A stretch of 64,000 bases of DNA. Source: Pseudomonas fluvialis. GTDB lineage: Bacteria; Pseudomonadota; Gammaproteobacteria; Pseudomonadales; Pseudomonadaceae. The position numbers were made by a program, and so were the translations under genes. The notes under the pieces are model-generated. The model was not told the DNA's origin and made no database searches. It worked only from the letters and a program-made list of their open reading frames with translations. Below, piece by piece: positions 1-64,000 of the stretch. The first letter of the stretch is position 1. Every line of letters begins with the position of its first letter. The stretch covers positions 62,001-126,000 of the forward strand of contig NZ_JACHLL010000005.1 in the NCBI RefSeq assembly GCF_014207935.1, given 5' to 3'.

Positions 1-3000
1 GCGGGGGTAAAGCGCCAGGTGCCGTCGGGTTGCTTGGCGAAGGCCCCGTATTGCGGGTCGACTGCTACCGAGCTGATCGCCAGCGTGTCGCCGGTGTCCG
101 TGTCGGCAGCGCCGATGAGCTTCAGAAGCTCGGCCTCGGTGTAATCGTGCGCGGTGTCTTCCGCAGTCGCATCCAGTGCCGCCGGCGTCGCCGTGGTGCC
201 GGTGACCGTCGGCAGATCATTGCTGCCCTTGATGGTCAGGGTCACGGTCTGCGTGGTTTCGGCGCCGTGGTTGTCGCGGATGGCGACGGTAAAGCTTTCG
301 TGCTCGGTGGCGCCTTCGGCCAGCGCCTGCGCGCCCTGATGCAGGCGGTAGGTCCACGCGCCGGTCGTTGCATCGATGCTCAGGTCGCCATACTGGCCGT
401 GGGCCGCGCCCGAGATGGCAAAGCTCAGCGTATCGCCGCTGTCGACGTCGTGCGCGGTCAGTTTGCCGGTGACGGTTTCGGCGAGATCCTCCTGTACTTC
501 GCCTTCCTGCAGGGGGGCGGTGCCGCTCGCCGGGGCGCCGGTCTGCAGGCGGAAAGCCCCACTCTGGAAGTCGTAGCCGGAGAACAGCGCGTCATACGCA
601 GCCCCCGAGATCACAGTGCCGCCACCCGACGAGCTCAAGACGCGTTGCGTGGAGTCGGCGGCGTCAGTGAGCCGGAAGCCGGGATTCGTCCCTTCGGCCA
701 TGTCGAAATGCAGGGTGTAGCCCTGTTTCACATAGTTCTGTATATCGCCCAGGGTGACCTGCGAGACGCCGCCGGCCGGGGTGCCCGGCAGGGTCACCAC
801 CGGCGGGGTGCCATCAGTCTTGGTGAACACCAGGTCAGCCTCGGTGACAACGAATTTCGCCGGCCATTCATGCTGCCTGTCCCGCGTCAGCATGATCGTT
901 CCCGCGGCGCTTGTTCCCCCACCGATGACTTCCAGCAGGCCGCCAACCATTCCGTTTCCATGGGCCGCCAAGGCGTGGCCGATGACGGCCAGCGGATTGT
1001 CGTCCAGCGTCATCTGGTGGCCCGCGGCCACGCTCAGGGCCGAGGCGCTGGCGGTGGTGGCCGCGCCGATCACCGGCGCATCGTTGGTGCCGGTGACGGT
1101 GATGGTGAGGTCCTGAACGGACTTTGCGCCGGCGCCGTCGGTCGCCGTGACATGAATGACCACGTCGCGCGTCTCGCCCACGGCCAGGTTCTGATAATCG
1201 GCGTGGCTGGGGTCGAAGCTGTAGCTGCCGTCGGCATTGAGCGTGAAGCCGCCCGCCGTCGAGTCGGTGGTGAATTTGAGCGCATCACCGGCATCGGTGT
1301 CGGTGGCCTGCATCTGGCCGCGCAACAGGCTGCCATCCTCGGTCACCGACTGGGTCTGCGCCTGCAATACCGGTGCGTCGTTGCTGCCGGCGACGGTGAC
1401 CGTCACCTGCTGCTGCACGGTTTCGCCATCGGCGGTGTGGGCCTCGACGGTGAACGTGTCGGTGCGCTGCGCGCCGGCTGCGAGGGTCTGAACCTTGCTG
1501 TCGTCCAGCGTGTAGGTCCAGTGGCCGCTGGCATCGACGCTGAAGCTGCCGTAGGTGCCGGCATGATCGGTCTGCGCGGTAAAGGTGGGCACGTCGCCGG
1601 TATCGGCGTCGGTGGCGGTGAGCGTGCCGGTGGCCTTGTGCTGTGCGGTGGCGTCTTCTCTGACGGCCCCCGTGTGAGCGCCGGCGATGACCGGCGCATC
1701 TTCGCGCCCCTGAACCGTGACCGTCACCTGTTGCCGGGTTGTCGTGCCGTCGCTGGAAGTGACGCTGACCGTAAAGGTTTCGGTTTCACTCTGTCCGGCA
1801 TGCAGTGCTTGCGTCACTCCTTTGCTGTTGTCGATGATGTAGTGCCACTGGCCGCTGGCATCGATACTGAAATCGCCGTAGGCGCCATGTTGTGTTGCGG
1901 CAGTGAAGTTCACCGCCTGGGTGCTGCCCGCAACGGTCGCTGCCAGCTTGCCGGATACGGCAGCAGCTGCATCCTCGGCAATCGACTGTGCATGGTCGCC
2001 GCTGATGATCGGTGCGTCCGCCGTGCCGGTCAGCGTGACGGTAATCTGATGCGTCGTGCCATCGGCCGAGCGCACCACGAAATGCTCCTGCGCCGTGGCG
2101 CCGGCGGCCAGCGCATCGGCGCGGTCGTCGGGCGTGTAGATCCAGTGTCCGTCCGTGCCCAGGCTGAACTTGCCGTACTGGCCGTCGCTGTCGCTCTGGG
2201 CGACGAAATGCGCCTGCGAGGCATCCGTGTCCGTGATCGTCAGTAAGCCGGAAATGGACGCGGCATCCTCGTCGCCGCTGCCGGTGTCGTCGCCGGCGAT
2301 GACGGCATCGGGCACCGGCTGTGTCGGGTCCATCACCAGCGGCTGGCTGGCCTGGGCGTGAGCCTGTGTCCCATCAGGGCCCTGGGTGGTGACATCGAGC
2401 GTGATTCTGGCGTTGCTGGTGAAGCCGGCGGGCAATTGCGCCGTGAGGCTGCTCAGCGTCCAGCCGGCCACATCCACGTTTGGCGTGGCCAGACTGAGCG
2501 TGACGCTGTGCTGCCCGCCATCGCTGACGACGGTGCCTGGCGGTAGGCCGCCAATAACCGCAGAGACGACATGGTCATCGGCATCGGCCGGTGCGCCGAA
2601 GGCGGCATTCAAGTGCAGCAAGGCGCCGGGGTTGGGTGGCGCCAGCGCGGTGTCGACGTTGACCGTGGCCGGCGTGACGGAACCCACCGTGGTGACCTGG
2701 GAATGCCCTGTCGTGTCGATGAACTGGCCGTGGCTATCGAGCTGGATGTTGGCCAGAAGGGTCGGCTGGCCGCGCAGCACTGCCTGCAGCGGGGCTTTGG
2801 CGAGATCGGCCGTGCTGACTGCGGTGGCGGCAAGGGCGGTGTTGAAGAGCTTGCCGGAGAAGGCGTCCTGAGCAGAGGCGCCCCCACCGAAGCTGTCCTG
2901 GTCGTTGCCGAGCATGAACTTGCCTCCATCCGGGATCGTCACGCCCTGCCCGATGCCGGTCAGATGCTTGACGACCTGGCCGTCGATCAGCAAGTCGAAA

Positions 3001-6000
3001 TTGCCGCTCGTGCCGTCCCAGACGAAGCCGAGCCGATGGTCATGGCCATCGTGCGGCATCGGAATACCGGTGGTGTACTCGTGGCCGCCGATGCGAACGG
3101 TCATGTCGTCCGGATTCCAGATGTAGAACTCGTCAGAGTTGCTCGGCGTTGCATAGCTCAGGAAGGTCGCGCCGTGAATGCCCGAGGTGGCCACCATCTG
3201 GCCGGCCACTACGGTCATTTCAACGGACAGGCCCTGCATGGCGTGGCCTACGGCAATCGGCTGTGTCATCACCACGCCGTTGGCGGAGTTCTCGGCGAAC
3301 TGCATGACCTGCTGGCTGGCGGTTACGGTCAATGTCGGTGTCGGCGCGTCAGTGACGGGGGTGATATCCAGTGTGCCGTGGGCCTCCGTCGTGCCATGGC
3401 CGTCGCTGACGGTGAGCGTGAGCGGGATGTCGTCGTGGTGCGCGTTGACGGCCGGAGTGAATCGCCAGTCGCCGTTGGGGAGTTTGGAAAATGCCCCGTA
3501 CTGCGCGTCGACAGTGACCGCGCTGATCGACAAGGCATCGCCGGTGTCGACATCGCTTGCGCCAACGAGCTTCAGCAACTCGGCCTGGGTATAGGTGTGG
3601 GCGGTGTCTTCTGCTGTCGCTGTCAGCGCCACGGGGGCACCCGTGGTGGCCGTGACAACCGGGGCGTCGTTGCTGCCGGTGACGGTGATGACCAGATTCT
3701 GCGCGCTGTGCGCGCCGTGCTGATCGGAGACGGTGATGGGGATGGTGAGCGGCTGGGAACCGCTTGCTGCCAGATGATCGTAGGCGGCAACGCTCGGGTC
3801 GAAGCTGTAGCTGCCGTCGGGGTTGAGCGTGAAGCCGGCCACCGTCGCAGTCGTGCTGAAGGTGAGCGTATCGCCGCTATCGACATCGGAACCGGTGACA
3901 CGGCCGGTGATGGCTGCGGCGCCTTCGGCGACGCTGGCCGGCGTGACCGTGACCGTGGGCGCATCGTTGGTGCCGGTGAGGGTGATGACCAGGTTCTGCA
4001 CATTCGTGCCGCCGTGGCCGTCGGACACCGTCACCTGGATGGTGATGACCTGCTGCTCACCTTGGTGCAGGTGCTGATAGGCGGCGTTGGCGGGGTCGAA
4101 GCTGTAGCTGCCGTTGGCGTTGAGGGTGAAACCGGCGACCGTGCCGGCTGTGAACGTCAACGCCCCCGTATCGACGTCGGTCGCGCTCAGTTGGCCGGTG
4201 ATCGCGGCACCGTCTTCATTGGCGCTGCGCGGGGCAGGCGCCGAGAGCACAGGCGCATCATTCGTACCGGTGACATTGACCGTGACCTCGCGGCTGACAT
4301 GCTCGCCGGTGCGCGTGGTGACTTCGACCGTGAAGGTCTCGGTGCGGGAATCGCCTGCCGCGAGTGCGTTGGTTTCCGCCTTGCTGTTGTCGAGCGTGTA
4401 GGTCCAGTGGCCCTGCGCGTCGATGGCGAAGGTGCCGTAGGTGCCAGCCGTACCCCCCTGCACGGTGAATTGCGGGTTGTCGGTGGTGTCGATGTCGGTG
4501 ACGTCGAGCGTGCCGGTGAGGTGATCGGTGGCCGCGTCTTCCTGCAGGCTGCCAAGCAGCAGGCCGCCGGGGTGCTCGGTGGCGCTGGCGCCGTTGATGC
4601 CGAACACGTGCTCCGGTTGGGCCTGGCCGTTGATGACGGTGTGCAGGGTCTGCGTACCGTCGGGCAAGCGGGCGACGCCCAGTTCCCAGTGGCCGTTGGC
4701 ATCGGCTGTGGCGGTACCGAGGCGCTGGGTGCCGGCGTAGACCTCGACGGTGGCGCCGGCCGCCGCTTCGCCGGTGACGACGCTGCCGCCGTTGGCGGGG
4801 TTGATGCCGAGATACTTGGCGAAATAGATGTAGTCCTTCTCGCCCGTGCCATTACCGTTGCAGACCTTGACCACCTGCACCATGGTGCCGTCGGAGAAAA
4901 CGGCGACGCCGCCATCCCATGTGTTGCGCTGGGCAGGTGGTTGCGGTGCGAAATCGTAGCCGGCGACATGCACGTTGGCGCCGAACCAGCCATTGGTACT
5001 CAGGAACTGGTAGCCGTGCACACCGCCGACCGGATTGTAGTTGCTGCCGATGGTGGGGCGCTGGTCTTCGGGGATGCCGTCCAAAACGTTGACGTTGCCG
5101 CCCGGCGCATAGAGCGCCAGCAGGCGGGTGCTGGCGGGCATGCCGGCATCTTGGGTGGCAAAGGCACTGAGATCGGCCGCGCCGGTGGGGTGCAGGATCT
5201 GGGTGACGCCGGTAATGGAGTGATCGGGCGCAGCGCCGTGGGCAGTGATGGTCGGCAGGTCGTGCGTGCCGGTAACGGTGACGGTGAGTTCCTGCGTCGT
5301 GCCGTCCTTCGTCGTGACGGTGACCTTGTCCTGCACCGTCTCGCCCTCGGCGAGCCCTTGCACGCCGGCCTTGCTGTTGTCCAGCGTGTAGATCCAGCGG
5401 CCGTCAGCGCGCACGTCGAAGCTACCGTACTGGCCGGCGATGACATGATCGCCGAAGTCGCCGCCATCGACCATTGAGCCGCCGGAGGTGGTCATCCGGC
5501 CGAGGAAGGTGCCGCCGGTGGCGCTGTCTTCGGTGACGCCACCCGTCACGTCGCCCGCGATGGTGACGTGGTCGTCGAGGCCGTTGATGGTGACCGTGAG
5601 CGTCTGAGCCGTGCCGTCGGCCGTGTGCACGGTGATCGAATCGGTCAGGTGCTGCCCGGTATTGAGGTTCTGGATCGCCGCCTGGCTATTGTCGGCGGTG
5701 TAGGTCCAGTGGCCCTGCGCATTGATGCTGAAGGTGCCGTAGTGGTTGCTGCCGGCCACATCGGTCTGCGCGACGAAGTGCGCTTCGCCGCTGTCGACAT
5801 CGGCAACGGCGAGCGTGCCGCCGGTGGTGAGCTTGCCGGCGACGACGGCCGCATCCTCGGCGACGCTGCCGGTGGACGCACCGGTGACCGTGGCGCCATC
5901 CTGGGCGCCGGTGACGGTGATGACAAGGTTCTGGGTCGAGGTGGCACCGGCGGCGTCGGTGACGCGCACGGCGATGGTGACCTGCTCCGTCTGGCCGGCG

Positions 6001-9000
6001 GCGATGTGCTGGTAGGCCGCGTCCTTGGGGTCGAAGCTGTAGCTGCCGTCGGCATTCAGCGTGAAGCCGGCCACCGGGTTGGGCAGGCTGAAGCTCAGCG
6101 TGTCGCCGGTGTCGACATCGGTGGCGTGCATCTGGCCATTGAGCGTGGCGCCATCCTCGGTGACGCTTTGCGTCTGAGCTTGTATGACCGGTGTGTCGTT
6201 CGTGCCGGTGACGGTGATGGTGATTTGATGCGTCGTGCCATCCGCTGCTCGGACCTGATAGACGACATCCTGAGTCTGTCCTTCACGCAGTGCCTGAAGG
6301 GCCGGGTTGTTGTTGTCGACGGAATATCCCCAACCACCGGCCGCATCGATCCGCAAGTGGCCGCCGAAGGGGTCGGAGACGGCGTGTTCGCCAAACGAAT
6401 TGAACTGGAAGCGTTCCTGCCCAGCGTCCGGATCGTGAATGGTCAAAGTGCCAAAGGCGGTCAACTGACCATGCCCCGATACCTGGGTATCTTCCTTGAC
6501 GGCGCCGGTATCGGTGCCGGTGATGACGGCCTGGTCCTGCGTGCCATGCAGGGTGACGGTCACGGTCTGGCGCGTGCCGTCGGCCGACATGAAACTGACG
6601 CTGTCGGTGGCCGTTTCGCCGTCCTTGAGTGCCTGGATTTTCGTCTGCGTGTTGTCGGCGCTGTAGGTCCAGCGGCCTTGCGCGCCGATGCTGAAGCTGC
6701 CGAAACCGTGGTCGCCGGCAATGTTCTGCATGGCAAGGAAATGATCCTGTCCGGCATCCGGGTCGGTCACCGCTAGCTGGCCGCTGGCGGAGAGTGTGCT
6801 GCCGCTGCCGGTGTTGTCTTCGCTGACGCTGCCGGTGTGGGTGCCGCTGATGATGGCGCGGTCGTCGGCGCCCATGATGGTGACGGTGATGATGGTCGGT
6901 GTGCCGTCGATGCTGCCGACGACGATGCTGTCGGTGAGCGTCTTGCCGGAAACCAGCGCCTGCACGGCGGCATTGCCATTATCGAGCGCGTAGGTCCAGT
7001 CGCCGTTCGCGGCGAGCGTGAAGTGGCCGTAGTGCGCATCGCGATCGACCGGCTGGAAGGCGCTTTCGCCGGCATTGGGGTCGCTGACTGAGAGGTGATG
7101 ACTGATGCTGCCGGGCTGGTCCTCGGTGACCATGCCGTTACCAACGCCGGCAAAGATGGCGGGGGTGTTGCTGCCCTTGATCGTGATGTCGATGTCGTGG
7201 CTCGTGCCATCGGCCGTGTGCACGGTGAAGTGCTCGGGGAGCTGACCGTTGGCCGGCATTTGTGCCAGCGCCGGACGGGTGGCATCGGCGCTGTAGGTCC
7301 AGCTGCCGTCTGCCTTGATCTCCAGCACACCGTGCGTACCGGGGATGAGTTGGGCCTGGAAGTGGCTTTCGCCCGCGTCGAGGTCGATGGCCGTCAACTG
7401 GCCCTGCACACGCAGGTGCCCACCCGGGGCGCCGGCCACGGCGCCCATGGCACGGTCGATGCCGCCGACGACGGGCACATCGTTGGTACCGGTGATGGTG
7501 ATCTGGATCTGCTGGGTGTCGCTCAGGCCATGCGCGTCGGTGACGAACACCGGCACGCTGATGACCGCCTGCTGTCCGGCGGGAATCTCGTTGTAGGCCG
7601 GGTTGGCGGGATCGAAGCTGTAGCTGCCGTCGGCGTTGAGTGTGAAGCCGGGAATGTGCTGGCCGAGGCTGTAGCGCAGGGTGTCACCGCTGTCGGGGTC
7701 GGTGGCGGTGAGCTGGCCTGTCATGGCGGCCGCGCCTTCGTTGACGTGACGTGGCGGCTGCACGGCGAGCGTCGGCGCATCGTTGGTGCCGGTGACGGTG
7801 ATCTGGATCTGGCCGGGTACGGCGCCGCCGGCGGAATCGACGACCTCGATAGGCAGCGTGACAATCTGGTGCTGACCGAAGGCGAGATGATCGTAGGCCG
7901 GGTCGGCGGGATCGAAGGTCCAGGAGCCGTCGGCCGCCAGCGCAAAACCGGCAACCGGCGTCGTGGCGTGGAAGCTCAGGGTGTCGGTCGTGTCGATGTC
8001 GATGGCGGCGAGCCGGCCGTGCATGACGGGGCTACCCTCGAAGGTCGATGCTGGCGGGATCAGGCCCAGATGGGGCAGATCGTTGGTGCCGGTGACGGTG
8101 ATCTGCAGGGTCTGCGTGTCGCGTGCGCCGGCCTGGTCGGTGACGGTGACCGGGATCTGCAGCACAAGCTGCTCGCCGGCGGCGAGGTGCTGATAGTCCG
8201 TATGCGAGGGGTCGAAGGTGTAGCTGCCGTCGACGCCGAGCGAAAAGCCGGGAACCGGATTGGGGGCGCCGAAGACGAACACGTCCCCGGTGTCCGGATC
8301 AGTGGCAGTTACTTGCCCGCGGACCACGGCACCGTCTTCGGTGGCTGTTTGGCTGACAGCCTGAAGTACGGGCGCGTCATTCGTTCCATTCACATAGACC
8401 GTCAAGGTCTGCGTGGTGCCGTCCTTGCTGCTGACCTGAATGGTGTCGGTGAGCTGGTAACCATCTTTCAGGGCCTGCACGGCCGGCTGGGCGTTGTCGA
8501 GAGCATAGGTCCAAGTGCCATCGGGGGCGATGGTGAAGGTGCCGTGGGCGCCCTGTGCGGCGGACATGGGCACGAACTCGGCCTGTCCGGCATCGGGATC
8601 GGTCACGGTGAGCTTGCCGCCGGTGTGCGGCTGGTCGTCTTCCTTGACCGTGCCGACGGCGGTGCCGGCGATCCGGGCCTGATCATAGCGGCCGTTGATG
8701 GTGACGGTGATCTGTTGGGTCGTGCCGTCCTTGCTGCTGACGGTCAGCGTGTCAGTGAGCTGGTCGCCATCCTTCAGGGCCTGCACGGCCGGCTGGGCGT
8801 TGTCCAGCGCATAGGTCCAGGTGCCATCGGGGGCGATGCTGAAGGTGCCATGGGCGCCCTGCGCGGCGGACATCGGTACGAACTCGGCCTGTCCGGCATC
8901 GGGATCGGTCACGGTGAGCTTGCCGCCGGTGTGCGGCTGGTCGTCTTCCTTGACCGTGCCAACGGCGGTGCCGGCGATCTGGGCCTGATCGTCGCGGCCG

Positions 9001-10754
9001 TTGATGGTGACGGTGATCTGCTGGGTCGTGCCGTCCTTGCTGCTGACGGTCAGCGTGTCGGTGAGCTGGTCGCCATCCTTCAGGGCTTGCACGGCCGGCT
9101 GGGCGTTGTCCAGCGCATAGGTCCAGGTGCCATCGGGGGCGATGCTGAAGGTGCCATGGGCGCCCTGCGCGGCGGACATCGGCACGAACTCGGCCTGTCC
9201 GGCATCGGGATCGGTCACGGTGAGCTTGCCGCCGGTGTGCGGCTGGTCGTCTTCCTTGACCGTGCCAACGGCGGTGCCGGCGATCCGGGCCTGATCATCG
9301 CGGCCGTTGATGGTGACGGTGATCTGCTGGGTCGTGCCGTCCTTGCTGCTGACGGTCAGCGTGTCGGTGAGCTGGTCGCCATCCTTCAGGGCTTGCACGG
9401 CCGGCTGGGCGTTGTCGAGAGCATAGGTCCAAGTGCCATCGGGGGCGATGGTGAAGGTGCCGTGGGCGCCCTGTGCGGCGGACATGGGCACGAACTCGGC
9501 CTGTCCGGCATCGGGATCGGTCACGGTGAGCTTGCCGCCGGTGTGCGGCTGGTCGTCTTCCTTGACCGTGCCAACGGCGGTGCCGGCGATCCGGGCCTGA
9601 TCATCGCGGCCGTTGATGGTGACGGTGATCTGCTGGGTCGTGCCGTCCTTGCTGCTGACAGTCAGCGTGTCGGTGAGCTGGTCGCCATCCTTCAGGGCCT
9701 GCACGGCCGGCTGGGCGTTGTCGAGGGCATAGGTCCAGGTGCCATCGGGGGCGATGCTGAAGGTGCCATGGGCACCCAGCGCGGCGGACATCGGCACGAA
9801 CTCGGCCTGTCCGGCATCGGGATCGGTCACGGTGAGCTTGCCGCCGGTGTGCAGCTGGTCGTCTTCCTTGACCGTGCCGACAGCGGTGCCGGCGATCTGG
9901 GCCTGATCATTGCTGCCGTTAACCTGCACCAGCAGGTGCACGGCGCGGGTCACGCCACTGGCGTCGGTGGCGAAGACCAGGAAGCGCTCGGTGACCTGCT
10001 GCCCTTCGCCCAGTGCCTGTACCCTGGGATTGGCGTTATCGAGCAGGTAGTGCCATTGGCCGTTCTGGTCGATATCCAGTGAACCGAGCAACCCCTGATG
10101 ACTGGCGACATCCCACTGCACCGGACCATTGGGATGACCGCTGATGGTCAGTGCCCCCTGGGTCTGCAGCTGGAGGTCTTCCTTGACTTGGCCACTGGTG
10201 GTGCCTTGTGCCTGGAAGGTCTCGGGTGCAGTGGTTACTCCGGAGGGAGAGGTTGCTGCCTGGTTGGCTTGGCTTGCGGCGGCCGCTTTGCCGCCCGCCG
10301 CACCGCCACCGATGGCCTTGGCGCTGGGATGCTGATCCGAAGAATCGAGATGAACCGAGCGGATGGCTACTGGCCCCGCCGGGTGGCTGACGAGTGGTGC
10401 AACAGGGTCGGGATAATCCGGCGCCTGAATATAGCCTCTGCTCGGAAAGGCAAGCGAGGAGTTGCCCGACGGAGCCAGGGGCTGGTCAGTGGGTATGACA
10501 CTGGCGTCAGGTACCGTCAGGGTTTGCGCTGGGTGCGCGGCGGTGGGGATAGACTCCTCCTCCGGTGCATGCTGGGCTGAAGCCGGCTCTGCCTCCTGAG
10601 AGGGGGTGGGCTGGGCCTTGAGCTGTATCTCCCAGGCAATGCTGGTTTCGGTCGGCAGGCGGTCATCCGCGCTTCCCAGCGAGTGTTCACGTGCTTTGAG
10701 CAGTTGGGCTTTTTGCTCGGGGGTCAGACTGTGAGTAAAAGGTGTCTTCGCCAT
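1..10754 (-). CDS. Giant VCBS-repeat adhesin, T1SS substrate (3' end outside window)
   Basis: One minus-strand frame stays open from the ATG at 10754 to the window edge, giving at least 3584 residues; I checked the frame at several points along it. Residues 1 to about 185 form an Ala/Pro/Gly-rich start without a signal peptide. Then come many VCBS-type domains of about 100 residues, with recurring motifs such as GTNDAP, YGSFSVDASGHWTYTLD and VTVTVNG, mixed with cadherin-like repeats (YSFDPS). Two stretches break the pattern: a unique segment around 5090-4800 and a LamG-like segment around 3290-2850 (MLGNDQDSFGGGASAQDAF). The family is secreted by T1SS and mediates adhesion or biofilm formation. 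The gene is last in an operon with its probable exporter, 36 bases after the hlyD-like gene. The N-terminus does not look like the LapA retention module. Secretion signal and any RTX repeats would lie beyond position 1. Confidence 0.9.
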   Translation of the reverse strand, partial: MAKTPFTHSLTPEQKAQLLKAREHSLGSADDRLPTETSIAWEIQLKAQPTPSQEAEPASAQHAPEEESIPTAAHPAQTLTVPDASVIPTDQPLAPSGNSSLAFPSRGYIQAPDYPDPVAPLVSHPAGPVAIRSVHLDSSDQHPSAKAIGGGAAGGKAAAASQANQAATSPSGVTTAPETFQAQGTTSGQVKEDLQLQTQGALTISGHPNGPVQWDVASHQGLLGSLDIDQNGQWHYLLDNANPRVQALGEGQQVTERFLVFATDASGVTRAVHLLVQVNGSNDQAQIAGTAVGTVKEDDQLHTGGKLTVTDPDAGQAEFVPMSAALGAHGTFSIAPDGTWTYALDNAQPAVQALKDGDQLTDTLTVSSKDGTTQQITVTINGRDDQARIAGTAVGTVKEDDQPHTGGKLTVTDPDAGQAEFVPMSAAQGAHGTFTIAPDGTWTYALDNAQPAVQALKDGDQLTDTLTVSSKDGTTQQITVTINGRDDQARIAGTAVGTVKEDDQPHTGGKLTVTDPDAGQAEFVPMSAAQGAHGTFSIAPDGTWTYALDNAQPAVQALKDGDQLTDTLTVSSKDGTTQQITVTINGRDDQAQIAGTAVGTVKEDDQPHTGGKLTVTDPDAGQAEFVPMSAAQGAHGTFSIAPDGTWTYALDNAQPAVQALKDGDQLTDTLTVSSKDGTTQQITVTINGRYDQARIAGTAVGTVKEDDQPHTGGKLTVTDPDAGQAEFVPMSAAQGAHGTFTIAPDGTWTYALDNAQPAVQALKDGYQLTDTIQVSSKDGTTQTLTVYVNGTNDAPVLQAVSQTATEDGAVVRGQVTATDPDTGDVFVFGAPNPVPGFSLGVDGSYTFDPSHTDYQHLAAGEQLVLQIPVTVTDQAGARDTQTLQITVTGTNDLPHLGLIPPASTFEGSPVMHGRLAAIDIDTTDTLSFHATTPVAGFALAADGSWTFDPADPAYDHLAFGQHQIVTLPIEVVDSAGGAVPGQIQITVTGTNDAPTLAVQPPRHVNEGAAAMTGQLTATDPDSGDTLRYSLGQHIPGFTLNADGSYSFDPANPAYNEIPAGQQAVISVPVFVTDAHGLSDTQQIQITITGTNDVPVVGGIDRAMGAVAGAPGGHLRVQGQLTAIDLDAGESHFQAQLIPGTHGVLEIKADGSWTYSADATRPALAQMPANGQLPEHFTVHTADGTSHDIDITIKGSNTPAIFAGVGNGMVTEDQPGSISHHLSVSDPNAGESAFQPVDRDAHYGHFTLAANGDWTYALDNGNAAVQALVSGKTLTDSIVVGSIDGTPTIITVTIMGADDRAIISGTHTGSVSEDNTGSGSTLSASGQLAVTDPDAGQDHFLAMQNIAGDHGFGSFSIGAQGRWTYSADNTQTKIQALKDGETATDSVSFMSADGTRQTVTVTLHGTQDQAVITGTDTGAVKEDTQVSGHGQLTAFGTLTIHDPDAGQERFQFNSFGEHAVSDPFGGHLRIDAAGGWGYSVDNNNPALQALREGQTQDVVYQVRAADGTTHQITITVTGTNDTPVIQAQTQSVTEDGATLNGQMHATDVDTGDTLSFSLPNPVAGFTLNADGSYSFDPKDAAYQHIAAGQTEQVTIAVRVTDAAGATSTQNLVITVTGAQDGATVTGASTGSVAEDAAVVAGKLTTGGTLAVADVDSGEAHFVAQTDVAGSNHYGTFSINAQGHWTYTADNSQAAIQNLNTGQHLTDSITVHTADGTAQTLTVTINGLDDHVTIAGDVTGGVTEDSATGGTFLGRMTTSGGSMVDGGDFGDHVIAGQYGSFDVRADGRWIYTLDNSKAGVQGLAEGETVQDKVTVTTKDGTTQELTVTVTGTHDLPTITAHGAAPDHSITGVTQILHPTGAADLSAFATQDAGMPASTRLLALYAPGGNVNVLDGIPEDQRPTIGSNYNPVGGVHGYQFLSTNGWFGANVHVAGYDFAPQPPAQRNTWDGGVAVFSDGTMVQVVKVCNGNGTGEKDYIYFAKYLGINPANGGSVVTGEAAAGATVEVYAGTQRLGTATADANGHWELGVARLPDGTQTLHTVINGQAQPEHVFGINGASATEHPGGLLLGSLQEDAATDHLTGTLDVTDIDTTDNPQFTVQGGTAGTYGTFAIDAQGHWTYTLDNSKAETNALAAGDSRTETFTVEVTTRTGEHVSREVTVNVTGTNDAPVLSAPAPRSANEDGAAITGQLSATDVDTGALTFTAGTVAGFTLNANGSYSFDPANAAYQHLHQGEQQVITIQVTVSDGHGGTNVQNLVITLTGTNDAPTVTVTPASVAEGAAAITGRVTGSDVDSGDTLTFSTTATVAGFTLNPDGSYSFDPSVAAYDHLAASGSQPLTIPITVSDQHGAHSAQNLVITVTGSNDAPVVTATTGAPVALTATAEDTAHTYTQAELLKLVGASDVDTGDALSISAVTVDAQYGAFSKLPNGDWRFTPAVNAHHDDIPLTLTVSDGHGTTEAHGTLDITPVTDAPTPTLTVTASQQVMQFAENSANGVVMTQPIAVGHAMQGLSVEMTVVAGQMVATSGIHGATFLSYATPSNSDEFYIWNPDDMTVRIGGHEYTTGIPMPHDGHDHRLGFVWDGTSGNFDLLIDGQVVKHLTGIGQGVTIPDGGKFMLGNDQDSFGGGASAQDAFSGKLFNTALAATAVSTADLAKAPLQAVLRGQPTLLANIQLDSHGQFIDTTGHSQVTTVGSVTPATVNVDTALAPPNPGALLHLNAAFGAPADADDHVVSAVIGGLPPGTVVSDGGQHSVTLSLATPNVDVAGWTLSSLTAQLPAGFTSNARITLDVTTQGPDGTQAHAQASQPLVMDPTQPVPDAVIAGDDTGSGDEDAASISGLLTITDTDASQAHFVAQSDSDGQYGKFSLGTDGHWIYTPDDRADALAAGATAQEHFVVRSADGTTHQITVTLTGTADAPIISGDHAQSIAEDAAAAVSGKLAATVAGSTQAVNFTAATQHGAYGDFSIDASGQWHYIIDNSKGVTQALHAGQSETETFTVSVTSSDGTTTRQQVTVTVQGREDAPVIAGAHTGAVREDATAQHKATGTLTATDADTGDVPTFTAQTDHAGTYGSFSVDASGHWTYTLDDSKVQTLAAGAQRTDTFTVEAHTADGETVQQQVTVTVAGSNDAPVLQAQTQSVTEDGSLLRGQMQATDTDAGDALKFTTDSTAGGFTLNADGSYSFDPSHADYQNLAVGETRDVVIHVTATDGAGAKSVQDLTITVTGTNDAPVIGAATTASASALSVAAGHQMTLDDNPLAVIGHALAAHGNGMVGGLLEVIGGGTSAAGTIMLTRDRQHEWPAKFVVTEADLVFTKTDGTPPVVTLPGTPAGGVSQVTLGDIQNYVKQGYTLHFDMAEGTNPGFRLTDAADSTQRVLSSSGGGTVISGAAYDALFSGYDFQSGAFRLQTGAPASGTAPLQEGEVQEDLAETVTGKLTAHDVDSGDTLSFAISGAAHGQYGDLSIDATTGAWTYRLHQGAQALAEGATEHESFTVAIRDNHGAETTQTVTLTIKGSNDLPTVTGTTATPAALDATAEDTAHDYTEAELLKLIGAADTDTGDTLAISSVAVDPQYGAFAKQPDGTWRFTP
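8390..9919 (-). repeat. Five tandem 306-bp (102-residue) VCBS repeats
   Basis: The same phrase (gtgccgtccttgctgctga on the plus strand) recurs at 8416, 8722, 9028, 9334 and 9640, an exact 306-base period. The copies are nearly identical at the DNA level, including third codon positions, while other VCBS domains of the same gene are clearly diverged. The leftmost copy differs most. This suggests recent amplification or gene conversion inside the coding sequence. Confidence 0.93.
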
Positions 10755-10790
10755 GATCAATCTCGCTGAAAATAGTGCGCGGACGTTAAA

Positions 10791-12134
10791 TCAACGTTCG
10801 TGGAAAGCTGTGTCCGATGCCAGGAACAGGGGTTTTAGCAGAAACTGCATAACCGTCTTTTGCCCTGTGGCAATGTCCGTCTCTCCCGTCATGCCGGTAA
10901 TCACGACGTGCTCGGGACTCTTCACATAGGGCTGAGCCAGGGTTATCTGCACCTTGTAATAGGGCATGCCGTTCTCCTTGAGTTTGCTGGAGGCTGGTGC
11001 CACCCGGCTGACAGTGCCTTCGATGGAGCCGAAACGCGCAGAGTCGAAGCTGTCGATCTTGACCATTGCCCGCTGACCGGGTTTGACGAAGCCAATGTCC
11101 TTGGGCATTACCATGGCTTCCATGACCACCGGTCGATTGCTCGGTACGATCTGGGCGATCATGCCGCCGGGCGGGATGACAGCACCAACCTGGGTTTGCG
11201 GCAGTTCGGTGACGACCCCGGCAATCGGCGCCTTGAACAGCATGAAGCCCTGACGCTCCTCGAGCGATTTCTTGAGACTAACGGTCTCCCGATATTCCTC
11301 GGTAGCTTTGCTCAGCTCAGCGCTGATCTGCTGCTTGAACTCGGCATCCTGCTTGGCCAATTCGGCTTTGGCACTCTCGATGGCGCTGCTGGTGCTCAGC
11401 TTGCGCGAAGCTATCTCTGCCTGGCGCTGACGAGCGGAACTGAGCTGCACGCGCGCGTCGCTCAGCGTGATCTTGCTCACCAGGCCGCGCTTTGCACCTT
11501 CCTCAATCCGGCTGAGCCGATCCTGAACCTGGGCAACCTCCTGATTGGCCTGCTGCTCTTCGCGCACCGCCCCGTGCCACAGGGCTTCCTGCCGCAGTAC
11601 TTCACTCTGCCTGGCAGCCAGCGCCGATTTGGCCATGGACATCTGCGCCTGGTAGTTGACCTTGGCCTGTGCCGTCAGCAGCGGATAATCCTTGGCGTAA
11701 GCCGAGAAGTCCGGCTGGCGATTCTCCAGAATGGCTCCCAGACGTTCGCGGTCGAGTGCCAGGGCATTGAGCTTGATCTCCACCTGGCCGCGATCCTTGG
11801 CCAGGTTGGTGGCGGCGAATTCAACCAGTGGTTGACCTTCGCTAACGGTGTCGCCCTCGTTGACGAGCAGCTTGACGATGCGACCGCCTTCTTCGCTTTG
11901 CAGGGTCTGTACATGTTCGCTGGGTTGGATTTCCCCGCGCGCCTTGGCCAGTTCGTCCACCGGGGTGATGCTGGCCCAGACGATGAAGACGATCACCAGG
12001 GCAATGATGCCCAGCAGGGTGCGGCGCATCGTCCGGGTCTGGTTGCCCTGGTCGAGAAGGGTCTCGATGCGCTTGGCGCTGCGCTCGTCCTGGGTAACGA
12101 TGGCGGCGATGCTGAGGTTCTTCTGGGTATTCAT
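10791..12134 (-). CDS. HlyD-family T1SS periplasmic adaptor (VCBS operon)
   Basis: The 447-residue protein has a short cytoplasmic N-terminus, one membrane segment near residues 38-58 (LLGIIALVIVFIVWASI), a biotinyl-lipoyl-like part (GGRIVKLLVNEGDTVSEGQPL), a long coiled-coil section and a beta-barrel C-terminal part. This is the usual layout of HlyD/LapC-type membrane-fusion proteins, which bridge the inner-membrane ABC transporter and an outer-membrane TolC channel. It starts 15 bases after the ABC gene ending at 12150 and precedes the VCBS adhesin, which is its likely cargo. No TolC gene is in this operon, so the outer-membrane partner must come from elsewhere, possibly the TolC-like gene at 26491. 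Confidence 0.93.
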   Translation of the reverse strand: MNTQKNLSIAAIVTQDERSAKRIETLLDQGNQTRTMRRTLLGIIALVIVFIVWASITPVDELAKARGEIQPSEHVQTLQSEEGGRIVKLLVNEGDTVSEGQPLVEFAATNLAKDRGQVEIKLNALALDRERLGAILENRQPDFSAYAKDYPLLTAQAKVNYQAQMSMAKSALAARQSEVLRQEALWHGAVREEQQANQEVAQVQDRLSRIEEGAKRGLVSKITLSDARVQLSSARQRQAEIASRKLSTSSAIESAKAELAKQDAEFKQQISAELSKATEEYRETVSLKKSLEERQGFMLFKAPIAGVVTELPQTQVGAVIPPGGMIAQIVPSNRPVVMEAMVMPKDIGFVKPGQRAMVKIDSFDSARFGSIEGTVSRVAPASSKLKENGMPYYKVQITLAQPYVKSPEHVVITGMTGETDIATGQKTVMQFLLKPLFLASDTAFHER

Positions 12135-12149
12135 GGCAGTAGGCCTAAA

Positions 12150-14303
12150 TCAGAGGGACGCCGGGGTGGGGTTCACCGGGCCGAAGTGGACAAGAGCGCC
12201 ATCGTTGAGTACGACAAGCTGATCGCTGCGCTGAATCAGATCGGTACGGTGAGTGGCAATGATCACCGTGGTCTGGCCTTTGAGGCTGTTCAGCAGGCTG
12301 ACCAGATAGGGATCGAGTACCGGGTCTTTGTCGCCCAGCGGGTCGTCCAGCAGCAGCAGGGGCGGATTGCCCATCAGCGCCGCCGCCAATCGCACGATAT
12401 AGCGCATGCGGATGGCGTGAGCGTCTTCGCGCCAGGGACTGAGCGTTTGCCCAAGCGCCTCGGCAGCACTACCAGCGGCAAAGTGAACCCACCACTGCGG
12501 GCCTGCGGCCAGGGTCAGAGCTTCTGCGACTTCTTTATCGCTGGCCAGCGGGCAGCGCAGTCGCACTGCCTCGCCCAGCTTGACCGAAAGACCGCCTGCA
12601 AGCTGTGGCATGTAGCCAATCCAGGCCCGGTAGTCATCCGGGTCGAACTGGCGGATGTCGTGCCCACCGACCAGCACCCGACCATTTTGTGCCGCGCGAA
12701 TACCGGCGAGCGCTTCCAGCAGGGTCGATTTACCGGCTCCGTTCGGGCCGACTACGGCGAGTAACTGGCCTGGCTCGATGGCGAAGCTGATGCCATTGAG
12801 GGAGGGCTCACGGTCACTGCTGTGGCGGTAATACAGGCGGTCGGCTTCAATGTTCGCCGTCAGGCTGGTGATCGGCGACACCAGTTGCGGATTGCAAACT
12901 TCCCCCTGGCTGGCCAGCAACTGATCGAGCTGGCGATTGGCATCGAGCAACTGCCTGATGCGCACATGGCTGGTGAACATTTGCTGGGCCGGTGTGGTAA
13001 TGCGCCAGATCAGCATCATGGTGGCGATCAGGCCGCCCTGGCTCATATGCTGTGACAGCACCAGGGCGACACCGCAGCCCATGGTCGCCAGTACGGTGAG
13101 CATGGCGAGTGTCTGGCCGATCACCTGGGACAGGGCATTGGCCAGCGCATGCTCACGGTTGGCCTGTGTGCTCTGCATCAGCAGCTCTCTCAGCTTGCGC
13201 TCCCAGAGTGATGAGCCGCGCACGCCGCGCAGCGCCCGCATGCGCGCGGTCAGTACGACGATCATGTTGTTCAGGTTGCGTGAGCTGCGTCCGGCTTCGT
13301 TGCTGCGTGTCTGGATCAGTCGCGCCAGCGGCACTGCGCACAGCGCGAACAGCAACAGGCCGATCAGGGGGACGAAGACGATCCAGCCGCCCAGAAGCGC
13401 AATCGTCAGCAGGAAGATCAGCACGAAGGGGAAGTCGACATTGATTGCCCCACCGGCACCACCAAACCACTGGCGGACGTTTTCGATCGAACGCAGGCGA
13501 CTCAGATTGTTGTCGACGCCCAGACGGGTCGACACCTCAATCGGCAGGCCAAGTGTCTTGCGCAACGCCCTGTAGCTGATGCGAGAACCTGCCCAGGCGG
13601 TCATCCGCGACAGGGCTTTGAGCCGGGCCAGACGCAGAGCCCAGGCACCAATAATGGCGATGATCACGCCACTGGTCATGCCCCACAGGGTGGTGGTGGC
13701 GTTGCTGGGGATGATGCTGTTGTAGACCAGCATGGTGAACAGCGAGATGAGCAGGGCCAGCAGGTTGGCGAACAGGCTGACCAGCGCCACGCCCGCAATT
13801 TCCCTGCGCGCTTTGAACATCAGGTTGTTCAGTAGGCCTGTTCTGGGCGTATCCAGCGGCTGGTAGTTCGGGTCTGCTTCTATCAGTAACAGGGAGCCGC
13901 CGCCGATCTCAGCCCCTGAGTGCAGGCAGTTGCCGTCATGCCACCAGTACTGTCCGTCCATCTGCCCCATGAAAACCCTGGCAGAATCGTTATCCAGCAC
14001 AACACTGGCGATGGGCAGACTGTTCAGATCGGGTCTGTTTTTTACGGGCTGTTGCCGCAAGCGATAACCCTGTCCGGCCAGTAGCCTGGCCAGGTCGTCG
14101 ATATCCAGGGGCTGTTCGGCGTCGGGTAGGTCGGCCAGCAAGGTACGTGGCGCACCGAGCCAGTCGAGGCTCACCAGTAGCGGTGCCAGGCATCGTGCCA
14201 GTGGCGAAGCCTGCAGGCGCCTGCTGCCCAAGGCTGCATTGATCAGGCCCATGCGGGCCTCTTCACGGGCATAAAGCGGAATTTTTTCGAAGGTATCCGT
14301 CAT
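12150..14303 (-). CDS. T1SS ABC transporter with C39-like N-terminal domain and atypical signature motif
   Basis: The 717-residue protein has an N-terminal C39-like domain without a visible catalytic cysteine (about residues 1-150), a transmembrane domain (about 170-450) and a C-terminal ATPase domain. Walker A is intact (VVGPNGAGKSTLL), the Q-loop Gln is present (GYMPQ) and so is the H-loop His (IIATHR). At the place of LSGGQ it has LSPWRED, and Walker B reads LLLLDDP with Asp where the catalytic Glu is usual. The C39-like domain is typical of HlyB/LapB-type exporters of large proteins. Its start overlaps the stop of the other ABC gene (ATGA at 14300-14303), which suggests coupled translation and a heterodimer. 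Confidence 0.9.
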   Translation of the reverse strand: MTDTFEKIPLYAREEARMGLINAALGSRRLQASPLARCLAPLLVSLDWLGAPRTLLADLPDAEQPLDIDDLARLLAGQGYRLRQQPVKNRPDLNSLPIASVVLDNDSARVFMGQMDGQYWWHDGNCLHSGAEIGGGSLLLIEADPNYQPLDTPRTGLLNNLMFKARREIAGVALVSLFANLLALLISLFTMLVYNSIIPSNATTTLWGMTSGVIIAIIGAWALRLARLKALSRMTAWAGSRISYRALRKTLGLPIEVSTRLGVDNNLSRLRSIENVRQWFGGAGGAINVDFPFVLIFLLTIALLGGWIVFVPLIGLLLFALCAVPLARLIQTRSNEAGRSSRNLNNMIVVLTARMRALRGVRGSSLWERKLRELLMQSTQANREHALANALSQVIGQTLAMLTVLATMGCGVALVLSQHMSQGGLIATMMLIWRITTPAQQMFTSHVRIRQLLDANRQLDQLLASQGEVCNPQLVSPITSLTANIEADRLYYRHSSDREPSLNGISFAIEPGQLLAVVGPNGAGKSTLLEALAGIRAAQNGRVLVGGHDIRQFDPDDYRAWIGYMPQLAGGLSVKLGEAVRLRCPLASDKEVAEALTLAAGPQWWVHFAAGSAAEALGQTLSPWREDAHAIRMRYIVRLAAALMGNPPLLLLDDPLGDKDPVLDPYLVSLLNSLKGQTTVIIATHRTDLIQRSDQLVVLNDGALVHFGPVNPTPASL

Positions 14304-15931
14304 ACCGAGACCTCCCGGGCATCGGCTGGGCGGATGTCGACCTGAATACTGCGACTGCAGGCAGCAATCAGGGGCTCCTTGTAGGTGGCTATCAGCACGG
14401 TGACCTTGCCTTGCAGAGAGGTAAGCAGGGCTGCCAGGCGTTTCTGACCGTCAAGGTCAATGCCGCTGGCGGCGTGATCAAGCAGGAGGATGCGCGGCGA
14501 GCGCAGCAACGCACGGATAATGGCTATGCGCTGGTAGACGCCTTCGTCCAGATGCTCTGCGGTACCCGCCCCCACTTCCGTGAGCATGCCGCTGCGCAGG
14601 CGTGAGACATAATGATCGAGCCCGAGTTGTTCGCACAGAGCATCCACGTCAGCGTTGTAGCGGGGGTCGTAGAGGGTCAGGTTGTTCAGGATCGAGCCGG
14701 GAATCAGGGCCAGATGGCGCGTCACCAGCGTGACACCGGCACGGTAGTCTCCCGCCTCGTAATCGCTTATGGGCAGACCGTCGACCTTGACCCGAATCTC
14801 TTCGGATTGACTCAGGCCGGCGATGGCTGACAGTAGTCGCGAGGTTATGGCCGGATCTTGGGTATTGAGGTGAACGATTTCACCGGGGTTAACCAGCAGA
14901 GGCTCGGTCAGCAGGCCAGGGGCATTCACTTGCAACTTGCCCTGCGTCACCTTGTTCCGCGTGGCGGCGGGAGGGGTTGTTTTTCGTCCGGTCGGCAGAT
15001 TGAGCAGATCGTCGACCTTGCGCTGTGCTTCCTTGATCCGTTGTAACTGCGCCCAATAGCCCAGGCTGGCCATGGCCGGTCCGATGGACCGGCCGGCAAG
15101 CATGGTGCAGGCTGCCAGGGCGCCTGTGGTGAGTTCGCCATGCATGACGCCAATGGCGCCGAACGCGACGATCAAAACGGTGGCCAGTTGACCAAAGGTG
15201 GTGGCGTTTTCGCGGACCCAGCCCAAGCGGGTTTCCAGCTCGGCGCTGGTCGCCATGTAACGGGCGTTGCGACGCTGCCACAGGCTGGCCAGCAGACTTT
15301 CCGCGCCATTGCCCTTGAGGTAGGCCAATGCGGAAAACAATGACCAGGCCTGCTCGTTGCGCTGCTCCTCTTGTTCATTGACCTGTTTGGAGAGCCGTGC
15401 GATGGCTGGGTTCAGCGCCAGTGCGAGGAGAAGTGCAAGGCAGAACAGCATCAGCGGTATCAACGCCAGCCAGCCACCCACATAGCCGATCAGGGCAATA
15501 TAGAGCAGGACGAAGGGCAGTTCGTACAGCGCAGCACCAGCCTGGCCCGACCAGAAATCACGCACCTGAGCGATGGCCCTGAAGGCATCAACGATGCTTG
15601 CTGTGCCCCGGGTTTCCACAACCTCCACATCCGCTGCGTAAAGCTGCAGCAGGGCCTGCTGCGTCGCCTGCGCCTCATAAGCGGCTCCCAGACTGGCGAA
15701 AAGCACTTGCCGGCCATAGCGCAGTGTGGCCTCCAGCATGATCGCAATGCCCACGCCCACTACCAGAAACAACGCGGTACCGAACGATTGCGATGGCAGA
15801 ATGCGATCGTAGATCTGTAGCAGAGCAAGAGGGAGCGCCAACGCCAGTAGGTGCATGGCGGTGGAGCTGGCCAACAGCAACGGGCGTTGCTGACGGTGGC
15901 TCAAAGAGGGCGCTTGGGGCATGAAGTCCAT
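14300..15931 (-). CDS. ABC half-transporter with degenerate ATPase domain (VCBS operon)
   Basis: The 543-residue protein has an exporter-type transmembrane domain (about residues 15-300) and an ATPase-like domain that has lost its catalytic residues. The Walker A position reads HLNTQDPAITSRLL, the signature position EHLDEGVYQR, Walker B is LLLDHA and the H-loop is IATYKEP. The fold pattern around them (GSILNNLTLYD, RIAIIRALLRSPRILLLD) is kept, so this is a degenerate domain and not a misread frame. It probably pairs with the ABC protein encoded next. It is the first gene of the operon. The ATG at 15931 has AGGA directly abutting it; the ATG at 15922 sits 9 bases after the same AGGA and may be the real start. 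The 275 bases upstream show no gene. Confidence 0.88.
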   Translation of the reverse strand: MDFMPQAPSLSHRQQRPLLLASSTAMHLLALALPLALLQIYDRILPSQSFGTALFLVVGVGIAIMLEATLRYGRQVLFASLGAAYEAQATQQALLQLYAADVEVVETRGTASIVDAFRAIAQVRDFWSGQAGAALYELPFVLLYIALIGYVGGWLALIPLMLFCLALLLALALNPAIARLSKQVNEQEEQRNEQAWSLFSALAYLKGNGAESLLASLWQRRNARYMATSAELETRLGWVRENATTFGQLATVLIVAFGAIGVMHGELTTGALAACTMLAGRSIGPAMASLGYWAQLQRIKEAQRKVDDLLNLPTGRKTTPPAATRNKVTQGKLQVNAPGLLTEPLLVNPGEIVHLNTQDPAITSRLLSAIAGLSQSEEIRVKVDGLPISDYEAGDYRAGVTLVTRHLALIPGSILNNLTLYDPRYNADVDALCEQLGLDHYVSRLRSGMLTEVGAGTAEHLDEGVYQRIAIIRALLRSPRILLLDHAASGIDLDGQKRLAALLTSLQGKVTVLIATYKEPLIAACSRSIQVDIRPADAREVSV

Positions 15932-16209
15932 TCCTGCAGCGAGGCGATCAGAATAATAAAAGAAGAGTTTTGCACGGGCTTCTGACTCATTCCACTTATG
16001 CGTGCAAGTGATTGGCCAGAGGAGCGCCTAGCCAGCACGCAGGAGAGCCTATTGGCGCTGGCATCAATCCTGATCTGAATCGCCCCGGAATTTGTGGAGA
16101 CCCTGCGCCACCACCGAATTCCTTCCATCATTCGCCATACTGAGCACGCCAAGATCTGTTGTTCCTAAACAAGCACGATCAAGTTGCGACCTCACGCCTG
16201 CTGTACTTA

Positions 16210-17058
16210 CTAATCCTGCTCAGTGCAAGTGACCAATTCCATCCTTCGCCCGTAGAACTCGACCCAGTCCACATCACCAAACTCCTTCTGCAGCAACCGT
16301 TTCAGATAGGCGTGCCACCCTTGGAGAGCCTCCGCCTTTTCCTCAAAGTAGGCGTAACGGTCATAGATCGCATCTACCGACAAGTCCTTGTGGTTAAGGA
16401 TGCGACTGCGCACTTCTTTGCCCAAGCCATGCTTGGACATGTGCGTGGTCGCCGTGCGACGTAAGTCATGCACAGTAGGACGCGGATAACCATCAGCAAC
16501 GCGCAGCAGGCTCTCCTCTTCGACGCGATCCGAATCCTTCACGTATTCATCGTAGAAGCGGCGCATCGCGCGATTGAGCGAAGGCTGCGTCTGCGGCTTA
16601 GCAGGCTACCGCCCAGGAAACACATACTGCCCAGGACTGGACAACGTTTTGCTGTCAGCCGAACGCGCAGGGGCCGCCGCCATCACTTTCTGAATTTGCC
16701 GTTCACGCAGGTAATTCAGAATGCTCAGCACGTCCTCGGACAGCGGGATGGCAATCGGATTGTCGTTCTTCTCGAACTTGCCACTGCGATCCCAGATCTG
16801 GTCTTCGAGATCAAAGTCGACCCAGCGCATTTCCACGATGCGCCCCGAGCGCTGGGCCAGCATCAAACTCAGCAACAGGGCAAACCGGGTATTGGTTGTC
16901 AGCGAGGCACCGGCCAACTGGTGCAGGAACCACACCAGCTCGTGCCGATTGAGACTGCGTTCGCGCGGCGTTTCCTTGGCCACCCTCTTGATCTGCACCA
17001 AAGGCGTGGCATCGATAATCTCGCGCTCGACGCAGAAGTTGGACTCTAAAGCTGGGCG
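16210..17058 (-). pseudogene. Tyrosine recombinase (integrase), broken by amber codon and lacking its N-terminus
   Basis: Two ORFs in the same minus-strand frame (17001-16609 and 16566-16210) are joined by an in-frame TAG at 16608-16606, located right after YVFPGR, where intact relatives continue. The second part carries the HDLRRTATTH box, a later NH and the YDRY nucleophile region, so the catalytic C-terminus is recognisable. Upstream, the frame is closed by another stop at 17061-17059 and no N-terminal arm-binding domain is seen. It is a remnant of an older integrated element, unrelated in sequence to the integrase at 21576-23042. Confidence 0.85.
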
Positions 17059-17253
17059 CTACTCAAATCGGGGGAGATGTCCGTCACGACCTTGCCGGAC
17101 TTTTTCAGCCTGTAGGTAGCTGATAGATGAGTGCCACCACAAAGACCTCGCAACCGTGGGCTAGGTCAAACAGATGCTGGCCTTTTTTTGGGGGGGGATT
17201 GACGTGGCGGGCTATGGCAGATCGTTTGGCGCAGCAGTTAGCCATCGAGGGAG

Positions 17254-17454
17254 CTAGGTAGGAAAATCAAGACTTTGGGCAATAAAAATAACGAACGCGT
17301 GCGGACTTCGGGAGTCCACAATTTTATACATTAACTCGCGCTTTCCACGTGGCAGCAGCTTCGCACATCGTTTAGCAGTGGCTCTAATGGCCTCGTCTGT
17401 GCCATGGATCCGGCAGGCCAACAGCAGAGCTATAACAGCATCTGTCAGGTTCAT
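17254..17454 (-). CDS. Small hypothetical protein
   Basis: This ORF encodes 66 residues from MNLTDAVIALLL to the end at SLDFPT, with an AGG six bases before the ATG at 17454; a longer in-frame start at 17490 gives 78 residues. I do not recognise it. It is basic in the middle (RATAKRCAKLLPRGKREL) with a hydrophobic start. It sits between the broken integrase and a GGDEF gene in a region full of remnants, so it may not be expressed. Confidence 0.3.
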   Translation of the reverse strand: MNLTDAVIALLLACRIHGTDEAIRATAKRCAKLLPRGKRELMYKIVDSRSPHAFVIFIAQSLDFPT

Positions 17455-17490
17455 GCAGCCTATAGTAGCGAATGCTGCCTCCATACGCAT

Positions 17491-17811
17491 CGCAGAGCGA
17501 TCATCAGCCGTTACTTCTTGGACTTGCTTATCACTCTGTCACACGCTGCTATCGCCTAATATCTGTATCTTTTGCACGTTTTCACGCAGCGACCGGACGG
17601 ATTACGGTACCGCCCGCTAACCATACACGCACATTATCCAGCTATGCATGACTACTTTGGTGGTTCTGCTCGAAAAAGCAACCACAGCATCTGTATGGGC
17701 TAGCCTGAAAGGGAAGTATGGCCTTCTAACATCAGCCCTTCGAAGCGGATTACGCTCGAAATGCTGCCGTGCGACATCGCAGACTGTAGTTGTCTAGCTT
17801 GAGACGTCACC
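17491..17811. other. Gene-free spacer upstream of the GGDEF gene
   Basis: I see no coding frame with a credible start, no tRNA-like structure and no clear terminator in these 321 bases. The region is less GC-rich than its surroundings, in line with old foreign DNA. Confidence 0.5.
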
Positions 17812-19374
17812 ATGGCAAAAATCGATTTGCGCCGATTGATCCTCCTGCTGGCCCTGTCGACGGGGGTAGTGACCTTCGTTAATGGGCTTTATGCCAGCTA
17901 CCTGACACAGCGTGACTTGCTTATGAGCCAAGCGCTGGTCGCCAATCGAGTGTATGCCGCCAAGCAAGCGCTCAATACTGACAATTTCATTCACTCAGCG
18001 CAGACACATCTAGCTTTCAGTGCCCAGAAACTCTCTCATCGGACGCTCCAGTCCGAGCGCTTGCGGGAGGAGGTGGATAGGCTGCGACTGCAATCGAATG
18101 ACTTTAACTCTGTATTCATCGTAAGCAGTGACGGGCGAGTTCTCGCCACATCGCCCGAAGGACTTGGCCTGGTCGGAGTAAAGCTCGAAACCGAAGGTGC
18201 CCGAGCTATTCTCAGCAAGAGAGCGCCGGTCATTACAGACCCATACCTTGGTAGTACCAAGCACCTGCTGATTGTGATGTCGCAGCCGATTTTCAGGCCG
18301 GACGGTGAGTATCAGGGCTACGTCGGTGCCGCGATCTACCTTCAGGAGCGGAATATCCTAAAAGCGCTTCTGGACGAGGACTATAGGAATGACGGCTCTT
18401 ACGCTTACGTCGTGGACAAGCGCGGGCAGTTGATTTACCACCCCGAAGCCTCACGTATTGGCGAGACAGTGATTGCCAATCTAGCTGTGCAAGAGTTGAT
18501 CAATGGCAGAGAGGGAGCCCAGAGGCTGGTCAACCTTAAAGGTGTGGACATGCTGACGGGCTACGCCATCATGAAGTCCACAGGTTGGGGCATTGTGGCG
18601 CAAACACCAACAGCCTCGACTCTTGCAGTGCTGGACCAGTTGATGCTTGATACCTTGTTGCAAACGATACCTCTCTCAGTGCTTACGCTACTTGGCATCT
18701 GGTGGCTATCGCATTGGATTTCACATCCTCTCAAAAGGCTTGCTCAGAACGTACAAGCATGGGAAGAGCCCGAGGCAGTAGAACGATTACGTGCTATCAA
18801 GACCTGGTATTTCGAGGCTGACCATCTCAAATCCGCCATTATTCAGGGGCTAAGTCTGCTTCAGCAGCGCATGGGGAAATTGAACCGTGACAGTCTTACA
18901 GATCCACTCACTGGACTGAACAATCGTCGCGGCCTCCGTTTAGCCTTGGATACATTGCTTAGTGCCGGTAAAGGGTTTTCGGTTATCACTTTGGACATTG
19001 ATCACTTCAAGGAAGTGAATGACCTGTATGGACATGACGTAGGCGACAGTGTTCTGAAGTTTTTGGCTGAGCAGATGCAAGCATGCTTCCGATCAGATGA
19101 TGTCCTGTGCCGTAGTGGAGGTGAAGAGTTCGTCGTACTACTTCCCGATCTAGCACTAACTGCTGCCCACAAGATTGCAGAGCGCCTTCGGCTCAATATG
19201 GCGTCTCAACCCAGTCCGTCTGGTCAAATAGTTACTATTTCGATCGGTGTAGCCTACATGCCGGCAGGCGACTTATCGGTAGAGCCAGTACTCAAGCAGT
19301 CCGACGCAGCCCTCTACCAAGCAAAATGCAGTGGAAGAAACTGCGTCATTTCTGCTGCCAACATGTCTACTTAA
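17812..19374 (+). CDS. Membrane diguanylate cyclase, Cache-type sensor plus GGDEF
   Basis: The 520-residue protein has a membrane segment near residues 9-29, a periplasmic Cache-like sensor of about 240 residues (typical phrases VIVSSDGRVLATSPEG and YAYVVDKRGQLIYHPE), a second membrane segment near 278-300, a short linker and a GGDEF domain (about 355-515). The active site is intact (GGEEF), and the inhibitory RxxD (RSDD) lies five residues before it, so it should make c-di-GMP with product inhibition. The start has a GAG about eight bases upstream. It converges with another GGDEF gene. c-di-GMP commonly controls T1SS adhesins, but no direct link is visible here. Confidence 0.93.
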   Translation: MAKIDLRRLILLLALSTGVVTFVNGLYASYLTQRDLLMSQALVANRVYAAKQALNTDNFIHSAQTHLAFSAQKLSHRTLQSERLREEVDRLRLQSNDFNSVFIVSSDGRVLATSPEGLGLVGVKLETEGARAILSKRAPVITDPYLGSTKHLLIVMSQPIFRPDGEYQGYVGAAIYLQERNILKALLDEDYRNDGSYAYVVDKRGQLIYHPEASRIGETVIANLAVQELINGREGAQRLVNLKGVDMLTGYAIMKSTGWGIVAQTPTASTLAVLDQLMLDTLLQTIPLSVLTLLGIWWLSHWISHPLKRLAQNVQAWEEPEAVERLRAIKTWYFEADHLKSAIIQGLSLLQQRMGKLNRDSLTDPLTGLNNRRGLRLALDTLLSAGKGFSVITLDIDHFKEVNDLYGHDVGDSVLKFLAEQMQACFRSDDVLCRSGGEEFVVLLPDLALTAAHKIAERLRLNMASQPSPSGQIVTISIGVAYMPAGDLSVEPVLKQSDAALYQAKCSGRNCVISAANMST

Positions 19375-19458
19375 TGGGCCACGTGGCTAGATAAGTGCCA
19401 CTCCGAATCCGCATTCGCATCGTTAATCGCCAATGATGTAAGGCAGGTACTGGCAATG

Positions 19459-20484
19459 CTAACGATCCATATTTTCCAAGCGTTTACGTTCTCGTTTGTC
19501 CTGGTACATCGCTTGGTCTGCGTGCTCCATAAGAGCCTCAAGGCTTTGCCCGTCTTTGAGTGCGATGGCTGCTCCAATACTGGCACCCAACCGCAGCCAA
19601 TTTGACTCAAACTCAAAGGGCGCGGATATAACCTCTCGAAGGCGCTCGATGCCTTCAGCCAAATACGACATGCCATTGGTTGGCTGCAAGATGACACCAA
19701 ACTCATCGCCACCCAAGCGAGCAATGGTGTCTGACTTTCTGAGGGCCTGACTTGCGCGGCGCGCTACTTCGCAAATGGCAGCATCGCCTGCGCGATGGCC
19801 ATAGTTGTCATTAATGGATTTGAGTCCATCCATGTCGATGATCAAAAGCCCGAACTCTGATCCATCGCGTGCCGCACGAGAGAGGTCACTTCTTATCCGA
19901 TCAAAGAACAGAGCACGGTTAGCAATACCTGTCATTTCGTCATGGGTAGCTCGGTGATACAGATCCTGGGCTGCATATCTGGCTGCCATGAACATGTCAG
20001 CGCCAAGGACTTCTGCTAGTAGGCCCAAGACCGCTTCATCAGCATTATTAAAGGCCGAAACAGCTTTCGACATGACCTTCAAAACACCCACGGTAGTACC
20101 TTCGTGCTGCAGAGGTACTACCAGCATTGAGCGAATGTGCATTCGTCTGCAGGCTGCGCGGTCAACACGTTCGTCGGTTTCGGTATCAATGCACCGCAGG
20201 ATCTCTCCACTCAGTACGCAGCGCCCAGATAGGCTGCTTGCAAGCTTCAATCGGAGCCCCAACTGGCCGGCAGCGATACCTGAGACGGCTCGATAGACCA
20301 TCTCCTCATTCTCAGCCAGCTCAATAACTGCTCCCTCTGCGTTGATCAGCTCGAGCGCGCGCTCTACCACGACCGACATTACCTGGGCGAGATCGAGGCC
20401 TTGCCTGGCAATTTCCGTCTGGATGCGGATTATTGATATCAACTGCTCGCGGCTTGGGAGCGCCAAATCTGACTCACGAGGCAT
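19459..20484 (-). CDS. GAF-GGDEF diguanylate cyclase
   Basis: The 341-residue soluble protein has a GAF domain (about residues 15-165, with VVERALELINAEGAVIEL and SMLVVPLQHEGTTVGVLKV) and a GGDEF domain (about 175-335). The active site GGDEF is intact, and an RxxD (RKSD) lies five residues before it, so it is predicted to be an active, feedback-inhibited diguanylate cyclase controlled by a ligand or redox signal bound to GAF. It faces the other cyclase; the 84 bases between them hold a perfect 10-base palindrome, GCCACGTGGC, at 19378-19387. Confidence 0.93.
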   Translation of the reverse strand: MPRESDLALPSREQLISIIRIQTEIARQGLDLAQVMSVVVERALELINAEGAVIELAENEEMVYRAVSGIAAGQLGLRLKLASSLSGRCVLSGEILRCIDTETDERVDRAACRRMHIRSMLVVPLQHEGTTVGVLKVMSKAVSAFNNADEAVLGLLAEVLGADMFMAARYAAQDLYHRATHDEMTGIANRALFFDRIRSDLSRAARDGSEFGLLIIDMDGLKSINDNYGHRAGDAAICEVARRASQALRKSDTIARLGGDEFGVILQPTNGMSYLAEGIERLREVISAPFEFESNWLRLGASIGAAIALKDGQSLEALMEHADQAMYQDKRERKRLENMDR

Positions 20485-20708
20485 ACAACACCATGCCTTA
20501 CGGGCTATACGTTGGTGTCAGTATAGTGGCGGTATGCCTTCACGGGCCTTTGGGTGGCGAACTCTTGACGAGCGGTAGATTGGATGGCGGCTAGATGCCG
20601 GGCAAATGCACCAGGCGGAGTTCATACACTGTAATTGGCCGGGAGATGCCGTCCGCGTAAGCCCTCCGCCGGTCAGAAGCGCACGTTTGCATCTCGTTAA
20701 CATAGACC

Positions 20709-21011
20709 TTAGAAGTCCTCACTGCGATATACCTCCTCGCCGCCAAGCAAAGTCCAAAGAACCTTGGTCTTTCCGATCTGGTTGACCGGCAGTTTGAAGA
20801 TGTCACGGTCCAATACCACCAGATCGGCCTGCTTGCCCGGCTCCAGCGAGCCGGTGTCCTGCTCCTGGCGCAGGGTATAGGCCGCATCAAGGGTATAGGC
20901 CCTTACCGCCGCCTCCAGACTCGGCAGACTGCGAGGCCCCAGACTCAGCGCATTTTGCAGGATGCCCAAGGGCGACAAGGAGTTCACCTTCCACCAAACT
21001 ACGCTCAACAC
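20709..21011 (-). pseudogene. 3' fragment of a YtcJ-like amidohydrolase
   Basis: The last ~75 residues match the C-terminus of YtcJ/imidazolonepropionase-like amidohydrolases: AVRAYTLDAAY, GSLEPGKQADLVVLDRD and VLWTLLGGEEVYR. Full proteins of this family are about 550 residues, and the metal-binding barrel is missing. The first dozen residues of the ORF do not fit the family, so the break lies near 20970. Probably a gene cut by an integration or deletion. Confidence 0.75.
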
Positions 21012-21118
21012 CAGTAACCACGCTACTTTCAGCTAACTGTACTTTCCCTAAGCTACGCCCGATTTCACTGGGCTTGCAGCGTTTCTAGGCAACTGAAAAT
21101 CCTACGTTCCATGCAGAC

Positions 21119-21150
21119 AAAAAAATGCCGGTCATTGACCGGCATTTTTG
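21119..21150 (-). terminator. Rho-independent terminator after the AlpA-like gene
   Basis: A perfect stem (TGCCGGTCA with TGACCGGCA) is flanked by A and T runs on both sides (21121-21149), so it can work in both directions. It begins directly after the stop codon of the AlpA-like gene. Confidence 0.92.
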
Positions 21151-21333
21151 CTATCTCGCTGCAGCTGCGCTGGCTATCCAGTCATCAACCTCATGCTGAA
21201 GCCAGCGACTTGCTCGACCTATCTTCACCTGCCTAGGGAAGTCACCTTCCCGGATACGGCAGTAGATGGTCTTGCGACTCAGGCCGACTTTCCTGCTAAC
21301 GGCATTGAAATCCAATAGAACCATCTCAGACAT
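21151..21333 (-). CDS. AlpA-family regulator / excisionase-like protein
   Basis: The 60-residue protein is a typical AlpA/MerR-like winged helix: VSRKVGLSRKTIYCRIREGDFP followed by a basic wing and WLQHEVDDWI. Such proteins act as excision or transcription regulators of P4-like islands and usually sit close to an integrase. A strong ribosome site (GGAGGT) lies seven bases before the ATG. It probably belongs with the integrase that starts at 23042, upstream on the same strand. Confidence 0.88.
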   Translation of the reverse strand: MSEMVLLDFNAVSRKVGLSRKTIYCRIREGDFPRQVKIGRASRWLQHEVDDWIASAAAAR

Positions 21334-21575
21334 AGGACACCTCCAAAATCGAGGTGCTAGCAGGTTGATGTAGACGCAGCTGTAGTGATGTTTTCCTCAT
21401 GTGAACTACTCAGACGGATCGTGCCTTCGAGGCATTGGTTCTGCTTTTCCATTTCCGCAGTGCATCAAGCAGACAACGACACAGCGGCAAACCTTGGGGC
21501 TCCGCATAACCCCAATACCTGTATATTTTCACAGGCATTGAAGTCACGCAACAAAATACTTGACTTTACAGAAAA

Positions 21576-23042
21576 TTATCCAATCTCGAACAAATCCAGC
21601 TGTTCAGCCTGATGTTCGTCCTCATCAGGACTATCGAGCAGACGACTCAGCGCAGCATCAAAAGCAGCCATCGTCGGGCGCACCTGTGGCAATTTCGCTT
21701 CGGGGTTATTGCGATAGTGCATCTCGACAACACCTGTTTGTCCGTGCGACTGCAACGCGTCGCTATCGAAATCTTTGATGCCGTGGCGCTGCATGAACTG
21801 TGTGCAGGTACGCCGGATATCACGCGGAGTAAATTTCGGCACGGGCTGGCCATCCAGCTTGGCATGTTCAGTCGCAAACCACTCGCTCACCGCATGAGAC
21901 AAGCTGGACGGATGAATCGGCGTTTTCCCATTAATGCTCCATGGGTATTCAGATTCTTTCGGCTGTAAGACACGAACCTGCTCCAGCACCTGCAGTGCTC
22001 TCGCGCTTAAGGGAACAAAGTGAAGACGCTTTTTACCGCCTCGCCCTTTGCAATCGATGACTTTCACGTACTTGTCTTCAAGGTTGTAGCTGGACCAAGG
22101 CTCACGAATGAACTGGAGAGGTCGCTGGCCTGCAGTAGCAAAAGCAAAGTGAAAAGCACGAGCCATGATCGGCCCTACTACCGCTCCAACCTGCGTGATG
22201 GTCTGCCAAAAATGCTTCAGCTCCTTATCAGTCAGAGCGCGCTCGCCAGGCTTTGATGTGTTCGGGACAGTCACTGGATCAGCAGGATTCATCTGAAGTC
22301 CGTAGCTTTTATTACTGCTTCGGTCGATATGATGCTCAGCTTTCACGCCAAAATTGAAAGCAGCCACGAGAAACGAACGAACCTTACCCGTCTGACGCCC
22401 TGCACCTCGATCCCAGATTGGTTTCAGCAGCAGATTCACATGCTCAGGCCTGACATCTTTAGCTTTCATGGCCATGACATTGAGTTTCTGCACCTGGCCG
22501 TCGTCGGCCACAGAAACCACTTTTTCACCCTCCAAATCGTTACGCAGTACGCGCTCAAACTCAGCTAATTGCTGGTCTGAAACACCGTTGCGCCTGCGAT
22601 CTTCGATGTAATCCCGAAAGAGCTCTGACAGAGTGCCTTTTGAGGCTTCGATTTCAGCGAGACGCTGCTGCTCATGAAGTTGGCGTTGGCGCTCGGCCTG
22701 CCGTGCCTCTTCCTCAGCATCACACTTGGCTTGATAGGCTTTGATGTCACCATGTTCTGCGGCAATCTTTGCGAAACGGACAGCTTGCTCGCGAATCTCA
22801 GTAAGAGAGAGACCAGGACTCTTCGGTGCTTTCTTGAAGACACCTACCTTAACCTTCTGCCCATCTTTACCTCGGCGGCGGTAGTAGGCCTCGATGACAC
22901 CTGAGGCACGGCACTCAAACAAAATTGATCCGCTACCACGGCCTGGTAGCGAATCGGTGGCAGTCTGACGAGGCCTAAGCGCCTTCAGCTCCACATCTGT
23001 CACAAATTTCCTACTGCTTGCCTTACCCGATGCCCCTGCCAT
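21576..23042 (-). CDS. Tyrosine integrase of a tRNA-targeted element
   Basis: The 488-residue protein has a P4-type N-terminal arm-binding region (VTDVELKALRPRQ), a charged helix rich in Gln/Glu/Arg (about residues 105-135), a core-binding domain and a catalytic domain. Visible catalytic positions are Arg in FATAGQRPLQFI, the box TPRDIRRT, in which Arg stands where many relatives have His, a later His in LQSHGQ, and Tyr in MHYRNN. It starts 155 bases from the tRNA half-site at 23197-23241. There is no clear ribosome site; two 12-base direct repeats lie just upstream. It looks full length. Confidence 0.92.
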   Translation of the reverse strand: MAGASGKASSRKFVTDVELKALRPRQTATDSLPGRGSGSILFECRASGVIEAYYRRRGKDGQKVKVGVFKKAPKSPGLSLTEIREQAVRFAKIAAEHGDIKAYQAKCDAEEEARQAERQRQLHEQQRLAEIEASKGTLSELFRDYIEDRRRNGVSDQQLAEFERVLRNDLEGEKVVSVADDGQVQKLNVMAMKAKDVRPEHVNLLLKPIWDRGAGRQTGKVRSFLVAAFNFGVKAEHHIDRSSNKSYGLQMNPADPVTVPNTSKPGERALTDKELKHFWQTITQVGAVVGPIMARAFHFAFATAGQRPLQFIREPWSSYNLEDKYVKVIDCKGRGGKKRLHFVPLSARALQVLEQVRVLQPKESEYPWSINGKTPIHPSSLSHAVSEWFATEHAKLDGQPVPKFTPRDIRRTCTQFMQRHGIKDFDSDALQSHGQTGVVEMHYRNNPEAKLPQVRPTMAAFDAALSRLLDSPDEDEHQAEQLDLFEIG

Positions 23043-23043
23043 T

Positions 23044-23068
23044 TTTGCGTACCGTTTTGCGTACCGTT
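23044..23068. promoter_or_regulatory. Two 12-bp direct repeats upstream of the integrase
   Basis: TTTGCGTACCGT occurs twice in direct succession (starting 23044 and 23056), immediately before the integrase start and between the gene and the tRNA half-site. Position and spacing suit integrase arm-type or autoregulatory sites; this role is inferred. Confidence 0.5.
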
Positions 23069-23196
23069 TCTAAGGGCATGATCGGCCACACCCGGAGCCA
23101 AGGGGAAACACCTAACCCCTTGATTTCAGGATAACGCGCTAAATTGGCTTTTTTCGGGAGACGGCGGGAAACGATCAGAAACGCGCTTTTTACTGC

Positions 23197-23241
23197 CTCA
23201 TAATCCTTTGGTCCACGGTTCGAGTCCGTGTGGGCCCACCA
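23197..23241 (+). other. Attachment scar: 3' half of a tRNA gene (anticodon CAT; Met or Ile2)
   Basis: The sequence runs from an anticodon loop (CTCATAA) through the variable region, a perfect T-arm (CACGG, TTCGAGT, CCGTG), the acceptor strand TGGGCCC, the discriminator A and CCA at 23241. The expected partner strands (the 5' anticodon stem, D-arm and GGGCCCA) are absent before it. This is the duplicated 3' tRNA segment left by an integrase that recombines in the anticodon loop. The mobile DNA lies to the left and the original chromosome to the right. Confidence 0.85.
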
Positions 23242-23425
23242 CCCTTCCCCTATCGGCAGCAGGTCGGTCAAGATGACTTGTACACTGCCGATATCCCCTC
23301 TAGAAGCCCGGTCTAGCGCGCCAGTCTATGCAGACGCCGTGAAAGGCTTACACTTGCCCATGGTTCGCATCCAATAACGGCAATTCAAGAACAGCGACCC
23401 TCAGCCGAGAGATACCCAGAAGTCC

Positions 23426-25150
23426 ATGCGCTTACGCCTTGACCCCGCCCGCGACATCGATGCCGCCCTGCTGCGCTACCGCAAGCTGTTCTGGGTCATT
23501 GCCCTGTTCAGCGGCGTGATCAACCTGTTGGCCATCGTTCCCTCCATCTACATGATGCAGGTGTTCGACCGGGTGATGAGCAGTCGCAATGAAATGACGC
23601 TGCTGCTACTAAGCATCATGGCCCTGGGCCTGTTCCTGCTGAGCTCCCTGATCGAGTGGGTGCGCGGCCAGGTGATGATCAAGATGAGCGCTGGCATAGA
23701 CCTTGATCTTGGCGAACGTATCTTTGGCGTCGCCTTTCAGAAAAGCCTGAAAGAGCACAATGCCAACCCGGCGCAGGTTCTCAGCGACCTGACAGCACTT
23801 CGTCAGTTTGTCACCGGCTCGGCGCTCATCGCCCTGCTCGATTTGCCCTGGATGCCAATCTTCCTGATTGTCACCGGCTTGCTTCACCCCTGGCTCGGTC
23901 TCTTTACCCTGCTCGGAGCCCTTATCCTTTTTGGTCTGGCGATCTGGAACGAGAACGCCACTCGGCAAGGCCTGGCTGAGGCCAATCAGATATCGGTAAT
24001 GTCCGGTAAGTATGTCAACAGCACCCTGCAGAACGCCGAAGTCATCCAGGCGATGGGGATGCTGGGGAACCTGCAAAAGCGCTGGGCGACACTGCAACAG
24101 CGCCTGATCAAGGCTCAGTCGGAGGCCAGCGACAAAGGCGCCGCCATCTCCACACTGACGCGTCTGGTGCGCACCGCCTGGCAATCACTGGCGATGGCAG
24201 TGGCAATGCTGCTGATTCTTGAAGGCCAGATTACCGGTGGCGTCATGATGGCCGCCGGCTTTCTGATCGGCAAAGCCATGCTTCCGGCAGAGCAGGCCAT
24301 CAGTTCCTGGAAACAGCTGGATGCGGCCAAAGCCAGCTACCAGAGACTCTGCCAGTTACTTGAAGAGTTCCCCAAACAGGCGGCGCGAATGCCACTGCCT
24401 GCGCCAACCGGTGCGTTGCGCATCGAGCGCCTGGTCGTGACACCGCCCGGCGCACAACGTCCGGCGGTCAACGGTATCGATCTGGCTCTGGACAAGGGTG
24501 AGGTACTGGCCATCATTGGCCCCAGCGCCTCAGGAAAATCAACCCTGGCGCGGGCCATTGCCGGCGTCTGGCTACCCAGTCACGGCTCGGTACGCCTGGA
24601 TGGCGCAGAAATCAGCCAGTGGGATCGTGAGGCACTGGGGCCGCACCTAGGCTACCTTCCGCAAGATATCGAACTGTTCGCCGGTAGCGTGGCCGAAAAT
24701 ATTGCCCGCTTTGCCGATGTCGATTCCGTCAAGGTCATCGAGGCCGCCACACTGGCAGGCATCCATCAAATGATCCTGCGCTTCCCGCATGGCTACGACA
24801 CGCCGCTCGGTCCTTCTGGCATGGGCCTTTCAGGCGGTCAGAAGCAACGCATCGGCTTGGCCAGGGCACTCTACGGGCAACCACCACTGATCCTCCTCGA
24901 CGAGCCCAACTCGAACCTCGACGACGCCGGTGAGGCAGCGTTGGTCAGTGCCATCGGCACTTTGCGCCAGGCTGGCTCGACGGTGATCCTGGTCACGCAT
25001 CGACCTAGTGTTCTGGCCGTGGTCGACAAGCTTCTGGTTCTGCAGGAGGGCACGCAGAAGTTGTTCGGGCCACGCGATGCGGTTCTCAAGGCACTACTGC
25101 CACCGAGCCAGCCCACCGTCACTGCGGCCCCGTCGGCCCAAACGAGTTAA
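23426..25150 (+). CDS. T1SS ABC transporter (PrtD/AprD type)
   Basis: The 574-residue half-transporter lacks an N-terminal C39-like domain, which places it with the PrtD/AprD/LipB-type exporters. Transmembrane segments lie between about residues 25 and 300, and the ATPase domain covers about 330-560. All motifs are canonical: GPSASGKST, LSGGQKQRIGLARAL, ILLDEPNSNLD and VTHR. It is the first gene of a complete three-gene exporter, followed after six bases by the adaptor. The substrate is inferred to be the giant repeat protein of the convergent gene set. Confidence 0.95.
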   Translation: MRLRLDPARDIDAALLRYRKLFWVIALFSGVINLLAIVPSIYMMQVFDRVMSSRNEMTLLLLSIMALGLFLLSSLIEWVRGQVMIKMSAGIDLDLGERIFGVAFQKSLKEHNANPAQVLSDLTALRQFVTGSALIALLDLPWMPIFLIVTGLLHPWLGLFTLLGALILFGLAIWNENATRQGLAEANQISVMSGKYVNSTLQNAEVIQAMGMLGNLQKRWATLQQRLIKAQSEASDKGAAISTLTRLVRTAWQSLAMAVAMLLILEGQITGGVMMAAGFLIGKAMLPAEQAISSWKQLDAAKASYQRLCQLLEEFPKQAARMPLPAPTGALRIERLVVTPPGAQRPAVNGIDLALDKGEVLAIIGPSASGKSTLARAIAGVWLPSHGSVRLDGAEISQWDREALGPHLGYLPQDIELFAGSVAENIARFADVDSVKVIEAATLAGIHQMILRFPHGYDTPLGPSGMGLSGGQKQRIGLARALYGQPPLILLDEPNSNLDDAGEAALVSAIGTLRQAGSTVILVTHRPSVLAVVDKLLVLQEGTQKLFGPRDAVLKALLPPSQPTVTAAPSAQTS

Positions 25151-25156
25151 CCAGCC

Positions 25157-26494
25157 ATGACCAACATGATGGCCACCCCTTCCGAGCCGCCTCTGCCACC
25201 CGCAGTTCGCGATGCTGCTGCCACCGCCAGACAGGGCTTGTGGATCATTGCCATCGGCTTGGGCGGTTTCCTGCTGTGGGCCAGCCTGGCCCCCCTGGCT
25301 CAAGGCGTAGCCGGCAATGGTACGGTGACCGTCGCCGGCGAACGCAAGACGGTGCAATCGCTGACCGGCGGTTCGATTCAACAAATCCTCGTACGTGAGG
25401 GCGAGTCGGTTCGCCGCGAGCAGTTGCTGGTCCAACTCAATACCGTGCAAGCCCAGGCACAGCTGGATGTTGCCATGAGCCAATGGCTGAGCAGCCGCAG
25501 CGTCGAGGCGCGCCTGAGTGCCGAGCGCTTGGGGCTGCAGAGCATCCATTGGCCGGAGGAGTTGCTCAAACGGCAGCAGGACCCACGCGCCAAGAGTGAT
25601 ATGGAGCTGCAGAACAACCTGTTTGAAACCCGCCGCGCGGAACTGGAAAGCCGCCTGCAGATTGCCCATAGCAGCACCGAATCGCTGAAGGAGCAACTGA
25701 CCTCTTACCAACAGATCAAGGCTCATCTGGAAACCCAGCTGGATTACCAGCGCAAGGAGCTGGAAGGGCTACGCGCCCTCGCCGCCGAAGGTTACGTGCC
25801 GCGCAATCGCCTGTTTGAAGCCGAGCGCAACTCGGCACAACTCAGCGCCCAACTGACCGCCGGCATCGCCGATATCGGCAAGACGCGCCAGGCGATCAAT
25901 GAAAGCAAGCTGCAGGAACTGCAATTGCGGCAGGCCTTCCGTGCCGAAGCCGAATCGCAGTTGACCAGCGTATCGGCCGAGGCGGACAGCCTGGCCGAGC
26001 GAATCAAGGCGCTGGAGTTCGAATTGAGCAATGCGGCCATTCGCGCCTCCGTGGATGGCCAAGTCATTGGCCTGACCGTCCACACCATCGGCGGAGTGAT
26101 TTCCGCCGGGCACCGGTTGATGGACATCGTCCCTGGGGGTTCAACCTGGATCATCAAGGCCAAGTTCGAACCCATGGTTGCCGACCGGCTCAAGCCAGGG
26201 CTACCGGTCGACCTGCGTTTCTCGTCGCTGACCAGCGCCACCTTGCCCGTGGTGCGAGGCGAAGTGCTGACCGTTTCCGGCGACCAATTGCTCGATGAGC
26301 AGACCAAGATGCCGTACTTCTCCGTCGAGGTCAGCGTTGGCACCGAGGCGGTCAACGAGTTGCTGCATCATGGTCTGGATGTGAAACCGGGCATGCAGGC
26401 CGAAGTCATGGTGCAAACGGGCGAGCGCACCTTCATGAACTTCCTGCTAAAACCGCTGCTTTCCCGCCTGCGTGGAGCGATGACCGAGGAATGA
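25157..26494 (+). CDS. HlyD-family T1SS adaptor (PrtE type)
   Basis: The 445-residue protein has one membrane segment near residues 27-47 (GLWIIAIGLGGFLLWASLAPL), a lipoyl-like hairpin (TGGSIQQILVREGESVRREQLLVQL), a long coiled coil (about 90-290) and the barrel domain typical of PrtE/AprE adaptors (MDIVPGGSTWIIKAKFEP). It links the inner-membrane ABC protein with the outer-membrane channel. Its stop codon overlaps the start of the TolC-like gene (ATGA at 26491-26494). Confidence 0.95.
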   Translation: MTNMMATPSEPPLPPAVRDAAATARQGLWIIAIGLGGFLLWASLAPLAQGVAGNGTVTVAGERKTVQSLTGGSIQQILVREGESVRREQLLVQLNTVQAQAQLDVAMSQWLSSRSVEARLSAERLGLQSIHWPEELLKRQQDPRAKSDMELQNNLFETRRAELESRLQIAHSSTESLKEQLTSYQQIKAHLETQLDYQRKELEGLRALAAEGYVPRNRLFEAERNSAQLSAQLTAGIADIGKTRQAINESKLQELQLRQAFRAEAESQLTSVSAEADSLAERIKALEFELSNAAIRASVDGQVIGLTVHTIGGVISAGHRLMDIVPGGSTWIIKAKFEPMVADRLKPGLPVDLRFSSLTSATLPVVRGEVLTVSGDQLLDEQTKMPYFSVEVSVGTEAVNELLHHGLDVKPGMQAEVMVQTGERTFMNFLLKPLLSRLRGAMTEE

Positions 26495-27819
26495 GCATGG
26501 CCAGACTGCTGACACTTTGGATGCTTCTTGCCCCCTCACTGGCATTCGCGACAGAACACCCCATGTCACTGCTGGACGCCTATGACAGTTCCCTGCACAA
26601 CGACCCGGCCTTCCAGGGTGCCACTTTCGACTACCAGGCTTCGCAGCAGGAAGAAGCCATAGGCCGGGCCGGCCTGCTGCCACAGCTGTCGGCAAGCGGC
26701 CGTTATGGTGATACCCGGCAACTGAGCGGTCAGGACGTCGACAGCAATAGTGCCGATGATCGTTATGCCAGTGGCAACCTCAGCCTCACCGCCCGGCAAA
26801 TGCTCTATGACAAGGGCAAGCTGGCCTATTACGACCAGAGCAAGGCTCGCGGTAAGGTAGGTTCTGCGCTGTACAACGATGCCACTCAGGAGCTGTTCAA
26901 TCGCGTGATCGAGGCCTACTTCGAAGTCGCCCGCCAAAGCAACGAGTTGAAACTGGCCAGTCAGCAACGCACTGCCATCGAGGGCCTAGCCAAGCAGACG
27001 CAGAGACTCTACGAAGCGGGCGATGGCACCATTACCGATATCGACGAAGCGCAGGCCCGCCTCGATCTGGTCAAGGCTCAGGAGATCGAGTACCTGGCGC
27101 GTATCCGCGCTGCCCTGCGCAGCCTTTCCGGACGCACCGGCCAGGCGGTCAACGAAATTGAACCGATGCAGGATAGCCTGCCCCCCCATGCGCCACTGCA
27201 AGCCGAACAGGACCTGCAGTACTGGCAACGCCAGGCCCGCCTGGCTGCACCGCGTCTGGATGCTCGCCGTGCCTCAGTCGAACTGGCCGAAGCGGAACTG
27301 CAGGGGCAACGTGCGGGGCACTACCCCTCGCTATCGCTGGTCAGCGAATACAACAAGAGCCAGCAAGACAACCTCAGTGACGACTATCGCCGGCAATCTT
27401 CCTACTACCTGGGAGTGGCCGTGGACGTGCCGCTTTTTGCCGGTGGCGGCGTCAATGCGTCGGTCCGCAAGTCCGCCTACGCCCTCTCCAGTGCAACCGC
27501 TCAACTGGACAATGAAGCACAGCAGCTGGTTGAGGATATCGAACGCGACTATCTGGGCGTGGTCAGCGGCTTCGAGAAATGCAAAGCCCTGCAAACTGCC
27601 GTCAACTCGAACCAGCGAGCCCTGGCCTCGGCGGAAAAGGGCTACCAGGCGGGCGTGCGCTCCACCATCGACATTCTCAATGCCCAGCAAGTGCTATTCA
27701 CCGCGCGGCGCGACCTGCTCAACACCAAACTCTTGATGTTGCAGAGCTATGTCAGCCTGCATGCCCGTACGGGGCTGATGCACCGGGGCATTCTCGAACA
27801 GGTGCAGAGCCTGTTCTGA
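26491..27819 (+). CDS. TolC-family outer-membrane channel of the T1SS
   Basis: The 442-residue protein begins with a signal peptide that ends around AFA at residue 20, followed by the two tandem TolC/OEP halves (SLLDAYDSSLHNDPAF; GAVNEIEP-like boundary; YPSLSLVSEYNKSQ; VDVPLFAGGGVNASVRKS; GYQAGVRSTIDILNAQQVLF). This is the standard type I secretion channel. It is translationally coupled to the adaptor and ends five bases before the end of the opposite-strand gene at 27825. Confidence 0.95.
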   Translation: MSMARLLTLWMLLAPSLAFATEHPMSLLDAYDSSLHNDPAFQGATFDYQASQQEEAIGRAGLLPQLSASGRYGDTRQLSGQDVDSNSADDRYASGNLSLTARQMLYDKGKLAYYDQSKARGKVGSALYNDATQELFNRVIEAYFEVARQSNELKLASQQRTAIEGLAKQTQRLYEAGDGTITDIDEAQARLDLVKAQEIEYLARIRAALRSLSGRTGQAVNEIEPMQDSLPPHAPLQAEQDLQYWQRQARLAAPRLDARRASVELAEAELQGQRAGHYPSLSLVSEYNKSQQDNLSDDYRRQSSYYLGVAVDVPLFAGGGVNASVRKSAYALSSATAQLDNEAQQLVEDIERDYLGVVSGFEKCKALQTAVNSNQRALASAEKGYQAGVRSTIDILNAQQVLFTARRDLLNTKLLMLQSYVSLHARTGLMHRGILEQVQSLF

Positions 27820-27824
27820 CGCCC

Positions 27825-28664
27825 TCAGACTCCCGGAACGTAATGCTGCTCACCCGCAGCCACCAGCAGATTCAGCTGACCGGTGTGACGACTTAACCAA
27901 TCACCATCGACGCCACCTTGCGCACGCAAGTAGCGCAGCAGGTAATAACTGCCCAGGCGTTCGGCACAGAACGCCCAGATCCGAGCCTGAATATCGTCAC
28001 GCCGGGTGTCGTGGAGTTGCACGCAACGCCGCACAACCGCTTCGACCGCCGTGATGTGTGGCAACCAGAAGTCGACAGGAAAAACGCCTAGCTCGATGCC
28101 GCCAGGGAAGAAGATCTTCTCGTCGAAGAAGGCCATGACTTCCTGTTTGCTCAGAGCCCCTACCTCCACGGCGGCAGCGGTGAAGCGCAGAAAGTCCTCA
28201 ATGTAGTGAACATCCTTGTACTGGTAGAGGTAGCCGTGGTTTTCCCCATTAAGGGTGAACTGCCCTGGCTTCCCGATCAGGAAGTCAGAGGCCTTCGGCA
28301 GCATCAGGTCCGCCAGATCAAAGCGCTCGACCTCCGCGCTGGAGAGCACATCCATGACCTGGTAATTCTCTGCAGGTGTCCCAATGCGTTCGCGGCTAAG
28401 AAACTTGCGGTACTGGCAGATCCCCACGTAACGCACATCACGCTGCTGCTGTTGCAGCAGGTTCTTGAGGGCAAACGCACCGGCCATGGAACCCAATACA
28501 GGGTGATAGGGCTCCCACTCCGGCGCCAGGTCACGCAAGTTATGCCGCCCCTCCCCCTGGGCATCACCCATATAAATCGCGGCAACATAGGGCGGATAGT
28601 CAACCTGCAGTGGCACATGGGTCAGGCAGGCATACAGCAGATTGTCCGGGGCGCAGAGTGACAT
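27825..28664 (-). CDS. DUF4422-like putative glycosyltransferase
   Basis: The 279-residue protein resembles DUF4422 proteins of polysaccharide loci: VRYVGICQYRKFLS near the start, FFPGGIELGVFPVDFWLPH, and RLGSYYLLRYL towards the end. These are thought to be glycosyltransferases. I chose the ATG at 28664, with AAGGA nine bases upstream; an in-frame ATG at 28727 would add 21 residues and overlap the preceding gene by 29 bases. It is 34 bases after the GT41 gene, and both follow the giant repeat-protein gene, so it may extend or modify the sugar placed by GT41. The family assignment is by pattern only. Confidence 0.6.
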   Translation of the reverse strand: MSLCAPDNLLYACLTHVPLQVDYPPYVAAIYMGDAQGEGRHNLRDLAPEWEPYHPVLGSMAGAFALKNLLQQQQRDVRYVGICQYRKFLSRERIGTPAENYQVMDVLSSAEVERFDLADLMLPKASDFLIGKPGQFTLNGENHGYLYQYKDVHYIEDFLRFTAAAVEVGALSKQEVMAFFDEKIFFPGGIELGVFPVDFWLPHITAVEAVVRRCVQLHDTRRDDIQARIWAFCAERLGSYYLLRYLRAQGGVDGDWLSRHTGQLNLLVAAGEQHYVPGV

Positions 28665-28698
28665 CAACAAGCATCCTTGGTCAGCAATAGCAGGTATT

Positions 28699-30537
28699 TC
28701 AGGCTTTGTTGAGACGTGCATAGGCACGGCTCAGGCCAGCTTCGAAGCTGCGCACAAAACTAGGCATGTCAAACAGCAGGGAGTTTTCCCGGCCATGTTT
28801 CAGGCGCTGTCGCAGCCCGCCAAGCTGTTGCTTGTCCTTAGCCAACTCGACAGCACGCTGTTCGTATTCGCTCAGGGAGCGGGTAATCAGCTCGGGTAAA
28901 TCCAGGGCGGTGAGCAGGCTGCCAGCCATGCGCGAAGCGAAGGTTCGTCCCGAGCGAGTCAACACCGGCAACCCCATCCACAACGCATCATTGGCGGTCG
29001 TGCCGCCATTGAAAGGGTAAGCATCAAGAAACAGGTCGGCTACCGTGTAACGCGCCAGGTAGAGTTCGGGCGCCACTCTGGGTGCAAAGATCAGTCGCTC
29101 GCGGGCCACGCCCAGCGACTCCGCCCTGGCGCAGAGGTTGGCTTGAGACCACTGATTGTCAGCCAGCAGCCAGAACACGCTACCTGGCACTTGCTGAAGA
29201 ATGCGCATCCAGCAGTCGAACTGCTCCTCATTGAACTTGTAGTTATTGTTGAAACAGCAGAAAACAAAGCGATCCTCCGGCAAGCCACACTCTGCACGGC
29301 TTGGCAGCGCGGCAACCGGGCGCTGACGATCACTGCACTGAAAAACCGGCAAGTACAGTGGACGCTCGCTGTAGAAGGGTTTTTCGCTATCCGGAATCAG
29401 GTATTCGTCTGCAATCACATAATCCACACAGGGCAACCCTGTCGGCCCGGGGAACCCCAGGTAGGTTACCTGCACCGGTGCCGGCCTGAATGCAAGGATG
29501 TTCGGCCGTGCTCCCGACGTCAGCCCCTGCAAATCGACCAGCACATCGATTTCCTGCTGACGGATCAGTTGGGCAGCCTCAGCATCATCCAGCGCGCCAA
29601 TCGGGATGAAGTAGTCCATCGCCGACTTGACTCTGGCCCGCAGTGCCGAACCATCCTCTCGGCTCCAGCAGAAGCCATAGACCTCGAATGCCTGGCGATC
29701 GAGCAGCTCAAAAAGCTCCACCGTCAGCAATGAGACCGCGTGCAAGCAGAAGTCCGAGGATAGAAAGCCAATGCGCAGGCGTTCATGCTGGTAACCACTA
29801 CGCGGAGCCAGCTCGGCCACCCGCTGGTTAACCCTCTCACTGACAAAGCGCTGGGCAGTGGCCAGCTGCAAGCCGGGATCATCGGTCGCCGACAGCATCG
29901 CCAACGGCGAAGTTGCCTTGAGCATCTCACCCAGCGAAAGCTGTTCCAGCTCAGTGAATACGGGCCACTCACACTGCTTTTGGCGCAGGTGCACCCAGTG
30001 CTGAATGACCTTCGGCTGCTCCGGGTCTGCCTGCAGACTGGCCAACAGCTTGGCCTCGGCACTATTCAGTTGGCGGGTCTCTTCCATCAGGCGGCCCATG
30101 CTGTTGAGCACCATCAGGTACAGCTCCCGATTAAGCTCGGGGCCCACCAACGGATGATCAAGCATGGACTGCCAGATGATCAGCGCATTGTCCGCACGGC
30201 CCTGCCGCTCAATCACGGCGCCGAGATTGAACCAGGCCTGAACAAAATCCGGCTTACTCTGGATAGCCGACCGGTAAGCCTGCTCTGCCGCTGGCAGCTG
30301 TTCGAGCTGCGATAACGTCACACCAAGATTGAACTGCACGATGTAATCAGCCGTCGAGCGACAATGCGCCAACCAGCTTTGATACAAACGCACTACATCC
30401 GTATGCCGCCGCACAGTGCCCAACCGCTCTGCCACCGCAATCAGCTGCATCGGCTCCAGGCTTGCCTGCTCGGACAACTGCAGGGCATTGAGAAAAGCGG
30501 TATCAAGATTTACAGATAGAACTGAGCTTTCCGGCAT
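28699..30537 (-). CDS. TPR/OGT-like (GT41) protein glycosyltransferase
   Basis: The 612-residue protein has TPR helices in the N-terminal part (about residues 30-190) and a GT41 catalytic region (about 245-600). Landmarks of O-GlcNAc transferases are present: RIGFLSSDFCLHAVSLL (His in the catalytic position), VDLQGLTSGARPNILAFRPA, VTYLGFPGPTGLPCVDYVIAD, CCFNNNYKFN (Lys for nucleotide-sugar binding) and DAYPFNGGTTANDALWMG. GT41 enzymes transfer a single hexose or GlcNAc to Ser/Thr, or to Asn in the HMW1C branch, in the cytoplasm. The gene follows the giant Thr/Ser-rich protein by 87 bases, which suggests that protein as substrate. There is no signal peptide. Confidence 0.9.
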   Translation of the reverse strand: MPESSVLSVNLDTAFLNALQLSEQASLEPMQLIAVAERLGTVRRHTDVVRLYQSWLAHCRSTADYIVQFNLGVTLSQLEQLPAAEQAYRSAIQSKPDFVQAWFNLGAVIERQGRADNALIIWQSMLDHPLVGPELNRELYLMVLNSMGRLMEETRQLNSAEAKLLASLQADPEQPKVIQHWVHLRQKQCEWPVFTELEQLSLGEMLKATSPLAMLSATDDPGLQLATAQRFVSERVNQRVAELAPRSGYQHERLRIGFLSSDFCLHAVSLLTVELFELLDRQAFEVYGFCWSREDGSALRARVKSAMDYFIPIGALDDAEAAQLIRQQEIDVLVDLQGLTSGARPNILAFRPAPVQVTYLGFPGPTGLPCVDYVIADEYLIPDSEKPFYSERPLYLPVFQCSDRQRPVAALPSRAECGLPEDRFVFCCFNNNYKFNEEQFDCWMRILQQVPGSVFWLLADNQWSQANLCARAESLGVARERLIFAPRVAPELYLARYTVADLFLDAYPFNGGTTANDALWMGLPVLTRSGRTFASRMAGSLLTALDLPELITRSLSEYEQRAVELAKDKQQLGGLRQRLKHGRENSLLFDMPSFVRSFEAGLSRAYARLNKA

Positions 30538-30577
30538 GCAAACGCCTTAATCGGGCAATCCATTTCCATACACAGAC

Positions 30578-30613
30578 AGTTCCAGGCCGCCCGAAAGAGG
30601 CGAACCTGGAACT
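30578..30613 (-). terminator. Hairpin between the giant gene and the GT41 gene
   Basis: AGTTCCAGG (30578-30586) pairs perfectly with CCTGGAACT (30605-30613), with an additional inner CGCC/GGCG pairing. It begins 11 bases after the stop codon of the giant gene. There is no T-run on either side, so it may be an RNA-stability element or partial terminator that lowers the downstream gene's expression. Confidence 0.5.
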
Positions 30614-30624
30614 ACTGCCACTGG

Positions 30625-33600
30625 TTATGAATAGAAGCTGGTATTCACGTTGCTTGCAACCAGCAACTGGATCTCTCCATCGTTGTAGACGTTGTAGTCC
30701 GTGCCATCGACCTGCACGCTGCCAGCAGCCTGCCATTCGCCGGCCGGGTCGTTGATCACCACACTGTCATGGGCATCACCATTGATCAGCATCTGCACCG
30801 GCGCCGAGGCGCCCAGCGCGGTCTCGACCAAGCCAACCTGCCCAAACTGACTGATGCTCTGGGCATCGAGTGTAAGGGTGGTTGACTTACCAGCATCGCC
30901 AGCCAGGTTGATCTGACTGAGGCTGTTGGCACTGACCAGGTCCGGGTTAACTGCCGTGAGATCGATGCTCATCCCCTCACTACCGCCATTGCGGAACCAG
31001 GCATCAACGATGCTGTGCAGTTCACCATCAACGGTTTCGTAGCTGGAGGTCAGTCCAATCCAGTTGCCGTTGTTTACCTGAGAGGTCTGCTCAGCCGCCA
31101 GATTGATACTGGTGATACCCAGAGCGGACAGGTTGTACAGCTCACCAGCCTGGCTCACACCATCCTGGTTGCCATCAACCCACACACGCAGTGCCGCAAA
31201 CTCGGTGTCGGCGGAACTGATGCGCCCATCCTGATTGCTATCAAGCTGAGCCAGTGCCGCAAAACCATCTTCGGCATGACCGCCATCGGTGAGGCTGGTG
31301 GCATTACCGAACAGCTCGCCGCCATCATTGATCAGCCCATCGCCGTTACGATCCAGCGCCAGCAGGCCATCGCCCTCACCGACCCAGCCAACATTATCCA
31401 GATCGCCATCGGCATCTATGTCGAAGTGGGTATTGGCGGCCCAATGCAGGGTCTGCACGCCGTCACCGTTGAGGTCCAGCACCAGCGGCGAGGTATTGAG
31501 CACCGCCAATTGCTCGGTACTCATGGCTGCCAACTGGTCAGGCGTGAAGGCATCGGCCTGGGTCATGCTCAGGGCCTGCAACTGGTCGGTCGTCAGCGCC
31601 GGCACATCGGCCACATCGATCGCCACCAGTTGAGCCGTGTTGAACAGGGCAAAATCGCTCGCCTGCAACGCGGCAACCTGGGCCGAGGTCAGCGCCGAGA
31701 CATCCGCAGTCTCCAGCGCCTGCACCTGAACCGAGGTCAGTGCGATGATCTGGTCGGTCGTCAGCGCCTTCACCTGCGAGGTGGTCAGGGCAACGATATG
31801 TGCGGTGGTCAGCGCCGCAACCTGATCGCTGGTCAGTACCGCCAGGTCGACGTTCTGCATCGCCTGGATCTGCTCGGTGGTCAGAGCCGCCACATCACGG
31901 GTTTCCAGTGCCTGCACCTGAACGGTGGTCAGACCGGAGACCTGAGAGGTGGTCAGGGCACGAACCTGCTCGGTGGTCAGCGCGACAATCTGCGCAGTGC
32001 CCATGACGGCCAGATCGGAGATCTGGATGGCCGCCACCTGTGCGGTGGTCAGTGCCGCCACGTCCGCAGTTTCCAGCGCCGCGACCTGGGTCGAGGTGAG
32101 CGCCACGACCTGAGACGTCGTCAACGCCGCCGCCTGTGCCGTGGTCAGCGCGACGATCTGCGCAGTGTCCAACGACTGCAGATCAGAAGCCTGGATGGCT
32201 GCAATCTGCGCCGTCGTCAGCGCGGCCAGATCCTGGGTCTGCATCACGGAGAACTGCTCGGTCGTCAGCGAAACAATCTGCGCCGTGGTCAGCGCCGCCG
32301 CCTGTTCGGTCGTCAGCGCAACGATCTGTGCCGTGGTCAGCGCCGCAATATCGGCACCCTGCATCGCGGATACCTGCAGCGTGGTCAGGTCCTGGATCTG
32401 ATCGGTGGTCAGTGCAGCGACCTGCTCGGTCGTCAGGGCCTGGATCTGTGCCGTGGTCAGCGCCGGCAGCTGATCGCTGGTCAGCTCCACCAACTGCGCC
32501 GTGCTCAGCAGGGCAATGTCACTGGCATCCAGTGCAGCGATCTGCTCGGTTTTGAAGGCCACCAGATCACGGGTTTCCAGCGCCTGCACCTGAGCACTGG
32601 TCAGGGCCTGAATCTGTGCGGTACTCAAGGCACGGAACTGATCGCTGGTCATCACCTCGATCTGCGCGGTGGTCAGCGCAGCAACATCGCGGGTCTCCAT
32701 CACGGCCAGCTTGGCGGTGGCCAGGTTGGCAATCTGCGTGGTACTCAGGGCCGCCACCTGGCCGGTAGTCATACCGACAATCGCGGCGGAACTGAGGGCA
32801 TTGAGGTCGTCCGTTTCCAACTTGCTGATCTGCGCAGTAGTCAACGCAGCGACCTGGCTGGCACTGAGCGCCGCCGCCTGTGCCGTGGTCAGGGCAACGA
32901 TCTGGTCACTGGTCAGGTTGGCCATGTCGGCAGTCTGCAGCACCGCAACCTGCGCCGTGCTGAGCAGCGCGAAATCGGCTACCTGCATCGCTGCCACCTG
33001 AGTGCTGGTCAACGCGACGATCTGATCTGTGGTCAGTGCCTGGACCTGATCCGAGGTCAGCGCCACCACCTGCGCGGTGGTCAGGGCCTCGATCGCAGCG
33101 GTCTTGAGAGCCACCAGCTGCTCGGTCTCGAGTGCTGCCACTTGCTCAGTGGTCAGCGCCGCTGCCTGCTCGACAGTTACGCCCTGCAGGGCCTGGGTGG
33201 TCAGCAGGACCAGATCCTCGGTCTCCAGAGCGCGGATCTGTGCAGTCGTCAGCGCAGCCACCTGGGCCGAGCTGAGCACAGGTACCTGATCAGTCGTCAG
33301 CGCGACAATCTGCGCGGTGGTCAGCTCGGCCACATCACGGGTCTGCAGCGCGGCGATCTGCGCGGTACCCAGCTGCACCAGATCGGCGGTCTCGATAGCC
33401 TTCACCTGCTCGGTGGTCAACGCGACAATCTGCGCGGTGGTCAGTGCCTTGACCTGGGCAGTGGTCAGCCCGGCGATCTGTGCGGTGCCCATCACGGCAA
33501 TGTCGCGGGTTTCCAGCGCGGCAATCTGCGCGGTGCTGAGTACTGCCAGATCAGCGACCTGGATGGCCGCGACCTGCTCAGTGGTTAGCGCAACGATCTG

Positions 33601-36600
33601 TGCGGTGGTCAGCGCCTGGGCCTGGGCAGTCGTCAGGGCAACGATCTGCGCAGTGGTCAGACCTGACAGATCCGGCGTCTGGATCTGACGGATCTGCACG
33701 GTGGTCAGCGCAGCGAAGTCCTCCGTCTCCATGGCCGCCAGCTGTGGCTTGGTCAGCGCCTGAATCTGCTCCCCAGTGAGAACGCGAACCTGATCAGTGC
33801 TCAACGCCACGATCTGATCGGTGGTCAGCGCCGTGATGTCGACCGCCTCCAGACCGGCCACCTGATCGGTGGTCAGTGCCGCAATATCGGCGGTCTCCAA
33901 GGCAGCAACCTGACTCTGCGTCAGCGCCTGAAGCTGGTCGACACTCAGCGCACGTACCTGAGCAGTGCTCAGCGCCTGAATCTGCGCCGTCGTGAAGGCC
34001 GCCACCTGCGACAACTGCAGTCCGGCGATCTGGGCCGAGGTCAGCAAGGCCAGATCACCTGTTTCCAGGGCGCGAATCTGTGCGGTGCTGAGGAAACCGA
34101 TCTGGTCGGCGGTAATGGCGCCGATCTGTGCCGTGGTCAGCAGCGGAATTACGGTAGTCGACAGTGCGGCCAGATCCTGACCCTCCATCGCCGCGATCTG
34201 TGCCGTCGTCAGGTTCACCACCTGGGCAGTGGTCAGCGCCGCGGCCTGGGCGGTCGACAGCAACTGCACCTGATCGACGGTCAGCGCCGCGACATCCGTG
34301 GTTTCCATCGCCACAATCTGCGCCGTGGTCAGTGCCCCGATCTGCTCCAGCGTCAGAGCGCGGGTCTGCTCGGTCGTCAGAGCCACCAGTTGCTCGGCGC
34401 TGAGATTCTGGATGTTCGCCGTTCCCAGAGCCGCGACCTGCACACCCGACAGCTTGCTGAACTGGGCGGTGGAGAGCGCTGCGGTCTGCACGGTGGTCAA
34501 CGAAGACACCTGCTCCTCAGTCAAGGCAGCAATATCGGCGGTAGCCATGGCCGTGATCTGGCTGGTAGTCAGCTTGGTCAGCTGAGCCACCGTCAGGGCC
34601 GCAAAACGGTCCGGAGTCAGCGCCACGATCTGCTCGGTGGTCAAGGCCACCAGTTGGGCGGTGGTCAACGCCGGAACCTGCGCCACGTTGATCGCCGCCA
34701 CATCGGCGGTTTCCAAGGCACGTATCTGTGCCGTGGTCAGCGCAGCCAACTGTGTATTGGTCAGAGAGACGATCTGCTGGGTGGTCAACGCGGCAATCTG
34801 CGCAGTGGAGAGCGCCTGCAGATCGGCCAGTTCGATGGCGGCAATCTGGTCAGCAGTCAGCACGGCCAGATCAGCCAGCTCCATGTTGCGGAACTGCGCG
34901 GTGGTCAGCGCAGCGATCTGTTCGGCGCTGAGCGCAGCAGCCTGCTCAGTGGTGAGTCCCTGAACCTGTGCATTGGTCAGCGCCTCGACCTGAGCCGTAC
35001 TCAGAGCAGCCAGCTGAGGCAACTTGAGCGCTGCCACGTCGGCGGTTTCCAGCGCCCGCACCTGGGAGGTGCTCAGAGCGGCCAGTTGGCCAGCCGTGAG
35101 GGCGCCAACCTGCTCGGTAGTCAGAGCAATCAGCTGCACGTTGCTCAGGGCGGCGACGTCCGCAGTCTCCAGCGCCGCCACCTGGCGGGTAGTGAGACCG
35201 GCGACTTGTGCTGTGGTCAGCGCGACCAGCTGCTCGGTACTCAAAGCGACTATCTGCGCGGTGGTCAGCGCAGCCAGATCGGCGATTTCCAGCGCCCGTA
35301 CCTGAGCGGTGGTGAGCGCCGCGATCTGAGCGGTGGTGAGCGCGGCAGCAGCAGCCGTGCTGAGGGCATCGACCAGATCGGCACCCGCTGCAGCAATGGT
35401 ACCGGCATCCAGGGCCGCCACCTGGCTCGGGTTGAGAGCCGCCAGCTGGGCACTGCCGAGGGCCGCTACCTGAGCGGAGTCCAGCACGGCCAATTGCTCG
35501 GCCGACAGTGCAGCCACATCGGCCGCTTCGAGGGCTGCCACCTGCACACTGGTCAGGGCCGCGACTTGCTCGGTGAGCAGGTTAGCCATCTGGTTGGTGG
35601 TCAGGCTCGGAATGGCCGCCACGGCAATGGCGGCAATGTCTGCGGTTTCCAGGCTGATGATCTGATCCGCACTGAGCGCAGCTAGCTGGGTGCCCGTGAG
35701 GGCCGCCACCTGCTCGGTACTCAGCGCCGCCAGTTGGGCCGAGGTCAGCACAGCCACGTCGGCGTTCTGCAGCGCAGCAATCTGCGCGGTAGTCAGCGCC
35801 GCGACCTGGCCACCCGAAAGCTGCTCAACCTGAGCGGTGGTCAGCGCTATCACCTGAGCGGTGGTGAGTGCTGCGATCTGGGCCGTACCAAGCGCCGCGA
35901 TCTGATCACTGGTCAGCAAGGCCAAATCAGCCGTTTCGATAGCGCGTATCTGGGTGCTGCTCAGCACTGCCAGATCCGCGGTTTCCAGCGCGACTATCTG
36001 AGAGGTACTCAGCGCCGCAATCTGCGCCGTGGTAAGAGCCTGAGCCTGGGCGGTCGTCAGAGCCGCCAGTTGCTCGGCGCTGAACTGGGCCAGGTCGGCG
36101 AGTTCCAGAGCACGCAGTTGCGTGCTGGTCAGCGCAGCGATCTGGGCACCACTCAGGGCCTGCACCTGAGCGGTGCTCAGGGCGACTATCTGCGCCGTGG
36201 TCAGTGCCGCCAGGTCATCTGTCTGCAGAGCGCTGACCTGAGCATTGCCGAGCGCAGCCACCTGAGCGGTGGTCAGCGCTGCCGCTTGCTCGGTGGTCAA
36301 TGCCGACAGCTGGCCGGCCGTCAGCACCTGAACATCGGCCAATTCCAGTACACGAATCTGGGCAGTGGTCAGCGCAGCAAAGTCCGCAGTCTCAAGCGCC
36401 TGCACCTGGGCGGTGGTCAGCGCCACCACCTGATCGGTGGTCAGCGCAGCAGCCTGGGTCGGGCTCAGAGCACGCACCTGTAGCGTGGTCAGGGCCTGCA
36501 GATCAGCGGTCTCGATCACTCGCAGTTGCGCGGTAGTCAGGGCTGCAATCTGCTCGGCACTCAGTGCACGCAGCTGGGCACTGCTCAGGGAGATTACCTG

Positions 36601-39600
36601 GGCATTGGTCAGGGCCTGCAGATCCGCAGTTTCAATCGCGCCGACCTGTGCAGTGGTCAGTGCGGCAATCTGCACCGTACTGAGCTTGCTCAGCTGGCCA
36701 CCGGTAAAGGCGGCAATCTGCTCGACAGTAAAGGCAGCCAGATCGGCGTTCTCCAGCGCCGCCAGCTGCGCGGTGGTGAAGTGCTCGATATCGACGGTTT
36801 CCACCGCCACGATCTGTGCAGTGCTCAGGGCGACTATCTGTGCCGTGCCAAGCGCAGCGATCTGGTCGCTGGTCAGGGCAGCAATCTGGTCACTGGTCAA
36901 CGCGGCCACATCGGCAGTTTCCAGCGCACGCACCTGAGCAGTGCTCAGTGCGGCGATCTGTGCCTGGGTTAGCGCCTTGACCTGTGCGGTGGTCAGCGCG
37001 GCGACCTGGCTGGTGCTCAGAACCCCGAGATCTGCCAGTTCCAGCGCCGCCACCTGATCGGTGGTCAGCTTGGACAGCTGCGCGGTAGAGAGCGCCGCCA
37101 CTTGGGCAGTGGTCAGCGCAGCGATCTGCTCGACGCTGAAGACCGCCAGATCCTCGGTCGCCAGGGCGGCGACCTGATCGCTGGTCAGCGCAGCGACCTG
37201 GGCGGTGCTCAGCGCGGCAATCTGACTCGCACTGAGGCTGGAGATCACCGCACTGGAGACCGCAGCCAAGTCGGCCACCTGCAAGGCAGCAACCTGATCG
37301 ACACTCAGTGCGGCCAACTGGGCACTGGTCAGCACGGCAGCCTGCGCCGTGGTCAGCGCCACCACCTGGGCAGCCGTGAGAACAGCCACGTCGGCGCTTT
37401 CCAGAGCCGCCACCTGAGCGGTGGTTAGCGCGGCAATCTGCGCAGTGCTCAGGGCTTCGACCTGCAAAGTGGTCAATCCCGCCACCTGCGCGGTACTGAG
37501 GGCGGCGATCTGTGCCGTGGTCAGCTTGATCAGCTGAGTCGCGCTCAGAGCCGTCAAATCAGCCACCTCGATGGCACGTACCTGGGCCGTGCTCAGCGCC
37601 TGCAGTTGTTCCGTGGCCAGCGCGGCCAACTGAGCAGAAGTCAGCGCCACTATCTGCGCCGTGCTCAAGGCGCGGACGTCGGCCGTTTCCAGTGCGGCCA
37701 ACTGCGTGGTCGAGAGTCCGGCAACCTGCGCGGTACTGAGGGCTGCTACCTGCTCGGTGGTCAAGGCCACGACCTGCGCGGTCCGCAGGCCTGCCAGGTC
37801 AGCCACCTCGATGGCTCTGACCTGAGCAGTGGACAGCGCCTGCAGATCCTGAGTCTGCAGTGCACCGATCTGCTCGCTGGTCAGCGCGGCAATTTGCGCC
37901 GTGGTCAATGCCGCCACCTGGGCACTGGTCAGCGCCACTATCTGGGCAGCCGTCAGAGCCGCGATATCGGCGGTTTCAAGCTGGGATATCTGGCTTGGCG
38001 CCAGGGCCGCCAGATCGACGGTTTCGAGTGCCGCTACCTGAGCGGTGGTCAGAGCCTGGAGCTGGGCAGCACTGAGGGCCTGAACCTGTACCGAGGTCAG
38101 GGCAGCGATCTGGTCGGTAGTCAACGCAGCCACGTCGGCCGTTTCCAGTGCTTCGATCTGCGCGGTGCCTAGCGCCTGCAGATCCACCAGGGCCAGGGCG
38201 CTCACCTGCGCCGTGGTCAGCGCCTGGATTTGCGCGGTGGTCAGCGCCGCGACTTGAGCAGTGGTCAGGGCATCCAACTGGGCAGCACTCAGCACCGCCA
38301 GATCCGCCACTTCGAGCGCGCGGATTTGCGCGGTGGTCAGCGCGGCAACCTGGACCAGACTCAGGTTCTGCACCTGGGCAGTGGTCAGCGCGGCGATCTG
38401 CGCGGCGCTCATGGCCACCAGATCCTGAGTCTGCAGGGCGGCAACCTGGCCTACAGTCAGGCTGCTGACCTGAACAGTGGTCAGTGCCGCAACTTGTGCA
38501 CTGCTTAGCGCAGCGATCTGCTCATCGGTCAGGGCACGCAGGTCCTGGGTTTCCAGGGCGCGGATCTGCGCCGTGGTCAGCGCTGCGACATCGGCCAGTT
38601 CCAGCGCGGCTACCTGAGCGGTACCCAGCGCCACCACCTGATCGGTGGTCAGCGCAGCGACCTGTTCGGTGGTCAGACTGGTCAGTTGATCGGCCGACAG
38701 TACTGCCACATCGGCAGTATCCAGAGCCCGAATCTGTGCGGTTGTCAGTGCCGGGATCTGTTCCTGGGTCAGGGCCAGCACCTGGGCGGTGGTCAAGGCG
38801 GCAATCTGCGCAGTCGTCAGCGCGGCCAGATCATCGGTCTGCAGCGAAGCGATCTGCGAAGTTGGCAAGCTGGCAATCTGCGCAGTCGTCAGTGCAGTCG
38901 GCTGGGCACCGCTGAGCGCAATGACCTGCTCCTGGCTGAGCGCCGCCACGTCAACGGTTTCCAGCGCAGCGATCTGGGTGCTGCTCAGCGAGGCGATCTG
39001 CGCCGTAGTCAGCGCCTGCATCTGCGAGGTCGTCAAGGCCACGATCTGCGCCGTGGTCAACACCTGGACATCGGCAATTTCCAGCGCGGCGACCTGGGTC
39101 TGGGTCAGAGCAGCGATCTGCTCGGTGGTCAGAGCGGCTACTTGTTCGGTAGTCAGGGCAGCCACCTGGGCAGTGCCCAGCAAGGCCAGATCGGCGGTTT
39201 CCAGCGCACGCAGTTGACGTGACGTCAGCGCCTGCAACTGAGCGGTGCTCAGGGCCACTACCTGTGCACTACCGAGCGCGACTATCTGCGCGGTGGTCAG
39301 TGCAGCGACGTCCTCGGTTTCCAGGGCACGGATCTGCGCCGTGCTAAGGGCGGCAATCTGCACAGTGTTGAGACCCGCCACCTGAGTGGAGGTCAGTGCA
39401 ACGATCTGCGCACTGGTCAGAGCCGCAATATCGGCGGTCTCCAGAGCACGCAACTGGGTTGCCGACAGCGCCTGCAGGTCATCGGTCTCGATGGCCAGCA
39501 TCTGGCTGGTGGTCAGCGCCACAAGCTGCGAGGTAGTCAGCGCCGCGAACTGCTCGCTGGTCAGGGCCGCGATCTGCGCAGAAGTCAGCGCAGCCAGGTC

Positions 39601-42600
39601 GGCGGTTTCGATCTGACGAACCTGGGCGGTAGACAGCACCGCCAGATCGGCCTCTTCCAGCGCAGCAGCCTGCTCGGTGGTCAATGCGCGCACCTGCCCG
39701 CTACTCAGCGCAGCAACTTGCGCGGTGGTCAGCGCGGCTATCTGCGCCGTGGTCAACGCCGCCAGATCGGCGGTTTCCAGCGCCAGCACCTGTGTGGTAC
39801 CGAATGCCTGCAGATCAGCGACCTGCAGACTGGCCGCCTGAGCGGTAGTCAGCGCGGCAATCTGCGAGGTACTCAAGGCCTGCACTTGGGCGGTCGTCAG
39901 GGCAATGATCTGATCACTGGTCAGACTGGCAAAGTCCTGGGTCTGCAGCGCAGCCACCTGCGCGGTACCAAGCGCGGCCACCTGAGCGGTGGTCAGAGCC
40001 TGCACCTGAGCAGTGGTCAGCGCGACTATCTGTGCGGTACTCAGGGCAAACAGATCCTGAGTCTGCAGGGCCGCCACCTGGTCTGTGGTCAACGCCGCCA
40101 CCTGGGCAGTGGAAAGTGCAGCCGTCTGCGCGGTAGACAGTGCGACTATCTGCGCGGTGGACAGTGCAACCAGGTCGGCAGTCTCCAGCGCCCGCACTTG
40201 TGCGGTGGACAGCGCGCCGATGTCCTCTATTTCCAGAGCACGAGCCTGTGCGGTGGTCAACGCCTCGACCTGAGAGGTGCTCAGCGCCGCGATCTGAGCA
40301 GAGCCCAGCGCCACCAGTTGAGCAGTGGTGAGGGTTGCCAGGTCGACGGTCTCGATCGCCCGCACCTGCAGCGTGGTCAGCGCGGCCAGTTGATCGGAGA
40401 CCAGAGCCTGCAACTGGGCGCTACTCAGGGCAGCGATCTGTGCAGAGTTGAGTACCACCAGATCGGCAGTCTCCAGCGCGACGATCTGTGCGGTGGTCAG
40501 CGCCGCTACCTGGGTAGTGGACAGCGCGGCAATCTGCTCGGTCGTCAGCGCCGCAATCTGATCGCTGTTCAGGCGCACCAGATCCTGGGTTTCCAGCGCA
40601 GCGATTTGCACACTGGTCAGCGCCGCCACTTGAGCGGTGGTCAGGGCGGCAACCTGAGCGGTAGACAGTGCAGCGATCTGCACGCTGGTGAGTGCCTGCA
40701 GATCGGCCAGTTCAAGGGCCTGCAGTTGGGCACTGCTCAGCGCGGCAAGCTGCGCGGTACTCAGCGCGGCAACCTGGGCGGTCCCCAAAGCGGCGATCTG
40801 TGCCGTACTCAGCGCAGCAATATCAATTGTATCCAGTGCTCGGATCTGGCCAGTGGACAGCGCCGCCAGGTCCTGAGTCTGCAGTGCAGCAACCTGGGCA
40901 CTACCCAAGGCGGCAATCTGCTCGGTACTCAGGGCGGTGAACTGGGCGGTGGTCAGAGCCTGTACCTGGGCACTGCTCAGCGCCGCGATATCGGCAGTTT
41001 CCAACATCTGCAGCTGGGCGCTCGCCAAAGCGACGATGTCCTCAGCCTCGATGGCCGCTACCTGCGCGGTGGTCAGGGCTTGTACCTGAGCCGTGCTCAA
41101 GGCACCCACCTGGTCGGAACTGAGTGCTGCAATCTGGCTGGTACGCAAAGCTGCCAGGTCATCGGTCGCCAACGCACGGACCTGAACGGTAGTCAGTGCA
41201 GCGATCTGCTCGGGCGTCAGTGCACGCACCTGAGCAGTGGTCAACGCGACGATCTGCTGGGTGCTGAGTGCTTCCACCTGCTCGGTGGTCAGAGCCTCGA
41301 TGCGATTGGTGGCCAGGGCCGCCACATCGACGGTTTCCAGCGCCCTGACCTGCGCGGTGGAAAGCGCTGCCAACTGGTCGAGAGTCAATGCAAGTGCATG
41401 GGCAGTCGTCAGCGCGGCGATCTGTGCCGTACTCAGCACGGCGATGTCGACGGTATCCAGAGAAGTCAGCTGGTGGGTCGTCAGGGCCTCGATCTGCGCA
41501 GTCTTCAGCGCACCTACCTGAACCGAACTCAAAGCGACCGCCTGATCAGTGGTCAACGCGGCGATGTCGGCCGTCTCGATAGCCGCCACCTGGGCGGCAC
41601 TCAGCGCAGCGATCTGCTCGATAGCCAGTGCGCGGACCTGCTCGGTCGTCAGTGCTGCAACCTGCGCGGTGGACAGCGCGGCAACCTGGGCCAGGCTCAG
41701 GGTCACCAATTGGGCAGTCGTCAGGGCCGCCACATCGGCGGTTTCCAAGGCGCGCAGCTGGGTGGTGGACAGCGCAGCCAACTGACCAATGCTCAGCTCC
41801 CGGATCTGCGCGGTAGTCAGCGCAGCAATCTGCGAGTTGTTCAATGCGGAGATATCGGTGGCATCCAGCGCACCCAGTTGAACAGTGGTCAGCGCAGCAA
41901 TCTGCTCAGTGGTCAGGGCCGCGACTTGCACGGATGACAATGCGGCGATCTGTGCCGAACTCAGGGCACGCAGGTCCTGGGTTTCCAGCACACCGATCTG
42001 GGCTGCAGTCAGCGCCGCTACCTGCTCGGCGGTCAGAGCGGTCATCTGGGCGGTGGTCAGGGCTGGAACACTGTCAGTCGACAGGCGTGCCACATCGACC
42101 GCTTCCATGGCGGCAATCTGAGCGGTCGTCAGCGCGGCGACCTGAGCCGAGGTCAAGGCGCGAGCCTGAGTCAGGGTCAGGGCCACGATCTGCTCGGTAG
42201 TCAACGCAGCGAGGTCCTGTGTCTCGATCGCCACGATCTGGGCCGTGGTCAGCGCGGCGATCTGCGCACTGGTCAGTGCACGCACCTGGGCCGTACTCAA
42301 ACCGGCGATGGTCGCCGGCGCAATGGCGGCCAGGTCGGCCGGTTCAAAGCCAGCAATCTGCGCCGTGCTGAAGCCGGCGATCTGCGCGGTGGTGAGCGCC
42401 GCTGCCTGATCCTCGGTCAGGGCGTAGATCTGCGCGCTGGTCAGCGCTGCAGCCTGCGCGGTGGTCAGCCCACGAATGGCCGCAGTAGACAATGCCGCCA
42501 GGTCATTGGTTTCCAGTACGGCAATCTGCTCGGTGGTCAACGCTCCCAGTTGCGCCGAGGTCAGCGCCACCGCCTGATCCTCATTGAGGGCAACGATCTG

Positions 42601-45600
42601 CGCCGTGGTCAGCGCTCGCACATCGGCGGTCTCCAGGGCAGCGATCTGAGCGGTATTGAGGATGCTCAGCTGCTCGGTGCTCAGAGCAACGACCTGCGCG
42701 GTAGTCAGTGCGGCGATCTGCGCAGTACCAAGGCCAGCCAGATCGTCGGCCTCCAACGCAGCAACCTGGGCAGTGCTGAGTATCGCTACCTGAGTGGTAC
42801 TCAGTGCCGCGACCTGCTGCGCGGTCAGAGCCTGCACCTGCTCGGTGGTCAGAGCAGCAACCAGCGCCGTGCTCAACCCGCGGATGGCCGCGGTGCTGAA
42901 CAACTGCAGGTCGCCAGGCTCGAGCACAGCGAATTGCTCGGTGGTAAGGCCAGCCAGCTGGGTGCTGGTGAGCGCCACCACCTGTTCGTTGGTCAGGGCC
43001 TGGATCTGCGCGGTCGTCAGGGCACGGAAGTCCTGACTCTCAAGGGCGCGGATCTGTACCGTGGAGAGAGCCTGCACCTGATCGGTGGTCAACGCAGCCG
43101 CCTGCTCGGTAGTCAGCGCGGCAATGCTTGCTGTAGACAGCACGGCCAGGTCTTCCAGCTCGATTGCCGGTACCTGAGCCGAGGTGAGCTTGGCAAACTG
43201 GGCCGTGGTCAGCGCGGCGGCCTGCTCGGTGGTGAGGGCAGCTACCTGCTCCAGACTCAGGGCCTGAAGGTCAGCACTTTCGAGCGCGCGCACCTGGGCA
43301 CTGGTCAGCGCCTGCAATTGGTCGGTGGTCAGCGCGGCGACCTGAGTGCTGGTCAGCGCAATCACTTGCACGGTCGTCAGCGAGCGCAACTGGTCACTGC
43401 TCAGCGCCGCCACCTGCTGGGCGGACAGCACGGCGAGGTCCGTGGTTTCCAGGGCACGCAACTGCACGGTAGTCAGCGCGGCGACCTGTTCGCTGCTCAA
43501 AGCGGCCACCTGAGCAGTGGTCAGCGCGACCACCTGGGCGGTGCCCAGGGCACGCAGGTCGGCAGTCTCGATGGCGGCGATCTGCTCGACTGTCAGCTTG
43601 TTCAACTGGGCGGTGCCGAGCGCGGCCACCTGGGCGCTGGTCAAGGCAGCCACCTGGGCGGTGGAGAACGCCTGCAACTGGGCACTGTCCAGCGCAGCCA
43701 GGCCGGAAGTAATCAGTTGCGCCAGATCGGCGGTTTCCAACGAGGCCAGTTGAGAAGTGGTCAGAGCCACTATCTGAGTCGAGCTCAGGGCGGCGGCCTG
43801 ATCAGTGGTCAGCGCACCCACCTGTTCCTCATTGAGTACCCGCACCTGCTCGGTACTCAGGGCACGAATACCTGCAGTCCCAAGGGCCTGCAGGTCTTCA
43901 GTCTGCAAAGAGGGCAGCTGGGCGGTGGAGATACCGGCGATCTGCGCGGTGGTCAGGGCCGCCACCTGGGCGGATGTCAGGGCGATCAGTTGCTCGTTGC
44001 TCAGCGCACGCAGATCGGCAGTTTCCAGAGCACGGATCTGTGCGGTCGACAGTGCAGCCAGTTGGGCGGTGGTCAGCTCGGCGATCTGGCTGGAAGACAG
44101 CGCACGGATGGCAGCGGTACTCAACTGCGCCAGGTCGGCCAACTCCAGAGCGGCTACCTGCTCTGCGGTCAGGGCGGCGACCTGAGTAGTGGACAGTGCC
44201 GCCACCTGGGCGGTGGTCAGGCCGGCGATCTGCTCGGTGCTCAGCGATGCCAGGTCGGCGGTTTCCAGCGCTACGATCTGCGCGGTGGTCAACGCAGCAA
44301 TCTGGCTGGTACTCAGCACACCCAACTGCACATTGTTGAGGCTGACAATGGCAGCCGTACTAAGGGCTGCCAGGTCGTTGTTTTCCAACGCAGCGATCTG
44401 CGTAGTAGTCAGTTTGCTGACCTGTTCAGTGCTCAACGCGGCCACCTGCGCGGTGGTCAGAGCCTGGATCTGCGCAGTACTGAGCTGACGCAGATCGGTA
44501 GTTTCCAGGGCGCGTATCTGCACCGTGGTAAGCGCCGCCACTTGTGCGGTACTCATGGCCTGGATGTGTGCAGTACTCAGCGCCTGCACATCGGCAGTTT
44601 CCAGAGCCACGATCTGGGCTGTGGTCAGTGCCCTGATCTGCGCCGTGGTCATAGCCTTGATGTCGTCGGTTTCCAGCGCTCGAATCTGTGCGGTAGAAAG
44701 CGCAGCAATATCGACGGTCTCCAGCGCGGCTACCTGCCGGCTGGTCAACCCGGTCACCTGAGCCGCGCTCAACGCCTGAACCTGGGCAGTGCTCAGCGCA
44801 GCCAACTGGTCTGAGCTGAACTGTGCTAGATCAGCAGTTTCCAGTGCGGCGATCTGCGTCGTGGTCAAGGCAACGACCTGCTCCGTGCCCAATCCCTTGA
44901 CTTGATCAGTGGTCAACGCCCGTAACTGGGCAGTGGTCAATGCACGAGTCTGAGCAGTAGTCAGGGCATCCACTTGCACGCTGGTCAGTGCCACGATCTG
45001 CGCGGCATTCAGGCTAGTGATTGCATTGGTGGCAATGGCCGCCAGATCAGCCGTCTGCAGCGCTCGCACCTGGGCGGTCGTCAGACTCGCCACCTGTGCG
45101 GAAGTCAGCACCGCCGCCTGGGCAGTTCCCAGAGCCACGATTTGCGCAGTGGTCATGGCCTTGAGATCACCCGTCTCAACGGCCTGAACCTGATCAGTCG
45201 TCAGCGCTGCAACCTGCGCAGTGGTCAGTGCCGCCACCTGAGCAGTGGTCAGGCCACGCACTGCGGCGGTATCCAGTGCCCGCAGGTCTAGGGTTTCAAT
45301 GGCCCGAACCTGTGCCGAACTCATGACTGCAATCTGTGTCGAGCTCAACGCGGCAGTATGGGCAGTGGTCCAGGCGGCAATCTGCGCCGTGGTCAACGCC
45401 TGCATCTGCGCGGTGGTCAACGATCCCACCTGACGGGCAATCTGCTGCGAAGCGCTCAATGGGTCATTCAGCGCAGCAATTTGTGCAGTACTCAAGGCGA
45501 CCATCTGCGGGATGGTCAGGGCGGCGACCTGCGCCGAGGTCAGCGCCTGCATCTGCGCGGTAGTCAGCGCCTGGATGTCGGTGGTTTCAATGGCCTGGAT

Positions 45601-48600
45601 CTGGCGGGTCGTCAGGTCGTCAATCTGCGTGGCCAGGATGCTGGCAATTTGCACACTGCTCATGGCTGCAATGGCCGAACTGGCCAGGGCGGAAAGATCG
45701 CCGACCTCCAGCTTCTGCACCTGGGCAGTGGTCAGAGCCGCCACCTGGGCATTGCTCAGGGCAGCCGCCTGGGCAGTGGTCAGAGCCACGATTTGTGCCG
45801 TGGTCAGACTGGCCACCTGCGCCGCCGTCAGCCCCTTGATCGCCGCTGTGGTCAGCGCCGCCAGATCAGCCACTTCAAGTTTCTGCAGCTGCGCAGTAGT
45901 CAGGCCGGCCAGCTGCGCGGAGGTAAGCGCCTTGGCCTGGGCGGTAGTCAGGGCGACCACCTGGGCAGTTGTCAGTCCCTTGATGTCCGCCGCCTCGATG
46001 GCGGCCACCTGGGCGGTACTGAGCGCCACCAACTGGGCGGTGGTCAACGCACCGATCTGCGCTGAGGAGAATGCCCGGATGTCATCGGTGGCGAGAGCAG
46101 GCAGGTCGGCGACCTGAATTGCCGCCACCTGGGCAGTGGTCAGTCCCGCAACCTGAGTCGGCGTCAGCGCGCCGATCTGTGCCGAATCGAGCAAGACAAT
46201 ATCGGCCGTGGTCAGCGCAGCCAGATCAGCCACTTCCAGCTTGCTCAGCTGTGCCGTGGTCAGCGCAGCTACCTGAGCATCGGTCAGCGCCACCACCTGA
46301 GCGGTGGTCAGGCCGGTAATTGCCGAAGTCGCAATCGCGGCGATATCGACTTCCTGCATCGCAGCGATCTGCGCGGTGGTCAAGGCTCCGACCTGAGTGG
46401 CCGTGAGTGCCGCCGCCTGAGCGGTGGTCAGCGCCTGCAACTGGCCATTGGTCAAACTCTGCAGCTGCGTTGCAGTCAGTCCGCGAATCGCAGCGGTACT
46501 CAGAACAGCAATATCCGCCACCTCAATGGCAGCAACCTGACTGGTGCTAAGGGCCGCAAGTTGAGTGGCAGTCAGGGAGACCACCTGGGCGGTAGTCAGC
46601 GCGGCAATCTGCGCCGTGGTCAGCTTGGCAAAGTCAGCCGGCTCCATGGCGGCCAACTGCGCGGAGGTCAGCGCCGCAATCTGCTGATTGGTCAGAGCCA
46701 CAACTTGAGCAGTGGTCAGGCCGGGAATGGTCGTGGACTTGATGGCCGCGAAATCAGCGACTTCCAGGGCAGAAATATTGGCGGTGCTGATCGCTGCCAG
46801 TTGGGTAGCGGTCAGGGCGGCGGCCTGTTCGGTGGTCAGAGCCACCAGTTGAGCAGTGGTCAGGGCATTGATCTGGGCGGTAGTCATGCCGGCAATGACA
46901 CTGCTGGCCAGTGCCGGAATATCCGCAGCATCAATCGCGACGATCTGGGCGGTACTCAAACCTGCCACCTGGGATACCGTCAACGCACCGACCTGCGCAG
47001 AACTCAGAGCGGTCAGCTGGCCGGCGGTCAGAGCCTTCACATCCACCGCTTCGAGCTTGGCAATCTGTGCGGTGGTGAACGCCTGTACCTGAGCATTGCT
47101 CAGTGCCGCGATCTGCACGGTGGTAAAACCTGGCACTGCAGCAGTCGACAGCAAGGCGATATCGGCCGCATCGATGGCAGCCACTTGTTCGGTACTCATG
47201 GCCCCGATCTGGTTAGCCTTCAGCGCCTGGACCTGCAGGGTGGTCAGCGCAGTCACCTGAGCGGCACTCAGCGCCGAAATCTGTGCAGTACTGAGGTTGG
47301 CAATGGCCGCCGTGCTCAGGGCCGGCATGTCGCCATTCTCAATCGCCGCAATTTGCGCCGTGGTCATGCCTCCAACTTGAGAGGCAGTCAGTGCGCCAAC
47401 CTGGGCGGAAGACAAGGCCAGCACATGTGCCGTGGTCAAGGCCTGAACATCAGCCACATCGAGCTTGGCAACCTGAGCCGTACTCAACGCCTGCACCTGA
47501 GCGTCACTGAGGGCGACGATCTGTGCCGTCGTAAAGCCCGTGATAGCGGCAGTCGACAGCGCAGTGACATCGGCAGCTTGCAGGGCAACAATTTGCGCAG
47601 TGGACAGCGCGGCCAACTGGACGGCGCTCAGCGTACCGACCTGCTCGGTGGTCAGAGCCACCACTTGAGCCGTGGTCAAGGCCGCCATCTGGGCAGTACT
47701 GAGGCTGACGATGGCGGCAGTCGACAAGCCAGGCAGATCAGCCGCCTCAATAGCGCGCAGTTGCGCTGTGCCAAGCCCGGCAACCTGAGCGGCCGTCAAT
47801 GCGCCAACCTGAGCTGAACTCATGGCCACGAGCTGAGCGGTACCCAACGCCTGGATATCGGCAACATCCATTGCCGCAACCTGGGCACTGCCCAAGGCGG
47901 CGATCTGAGCGGTGGTCAGATTGGCCACCTGCGCAGTGGTAAGGGCTTTGATGACGACAGCGTCAAGAGACGCCAGATCAGCCGTTTCCAGCGCAGCAAT
48001 TTGCTCCGTGCTGAGTTTGGAAATTTGCGCCGAGGTCAGCTCGGCCGCCTGCGCAGTGGTCAACGCAACCAGCTGTGCAGTCGTCAGCGCCACGGTCTGT
48101 GTCGTCGACAAGGCCGCAATGATGCTCGGATCCAGAGCAGGGATGTCGCCCACATCAATCGCCTGCACCTGCGCGGTGGTCAGCCCCTTGATCTGCTCGC
48201 TGTCTAGCACGGCGATCTGAGCAGAACTCAAGGCAGCAATCTGGGCAGTCCCCAGGGCTCCAAGATCTGCCGACTCCAGATTCTGCAGCTGAGCAGTGGT
48301 CAAGGCCGCGGCCTGGGCAGTGGTCAAGGCCGCAGCCTGGGCGGTAGTCAGACTGGCAATGACGCCCGTCGCCAAGCTGGCCAGATCACGTGTTTCCAGA
48401 GCCTGTACCTGAGCAGTGGTCAAGGCCTTGACCTGGGCACTGGTGAGTGCCGCCGCCTGTTCGGTGGTCAGACCGACCACTTGCGCTGTCGTCAGGGCGG
48501 CGACATCCCGGCTTTCCAGTGCACGAATCTGACTACTGCTCAGCTCGACCAAGTCCTGAACTTCAAGAGCTGCAACCTGCTGAGTGGTCATGGCGACCAG

Positions 48601-49428
48601 CTGAGCCGTACTCAACATGGCCATCTGCGCAGTGGTCAGTGCAGCAATTTGCGCAGTGGTCAAGGCAGCAAAATCAGCAATCTCCATCGCCGCCAGCTGA
48701 GCACTGGTGAGTGCTGCAAGCGCATCCACATCCAGGGCCGCCGCCTGAGCCGTGGTCAAGGAAACAATCTGCGCCGTTGTCAGCGCAGCAGCCTGGGCTG
48801 TGGTCAGCGCTCCAATCTGTGCCGTAGAAAACTTGCTGAAGTCGGCAGTAGGAATCACAACCAATTGCGCCGTTGTCAGTGCAGCAATATCGGCGGTTTC
48901 CATGGCCACCAGCTGTGCAGTTCCAAGCGCAAAGACCTGAGCAGTGCCGAGAGCGGCGACCTGAGCCGTAGTCAGCGCCTGGATCTGCGCCGTGGTGAGG
49001 GCTGCCACGTCAGCCGTTTGCAGGGCTTGAATCTGCGCGATAGTGAGATCGTCAATCTCGGCCGCATCAATCGCCTGAATCTGCGCGGTAGTCAGCGCCA
49101 CGACCTGTGCAGTGGTCAGGGCTGCAACCTGGGTTGCCGTCAGGGCCTGGATTTGCCCAGTGCTCAAGGCCGCGAAATCCGCCGTTTCGAAAGCACGCAC
49201 CTGAGCGGTGGAGAGCACAGCGAGATCTTCGGTTTCGATGGCTCGCACCTGGGTGCTGCTCAGTGCAGCGATGCTGCCGGTACTGAATGCCTCGAACTGC
49301 GCAGTGGTCAGCGCCACCATCTGCGCCGTGCTAATACCTGCAACATCTTCGGTGGTCATCCCCGCAATATCTGCGGTTGCCAGCGCCTGAACCTGATCCG
49401 TGGTCAAACCATCGAAGATGCTGCTCAT
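30625..49428 (-). CDS. Giant octapeptide-repeat secreted protein (6267 aa)
   Basis: The frame is open for 18.8 kb. From residue 5 onward, the protein is a near-unbroken series of octads of type [I/V]-x-A-L-T-T-A-Q, with Leu/Ile at position 4, Ser/Thr at 5-6 and Gln or Asp at 8. Every five to eight octads an acidic variant (LETAD) occurs. There is no signal peptide, no cysteine seen and almost no aromatic residue. The last ~295 residues form a different domain with at least five Ca2+-loop motifs (DLNGDGV, DADGDLD, DRNGDGL, DSNQDGR, DGNQDGV) and a hydrophobic end (IQLLVASNVNTSFYS), as in T1SS substrates. The ATG has AGG about 9 bases upstream. I infer a surface or released fibre exported by the T1SS at 23426-27819 and glycosylated by the downstream genes. 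I do not recognise a named family for the repeats. Confidence 0.9.
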   Translation of the reverse strand: MSSIFDGLTTDQVQALATADIAGMTTEDVAGISTAQMVALTTAQFEAFSTGSIAALSSTQVRAIETEDLAVLSTAQVRAFETADFAALSTGQIQALTATQVAALTTAQVVALTTAQIQAIDAAEIDDLTIAQIQALQTADVAALTTAQIQALTTAQVAALGTAQVFALGTAQLVAMETADIAALTTAQLVVIPTADFSKFSTAQIGALTTAQAAALTTAQIVSLTTAQAAALDVDALAALTSAQLAAMEIADFAALTTAQIAALTTAQMAMLSTAQLVAMTTQQVAALEVQDLVELSSSQIRALESRDVAALTTAQVVGLTTEQAAALTSAQVKALTTAQVQALETRDLASLATGVIASLTTAQAAALTTAQAAALTTAQLQNLESADLGALGTAQIAALSSAQIAVLDSEQIKGLTTAQVQAIDVGDIPALDPSIIAALSTTQTVALTTAQLVALTTAQAAELTSAQISKLSTEQIAALETADLASLDAVVIKALTTAQVANLTTAQIAALGSAQVAAMDVADIQALGTAQLVAMSSAQVGALTAAQVAGLGTAQLRAIEAADLPGLSTAAIVSLSTAQMAALTTAQVVALTTEQVGTLSAVQLAALSTAQIVALQAADVTALSTAAITGFTTAQIVALSDAQVQALSTAQVAKLDVADVQALTTAHVLALSSAQVGALTASQVGGMTTAQIAAIENGDMPALSTAAIANLSTAQISALSAAQVTALTTLQVQALKANQIGAMSTEQVAAIDAADIALLSTAAVPGFTTVQIAALSNAQVQAFTTAQIAKLEAVDVKALTAGQLTALSSAQVGALTVSQVAGLSTAQIVAIDAADIPALASSVIAGMTTAQINALTTAQLVALTTEQAAALTATQLAAISTANISALEVADFAAIKSTTIPGLTTAQVVALTNQQIAALTSAQLAAMEPADFAKLTTAQIAALTTAQVVSLTATQLAALSTSQVAAIEVADIAVLSTAAIRGLTATQLQSLTNGQLQALTTAQAAALTATQVGALTTAQIAAMQEVDIAAIATSAITGLTTAQVVALTDAQVAALTTAQLSKLEVADLAALTTADIVLLDSAQIGALTPTQVAGLTTAQVAAIQVADLPALATDDIRAFSSAQIGALTTAQLVALSTAQVAAIEAADIKGLTTAQVVALTTAQAKALTSAQLAGLTTAQLQKLEVADLAALTTAAIKGLTAAQVASLTTAQIVALTTAQAAALSNAQVAALTTAQVQKLEVGDLSALASSAIAAMSSVQIASILATQIDDLTTRQIQAIETTDIQALTTAQMQALTSAQVAALTIPQMVALSTAQIAALNDPLSASQQIARQVGSLTTAQMQALTTAQIAAWTTAHTAALSSTQIAVMSSAQVRAIETLDLRALDTAAVRGLTTAQVAALTTAQVAALTTDQVQAVETGDLKAMTTAQIVALGTAQAAVLTSAQVASLTTAQVRALQTADLAAIATNAITSLNAAQIVALTSVQVDALTTAQTRALTTAQLRALTTDQVKGLGTEQVVALTTTQIAALETADLAQFSSDQLAALSTAQVQALSAAQVTGLTSRQVAALETVDIAALSTAQIRALETDDIKAMTTAQIRALTTAQIVALETADVQALSTAHIQAMSTAQVAALTTVQIRALETTDLRQLSTAQIQALTTAQVAALSTEQVSKLTTTQIAALENNDLAALSTAAIVSLNNVQLGVLSTSQIAALTTAQIVALETADLASLSTEQIAGLTTAQVAALSTTQVAALTAEQVAALELADLAQLSTAAIRALSSSQIAELTTAQLAALSTAQIRALETADLRALSNEQLIALTSAQVAALTTAQIAGISTAQLPSLQTEDLQALGTAGIRALSTEQVRVLNEEQVGALTTDQAAALSSTQIVALTTSQLASLETADLAQLITSGLAALDSAQLQAFSTAQVAALTSAQVAALGTAQLNKLTVEQIAAIETADLRALGTAQVVALTTAQVAALSSEQVAALTTVQLRALETTDLAVLSAQQVAALSSDQLRSLTTVQVIALTSTQVAALTTDQLQALTSAQVRALESADLQALSLEQVAALTTEQAAALTTAQFAKLTSAQVPAIELEDLAVLSTASIAALTTEQAAALTTDQVQALSTVQIRALESQDFRALTTAQIQALTNEQVVALTSTQLAGLTTEQFAVLEPGDLQLFSTAAIRGLSTALVAALTTEQVQALTAQQVAALSTTQVAILSTAQVAALEADDLAGLGTAQIAALTTAQVVALSTEQLSILNTAQIAALETADVRALTTAQIVALNEDQAVALTSAQLGALTTEQIAVLETNDLAALSTAAIRGLTTAQAAALTSAQIYALTEDQAAALTTAQIAGFSTAQIAGFEPADLAAIAPATIAGLSTAQVRALTSAQIAALTTAQIVAIETQDLAALTTEQIVALTLTQARALTSAQVAALTTAQIAAMEAVDVARLSTDSVPALTTAQMTALTAEQVAALTAAQIGVLETQDLRALSSAQIAALSSVQVAALTTEQIAALTTVQLGALDATDISALNNSQIAALTTAQIRELSIGQLAALSTTQLRALETADVAALTTAQLVTLSLAQVAALSTAQVAALTTEQVRALAIEQIAALSAAQVAAIETADIAALTTDQAVALSSVQVGALKTAQIEALTTHQLTSLDTVDIAVLSTAQIAALTTAHALALTLDQLAALSTAQVRALETVDVAALATNRIEALTTEQVEALSTQQIVALTTAQVRALTPEQIAALTTVQVRALATDDLAALRTSQIAALSSDQVGALSTAQVQALTTAQVAAIEAEDIVALASAQLQMLETADIAALSSAQVQALTTAQFTALSTEQIAALGSAQVAALQTQDLAALSTGQIRALDTIDIAALSTAQIAALGTAQVAALSTAQLAALSSAQLQALELADLQALTSVQIAALSTAQVAALTTAQVAALTSVQIAALETQDLVRLNSDQIAALTTEQIAALSTTQVAALTTAQIVALETADLVVLNSAQIAALSSAQLQALVSDQLAALTTLQVRAIETVDLATLTTAQLVALGSAQIAALSTSQVEALTTAQARALEIEDIGALSTAQVRALETADLVALSTAQIVALSTAQTAALSTAQVAALTTDQVAALQTQDLFALSTAQIVALTTAQVQALTTAQVAALGTAQVAALQTQDFASLTSDQIIALTTAQVQALSTSQIAALTTAQAASLQVADLQAFGTTQVLALETADLAALTTAQIAALTTAQVAALSSGQVRALTTEQAAALEEADLAVLSTAQVRQIETADLAALTSAQIAALTSEQFAALTTSQLVALTTSQMLAIETDDLQALSATQLRALETADIAALTSAQIVALTSTQVAGLNTVQIAALSTAQIRALETEDVAALTTAQIVALGSAQVVALSTAQLQALTSRQLRALETADLALLGTAQVAALTTEQVAALTTEQIAALTQTQVAALEIADVQVLTTAQIVALTTSQMQALTTAQIASLSSTQIAALETVDVAALSQEQVIALSGAQPTALTTAQIASLPTSQIASLQTDDLAALTTAQIAALTTAQVLALTQEQIPALTTAQIRALDTADVAVLSADQLTSLTTEQVAALTTDQVVALGTAQVAALELADVAALTTAQIRALETQDLRALTDEQIAALSSAQVAALTTVQVSSLTVGQVAALQTQDLVAMSAAQIAALTTAQVQNLSLVQVAALTTAQIRALEVADLAVLSAAQLDALTTAQVAALTTAQIQALTTAQVSALALVDLQALGTAQIEALETADVAALTTDQIAALTSVQVQALSAAQLQALTTAQVAALETVDLAALAPSQISQLETADIAALTAAQIVALTSAQVAALTTAQIAALTSEQIGALQTQDLQALSTAQVRAIEVADLAGLRTAQVVALTTEQVAALSTAQVAGLSTTQLAALETADVRALSTAQIVALTSAQLAALATEQLQALSTAQVRAIEVADLTALSATQLIKLTTAQIAALSTAQVAGLTTLQVEALSTAQIAALTTAQVAALESADVAVLTAAQVVALTTAQAAVLTSAQLAALSVDQVAALQVADLAAVSSAVISSLSASQIAALSTAQVAALTSDQVAALATEDLAVFSVEQIAALTTAQVAALSTAQLSKLTTDQVAALELADLGVLSTSQVAALTTAQVKALTQAQIAALSTAQVRALETADVAALTSDQIAALTSDQIAALGTAQIVALSTAQIVAVETVDIEHFTTAQLAALENADLAAFTVEQIAAFTGGQLSKLSTVQIAALTTAQVGAIETADLQALTNAQVISLSSAQLRALSAEQIAALTTAQLRVIETADLQALTTLQVRALSPTQAAALTTDQVVALTTAQVQALETADFAALTTAQIRVLELADVQVLTAGQLSALTTEQAAALTTAQVAALGNAQVSALQTDDLAALTTAQIVALSTAQVQALSGAQIAALTSTQLRALELADLAQFSAEQLAALTTAQAQALTTAQIAALSTSQIVALETADLAVLSSTQIRAIETADLALLTSDQIAALGTAQIAALTTAQVIALTTAQVEQLSGGQVAALTTAQIAALQNADVAVLTSAQLAALSTEQVAALTGTQLAALSADQIISLETADIAAIAVAAIPSLTTNQMANLLTEQVAALTSVQVAALEAADVAALSAEQLAVLDSAQVAALGSAQLAALNPSQVAALDAGTIAAAGADLVDALSTAAAAALTTAQIAALTTAQVRALEIADLAALTTAQIVALSTEQLVALTTAQVAGLTTRQVAALETADVAALSNVQLIALTTEQVGALTAGQLAALSTSQVRALETADVAALKLPQLAALSTAQVEALTNAQVQGLTTEQAAALSAEQIAALTTAQFRNMELADLAVLTADQIAAIELADLQALSTAQIAALTTQQIVSLTNTQLAALTTAQIRALETADVAAINVAQVPALTTAQLVALTTEQIVALTPDRFAALTVAQLTKLTTSQITAMATADIAALTEEQVSSLTTVQTAALSTAQFSKLSGVQVAALGTANIQNLSAEQLVALTTEQTRALTLEQIGALTTAQIVAMETTDVAALTVDQVQLLSTAQAAALTTAQVVNLTTAQIAAMEGQDLAALSTTVIPLLTTAQIGAITADQIGFLSTAQIRALETGDLALLTSAQIAGLQLSQVAAFTTAQIQALSTAQVRALSVDQLQALTQSQVAALETADIAALTTDQVAGLEAVDITALTTDQIVALSTDQVRVLTGEQIQALTKPQLAAMETEDFAALTTVQIRQIQTPDLSGLTTAQIVALTTAQAQALTTAQIVALTTEQVAAIQVADLAVLSTAQIAALETRDIAVMGTAQIAGLTTAQVKALTTAQIVALTTEQVKAIETADLVQLGTAQIAALQTRDVAELTTAQIVALTTDQVPVLSSAQVAALTTAQIRALETEDLVLLTTQALQGVTVEQAAALTTEQVAALETEQLVALKTAAIEALTTAQVVALTSDQVQALTTDQIVALTSTQVAAMQVADFALLSTAQVAVLQTADMANLTSDQIVALTTAQAAALSASQVAALTTAQISKLETDDLNALSSAAIVGMTTGQVAALSTTQIANLATAKLAVMETRDVAALTTAQIEVMTSDQFRALSTAQIQALTSAQVQALETRDLVAFKTEQIAALDASDIALLSTAQLVELTSDQLPALTTAQIQALTTEQVAALTTDQIQDLTTLQVSAMQGADIAALTTAQIVALTTEQAAALTTAQIVSLTTEQFSVMQTQDLAALTTAQIAAIQASDLQSLDTAQIVALTTAQAAALTTSQVVALTSTQVAALETADVAALTTAQVAAIQISDLAVMGTAQIVALTTEQVRALTTSQVSGLTTVQVQALETRDVAALTTEQIQAMQNVDLAVLTSDQVAALTTAHIVALTTSQVKALTTDQIIALTSVQVQALETADVSALTSAQVAALQASDFALFNTAQLVAIDVADVPALTTDQLQALSMTQADAFTPDQLAAMSTEQLAVLNTSPLVLDLNGDGVQTLHWAANTHFDIDADGDLDNVGWVGEGDGLLALDRNGDGLINDGGELFGNATSLTDGGHAEDGFAALAQLDSNQDGRISSADTEFAALRVWVDGNQDGVSQAGELYNLSALGITSINLAAEQTSQVNNGNWIGLTSSYETVDGELHSIVDAWFRNGGSEGMSIDLTAVNPDLVSANSLSQINLAGDAGKSTTLTLDAQSISQFGQVGLVETALGASAPVQMLINGDAHDSVVINDPAGEWQAAGSVQVDGTDYNVYNDGEIQLLVASNVNTSFYS
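31510..49416 (-). repeat. About 745 tandem 24-bp units (octapeptide repeats)
   Basis: The region divides into 24-base units throughout, about 17.9 kb. Codons vary freely (ctgaccaccgcccag, ttgacggtcgc and similar), while the encoded pattern is kept, so the protein pattern, not the DNA, is conserved. One irregular unit around 45423-45478 (NDPLSASQQIARQ) shifts the octad register by one residue; otherwise the register appears constant. Confidence 0.9.
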
Positions 49429-49987
49429 AGTCTTGTTACCTGCACAGTGTGAGTCTGCATCGGCACATCATCAGAGGCAGGGCCGGAGCAGAAAAAAATC
49501 CTAAACAACGTTGGCGGCAGACCCCCGCAGTTCTTTAAGAACTGAACAGAATCTCGCCGCAGCTTTTAATTACGCATAGCGCCCATTTTATGGCGTCAAC
49601 TATCCATCATCACAGTAATCTAGTGGCACTTGGCCACGCCAGTGGCCGAACGCGCCAACCGACGAACGCAACAAAGCCCAAAGCAAGCGGCATGCCTGCC
49701 TTTTGAGCCATCACTCATCAACTATAGATGGAGCAGCGAAAAGCGCTGCCTGGAGATCGACACGCCATACGGCGCACCGGTAGCAGCCTCAGGTCACCAC
49801 ACACAACTTGCGGCAAGCCCTTGCCGACGACAGCGCCACACGAGACTCCAGCGGCAAGAACAGGGCAGTACCGAGCGAACGATTTCGAGTACCCCATGAC
49901 CGATTGGCGAGTTTCACCCGAGCCCGCCAGCACAACATCGCGGACTACACTGACAGTTAGCCCTCGGATGTCAGGAAACTTCTTCTC
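49429..49987. promoter_or_regulatory. Divergent intergenic region between giant gene and response regulator
   Basis: These 559 bases should hold the promoters of two divergent genes. A perfect 17-base palindrome, CAGTTCTTTAAGAACTG (49528-49544), lies 100 bases upstream of the giant gene's start and is a candidate operator. A small hairpin, GGCCAC-gcca-GTGGCC, lies at 49632-49647. I found no convincing coding frame and no clear sigma-70 or sigma-54 promoter by eye. Confidence 0.5.
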
Positions 49988-51160
49988 ATGCAGGTAATGA
50001 TCATCGAAGACGACGCCTGGATGGCTGACCTGATCAAGCAGATCGTCCTCAAGCTACGCCCGCAGGCCGACGTCAGCTGCTTCGAGCGGGTCGACGCAGC
50101 TCGCGCGGCATGGCTGGCCGCCCCCTGCCAGCTGATCATCAGCGACTGGAATCTTCCCGGCGAAAGTGGGGTCAGCCTACTTGAAGAAATTCGTCAACAG
50201 GACAGCCAGGTGCCGATCCTGATTATTACCGGGCGCGCCGACCGCGACAGCGTCCTGCAAGTACGGCGCCTGCGGATCAATGCCTTCGTCACCAAGCCCT
50301 TCAAGGTGCCCAAGTTGCTTGAGCAACTGGCTACCCTCCTCCCGGAGCAGGAAGAGCAAACGTCAGCGCCGGAAAGCGTCCCACCTGACTTCATGACCTA
50401 TCTGGCCGAGCTGTCACCAGAGCAGCTCGACCTGCCACTGCTGGATGACACCCAGAAACTGCTGGAACAGCACCTGCATGGTGAACAACTCGACCTGCGC
50501 CAGCTGATTAGCCAGATCCAGCACGACACCGCGCTCAGCGCCAGACTGATAGCCGCAGCCAATACACCGGAGTACAACAGTAGCGGCAAGCCCTGCATCA
50601 GCCTGTATGAGTCCTTGCAACTACTGGGAGTCAGTACGTCGCTCAACCTGGCTCTGGCGCCCTGTCTGCAGCGCTCCTGCCAGTTGCGCAGCGGGGTATT
50701 GCGCCTCTACGCCCAGGCCCATATAGACGAGGCCGAGCAACTCTATGAGCACGCCCGCGAACTGGCATTGCAACTCAAGCTACAACCCTGGCCCTTCCAG
50801 AGCGCGGCACTGCTGCAGCGCATGGGCGAGCTCTGCGTGCTGCACCAGGCACAGAACTGGGAAGATCTTGGCCACAGCCTGGAGGATCAGCAACTGCTTG
50901 CCGCCCTGCAGCGATACAGCCGGGACTTTGCCGATGCCCTCAAGGACAACTGGCGACTACCAGTTCCCCTGCTGGAGCTGATCAATGCGACTCACGCATT
51001 ACCAAGTGGCAACCTCAAGCGTGAGCTGATCCTGATGCGCCTGGCTGCAGTGGAGCTGTCGACGACCGTCGACGATCCCGAGCAACAGCGCCTGCGCCGC
51101 CTGCTCGGCTTGCCAGATGCCTCAGCCAGCACGGACGCAGCGCCAAACGATACCCCGTAA
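49988..51160 (+). CDS. REC-HDOD response regulator
   Basis: The 390-residue protein has a receiver domain (residues 1-120: acidic pair EDD, phospho-acceptor Asp in IISDWNLPGESG, Thr in IITGRA, Lys in TKPFK) and an HDOD domain (about 140-330: LISQIQHDTALSARLIAAAN, SLYESLQLLGVSTSLNLAL). HDOD proteins act in signalling, often linked to c-di-GMP or stress, but lack the HD metal residues. No DNA-binding domain is visible. No partner kinase is nearby. It lies between the giant protein gene (divergent) and the exosortase genes (same strand, 206 bases away). Confidence 0.9.
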   Translation: MQVMIIEDDAWMADLIKQIVLKLRPQADVSCFERVDAARAAWLAAPCQLIISDWNLPGESGVSLLEEIRQQDSQVPILIITGRADRDSVLQVRRLRINAFVTKPFKVPKLLEQLATLLPEQEEQTSAPESVPPDFMTYLAELSPEQLDLPLLDDTQKLLEQHLHGEQLDLRQLISQIQHDTALSARLIAAANTPEYNSSGKPCISLYESLQLLGVSTSLNLALAPCLQRSCQLRSGVLRLYAQAHIDEAEQLYEHARELALQLKLQPWPFQSAALLQRMGELCVLHQAQNWEDLGHSLEDQQLLAALQRYSRDFADALKDNWRLPVPLLELINATHALPSGNLKRELILMRLAAVELSTTVDDPEQQRLRRLLGLPDASASTDAAPNDTP

Positions 51161-51366
51161 GCAATATCTGCGCGGCCGGCACAGGAGAGACGCCCGACCA
51201 GAAATACAGCAGAAGGACGCAGCCTGCTCCTCCGCAATAACTCCACGCCATATGCCGCACATCAGGCCGGCTCACCTTCATTGCAGCCTACCCTGAGCCG
51301 CGTGCCGCCTAGCGTGTAGTGTCAACAGACAGTTAGAATCGCGCCCTCGATCAGGGAGGATTTTCT

Positions 51367-52917
51367 ATGGGCGGCTACGGTCTCGACCGTTTAGGACGCA
51401 TGACTGTTCTGTTTATGCTCGCCGCCCTGCTGACCATCGGCGCTTACTGGGGCGGCCTGACCGAGCTGGTCGCACGCTGGAGCACCCAGGAAGAATACAG
51501 CCACGGTTTTTTCATCCCGCTGATCAGCCTGTGGCTGCTGTGGCAACGCCGCGAAGCCCTGAGCGACAGCCTGGGCGCTCCCGCCTGGAGTGGTCTGCTG
51601 CTGCTGTTTGGCGCATCGGGCCTGCTGCTGCTCGGTGAACTGACGGCCATCTTCATTCTTGTGCAATACGCTTTTCTGCTTTGCCTGGCGGCTCTGATCC
51701 TTTGCCTGGGCGGCACAGCCCTGCTCCGGGTAACCCTTCTGCCCCTGGCGCTGCTGATTTTTGCAATTCCGCTGCCCTACTTCGTCGATTCGCAGCTGTC
51801 CTGGCGCCTGCAACTGCTGTCATCTCAGTTGGGCGTCGCGATACTTCGGGGGCTGGATATTTCGGTATTCCTGGAAGGCAATGTGATCGACCTCGGCACC
51901 TATCGCCTGCAGGTCGTCGAAGCCTGCAGCGGGTTGCGCTACCTCTACCCGCTACTGAGCATCGGCTTTCTGGTCGGCTACCTGCTCCGCGCACCGCGCT
52001 GGCAGCAGGTACTGCTGTTCCTCTCGACCATTCCCATTACCGTGCTGATGAACAGCCTGCGGATTGCCATGGTCGGCGTTCTGGTCGAGCGCTGGGGAAT
52101 CGGCATGGCCGATGGCTTTTTGCACTATTTCGAAGGCTGGATCATTTTCCTCGCCTGCCTGGCACTGCTGATGGCGGAAATCTGGCTGTTCGAACGCCTG
52201 GGCAGGCGCCGGCCGGTTCTGACCGTGCTCGCCTTGCCGAACGTGACGGGGCGAGGCGCTGCTCGCGCCCCCCGCTATAGCAAACACGCGCTGACCTATG
52301 CCCTGCCCGTGCTACTGCTGGCCGGAGTGAGCGTCAAGCAAGTTGGGGAGCGAGAGGAAATACGCCTCGATCGCCTGCCACTCTCGGCCTTTCCGCTTCA
52401 GCTCGAGGAGTGGCGTGCCAGTGAAAGCCGGCTGGAAACCCAGGTGGAAAGCAGCCTGGGCCTGGACGATTACGTCATCGCCGATTACCGCCGTGACAAT
52501 GGCGATATCGTCAATTTCTATGCCGCCTACTACGGCTCACAGCGCAAAGGCATTTCCCCCCACTCACCGCAGGTCTGCATCCCCGGCGGTGGTTGGCTGA
52601 TCACCGGGCTGGCCCGCCAGCCGGTGACACTGGGCAACGGCCAGAGCTTCGCCGTGAATCGAGTTCTGATCCAGCGCGGCGAGCAGCGCCAGCTGGTGTA
52701 TTACTGGTTCGAACAACGTGGGCGCCGCATCGCCAACGAGTACTCGATGAAATGGTATTTGCTGACGGATGCCGTGATGCGCAACCGCAGTGACGGCGCC
52801 CTGATCCGACTGACCACGCCAATCAAGGCCTTCGAGGCCCCGGCTACCGCCGATCAACGCTTGCAAGATTTCATGCAGCTGTCCGTACCGCGACTCGCCG
52901 TGCATGTTCCAGATTGA
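51367..52917 (+). CDS. Exosortase with fused EpsI domain
   Basis: The 516-residue protein has about eight membrane segments (residues 10-290) and then an EpsI-type periplasmic domain (about 310-510). The exosortase catalytic triad is visible: Cys in VVEACSGLRYL, Arg in MNSLRIA and His in HYFEGW. The EpsI part carries the characteristic HSPQVCIPGGGW. Exosortases cut PEP-CTERM-type sorting signals at the inner membrane and are tied to exopolysaccharide production. GGAGG lies about nine bases before the ATG. The subfamily (XrtA, XrtD or other) cannot be settled by eye. No PEP-CTERM protein is encoded in the window. Confidence 0.93.
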   Translation: MGGYGLDRLGRMTVLFMLAALLTIGAYWGGLTELVARWSTQEEYSHGFFIPLISLWLLWQRREALSDSLGAPAWSGLLLLFGASGLLLLGELTAIFILVQYAFLLCLAALILCLGGTALLRVTLLPLALLIFAIPLPYFVDSQLSWRLQLLSSQLGVAILRGLDISVFLEGNVIDLGTYRLQVVEACSGLRYLYPLLSIGFLVGYLLRAPRWQQVLLFLSTIPITVLMNSLRIAMVGVLVERWGIGMADGFLHYFEGWIIFLACLALLMAEIWLFERLGRRRPVLTVLALPNVTGRGAARAPRYSKHALTYALPVLLLAGVSVKQVGEREEIRLDRLPLSAFPLQLEEWRASESRLETQVESSLGLDDYVIADYRRDNGDIVNFYAAYYGSQRKGISPHSPQVCIPGGGWLITGLARQPVTLGNGQSFAVNRVLIQRGEQRQLVYYWFEQRGRRIANEYSMKWYLLTDAVMRNRSDGALIRLTTPIKAFEAPATADQRLQDFMQLSVPRLAVHVPD

Positions 52918-52935
52918 TTTCCAGGGGTTGGAGAA

Positions 52936-55344
52936 ATGATAAAGCTGCAAAGGAATAACGCCGGCAAGAACATCAGCCACATGGCGCTCGCCCTGTGCCT
53001 TTCGGGTCTGCTGGCCTGCTCGTCACCTGAAGAACAGGCCGCCAAGTACTACGAGAAAGGCCTTGCCCTGCTGGAGCAGGGCGATCTGATCAAGGCCCGT
53101 ATCGAGCTGCAAAATGCCCTGCAGATACGCCCCAGCATGAGCACCGCCTGGTATGCACTGGCACAGATTGCCGAACAGCAAGGCGACTGGGAAAAGCTCT
53201 TCTCCCTGCTGAACAAGGTGATCGACCATGACCCCAAGCACCTCGCCGCCCAGATCAAACTGGGACGCCTGCAGCTCGCTGTCGGCCAGCTCGACAAAGC
53301 CCTGGCCACCAGCGACATCGCTCTCAAGCTGGCGCCGGACAGTGCTGACGCCCTCGGTCTGAGAGCCGGCGTGCTGTACAAGCTGGAGGACCAGCAGGGC
53401 GCGGTCGCGCAGGCCAATGCAGCCCTGACGGTCAGCCCGCACAACATCGACGCCCTGGTGGTGCTGGCAACCGAACGCCTGGCTGCCGGCGATGCCAAGA
53501 GCGCCATCGCCTACCTGGACCGTGGTCTCACCGCCAACGAGAAGAACATCGCCCTGCAACTCATCAAGGTGCAGGCCCTGGAGTCACTGGCCCAGACCGA
53601 TTCGGCCGAAGCAATCTTCCGCCGGCTGATTGCCCTTTACCCGGAAGCCCGCGCCCTGCGCCACGCCCTGGCGCAATTCTATCTGCAGCACCAGCGCCCG
53701 GACGCCGCCGAGGCCGAATACCGGACCATCGCCGCCGATCACCCGCGCGACGTTCAAGCCAGGCTGGATGTCGCCAGGTTCATTGGTTCAACCCGCGGCC
53801 AGCGGGATGAGCAGGCGTATCTGCAGGAACAGATCGCCATCGAGCCGGGCAACCACGAGTTCACCTTCGCGCTCGCCGCCCTGCATCAAGCGGCGGGCGA
53901 TCAGCCAGCCGCCGAAAGCGTTTACCGCGACATCATCGCCAGCACCGGTGCCACCCCGGAAGCCATCAAGGCCAAGGGCCTGCTGGCTGGCATCCTGCTG
54001 GCCAACGGCAACAAGGCCGAAGCACAGCAACTGCTCAACGAGGTGCTGGCCGGTGACCAGCGCAATGAACAGGGCCTGCTGCTCAAGGCAGGTCTTGCGA
54101 TCGAAGCTCAGCAGCTGGATCAGGCCATTGCCGACCTGCGCACCATCCTGCGCGACTCGCCCAACTCGCCCCGCGCCCTGCTGCTGCTGGCCAAGGCCCA
54201 TGAAATGGCAGGGGCTGTCGAGCTGGCCCAGGAGAGCTTTCAAAAGGCCTACGAGGTCGGTAAGCCCAATACCTCTTTCGCCATCGCCTATGCGGAGTTC
54301 CTCCTGCAGCGCGGCCAGGCGGCACGCGCCGAGCTGGTCGCCAGCGAATTACTGCAGCATGCTCCCGACCATGTTCCCGCCCTCAAGCTGCTGGCCCAGG
54401 CCCGGATCAATCAGGGCAACTGGACGGGTGCGCAGGCAGTGGCGGACGGCATGCTCAAGCACGACGACCAGAGCCAGGCTGCCGATCAGGTTCGCGGTGC
54501 GCTCTACGCCGCACGCAAGGACTACTCGGAAAGCATCGCCGCGTTTCGCCGTGCGCACGATGCCGCGCCCGCCGACATTCAGCCCATCGTCGCGCTCGTG
54601 CGCTCCTACATGTTGGCCAACAAGCCCGATGAGGCCATTACCTTCCTTCAATCCGCGAGCCAGGCCAGCCCGAACAACCCCACCACGCAGCTCCTGCTGG
54701 GTGAGCTGTACGCTGCCAAAGGCAACATTGCGCAAGCCGAAAAGCACTTCCAGCAACTGCTCCAACTGCAACCAGAGCAGGCCACCGGCTATGTCAAACT
54801 GGCCGGCCTGTACATGCGCAGTGGCAACCTTGCAGAAGCGGAACGCACCATCGGCCTGGGACTGGGCAAGACCCCCGGACACGTTGAACTGCTCACGGTG
54901 CAGGCCAGCCTCTTCGAGCTGGGCAAGCGCTACGAGGACGCCATCCAGGCGTATGAGATACTGCTCAGGCAACACCCCGGTTCGGATATCATCACCAACA
55001 ACCTGGCCAGCCTGCTCAGCGAGCAACGCCAGGACCAGGCCAGCCTCACCCGCGCCTATGAGCTGGCGCAGCGCTTTCGTCGCAGTGAAGTGGCCTATTT
55101 CAAAGACACTCTGGGCTGGGCCAGCTACCGCGTTGGCAAAATCGCAGAGGCCGCCAAGCTGCTCGAAGAAGTCGTCGCGCAAGCACCCGACCAGGCGATC
55201 TTCCGCTACCACCTGGGCATGAGCTATCTCGCGCTGCACAACAAGGAACAAGCCCGCAAAGAACTGCAGAGCGTGCTGGCCTTGAGTCAGGGCAACAATT
55301 CCGCCGATGCCGAACGTGCCCAAGCGGCCCTGAACACCCTGTAA
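52936..55344 (+). CDS. prsT: PEP-CTERM system TPR lipoprotein (PrsT type)
   Basis: The 802-residue protein has a signal peptide with lipobox LLAC (Cys near residue 28) and then TPR units along nearly its whole length, such as ALLEQGDLIKARIELQNAL and AYEILLRQHPGSDIITNNLA. This is the PrsT lipoprotein found next to exosortase genes in many proteobacteria, thought to assist polysaccharide or protein export across the periplasm. GGAGAA precedes the ATG, 18 bases after the exosortase stop. It probably forms an operon with the exosortase and the ATPase. Confidence 0.92.
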   Translation: MIKLQRNNAGKNISHMALALCLSGLLACSSPEEQAAKYYEKGLALLEQGDLIKARIELQNALQIRPSMSTAWYALAQIAEQQGDWEKLFSLLNKVIDHDPKHLAAQIKLGRLQLAVGQLDKALATSDIALKLAPDSADALGLRAGVLYKLEDQQGAVAQANAALTVSPHNIDALVVLATERLAAGDAKSAIAYLDRGLTANEKNIALQLIKVQALESLAQTDSAEAIFRRLIALYPEARALRHALAQFYLQHQRPDAAEAEYRTIAADHPRDVQARLDVARFIGSTRGQRDEQAYLQEQIAIEPGNHEFTFALAALHQAAGDQPAAESVYRDIIASTGATPEAIKAKGLLAGILLANGNKAEAQQLLNEVLAGDQRNEQGLLLKAGLAIEAQQLDQAIADLRTILRDSPNSPRALLLLAKAHEMAGAVELAQESFQKAYEVGKPNTSFAIAYAEFLLQRGQAARAELVASELLQHAPDHVPALKLLAQARINQGNWTGAQAVADGMLKHDDQSQAADQVRGALYAARKDYSESIAAFRRAHDAAPADIQPIVALVRSYMLANKPDEAITFLQSASQASPNNPTTQLLLGELYAAKGNIAQAEKHFQQLLQLQPEQATGYVKLAGLYMRSGNLAEAERTIGLGLGKTPGHVELLTVQASLFELGKRYEDAIQAYEILLRQHPGSDIITNNLASLLSEQRQDQASLTRAYELAQRFRRSEVAYFKDTLGWASYRVGKIAEAAKLLEEVVAQAPDQAIFRYHLGMSYLALHNKEQARKELQSVLALSQGNNSADAERAQAALNTL

Positions 55345-55354
55345 GGCCCACGCC

Positions 55355-56176
55355 ATGTACGAAGCATTCTACCGACTCGCGGAAAAACCCTTTTCCATCC
55401 AGCCCGACCCCGACTTCCTGTTCATGAGCAGGCGTCACGACATGGCCTACGCCATGCTCGAATACAGCCTGGCAAACAAGGCCGGATTCAGCGTGATCAG
55501 CGGCGAAATCGGCTGTGGCAAGACCACCCTGATCCGCAAGCTGCTCGACAATCTGGGCGATGAGGTACTGACCGGGCTGGTCAGCAACACCCACGCCGAC
55601 ATCGCCGATCTGCTCGAATGGGTCATGCTGGCCTTCGGGCAGCCCTATCAGGGGCTGTCCAAGGTCGCCCTGTACGATGCCTTCCAGCAATTCCTGGTCG
55701 CGCAATATGGCGCCGGCCGGCGCGTGCTACTGATCGTCGACGAAGCGCAGAACCTCAACCCCGGGGCACTGGAGTCACTGCGCATGCTGTCGAACATCAA
55801 TGCCGACAAGGATCAGTTGCTGCAGATCATCCTGGTCGGTCAACCCCAGCTGCGCGACCTGCTACGGCGCCCCGAGCTGCGTCAACTGGCCCAGCGAGTA
55901 GCGGCACACTTCTTCATTCCCCCGCTGGAAGAGTCTGAAGTGGCGCGCTACATCGAGCATCGCCTGGCCGTGGCCGGGCGCAGCGAAGCCCTGTTCACCC
56001 CGGAGGCCGTCACCCGCATCGCCCAGCTCAGTCGCGGCATCCCACGCAGCATCAACATTCTCTGCGATACCGTGCTGGTCTACGGCTACTCCGCCGAGCG
56101 TGAGCCTATCGATGCCGAGCTGATCGAGGAAGTCGTTTGCGACCAGGACGAGTTCGGCCTGTTCACGCGCGACTGA
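55355..56176 (+). CDS. Exosortase-associated AAA ATPase (ExeA-like)
   Basis: The 273-residue protein starts with MYEAFYRLAEKPFSIQPDP, typical of ExeA/GspA-like ATPases. Walker A is GEIGCGKTT (residues 50-58), Walker B is VLLIVDEAQNL (about 125-135), followed by sensor motifs (PRSINILCD). Members of this group regularly accompany exosortase and PrsT genes. It ends 22 bases before the stop of the converging polysaccharide operon. Confidence 0.93.
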   Translation: MYEAFYRLAEKPFSIQPDPDFLFMSRRHDMAYAMLEYSLANKAGFSVISGEIGCGKTTLIRKLLDNLGDEVLTGLVSNTHADIADLLEWVMLAFGQPYQGLSKVALYDAFQQFLVAQYGAGRRVLLIVDEAQNLNPGALESLRMLSNINADKDQLLQIILVGQPQLRDLLRRPELRQLAQRVAAHFFIPPLEESEVARYIEHRLAVAGRSEALFTPEAVTRIAQLSRGIPRSINILCDTVLVYGYSAEREPIDAELIEEVVCDQDEFGLFTRD

Positions 56177-56201
56177 GCGCATACAGGCACGACTGCGCTC
56201 A
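56174..56201. terminator. Palindrome joining two convergent stop codons
   Basis: TGAGCGCA (56174-56181) pairs perfectly with TGCGCTCA (56194-56201) around a 12-base loop. Each arm begins with the TGA stop of one of the converging genes. No T-run follows, so its action as a bidirectional terminator is only likely. Confidence 0.45.
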
Positions 56202-56939
56202 ACGGCTACGGTGCAGGCGCAAGGTCCGCCAGAGAAACTGCGGATTGCCCAGCACATAGCGCTGGAACAGGCGGCGCGGCTCCAGCAACAGACGGTATGC
56301 CCATTCGCAACCCAGTCGGCGTACCCAATGCGGCGCACGCGTGACCTTGCCCCCCAGAAAATCCAGGATGGCACCACCACACACCACGACGCTGGGGAGA
56401 TCCAGAACGGCCAGCCGAGCGGCCAACCACTCCTGCTTGGGCATGCCCATGCCCAACACAATCAGTTCCGGACGCTCTCGCTCGGCCAGCCCGAGGTAGT
56501 GCTCCAGCTCTGCGAAACCATGCGCCGTCGAGATCACACTCACGCCGAACTCGCTCTCGGCACGCTCCGCCGCCTGCTGCAGGAATGGCTCGCAAGTTCC
56601 CCACAGGGCAACGCGGCGGCCGCGGTAAGACGCCAGCAGTTTGGGAATGAAATCGGTGCCATTCATATTCAGGCCGACAGGCATGCCCAGACGACGCAAC
56701 AGGATCGCCATGCCGGAGCCGTCACGCAGTAACACCTGGGCCGCACTCAGCGCCTCATGATAATCGGCATTGCCGGCCGACAGATTGAATGCATGCGCGT
56801 TGACAAAGCCGACCACCGTACAGCCCCCCGGACTGGCAAGCTGTTCGAGCAGGCGCTGTTCGGCCGAGACGTCGGAGACCAGATGCAGCCGCGCCAGCAA
56901 TGACTGCCAGCGTTGCTGCCAGTGCAGCGACCGGCTCAT
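56199..56939 (-). CDS. WecG/TagA/CpsF-family glycosyltransferase
   Basis: The 246-residue protein shows the family's landmarks: TVVGFVNAHAFNLSAGN, LLRDGSGMAILLRR, NGTDFIPKLL, LIVLGMGMPKQEWLA and VVCGGAILDFLGGKVTRAP. These enzymes add a sugar such as ManNAc(A) to a lipid-linked intermediate at the inner membrane. It is the last gene of the polysaccharide operon; its start overlaps the stop of the preceding gene (56936-56939). Confidence 0.93.
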   Translation of the reverse strand: MSRSLHWQQRWQSLLARLHLVSDVSAEQRLLEQLASPGGCTVVGFVNAHAFNLSAGNADYHEALSAAQVLLRDGSGMAILLRRLGMPVGLNMNGTDFIPKLLASYRGRRVALWGTCEPFLQQAAERAESEFGVSVISTAHGFAELEHYLGLAERERPELIVLGMGMPKQEWLAARLAVLDLPSVVVCGGAILDFLGGKVTRAPHWVRRLGCEWAYRLLLEPRRLFQRYVLGNPQFLWRTLRLHRSR

Positions 56940-58120
56940 GGCTCATCCCGCCTGGAGCGTACCCACTCGACCTGCCGTTTGAGCGCGAAGCCCAGATACA
57001 ACGGGAGCTTCTTCAGCGCATACACCGGCGCATAAAGCAGTGTCGGTAACGACAGCAAATCACGCCCGCAGCGCCACCAGGCAAGCAACACGGCAGCTCC
57101 GAGAAGGGTCGCCAGCAGGGTCGCCAGCAGTGCCGGCGCGGCCTCAGAGCTGATCGCCAGCCAACCCCAGGCCGCCACCAGAACCAGCAACACCAACAGC
57201 GTCAGCAAGGCCAGCGGCGGCACCAGCAGATCCAGTGTCATGCCCAGTAGGCGCCAGTCAGAACGCCGGAACGACTCACTCAGCAGACGCGGGACCTCGT
57301 TGAGGATGACGCCCAAATGCCCATGTTCCCAGCGCTTCCGCTGGCTGCTGAGTCCCTCATCGCTACTGGGGAAATAACTGATCACCTGCGCCGCCGGGCA
57401 GAACAGTGGCGGCCGGCCCTGCCGGCAGAGGTCCAACCCCATCTGCAGATCCTCGACCAGATGACCACTGGCCAGGTTGATGGCACCGAGATCACGCCAG
57501 GCGAACGCCATGCCAGAGCCCATCAACTGGCAAGGCAGGCCAAGCACAGCCCATCCCGACGGGCGCAACAGGTTCTTTACCCGCCAGGCGAACTCGGCAA
57601 TGCGTACTTTCAGGCCGGCCTGCTCTGGGGCACGCATCAGGTACAGCGCCTGCGCCGGCCGCGCAGTGGCGACGCAGGCTGCAGCCAGGCGCTGCAGAGC
57701 CTGTTCGCCCAGCTCACAATCGGCATCGAGAATGATCACGATATCCGGCGCATCGGCCTGCAAATGCGCGCGACCAAAATCCAGGGCATAACCCTTGCCA
57801 CGCCGCTGCGGATCATGGCGCTCCACGACCTCCGCTCCCGCCTGGCGGGCCAGGGCCGCGGTATCGTCGCTGCAGTTATCCGCCACGACCAGCAAGCGAT
57901 CTCCAGACTGCAGCTGTGGCAACACGCCGGCCACTGTGCGGGCAATCAGCAGCGCTTCATCGTGCGCCGGCATCAACACCGCCAGTCGAGGTCGCGTCGG
58001 CAAGTCAGGCGCAGAACGACTGGTTCGACCGGCCAGCAGCACCTGCACCGCCAGCACCGAAACCGGCAGCAGAATCAACCCCAGCATCGCCAGCAAAAGC
58101 CAACTGATCAGCGCACTCAT
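56936..58120 (-). CDS. Membrane glycosyltransferase family 2
   Basis: The 394-residue protein has one N-terminal membrane segment, a GT2 domain (LAVLMPAHDEA; DNCSDDT; ILDADCE; GHLVEDLQMGLDL; QRKRWEHGH) and three or four C-terminal membrane segments. The Q-x-x-R-W motif resembles processive synthases, but such enzymes in exosortase-linked loci also add single sugars. It overlaps both neighbours by four bases (ATGA), indicating coupled translation. Confidence 0.92.
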   Translation of the reverse strand: MSALISWLLLAMLGLILLPVSVLAVQVLLAGRTSRSAPDLPTRPRLAVLMPAHDEALLIARTVAGVLPQLQSGDRLLVVADNCSDDTAALARQAGAEVVERHDPQRRGKGYALDFGRAHLQADAPDIVIILDADCELGEQALQRLAAACVATARPAQALYLMRAPEQAGLKVRIAEFAWRVKNLLRPSGWAVLGLPCQLMGSGMAFAWRDLGAINLASGHLVEDLQMGLDLCRQGRPPLFCPAAQVISYFPSSDEGLSSQRKRWEHGHLGVILNEVPRLLSESFRRSDWRLLGMTLDLLVPPLALLTLLVLLVLVAAWGWLAISSEAAPALLATLLATLLGAAVLLAWWRCGRDLLSLPTLLYAPVYALKKLPLYLGFALKRQVEWVRSRRDEP

Positions 58121-59319
58121 GCCTGCCTCCGGAACAACTCGGCCAGCTTGCTCGCCTCACGATCAATCGAATGCCGCTCCAGAACCCGCGCATAAGCCGC
58201 ATCGCCCATGCGCTGGAGTACCTCGACAGGCTGCGCGAGGCAGTCGTCGAGGGCCGCGACCAGGCCATCAATGGCTCCGGCCGGGAATAACCAGCCGTTT
58301 TCGCCCGGTCGAACCAGTTCCGGGATACCCGCCACGTAAGTGGTGAGCACCGGGCGACGCAGTGCCATGGCCTCCATGATCACGACCGGCAAGCCCTCGG
58401 CGAAGCTGGGCAGCACCAGAGCCCGCGCCGCCAGCAGTTCTGCACGGACCTGTTCGCTGCTGATCCAGCCAGTGATCCGAACCCGATCCTGCAAGGCATG
58501 GCGCTCGATCAGCGTCTCGATCTGCTTACGCATCTCGCCATCGCCCGCCAGTACCAGCTCGAACGAACAGCCGCGCTCGGCCAGCTGTCGAGCCGCTTCA
58601 AGCAGCAGCAGCTGACCCTTCTGCTCACACAGGCGGCCGACGCAAACCAGCCTCGGGGTCGCGGGAACAGGAACCGGCTCGACCTCATGGAAAGCCCGTT
58701 CCAGACCGCAGTGAACTACCTCGACCTTGTGCCAGTGCGCGTGCTCGACCCAGCGGTACAACTGACTACGGCCGTAAGAGCTGATCGCCACCACAAAAGC
58801 CGCGCGGCGAACCTTTTCACCCAGGTGGATGAACTCCGGCTTGTCGAACTCTTCCGGGCCATGCACGGTGAAACTGTATGACGATCCACCGAGCGCCGCC
58901 GCCAACATCACGACTTCCGCCGAATTGGTCCCGAAGTGTGCATGCACATGCCGGGTCTCGTTCCGCACCAGCCAAGGCAGCAGACGGCAAGCCTCGGCCA
59001 GGTAGACAACATGATAGAACCAGGCCCGATCAGCACGCCGCCCCATGCGCAGCGCCAGCCCCAGTGCCGCCATGAAGCGCCGCGGGCTTTTCAGGACGCG
59101 CAACAGCACCGGCAGCAGCAAACCAGCCAGCCCCGCCTGCAGGACATAACGCGTGCGCTCACGTTCGCGCACATCCTCGGCATCCACCAACTGGTCGTCC
59201 CAGCCGCGCAGAGCGATGCGCTGCACCTCGAAGCCCTGGCGCTCAAGGGCAAGTATCTCGCGACGGATAAAGCTGTGGCTGACCTTGGGATATTGGTTGA
59301 CGAAATAGGCAATACGCAT
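58117..59319 (-). CDS. Glycosyltransferase family 4
   Basis: The 400-residue protein begins RIAYFVNQYPKVSHSFIRREI, as in WcaL-like colanic-acid-type transferases. The C-terminal half has the family-4 features: RLVCVGRLCEQKGQLLLLEA and the E-x7-E element in PSFAEGLPVVIMEAMALRRPV. It would transfer a hexose from a nucleotide sugar with retained configuration. Its stop overlaps the next start. Confidence 0.93.
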   Translation of the reverse strand: MRIAYFVNQYPKVSHSFIRREILALERQGFEVQRIALRGWDDQLVDAEDVRERERTRYVLQAGLAGLLLPVLLRVLKSPRRFMAALGLALRMGRRADRAWFYHVVYLAEACRLLPWLVRNETRHVHAHFGTNSAEVVMLAAALGGSSYSFTVHGPEEFDKPEFIHLGEKVRRAAFVVAISSYGRSQLYRWVEHAHWHKVEVVHCGLERAFHEVEPVPVPATPRLVCVGRLCEQKGQLLLLEAARQLAERGCSFELVLAGDGEMRKQIETLIERHALQDRVRITGWISSEQVRAELLAARALVLPSFAEGLPVVIMEAMALRRPVLTTYVAGIPELVRPGENGWLFPAGAIDGLVAALDDCLAQPVEVLQRMGDAAYARVLERHSIDREASKLAELFRRQA

Positions 59320-59323
59320 GGAC

Positions 59324-59848
59324 TCAGTCTTCCTGACTTGGGCGGGGTCTTACTACTGCGGGAATGCCAACGGCCATGCAGTTATCCGGCACATCACTCA
59401 ACACGACGGCGTTAGCCCCTATCACGGCGTGATTACCGATACGCACCGGGCCGAGAATCTTCGCCCCGGCACCAATATCGACATGCCCGCCAATCTGCGG
59501 AGCACCGCCACGGCCACGAGTACCAATGGTGACCTGCTGGAACAGCAGGCAATTAGGTCCGATCAGCGCCTGCGGATGCACCACCACACCATTAGGGTGA
59601 GGCAACAAGAGTCCGCCACCGATGCGGGCATTCAGAGGAATATCGGCACCACTGATCACCGACCAGAACACATGCCGAAGCACCGCCCACTTCTTCAGCA
59701 ACCAGGAAAAAGGATTGCTCCGGCTCTGATGGCGCTGATAACTGCGAATGGCAGCCAACAGTGAACGCGACGGCGACCAGCTCAGCAGAGTCTTGAACTC
59801 CCGCGTCATATCAACTTCATGCGCAGACACGTCATAGCTCTCGTTCAT
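59324..59848 (-). CDS. Hexapeptide-repeat acetyltransferase (CysE-like)
   Basis: The 174-residue protein has left-handed beta-helix hexapeptides (IPLNARIGGGLLLPH, NCLLFQQVTIG, VDIGAGAKILGPVRIGNHAVIGANAVV) and ends in AVGIPAVVRPR. It resembles serine O-acetyltransferases, but inside a polysaccharide operon it more likely acetylates a sugar. It starts directly after the stop codon of the preceding gene. Confidence 0.88.
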   Translation of the reverse strand: MNESYDVSAHEVDMTREFKTLLSWSPSRSLLAAIRSYQRHQSRSNPFSWLLKKWAVLRHVFWSVISGADIPLNARIGGGLLLPHPNGVVVHPQALIGPNCLLFQQVTIGTRGRGGAPQIGGHVDIGAGAKILGPVRIGNHAVIGANAVVLSDVPDNCMAVGIPAVVRPRPSQED

Positions 59849-60847
59849 CTATTTGTACTCAATCAACTGCGCCCGGGTGGCGCGCAAGCGTCCCCACCAG
59901 TACTTCAACTGGCCCTGCAACTCGGGAAACTTGCCCAGCACCAGGAAGGCCGCCTGCAACCAGTTCTGCCGTGGGCTCAGCGCGCCTCGCCGGGCCATAC
60001 GAAGCACCTGCAGGGGATACAGCAGCAGGCCAGCCAGCGCCCAGCCACCCAACAGCGGCATGCTCAACAGCACACCCAGCGGAATGCCAAGTCCCCACAG
60101 CCAGGCACGCTGCGACTCACGCAGCCAATGCCGCGCAGGCGAGCGACCATGCATAACCGCGCCCTCGGCAAAGGCATGCCCTGCACGCACACTGCGCTGC
60201 CACCACTGACCGAAACGGAGCATGGCCGCGTCGTGCAGGGTCATCTCCTCATCCAGGCGCCAGATGCGCCAGCCAGCGGCGCGCAAGCGCACGCAGAGTT
60301 CGGGCTCCTCGCCTGCAATCAGATCCGGATTGAAACCCTGCACTTCACTGAATGCCGACACCCGCATAAGGGCATCTCCACCACACGCACTGGCCTCGCC
60401 ATGCGGAGTGTCCCACTCGCGGTCGCACAGCCAGTTATAGATCGAACGCTCAGGGAAGCGCTCGCGCCGCCGCCCGCACACCACGGCGAACTCCGGCTGC
60501 TGTTCCAGAAAACTGCGCGCCTTGTCCAGCCAGCCGGCGACGACCTCGCAGTCACCATCGACGAACTGCACATAGCGCAGCGCCGGATACAGCCGCAGCA
60601 GCTGCTGCGCCCCGGCGTTACGCGCCCGAGCGGCGGTAAAGGGCGTAGACAAGTCCAGCGCCAGCACCTCGACACCCAGCCCTAGCGCCAACGCCGGCGA
60701 GCCATCGGTAGAGCCAGAATCGACATAAACAATGCAGTCACTGCCAGCCTGCAATGAACGCAGACAGCGCTCCAGACGCTCGCCCTCATTACGGCCGATG
60801 ACCACTACACCCAACTGCGCAGCCATCCCTGCTGCCTCCTGGCTCAT
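59849..60847 (-). CDS. Glycosyltransferase family 2 with C-terminal membrane segments
   Basis: The 332-residue protein has a GT-A fold: GVVVIGRNEGERLERCLRSL, YVDSGSTDGS, FVDGDCEVVAGW and AGEEPELCVRLRAAG. Hydrophobic segments occupy the last 90 residues. The start overlaps the stop of the acetyltransferase gene (60844-60847). Confidence 0.92.
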   Translation of the reverse strand: MSQEAAGMAAQLGVVVIGRNEGERLERCLRSLQAGSDCIVYVDSGSTDGSPALALGLGVEVLALDLSTPFTAARARNAGAQQLLRLYPALRYVQFVDGDCEVVAGWLDKARSFLEQQPEFAVVCGRRRERFPERSIYNWLCDREWDTPHGEASACGGDALMRVSAFSEVQGFNPDLIAGEEPELCVRLRAAGWRIWRLDEEMTLHDAAMLRFGQWWQRSVRAGHAFAEGAVMHGRSPARHWLRESQRAWLWGLGIPLGVLLSMPLLGGWALAGLLLYPLQVLRMARRGALSPRQNWLQAAFLVLGKFPELQGQLKYWWGRLRATRAQLIEYK

Positions 60848-61464
60848 GGCTGAACTGCCTCATCCACTACATTCAGCTGTCGCTCACAACGCTGACGGAT
60901 GCTCGGTTTGGCGCAGAGCACCACGCTATTGGCCGGTACCGAGCAGGCCAAGACGACATTGGCGCCGACCACGCTGCCTGCCCCGACCTCAATGGCACCG
61001 ACTATCACCGCGCCGGCACCAATATCGCAGCGATCACCGATCACCGGCTTCAGCCAGCGCGGATCACCGCGCCGCTTGACGCCAAAGGTGGTGTTCTGGC
61101 GGATATGCACGTCATCACCAATCGACAACGCCCCCAGCACCATGCCGCCGTGATGCCAGATCCGCACGCGTCGGCCGACGTGCACTGTGTATTTGAGACT
61201 GATACCCGCCAGCCACTCCACCAGCTTTTCGAGGACCTTGTACAGCAACGATAGCGGCCAGCGCAGCAGGCGACTGCGCAACCCCATGCGCCAGTTGCCG
61301 AAACGGTGCACCGCAAGCGCCCAGAAGCCCTGACTGAACGGATCCCGCTCATGGGTAACAAAGTCTTCCTGCAGCAGGGCCCAGAAACCAATGTCAGGTG
61401 GATTGCAATTACGCATCCCGAGCTGCACGTCACTCTCGGGACGGTCCGAGGTCACCTCGATCAT
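60844..61464 (-). CDS. Second hexapeptide acetyltransferase (serine acetyltransferase-like)
   Basis: The C-terminal half has hexapeptide repeats (VHVGRRVRIWHHGGMVLG, LSIGDDVHIRQNTTFG, CDIGAGAVIVGAIEVGAGSVVGANVVL). The helical N-terminus (FWALLQEDFVTHERDPFSQGFWAL) is like that of CysE-type enzymes. I prefer the ATG at 61464 (206 residues): it has a G-rich site just upstream and overlaps the previous stop as ATGA. A longer start at 61503 is possible. Confidence 0.85.
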   Translation of the reverse strand: MIEVTSDRPESDVQLGMRNCNPPDIGFWALLQEDFVTHERDPFSQGFWALAVHRFGNWRMGLRSRLLRWPLSLLYKVLEKLVEWLAGISLKYTVHVGRRVRIWHHGGMVLGALSIGDDVHIRQNTTFGVKRRGDPRWLKPVIGDRCDIGAGAVIVGAIEVGAGSVVGANVVLACSVPANSVVLCAKPSIRQRCERQLNVVDEAVQP

Positions 61465-62432
61465 TTTGCCCCCAGGTAGCTGTAACGAAGAAAATCCCAC
61501 CATAACCGGGGAGGATTCTCATTGGGCTTGCGCCGTACGGCCCGCCAGGCACGCCCCACCGGATAACACAGCAACCAGGCCAGATTGGCCAGATGCAGGT
61601 AGCCAGCCCCATGATGCTTACGGAAGAAATAGTCCCGCGAATCAAACCAGTACTTCGGTCGACGCTTGAGCATCCGCGTCTTGCCGGTAACCCCGGATGC
61701 CTGCCCGGCCAGATGCACCACACTGAAGTCCGGCCAGTACCACACCTGATAGCCATGCGCCTGCGCCGCCAGGCAGTAGTCGGTCTCCTCGAAGTACATG
61801 AAGTAGCGCTCGTCCATCAAGCCAACCACGCTCAGCAGTTCAGCCCGCATGAACAAACTGGCTCCGCTGACCCAATCGGTCTGGTGCGGCTGCGCACTCG
61901 GCGGGGGAGCAATTCGATAGCGCTCTAGCAATCGCGACAGCGGACCGAAACCCAGCGTCGCGTCAATCTCCGACCACAGCGTCGGCTGGCGAAAGGCGCT
62001 ACAACGGACACCACCGTCCTCATCTTCAATGCGTGAGCCAACAATGCCCACCTGCGGACGATCGTGGAAAAACTCCAGCAAAGGCCGCACCGCATTAGCC
62101 TGCAAATAGGCATCCGGGTTGAGCAGCCAGACAAACTCATCGGTGCCAGCCCCCTCGCCACTCAACACCTCAGCCAGACACTGGCGAATCGCCTCATTGT
62201 TTCCGTAGGCAAACCCGCCATTACGCGGCGAGACGATGAAGCTAATCGGGAAACCGCACTCAAGGCGCGGCAGCTCCTGCTTCAGCAGCTCGGCAGAGCC
62301 ATCCGCCGAGCAGTTGTCGATGACCACGGCCCGTACGTCGATTCCCTCAGAGAGCAACGGCAGCAAAGAGCGCACACAACCCAGCGTGAGTTGCGGAGTT
62401 CGGTAGTTGACAATCAAGACCCAGAGCTTCAT
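61461..62432 (-). CDS. Glycosyltransferase family 2 (rhamnosyltransferase-like)
   Basis: The 323-residue protein has VLIVNYRTPQLTLGCVRSL, VIDNCSADGSAELL, VSPRNGGFAYGNNEAI, WLLNPDAYL and GLMDERYFMYFEETDYCLAAQAHGY, all typical of WcaA/RfbF-like soluble GT2 enzymes. It starts 37 bases after the GMC oxidoreductase gene. Confidence 0.93.
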   Translation of the reverse strand: MKLWVLIVNYRTPQLTLGCVRSLLPLLSEGIDVRAVVIDNCSADGSAELLKQELPRLECGFPISFIVSPRNGGFAYGNNEAIRQCLAEVLSGEGAGTDEFVWLLNPDAYLQANAVRPLLEFFHDRPQVGIVGSRIEDEDGGVRCSAFRQPTLWSEIDATLGFGPLSRLLERYRIAPPPSAQPHQTDWVSGASLFMRAELLSVVGLMDERYFMYFEETDYCLAAQAHGYQVWYWPDFSVVHLAGQASGVTGKTRMLKRRPKYWFDSRDYFFRKHHGAGYLHLANLAWLLCYPVGRAWRAVRRKPNENPPRLWWDFLRYSYLGAK

Positions 62433-62469
62433 GGCACGTCCACTACAGCTTCCATCCCCGGTAACAAGC

Positions 62470-63924
62470 TCAACTCAGCACCCGCTGCTGCTGGTCGAGA
62501 TGCCCTGCCAGGCGCAAAGCCAGCTGCAGCAATGGCATGGTCGGGTTACAGGCGCCGCCAGTGGCGAACACGCTGCTACCCGCCACATACAGATTCTCCG
62601 TGGCAAACACGCGGCAGTCCTGATCAACCACACCGGCGGCGGCCTCCTTGGCCATTCGCGTCGTACCCATGTGATGTGCGTGGGGACCTGCGACCAAGGG
62701 CAGGCTCTCATCGTAGATATTCTCATTGAGCTTGACGAAGCCCAACCCGCTCTCGGCAAAGCGCTTGGCCACCTCCAGGCCGATGTTCTTGATCGTGCGC
62801 CGATCCTCCGTCGCCAACGCCCAGTGCAAGCTGACTTTGCGCATACCCAGCGCATCGCGCTCCTCAAGCAACTGCAGGCGGCTAGAAGGATTGGGGAACT
62901 GCTCAATCAGGGTGCTGATCTCTCCGTCACCCGGGCAGTTGAAGCTGGAGACGAACGATACCTTGTCGGCCACACCCATGCGGCAGGCCAGGTTCTTGAA
63001 GAAGCTCTTGATTTCCGCCGTGCGCCCATAGGATTTGACCTCCTCCAGCACCTTGAAGGTCGTATTCCCCTTGCCACTGCCATGCCGCCCCACGAAAGCA
63101 TCCGTGGTGTAGTACTGACGTGGGCTCTGCGCCAAGCCCTCTGCCAGGATGAAGCTCCCCAGATTGATATTGAGGTGCTCCATGAAGCAACGCCCCGCCA
63201 GACCATCTTCCCGGATCACCCCGGCCGCACGCAGCGAATCACTGTTGAGCAACTGGCGGGCATTCTCGATTGCCCCCATCGCCAGGATGAAATGGCTGGC
63301 ATTCACCTGCTCATGGTTCCTGGCGTAGTCGCTCACGGTTACTGCGACAACCCGCTTCTTGGCTGCATCGAACTGCAGGTCAACGCCGTTGCAGTTGATG
63401 AAGACATCAAGCCCCTGCGTTTCCTGCAGCTCTTTCTCATACTTCTGGGCAAAACGCGTTGGCGGACTCAGTTGAAACTGATCGGCGGCGAAATCATCGC
63501 CGGCCAGAGGAGGATTGAGCGCCTGAAAACCCTGCACAGCCTGCAGATCGAGAATCCCCATGGCCTCTGGCATATAGCGGGCAAATTCGGCATAGGAGAT
63601 CGGCCATCCCGGCATACCGGCAACAGACTCGCGCGCAAAGTCCGACGCATCGAATGGACGGCAACGGCCTGTCCAGTGATTCGACGTTCCGCCCAGGAAA
63701 CGCAGGCGTGTAGCCGCAACATAGGCATCCTGAGCGGTGGACTGCACCTGATACAGATCCTGTGAGCGGGCATCATAAGAACGTCCCCCTCCCTCAGCCA
63801 ACAGCACCTTCCAACCGGCCCGCGCCAGCTTCAGCGCGACCGTGATTCCGGCCGGCCCGGCACCGAGGATGCAAAAGTCATAGTGCGCACGCAGCTCTTT
63901 CTGCGTCTGGTAGTCCTTGATCAT
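62470..63924 (-). CDS. GMC-type FAD oxidoreductase
   Basis: The 484-residue protein has an N-terminal FAD site (FCILGAGPAGITVALKLARAGW), LRFLGGTSNHWTGRCRPF, and the C-terminal GMC-C region with GPHAHHMGTTRM (active-site His region) and ACNPTMPLLQLALRLA. GMC enzymes oxidise alcohol or sugar hydroxyls. Within this operon, it may oxidise a sugar or a lipid carrier intermediate; the substrate is unknown. Its start overlaps the stop of the preceding gene (ATGA at 63921-63924). Confidence 0.9.
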   Translation of the reverse strand: MIKDYQTQKELRAHYDFCILGAGPAGITVALKLARAGWKVLLAEGGGRSYDARSQDLYQVQSTAQDAYVAATRLRFLGGTSNHWTGRCRPFDASDFARESVAGMPGWPISYAEFARYMPEAMGILDLQAVQGFQALNPPLAGDDFAADQFQLSPPTRFAQKYEKELQETQGLDVFINCNGVDLQFDAAKKRVVAVTVSDYARNHEQVNASHFILAMGAIENARQLLNSDSLRAAGVIREDGLAGRCFMEHLNINLGSFILAEGLAQSPRQYYTTDAFVGRHGSGKGNTTFKVLEEVKSYGRTAEIKSFFKNLACRMGVADKVSFVSSFNCPGDGEISTLIEQFPNPSSRLQLLEERDALGMRKVSLHWALATEDRRTIKNIGLEVAKRFAESGLGFVKLNENIYDESLPLVAGPHAHHMGTTRMAKEAAAGVVDQDCRVFATENLYVAGSSVFATGGACNPTMPLLQLALRLAGHLDQQQRVLS

Positions 63925-64000
63925 GCCGAGCCCTGACGGAAGTACTTGGCTGGCAGCACCCAGCCATTAATGACTACAAAGTCCCCCGAGGAACCCGGAG
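63921..64000 (-). CDS. C-terminal end of an unidentified gene
   Basis: Only the last 25 codons are present (GDFVVINGWVLPAKYFRQ), in a frame that stops at the TGA overlapping the GMC start. The overlap style matches the rest of the operon, so this is most likely a real upstream gene. Its function cannot be told from this piece. Confidence 0.55.
   Translation of the reverse strand, partial: PGSSGDFVVINGWVLPAKYFRQGSA

Follow-up and report, generated by a model that had tools for sequence, protein, structure and literature searches.

A gene for a giant protein built of ALTTAQ octad repeats and a gene for a glycosyltransferase of family GT41 lie one after the other in Pseudomonas fluvialis, and this ALTTAQ-GT41 pairing is real: it recurs in bacteria far removed from P. 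fluvialis. We propose that the two genes, with a type I secretion system (T1SS), form a dedicated make-modify-export module, in which the octad solenoid is O-glycosylated in the cytoplasm and then exported by the T1SS, a reading that we hold to be likely.

Results

Layout of the locus

The window is a 64,000-nucleotide stretch of the P. fluvialis contig NZ_JACHLL010000005.1 (all coordinates below are those of the window). The gene for the ALTTAQ octad-repeat giant (6,267 aa; ORF call, Pfam PF20080) occupies 30625..49428 (-). Segmentation of the octads places the octad region (residues 8-5936) at 31621..49407 (-), while a domain resembling the FrpC-type self-processing module, recognized by sequence and fold similarity, is encoded at 31015..31488 (-). 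An 87-nt gap with a predicted RNA hairpin (30538..30624 (-); RNA folding, z -3.97) separates the giant gene from the gene of a 612-aa glycosyltransferase of the OGT type, consisting of TPRs and a GT41 domain (28699..30537 (-); PF13844 plus TPRs). The latter overlaps a third gene (27825..28727 (-); 300 aa), which is weakly DUF4422-like and encodes a candidate second, lineage-specific glycosyltransferase. Three genes on the opposite strand (23426-27819(+)) are convergent with the third gene and end 5 bases from its stop; they encode a PrtD-type ABC transporter (23426..25150 (+)), a HlyD-type adaptor (MFP; 25157..26494 (+)) and a TolC-type outer-membrane channel (OMP; 26491..27819 (+)), and score above the cut-offs of the NCBIfam/TIGR models TIGR01842, TIGR01843 and TIGR01844; the T1SS is complete. 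The sequence-only reading had placed and oriented the giant, the GT41 gene, the third gene and the convergent, complete T1SS with its 5-base gap correctly throughout.

Two other regions of the window are of note. At 3-15931 there is a second giant frame (3,586 aa inside the window, open at the window edge) with a 306-base tandem repeat, next to which lie a HlyD-type gene and two ABC genes (10791-15931). At 51367-63924, starting about 2 kb beyond the start of the giant gene, an XrtD-type exosortase gene is accompanied by genes for a TPR protein and polysaccharide glycosyltransferases.

The octad array

Compared with itself at spacings of up to 32 residues, the giant shows an identity of 0.41-0.42 at 8, 16, 24 and 32 and of 0.04-0.13 at all others. 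PF20080 (ALTTAQ_rpt) matches the N-terminal 367 aa in 15 tandem stretches (E 4e-98, 321 bits). Across the P. fluvialis genome at least 154 matches reach E 0.001 or better (150 of 240 candidates scored), and those listed all fall in the giant frame. The octads conform to the consensus L-[ST]-[ST]-A-Q-[VIL]-A-A. Dynamic-programming segmentation yields 722 octads, 531 of them distinct, and the commonest occurs 17 times, which implies an old, diversified array without recent expansion. The Thr codons are varied. The whole giant contains 1,296 Ser and Thr residues (895 T, 401 S), fewer than the roughly 1,500 that had been claimed for the repeats; 1,212 lie within octads, 1,064 of these at positions 2 and 3. 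Cys is absent from the giant, as are GGxGxD RTX nonapeptide repeats, and no Sec-type signal was seen, with hydrophobic stretches of at most 4 residues among the initial 40.

A 500-residue C-terminal model, built from 17 related C-termini and covering the last ~200 residues of the octad region, predicts a solenoid in which each octad forms one short helix of 4-7 residues (pLDDT 92-97 for the first 150 residues, at least 71 up to residue 210). In the model every helix begins with position 3, and position 2 immediately precedes it. The octad sequence matches the PDB chain HeliScrew4 (9zem; E 6e-17), presumably a designed protein, as judged from its name alone, on which no paper was found in a literature search that was thin in subscription journals. 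The octads of HeliScrew4 carry Ser or Thr at position 2 and mostly Pro at position 3 (printed alignment, read by eye). Fold matches of the octads to importin, armadillo and mesothelin (Z 5-7) were set aside, as they may reflect merely a common arrangement. Some octads (LETADLAA type) have Asp as their fifth residue; they most commonly recur at every fifth octad (81 of 152 spacings) and might trace a single face or a single turn of the solenoid.

The C-terminal FrpC-like module

The "T1SS-like C-terminus" of the sequence-only reading took a more specific form on analysis, namely an FrpC-type self-processing-module fold with a tail of roughly 115-130 residues. The domain matches the FrpC self-processing module (6sjw) in sequence (E 3.5e-36 over 158 residues), and its model matches in fold (Foldseek E 2e-11; VIA Z 19.2, rmsd 3.4, 147 residues). 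The accessible passages on FrpC describe that Ca2+ binding breaks the Asp414-Pro415 bond (PMC7078468) and that FrpC-like modules are present in many RTX proteins exported by T1SS (PMC7078468, PMC3034196). The domain of the giant resembles the FrpC module in sequence and fold and differs at the scissile bond: Asp414-Pro415 corresponds to Ser-Pro in the giant, and in 50 related loci, all fitting a search pattern that demanded the Pro, the Asp414 site is Ser in 12, Thr in 38 and Asp in none. With Ser or Thr instead of Asp in 50 of 50 loci, the canonical Asp-Pro reaction is not expected in the giant, and the module of the octad proteins is apparently an uncut or differently reacting variant.

The GT41 enzyme and the third gene

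PF13844 matches the GT41 enzyme with 264 bits (cut-off 25), with TPRs ahead of the catalytic domain. Its nearest solved relative is XcOGT from Xanthomonas (E 4.6e-96), followed by human OGT and SPINDLY; HMW1C structures match only at E about 1e-5, and the NCBIfam model of HMW1C (NF049992) gives 30.4 bits, far under its cut-off of 1000. His266 and Lys434 align with His218 and Lys388 of XcOGT (counted by hand on the printed alignment), which we take to be its catalytic residues. By sequence, the enzyme is thus of the OGT type, not of the HMW1C type. The giant has 12 N-x-S/T sequons in 6,267 aa. The parallel to HMW1/HMW1C that had been suggested therefore fails at the family level, and HMW1C-like N-glycosylation of the octads was discarded on the NF049992 score, the distance of the HMW1C structures and the 12 sequons.

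A second GT41 gene of the P. fluvialis genome (locus L016, C2:222000-241000) is situated within 6 kb of a flagellin gene, near sugar-nucleotide genes; its product forms a separate long branch in a quick tree that raised long-branch warnings. In genome G159 (C92:27068-35410(-)) four GT41 matches fall in a single 3,781-aa frame, and about 8 kb separate it from an octad array.

The third gene had been read as a DUF4422 gene and a part of the system. Its likeness to DUF4422 (PF14393) stands as a weak one, at 18.1 bits, and lies below the Pfam cut-off of 25; two of six members reach E 0.1. The structural model is poor (pLDDT 56), and its sole fold match under E 0.001 is the WbbM glycosyltransferase (E 3.9e-4). 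Five of 80 GT41 loci, all from close relatives within one clade, have a DUF4422-like gene, and in three loci another gene takes its place. The DUF4422-like gene is consequently not a conserved partner; we dropped it as a general core part and kept it as a lineage-specific extra.

Pairing of octad arrays and GT41 genes

A survey that started from the GT41 enzyme found 206 relatives, of which the best 80 were examined; the locus counts come from tblastn and motif scans, and ORFs picked by length misplaced the strand of some genes in G+C-rich loci. In 54 of the 80 loci, 21-470 nt separate the end of the array frame from a GT41 match that follows it in the same orientation. These back-to-back loci belong to Beta- and Gammaproteobacteria, Desulfuromonadia (Thermodesulfobacteriota) and one Holophagae MAG (Acidobacteriota). 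The other 26 comprise nine with an array within 10 kb, two cut by a contig edge and 15 without an array; since L038 and L073 among these 15 show the contig-cut C-terminus of an octad protein, 13 show none.

PF20080 at E 1e-12 proved too strict as a genome probe and was replaced by a profile, A1, at E 1e-15, 1e-18 or 1e-22. At E 1e-15, A1 detects arrays in 16 of 298 Pseudomonas genomes, which together with G425 make up 17 array-bearing genomes. In fifteen of the 17, a close GT41 (at least 69% identity) lies downstream of the array in the same orientation, at 1.0-2.2 kb from the nearest of the listed array matches. In G541 a GT41 of 39% identity lies directly downstream of the array, while G536, a 330-contig assembly in which the array runs off its contig, has only a distant GT41. 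Among 40 control genomes, taken as array-negative from their absence from the list of array positives, a close GT41 occurs in none and a distant one in one (G482). The contrast of 16 of 17 against 0 of 40 gives 3e-13 in Fisher's test, relatedness being ignored.

A distant order (that of G445) yielded nine positives among 249 genomes (profile A1, E 1e-22), eight with true arrays; the ninth, G247, is not an array. A GT41 at E 2e-120 or better is present in seven of these eight, as against 3 of 42 others, which were counted as array-negative on the same ground as the Pseudomonas controls; it lies directly downstream of the array in six and on another contig in one, where the array is contig-cut. 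Phylum-wide, 22 of 398 genomes and 6 of 212 genera are positive (profile A1, E 1e-18). Five positives belong neither to Pseudomonas nor to family f66; of these, G404 alone has a GT41 at E 1e-40, versus 5 of 40 other genomes, again taken as array-negative from their absence from the positives. The four positives without GT41 are G247 and G250, which we rejected as octad arrays (the motif matches number 3 and 4 over more than 3,300 aa), the true orphan G445, and G327, whose array status comes from profile A1 alone. The presence of a GT41 is uninformative in the order of G159, where 45 of 48 genomes possess one. The co-occurrence of octad arrays and GT41 genes, named by the sequence-only reading as the check on its proposal, is thus conserved far beyond P. 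fluvialis (54 of 80 loci, 16 of 17 Pseudomonas genomes, 7 of 8 genomes of the distant order).

Orphan arrays and Ser/Thr content

Orphan arrays without a neighbouring GT41 exist in G445 and as the second array of G404 (L168). Among 57 array-matching plasmid records, one of them a weak Spiroplasma match (25% identity) that may be no array, 26 contain a GT41 as well, whose distance to the best array match is 1.4-10.8 kb. The other 31, chiefly from rhizobia, do not figure among the GT41 records, of which 60 of 64 were listed; many records are near copies, and the use of an orphan array as query favours orphans. Most rhizobial arrays printed start with MTS-x-I/V, whether paired with GT41 (L184-L186) or not (L166, L188, L191-L193, L196, L197); a single branch may thus have lost or gained the GT41.

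The Ser/Thr content was compared in 84 arrays, relatedness being ignored and octad segmentation varying between scripts, so that the fractions differ slightly. Position 3 is Ser or Thr at a median of 0.80 in arrays with a GT41 in the locus (n=70) and 0.55 in those without (n=14), with overlapping ranges (p 0.011); of the 14, L173 and L177 are contig-cut, and L168 was counted as unpaired, yet its genome holds GT41 genes elsewhere. Position 2 shows 0.68 with and 0.76 without GT41 (p 0.002), while total Ser/Thr per octad shows no difference (p 0.84). The lowest position-3 values belong to the orphans L168 and L166 (0.21 and 0.25), with 20-24% Pro there, and five arrays without GT41 in the stretch (L188, L192, L193, L194, L197) have 0.78-0.91. 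The enrichment at position 3 beside GT41 lends weak support, on composition, to glycosylation. Thr content as proof of glycosylation was abandoned: several orphan arrays are as Thr-rich as paired ones, hence Thr may serve the fold.

Exporters, sugar genes and the intergenic hairpin

A PrtD-type T1SS is convergent to the module, as in P. fluvialis, in 16 of the 20 best loci (L018-L037). Of the four without an adjacent T1SS, two are contigs of about 10 kb, and L034 and L037 lie on long contigs that show no PrtD-type T1SS in the 10 kb downstream. In most Burkholderiales loci no T1SS was seen in the stretch examined. Elsewhere the arrangement differs. In five loci of family f66 a HlyB-like ABC gene and an adaptor gene adjoin the array, with the GT41 gene beyond them on the opposite strand. 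In one record of a Cereibacter sphaeroides plasmid (L181) the HlyD, ABC and GT41 genes share one strand and the array gene lies on the other; public records annotate the C. sphaeroides octad protein as 'ICE nucleation protein' or 'heme utilization protein', and nothing was seen to back either. Locus L043 has, in one direction and mostly overlapping, the array end and genes for GT41, Sel1, ABC transporter, adaptor, OMP, hexapeptide transferase, FdtA, DegT aminotransferase and GT2. FdtA and DegT genes occur in 19 of the 80 GT41 loci, mostly from Duganella and relatives, and UDP-glucose dehydrogenase and epimerase genes are near the pair in three loci of the distant order. The exporter and sugar genes vary, while the array-GT41 pair stays.

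The gap between array and GT41 genes folds into a stable RNA hairpin in all seven cases folded (P. fluvialis and six related), with differing sequences (z -1.4 to -7.5; the weakest equalled by 22 of 200 shuffles), and a U-run follows the hairpin in two gaps. The predicted hairpin is a possible attenuator or stabiliser of an mRNA 3' end, and could hold the enzyme below the level of its substrate.

Discussion

We propose the following course for the module. The giant would be made in the cytoplasm without a Sec signal, and the enzyme of the adjacent gene, TPRs and GT41 domain together, would add a sugar to many Ser/Thr residues at octad positions 2 and 3 of the still unfolded chain. A variable second enzyme, DUF4422-like in P. 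fluvialis and a GT2 or the product of another gene elsewhere, may extend or modify the glycan. T1SS substrates leave the cell C-terminus first, and the glycosylated chain would do so through the system encoded at 23426-27819. Outside, Ca2+ would fold the FrpC-like module, and the octads would coil into a long, glycan-displaying solenoid, presumably serving at the cell surface.

The GT41 enzyme could instead modify another target, such as flagellin, a surface polysaccharide or another envelope protein, and co-travel with the array in a cell-surface island. TPR glycosyltransferases that serve flagellins do exist, FlmG being the case described in the accessible part of PMC7591256; the second GT41 gene of P. 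fluvialis lies close to a flagellin gene and sugar-nucleotide genes, some GT41 relatives are near apparent flagellar genes with the array several kb off or absent, and the exosortase and polysaccharide genes begin about 2 kb from the giant gene. An island, however, would not need array and GT41 gene to adjoin in the same orientation, as they do in 54 of 80 loci while other neighbours vary; a close GT41 is lacking in all 40 Pseudomonas genomes taken as array-negative, and the flagellin-side GT41 of P. fluvialis belongs to its own branch; we regard this explanation as unlikely. It is likewise improbable, in our estimate, that the octad hydroxyls are mainly helix caps required by the fold and that the GT41 sugars a few sites or is above all a TPR chaperone keeping the giant export-competent. 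Such a role in the fold agrees with the modelled places of positions 2 and 3, with the Ser/Thr at position 2 of HeliScrew4 in the by-eye alignment and with Thr-rich orphan arrays, and the TPR domain ahead of the catalytic domain would suit a chaperone. However, the Pro that prevails at position 3 of HeliScrew4 and the two orphans with least Ser/Thr there imply that the fold does not demand the position-3 hydroxyls, and the catalytic residues of the enzyme are intact in the alignment, with sugar-nucleotide genes alongside it in other lineages.

The module might also operate as proposed with the giant exported by another system, for instance that encoded at 10791-15931, or not exported at all, which we consider quite improbable. 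The HlyD-type and two ABC genes of the window, and the two long-contig loci without a PrtD-type T1SS downstream, leave room for it. Against it, the 10791-15931 genes have a giant neighbour of their own, a PrtD-type T1SS is convergent in 16 of the 20 best loci, and the FrpC-like module is described, in the accessible passages of PMC7078468 and PMC3034196, in many RTX proteins that T1SS export. The reading that we prefer remains glycosylation of the octads followed by export through the neighbouring T1SS.

XcOGT, with its aligned His and Lys, is the closest solved relative of the enzyme. Serine-rich repeat glycoproteins have long Ser/Thr repeats, which are glycosylated by dedicated cytoplasmic GtfA/GtfB and exported by an accessory Sec system. 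The proposed module resembles them in its Ser/Thr repeats and its dedicated enzyme and exporter; it differs in being Gram-negative and in its T1SS, its predicted solenoid and its GT41 enzyme. With HMW1/HMW1C it shares a giant exported protein and an adjacent cytoplasmic enzyme of the GT41 family. HMW1C, as described in the passages available, glycosylates Asn in sequons, and HMW1 is exported by two-partner secretion (PMC3012730, PMC2877744, PMC3983070), unlike the OGT-type enzyme, the sequon-poor giant and the T1SS of P. fluvialis. The nearest tested precedent is FlmG of Caulobacter, a TPR protein with a glycosyltransferase domain that, according to the accessible text of PMC7591256, O-glycosylates flagellins in the cytoplasm. 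The order of TPRs and GT-B domain is shared, as would be the cytoplasmic O-glycosylation of a protein exported later; in contrast to FlmG, the P. fluvialis enzyme would act on a giant octad solenoid that leaves through a T1SS, and the flagellin-side GT41 is a separate branch.

In the literature searched, which included few subscription journals, no function was found attached to PF20080, 'ALTTAQ' was absent, and the array-GT41-T1SS pairing was not found; a word search of the available text of a 2025 review of bacterial O-glycosylation (PMC12645811) did not return 'type I secretion'. Octads and GT41 are known families; what we rate as new is the substrate fold and the exporter in a dedicated cytoplasmic glycosylation-export system.

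To our knowledge, most bacterial OGT-like enzymes have no known substrate. The linkage of array and GT41 gives both families a partner and makes the question testable, for instance in the laboratory organism C. sphaeroides, where the pair is found on plasmids and, in one record, has T1SS genes as neighbours. That a large share of the bacterial OGT-like GT41 enzymes are dedicated partners of ALTTAQ solenoids, producing mucin-like, giant O-glycosylated fibres that are made in the cytoplasm and exported by T1SS in several phyla, with interchangeable exporters and glycan-building genes, is a generalization for which we see the chances as evenly balanced. If the proposed module is real, the known cytoplasmic glycosylation-export systems would gain a T1SS branch, and glycosylated protein fibres a new type.
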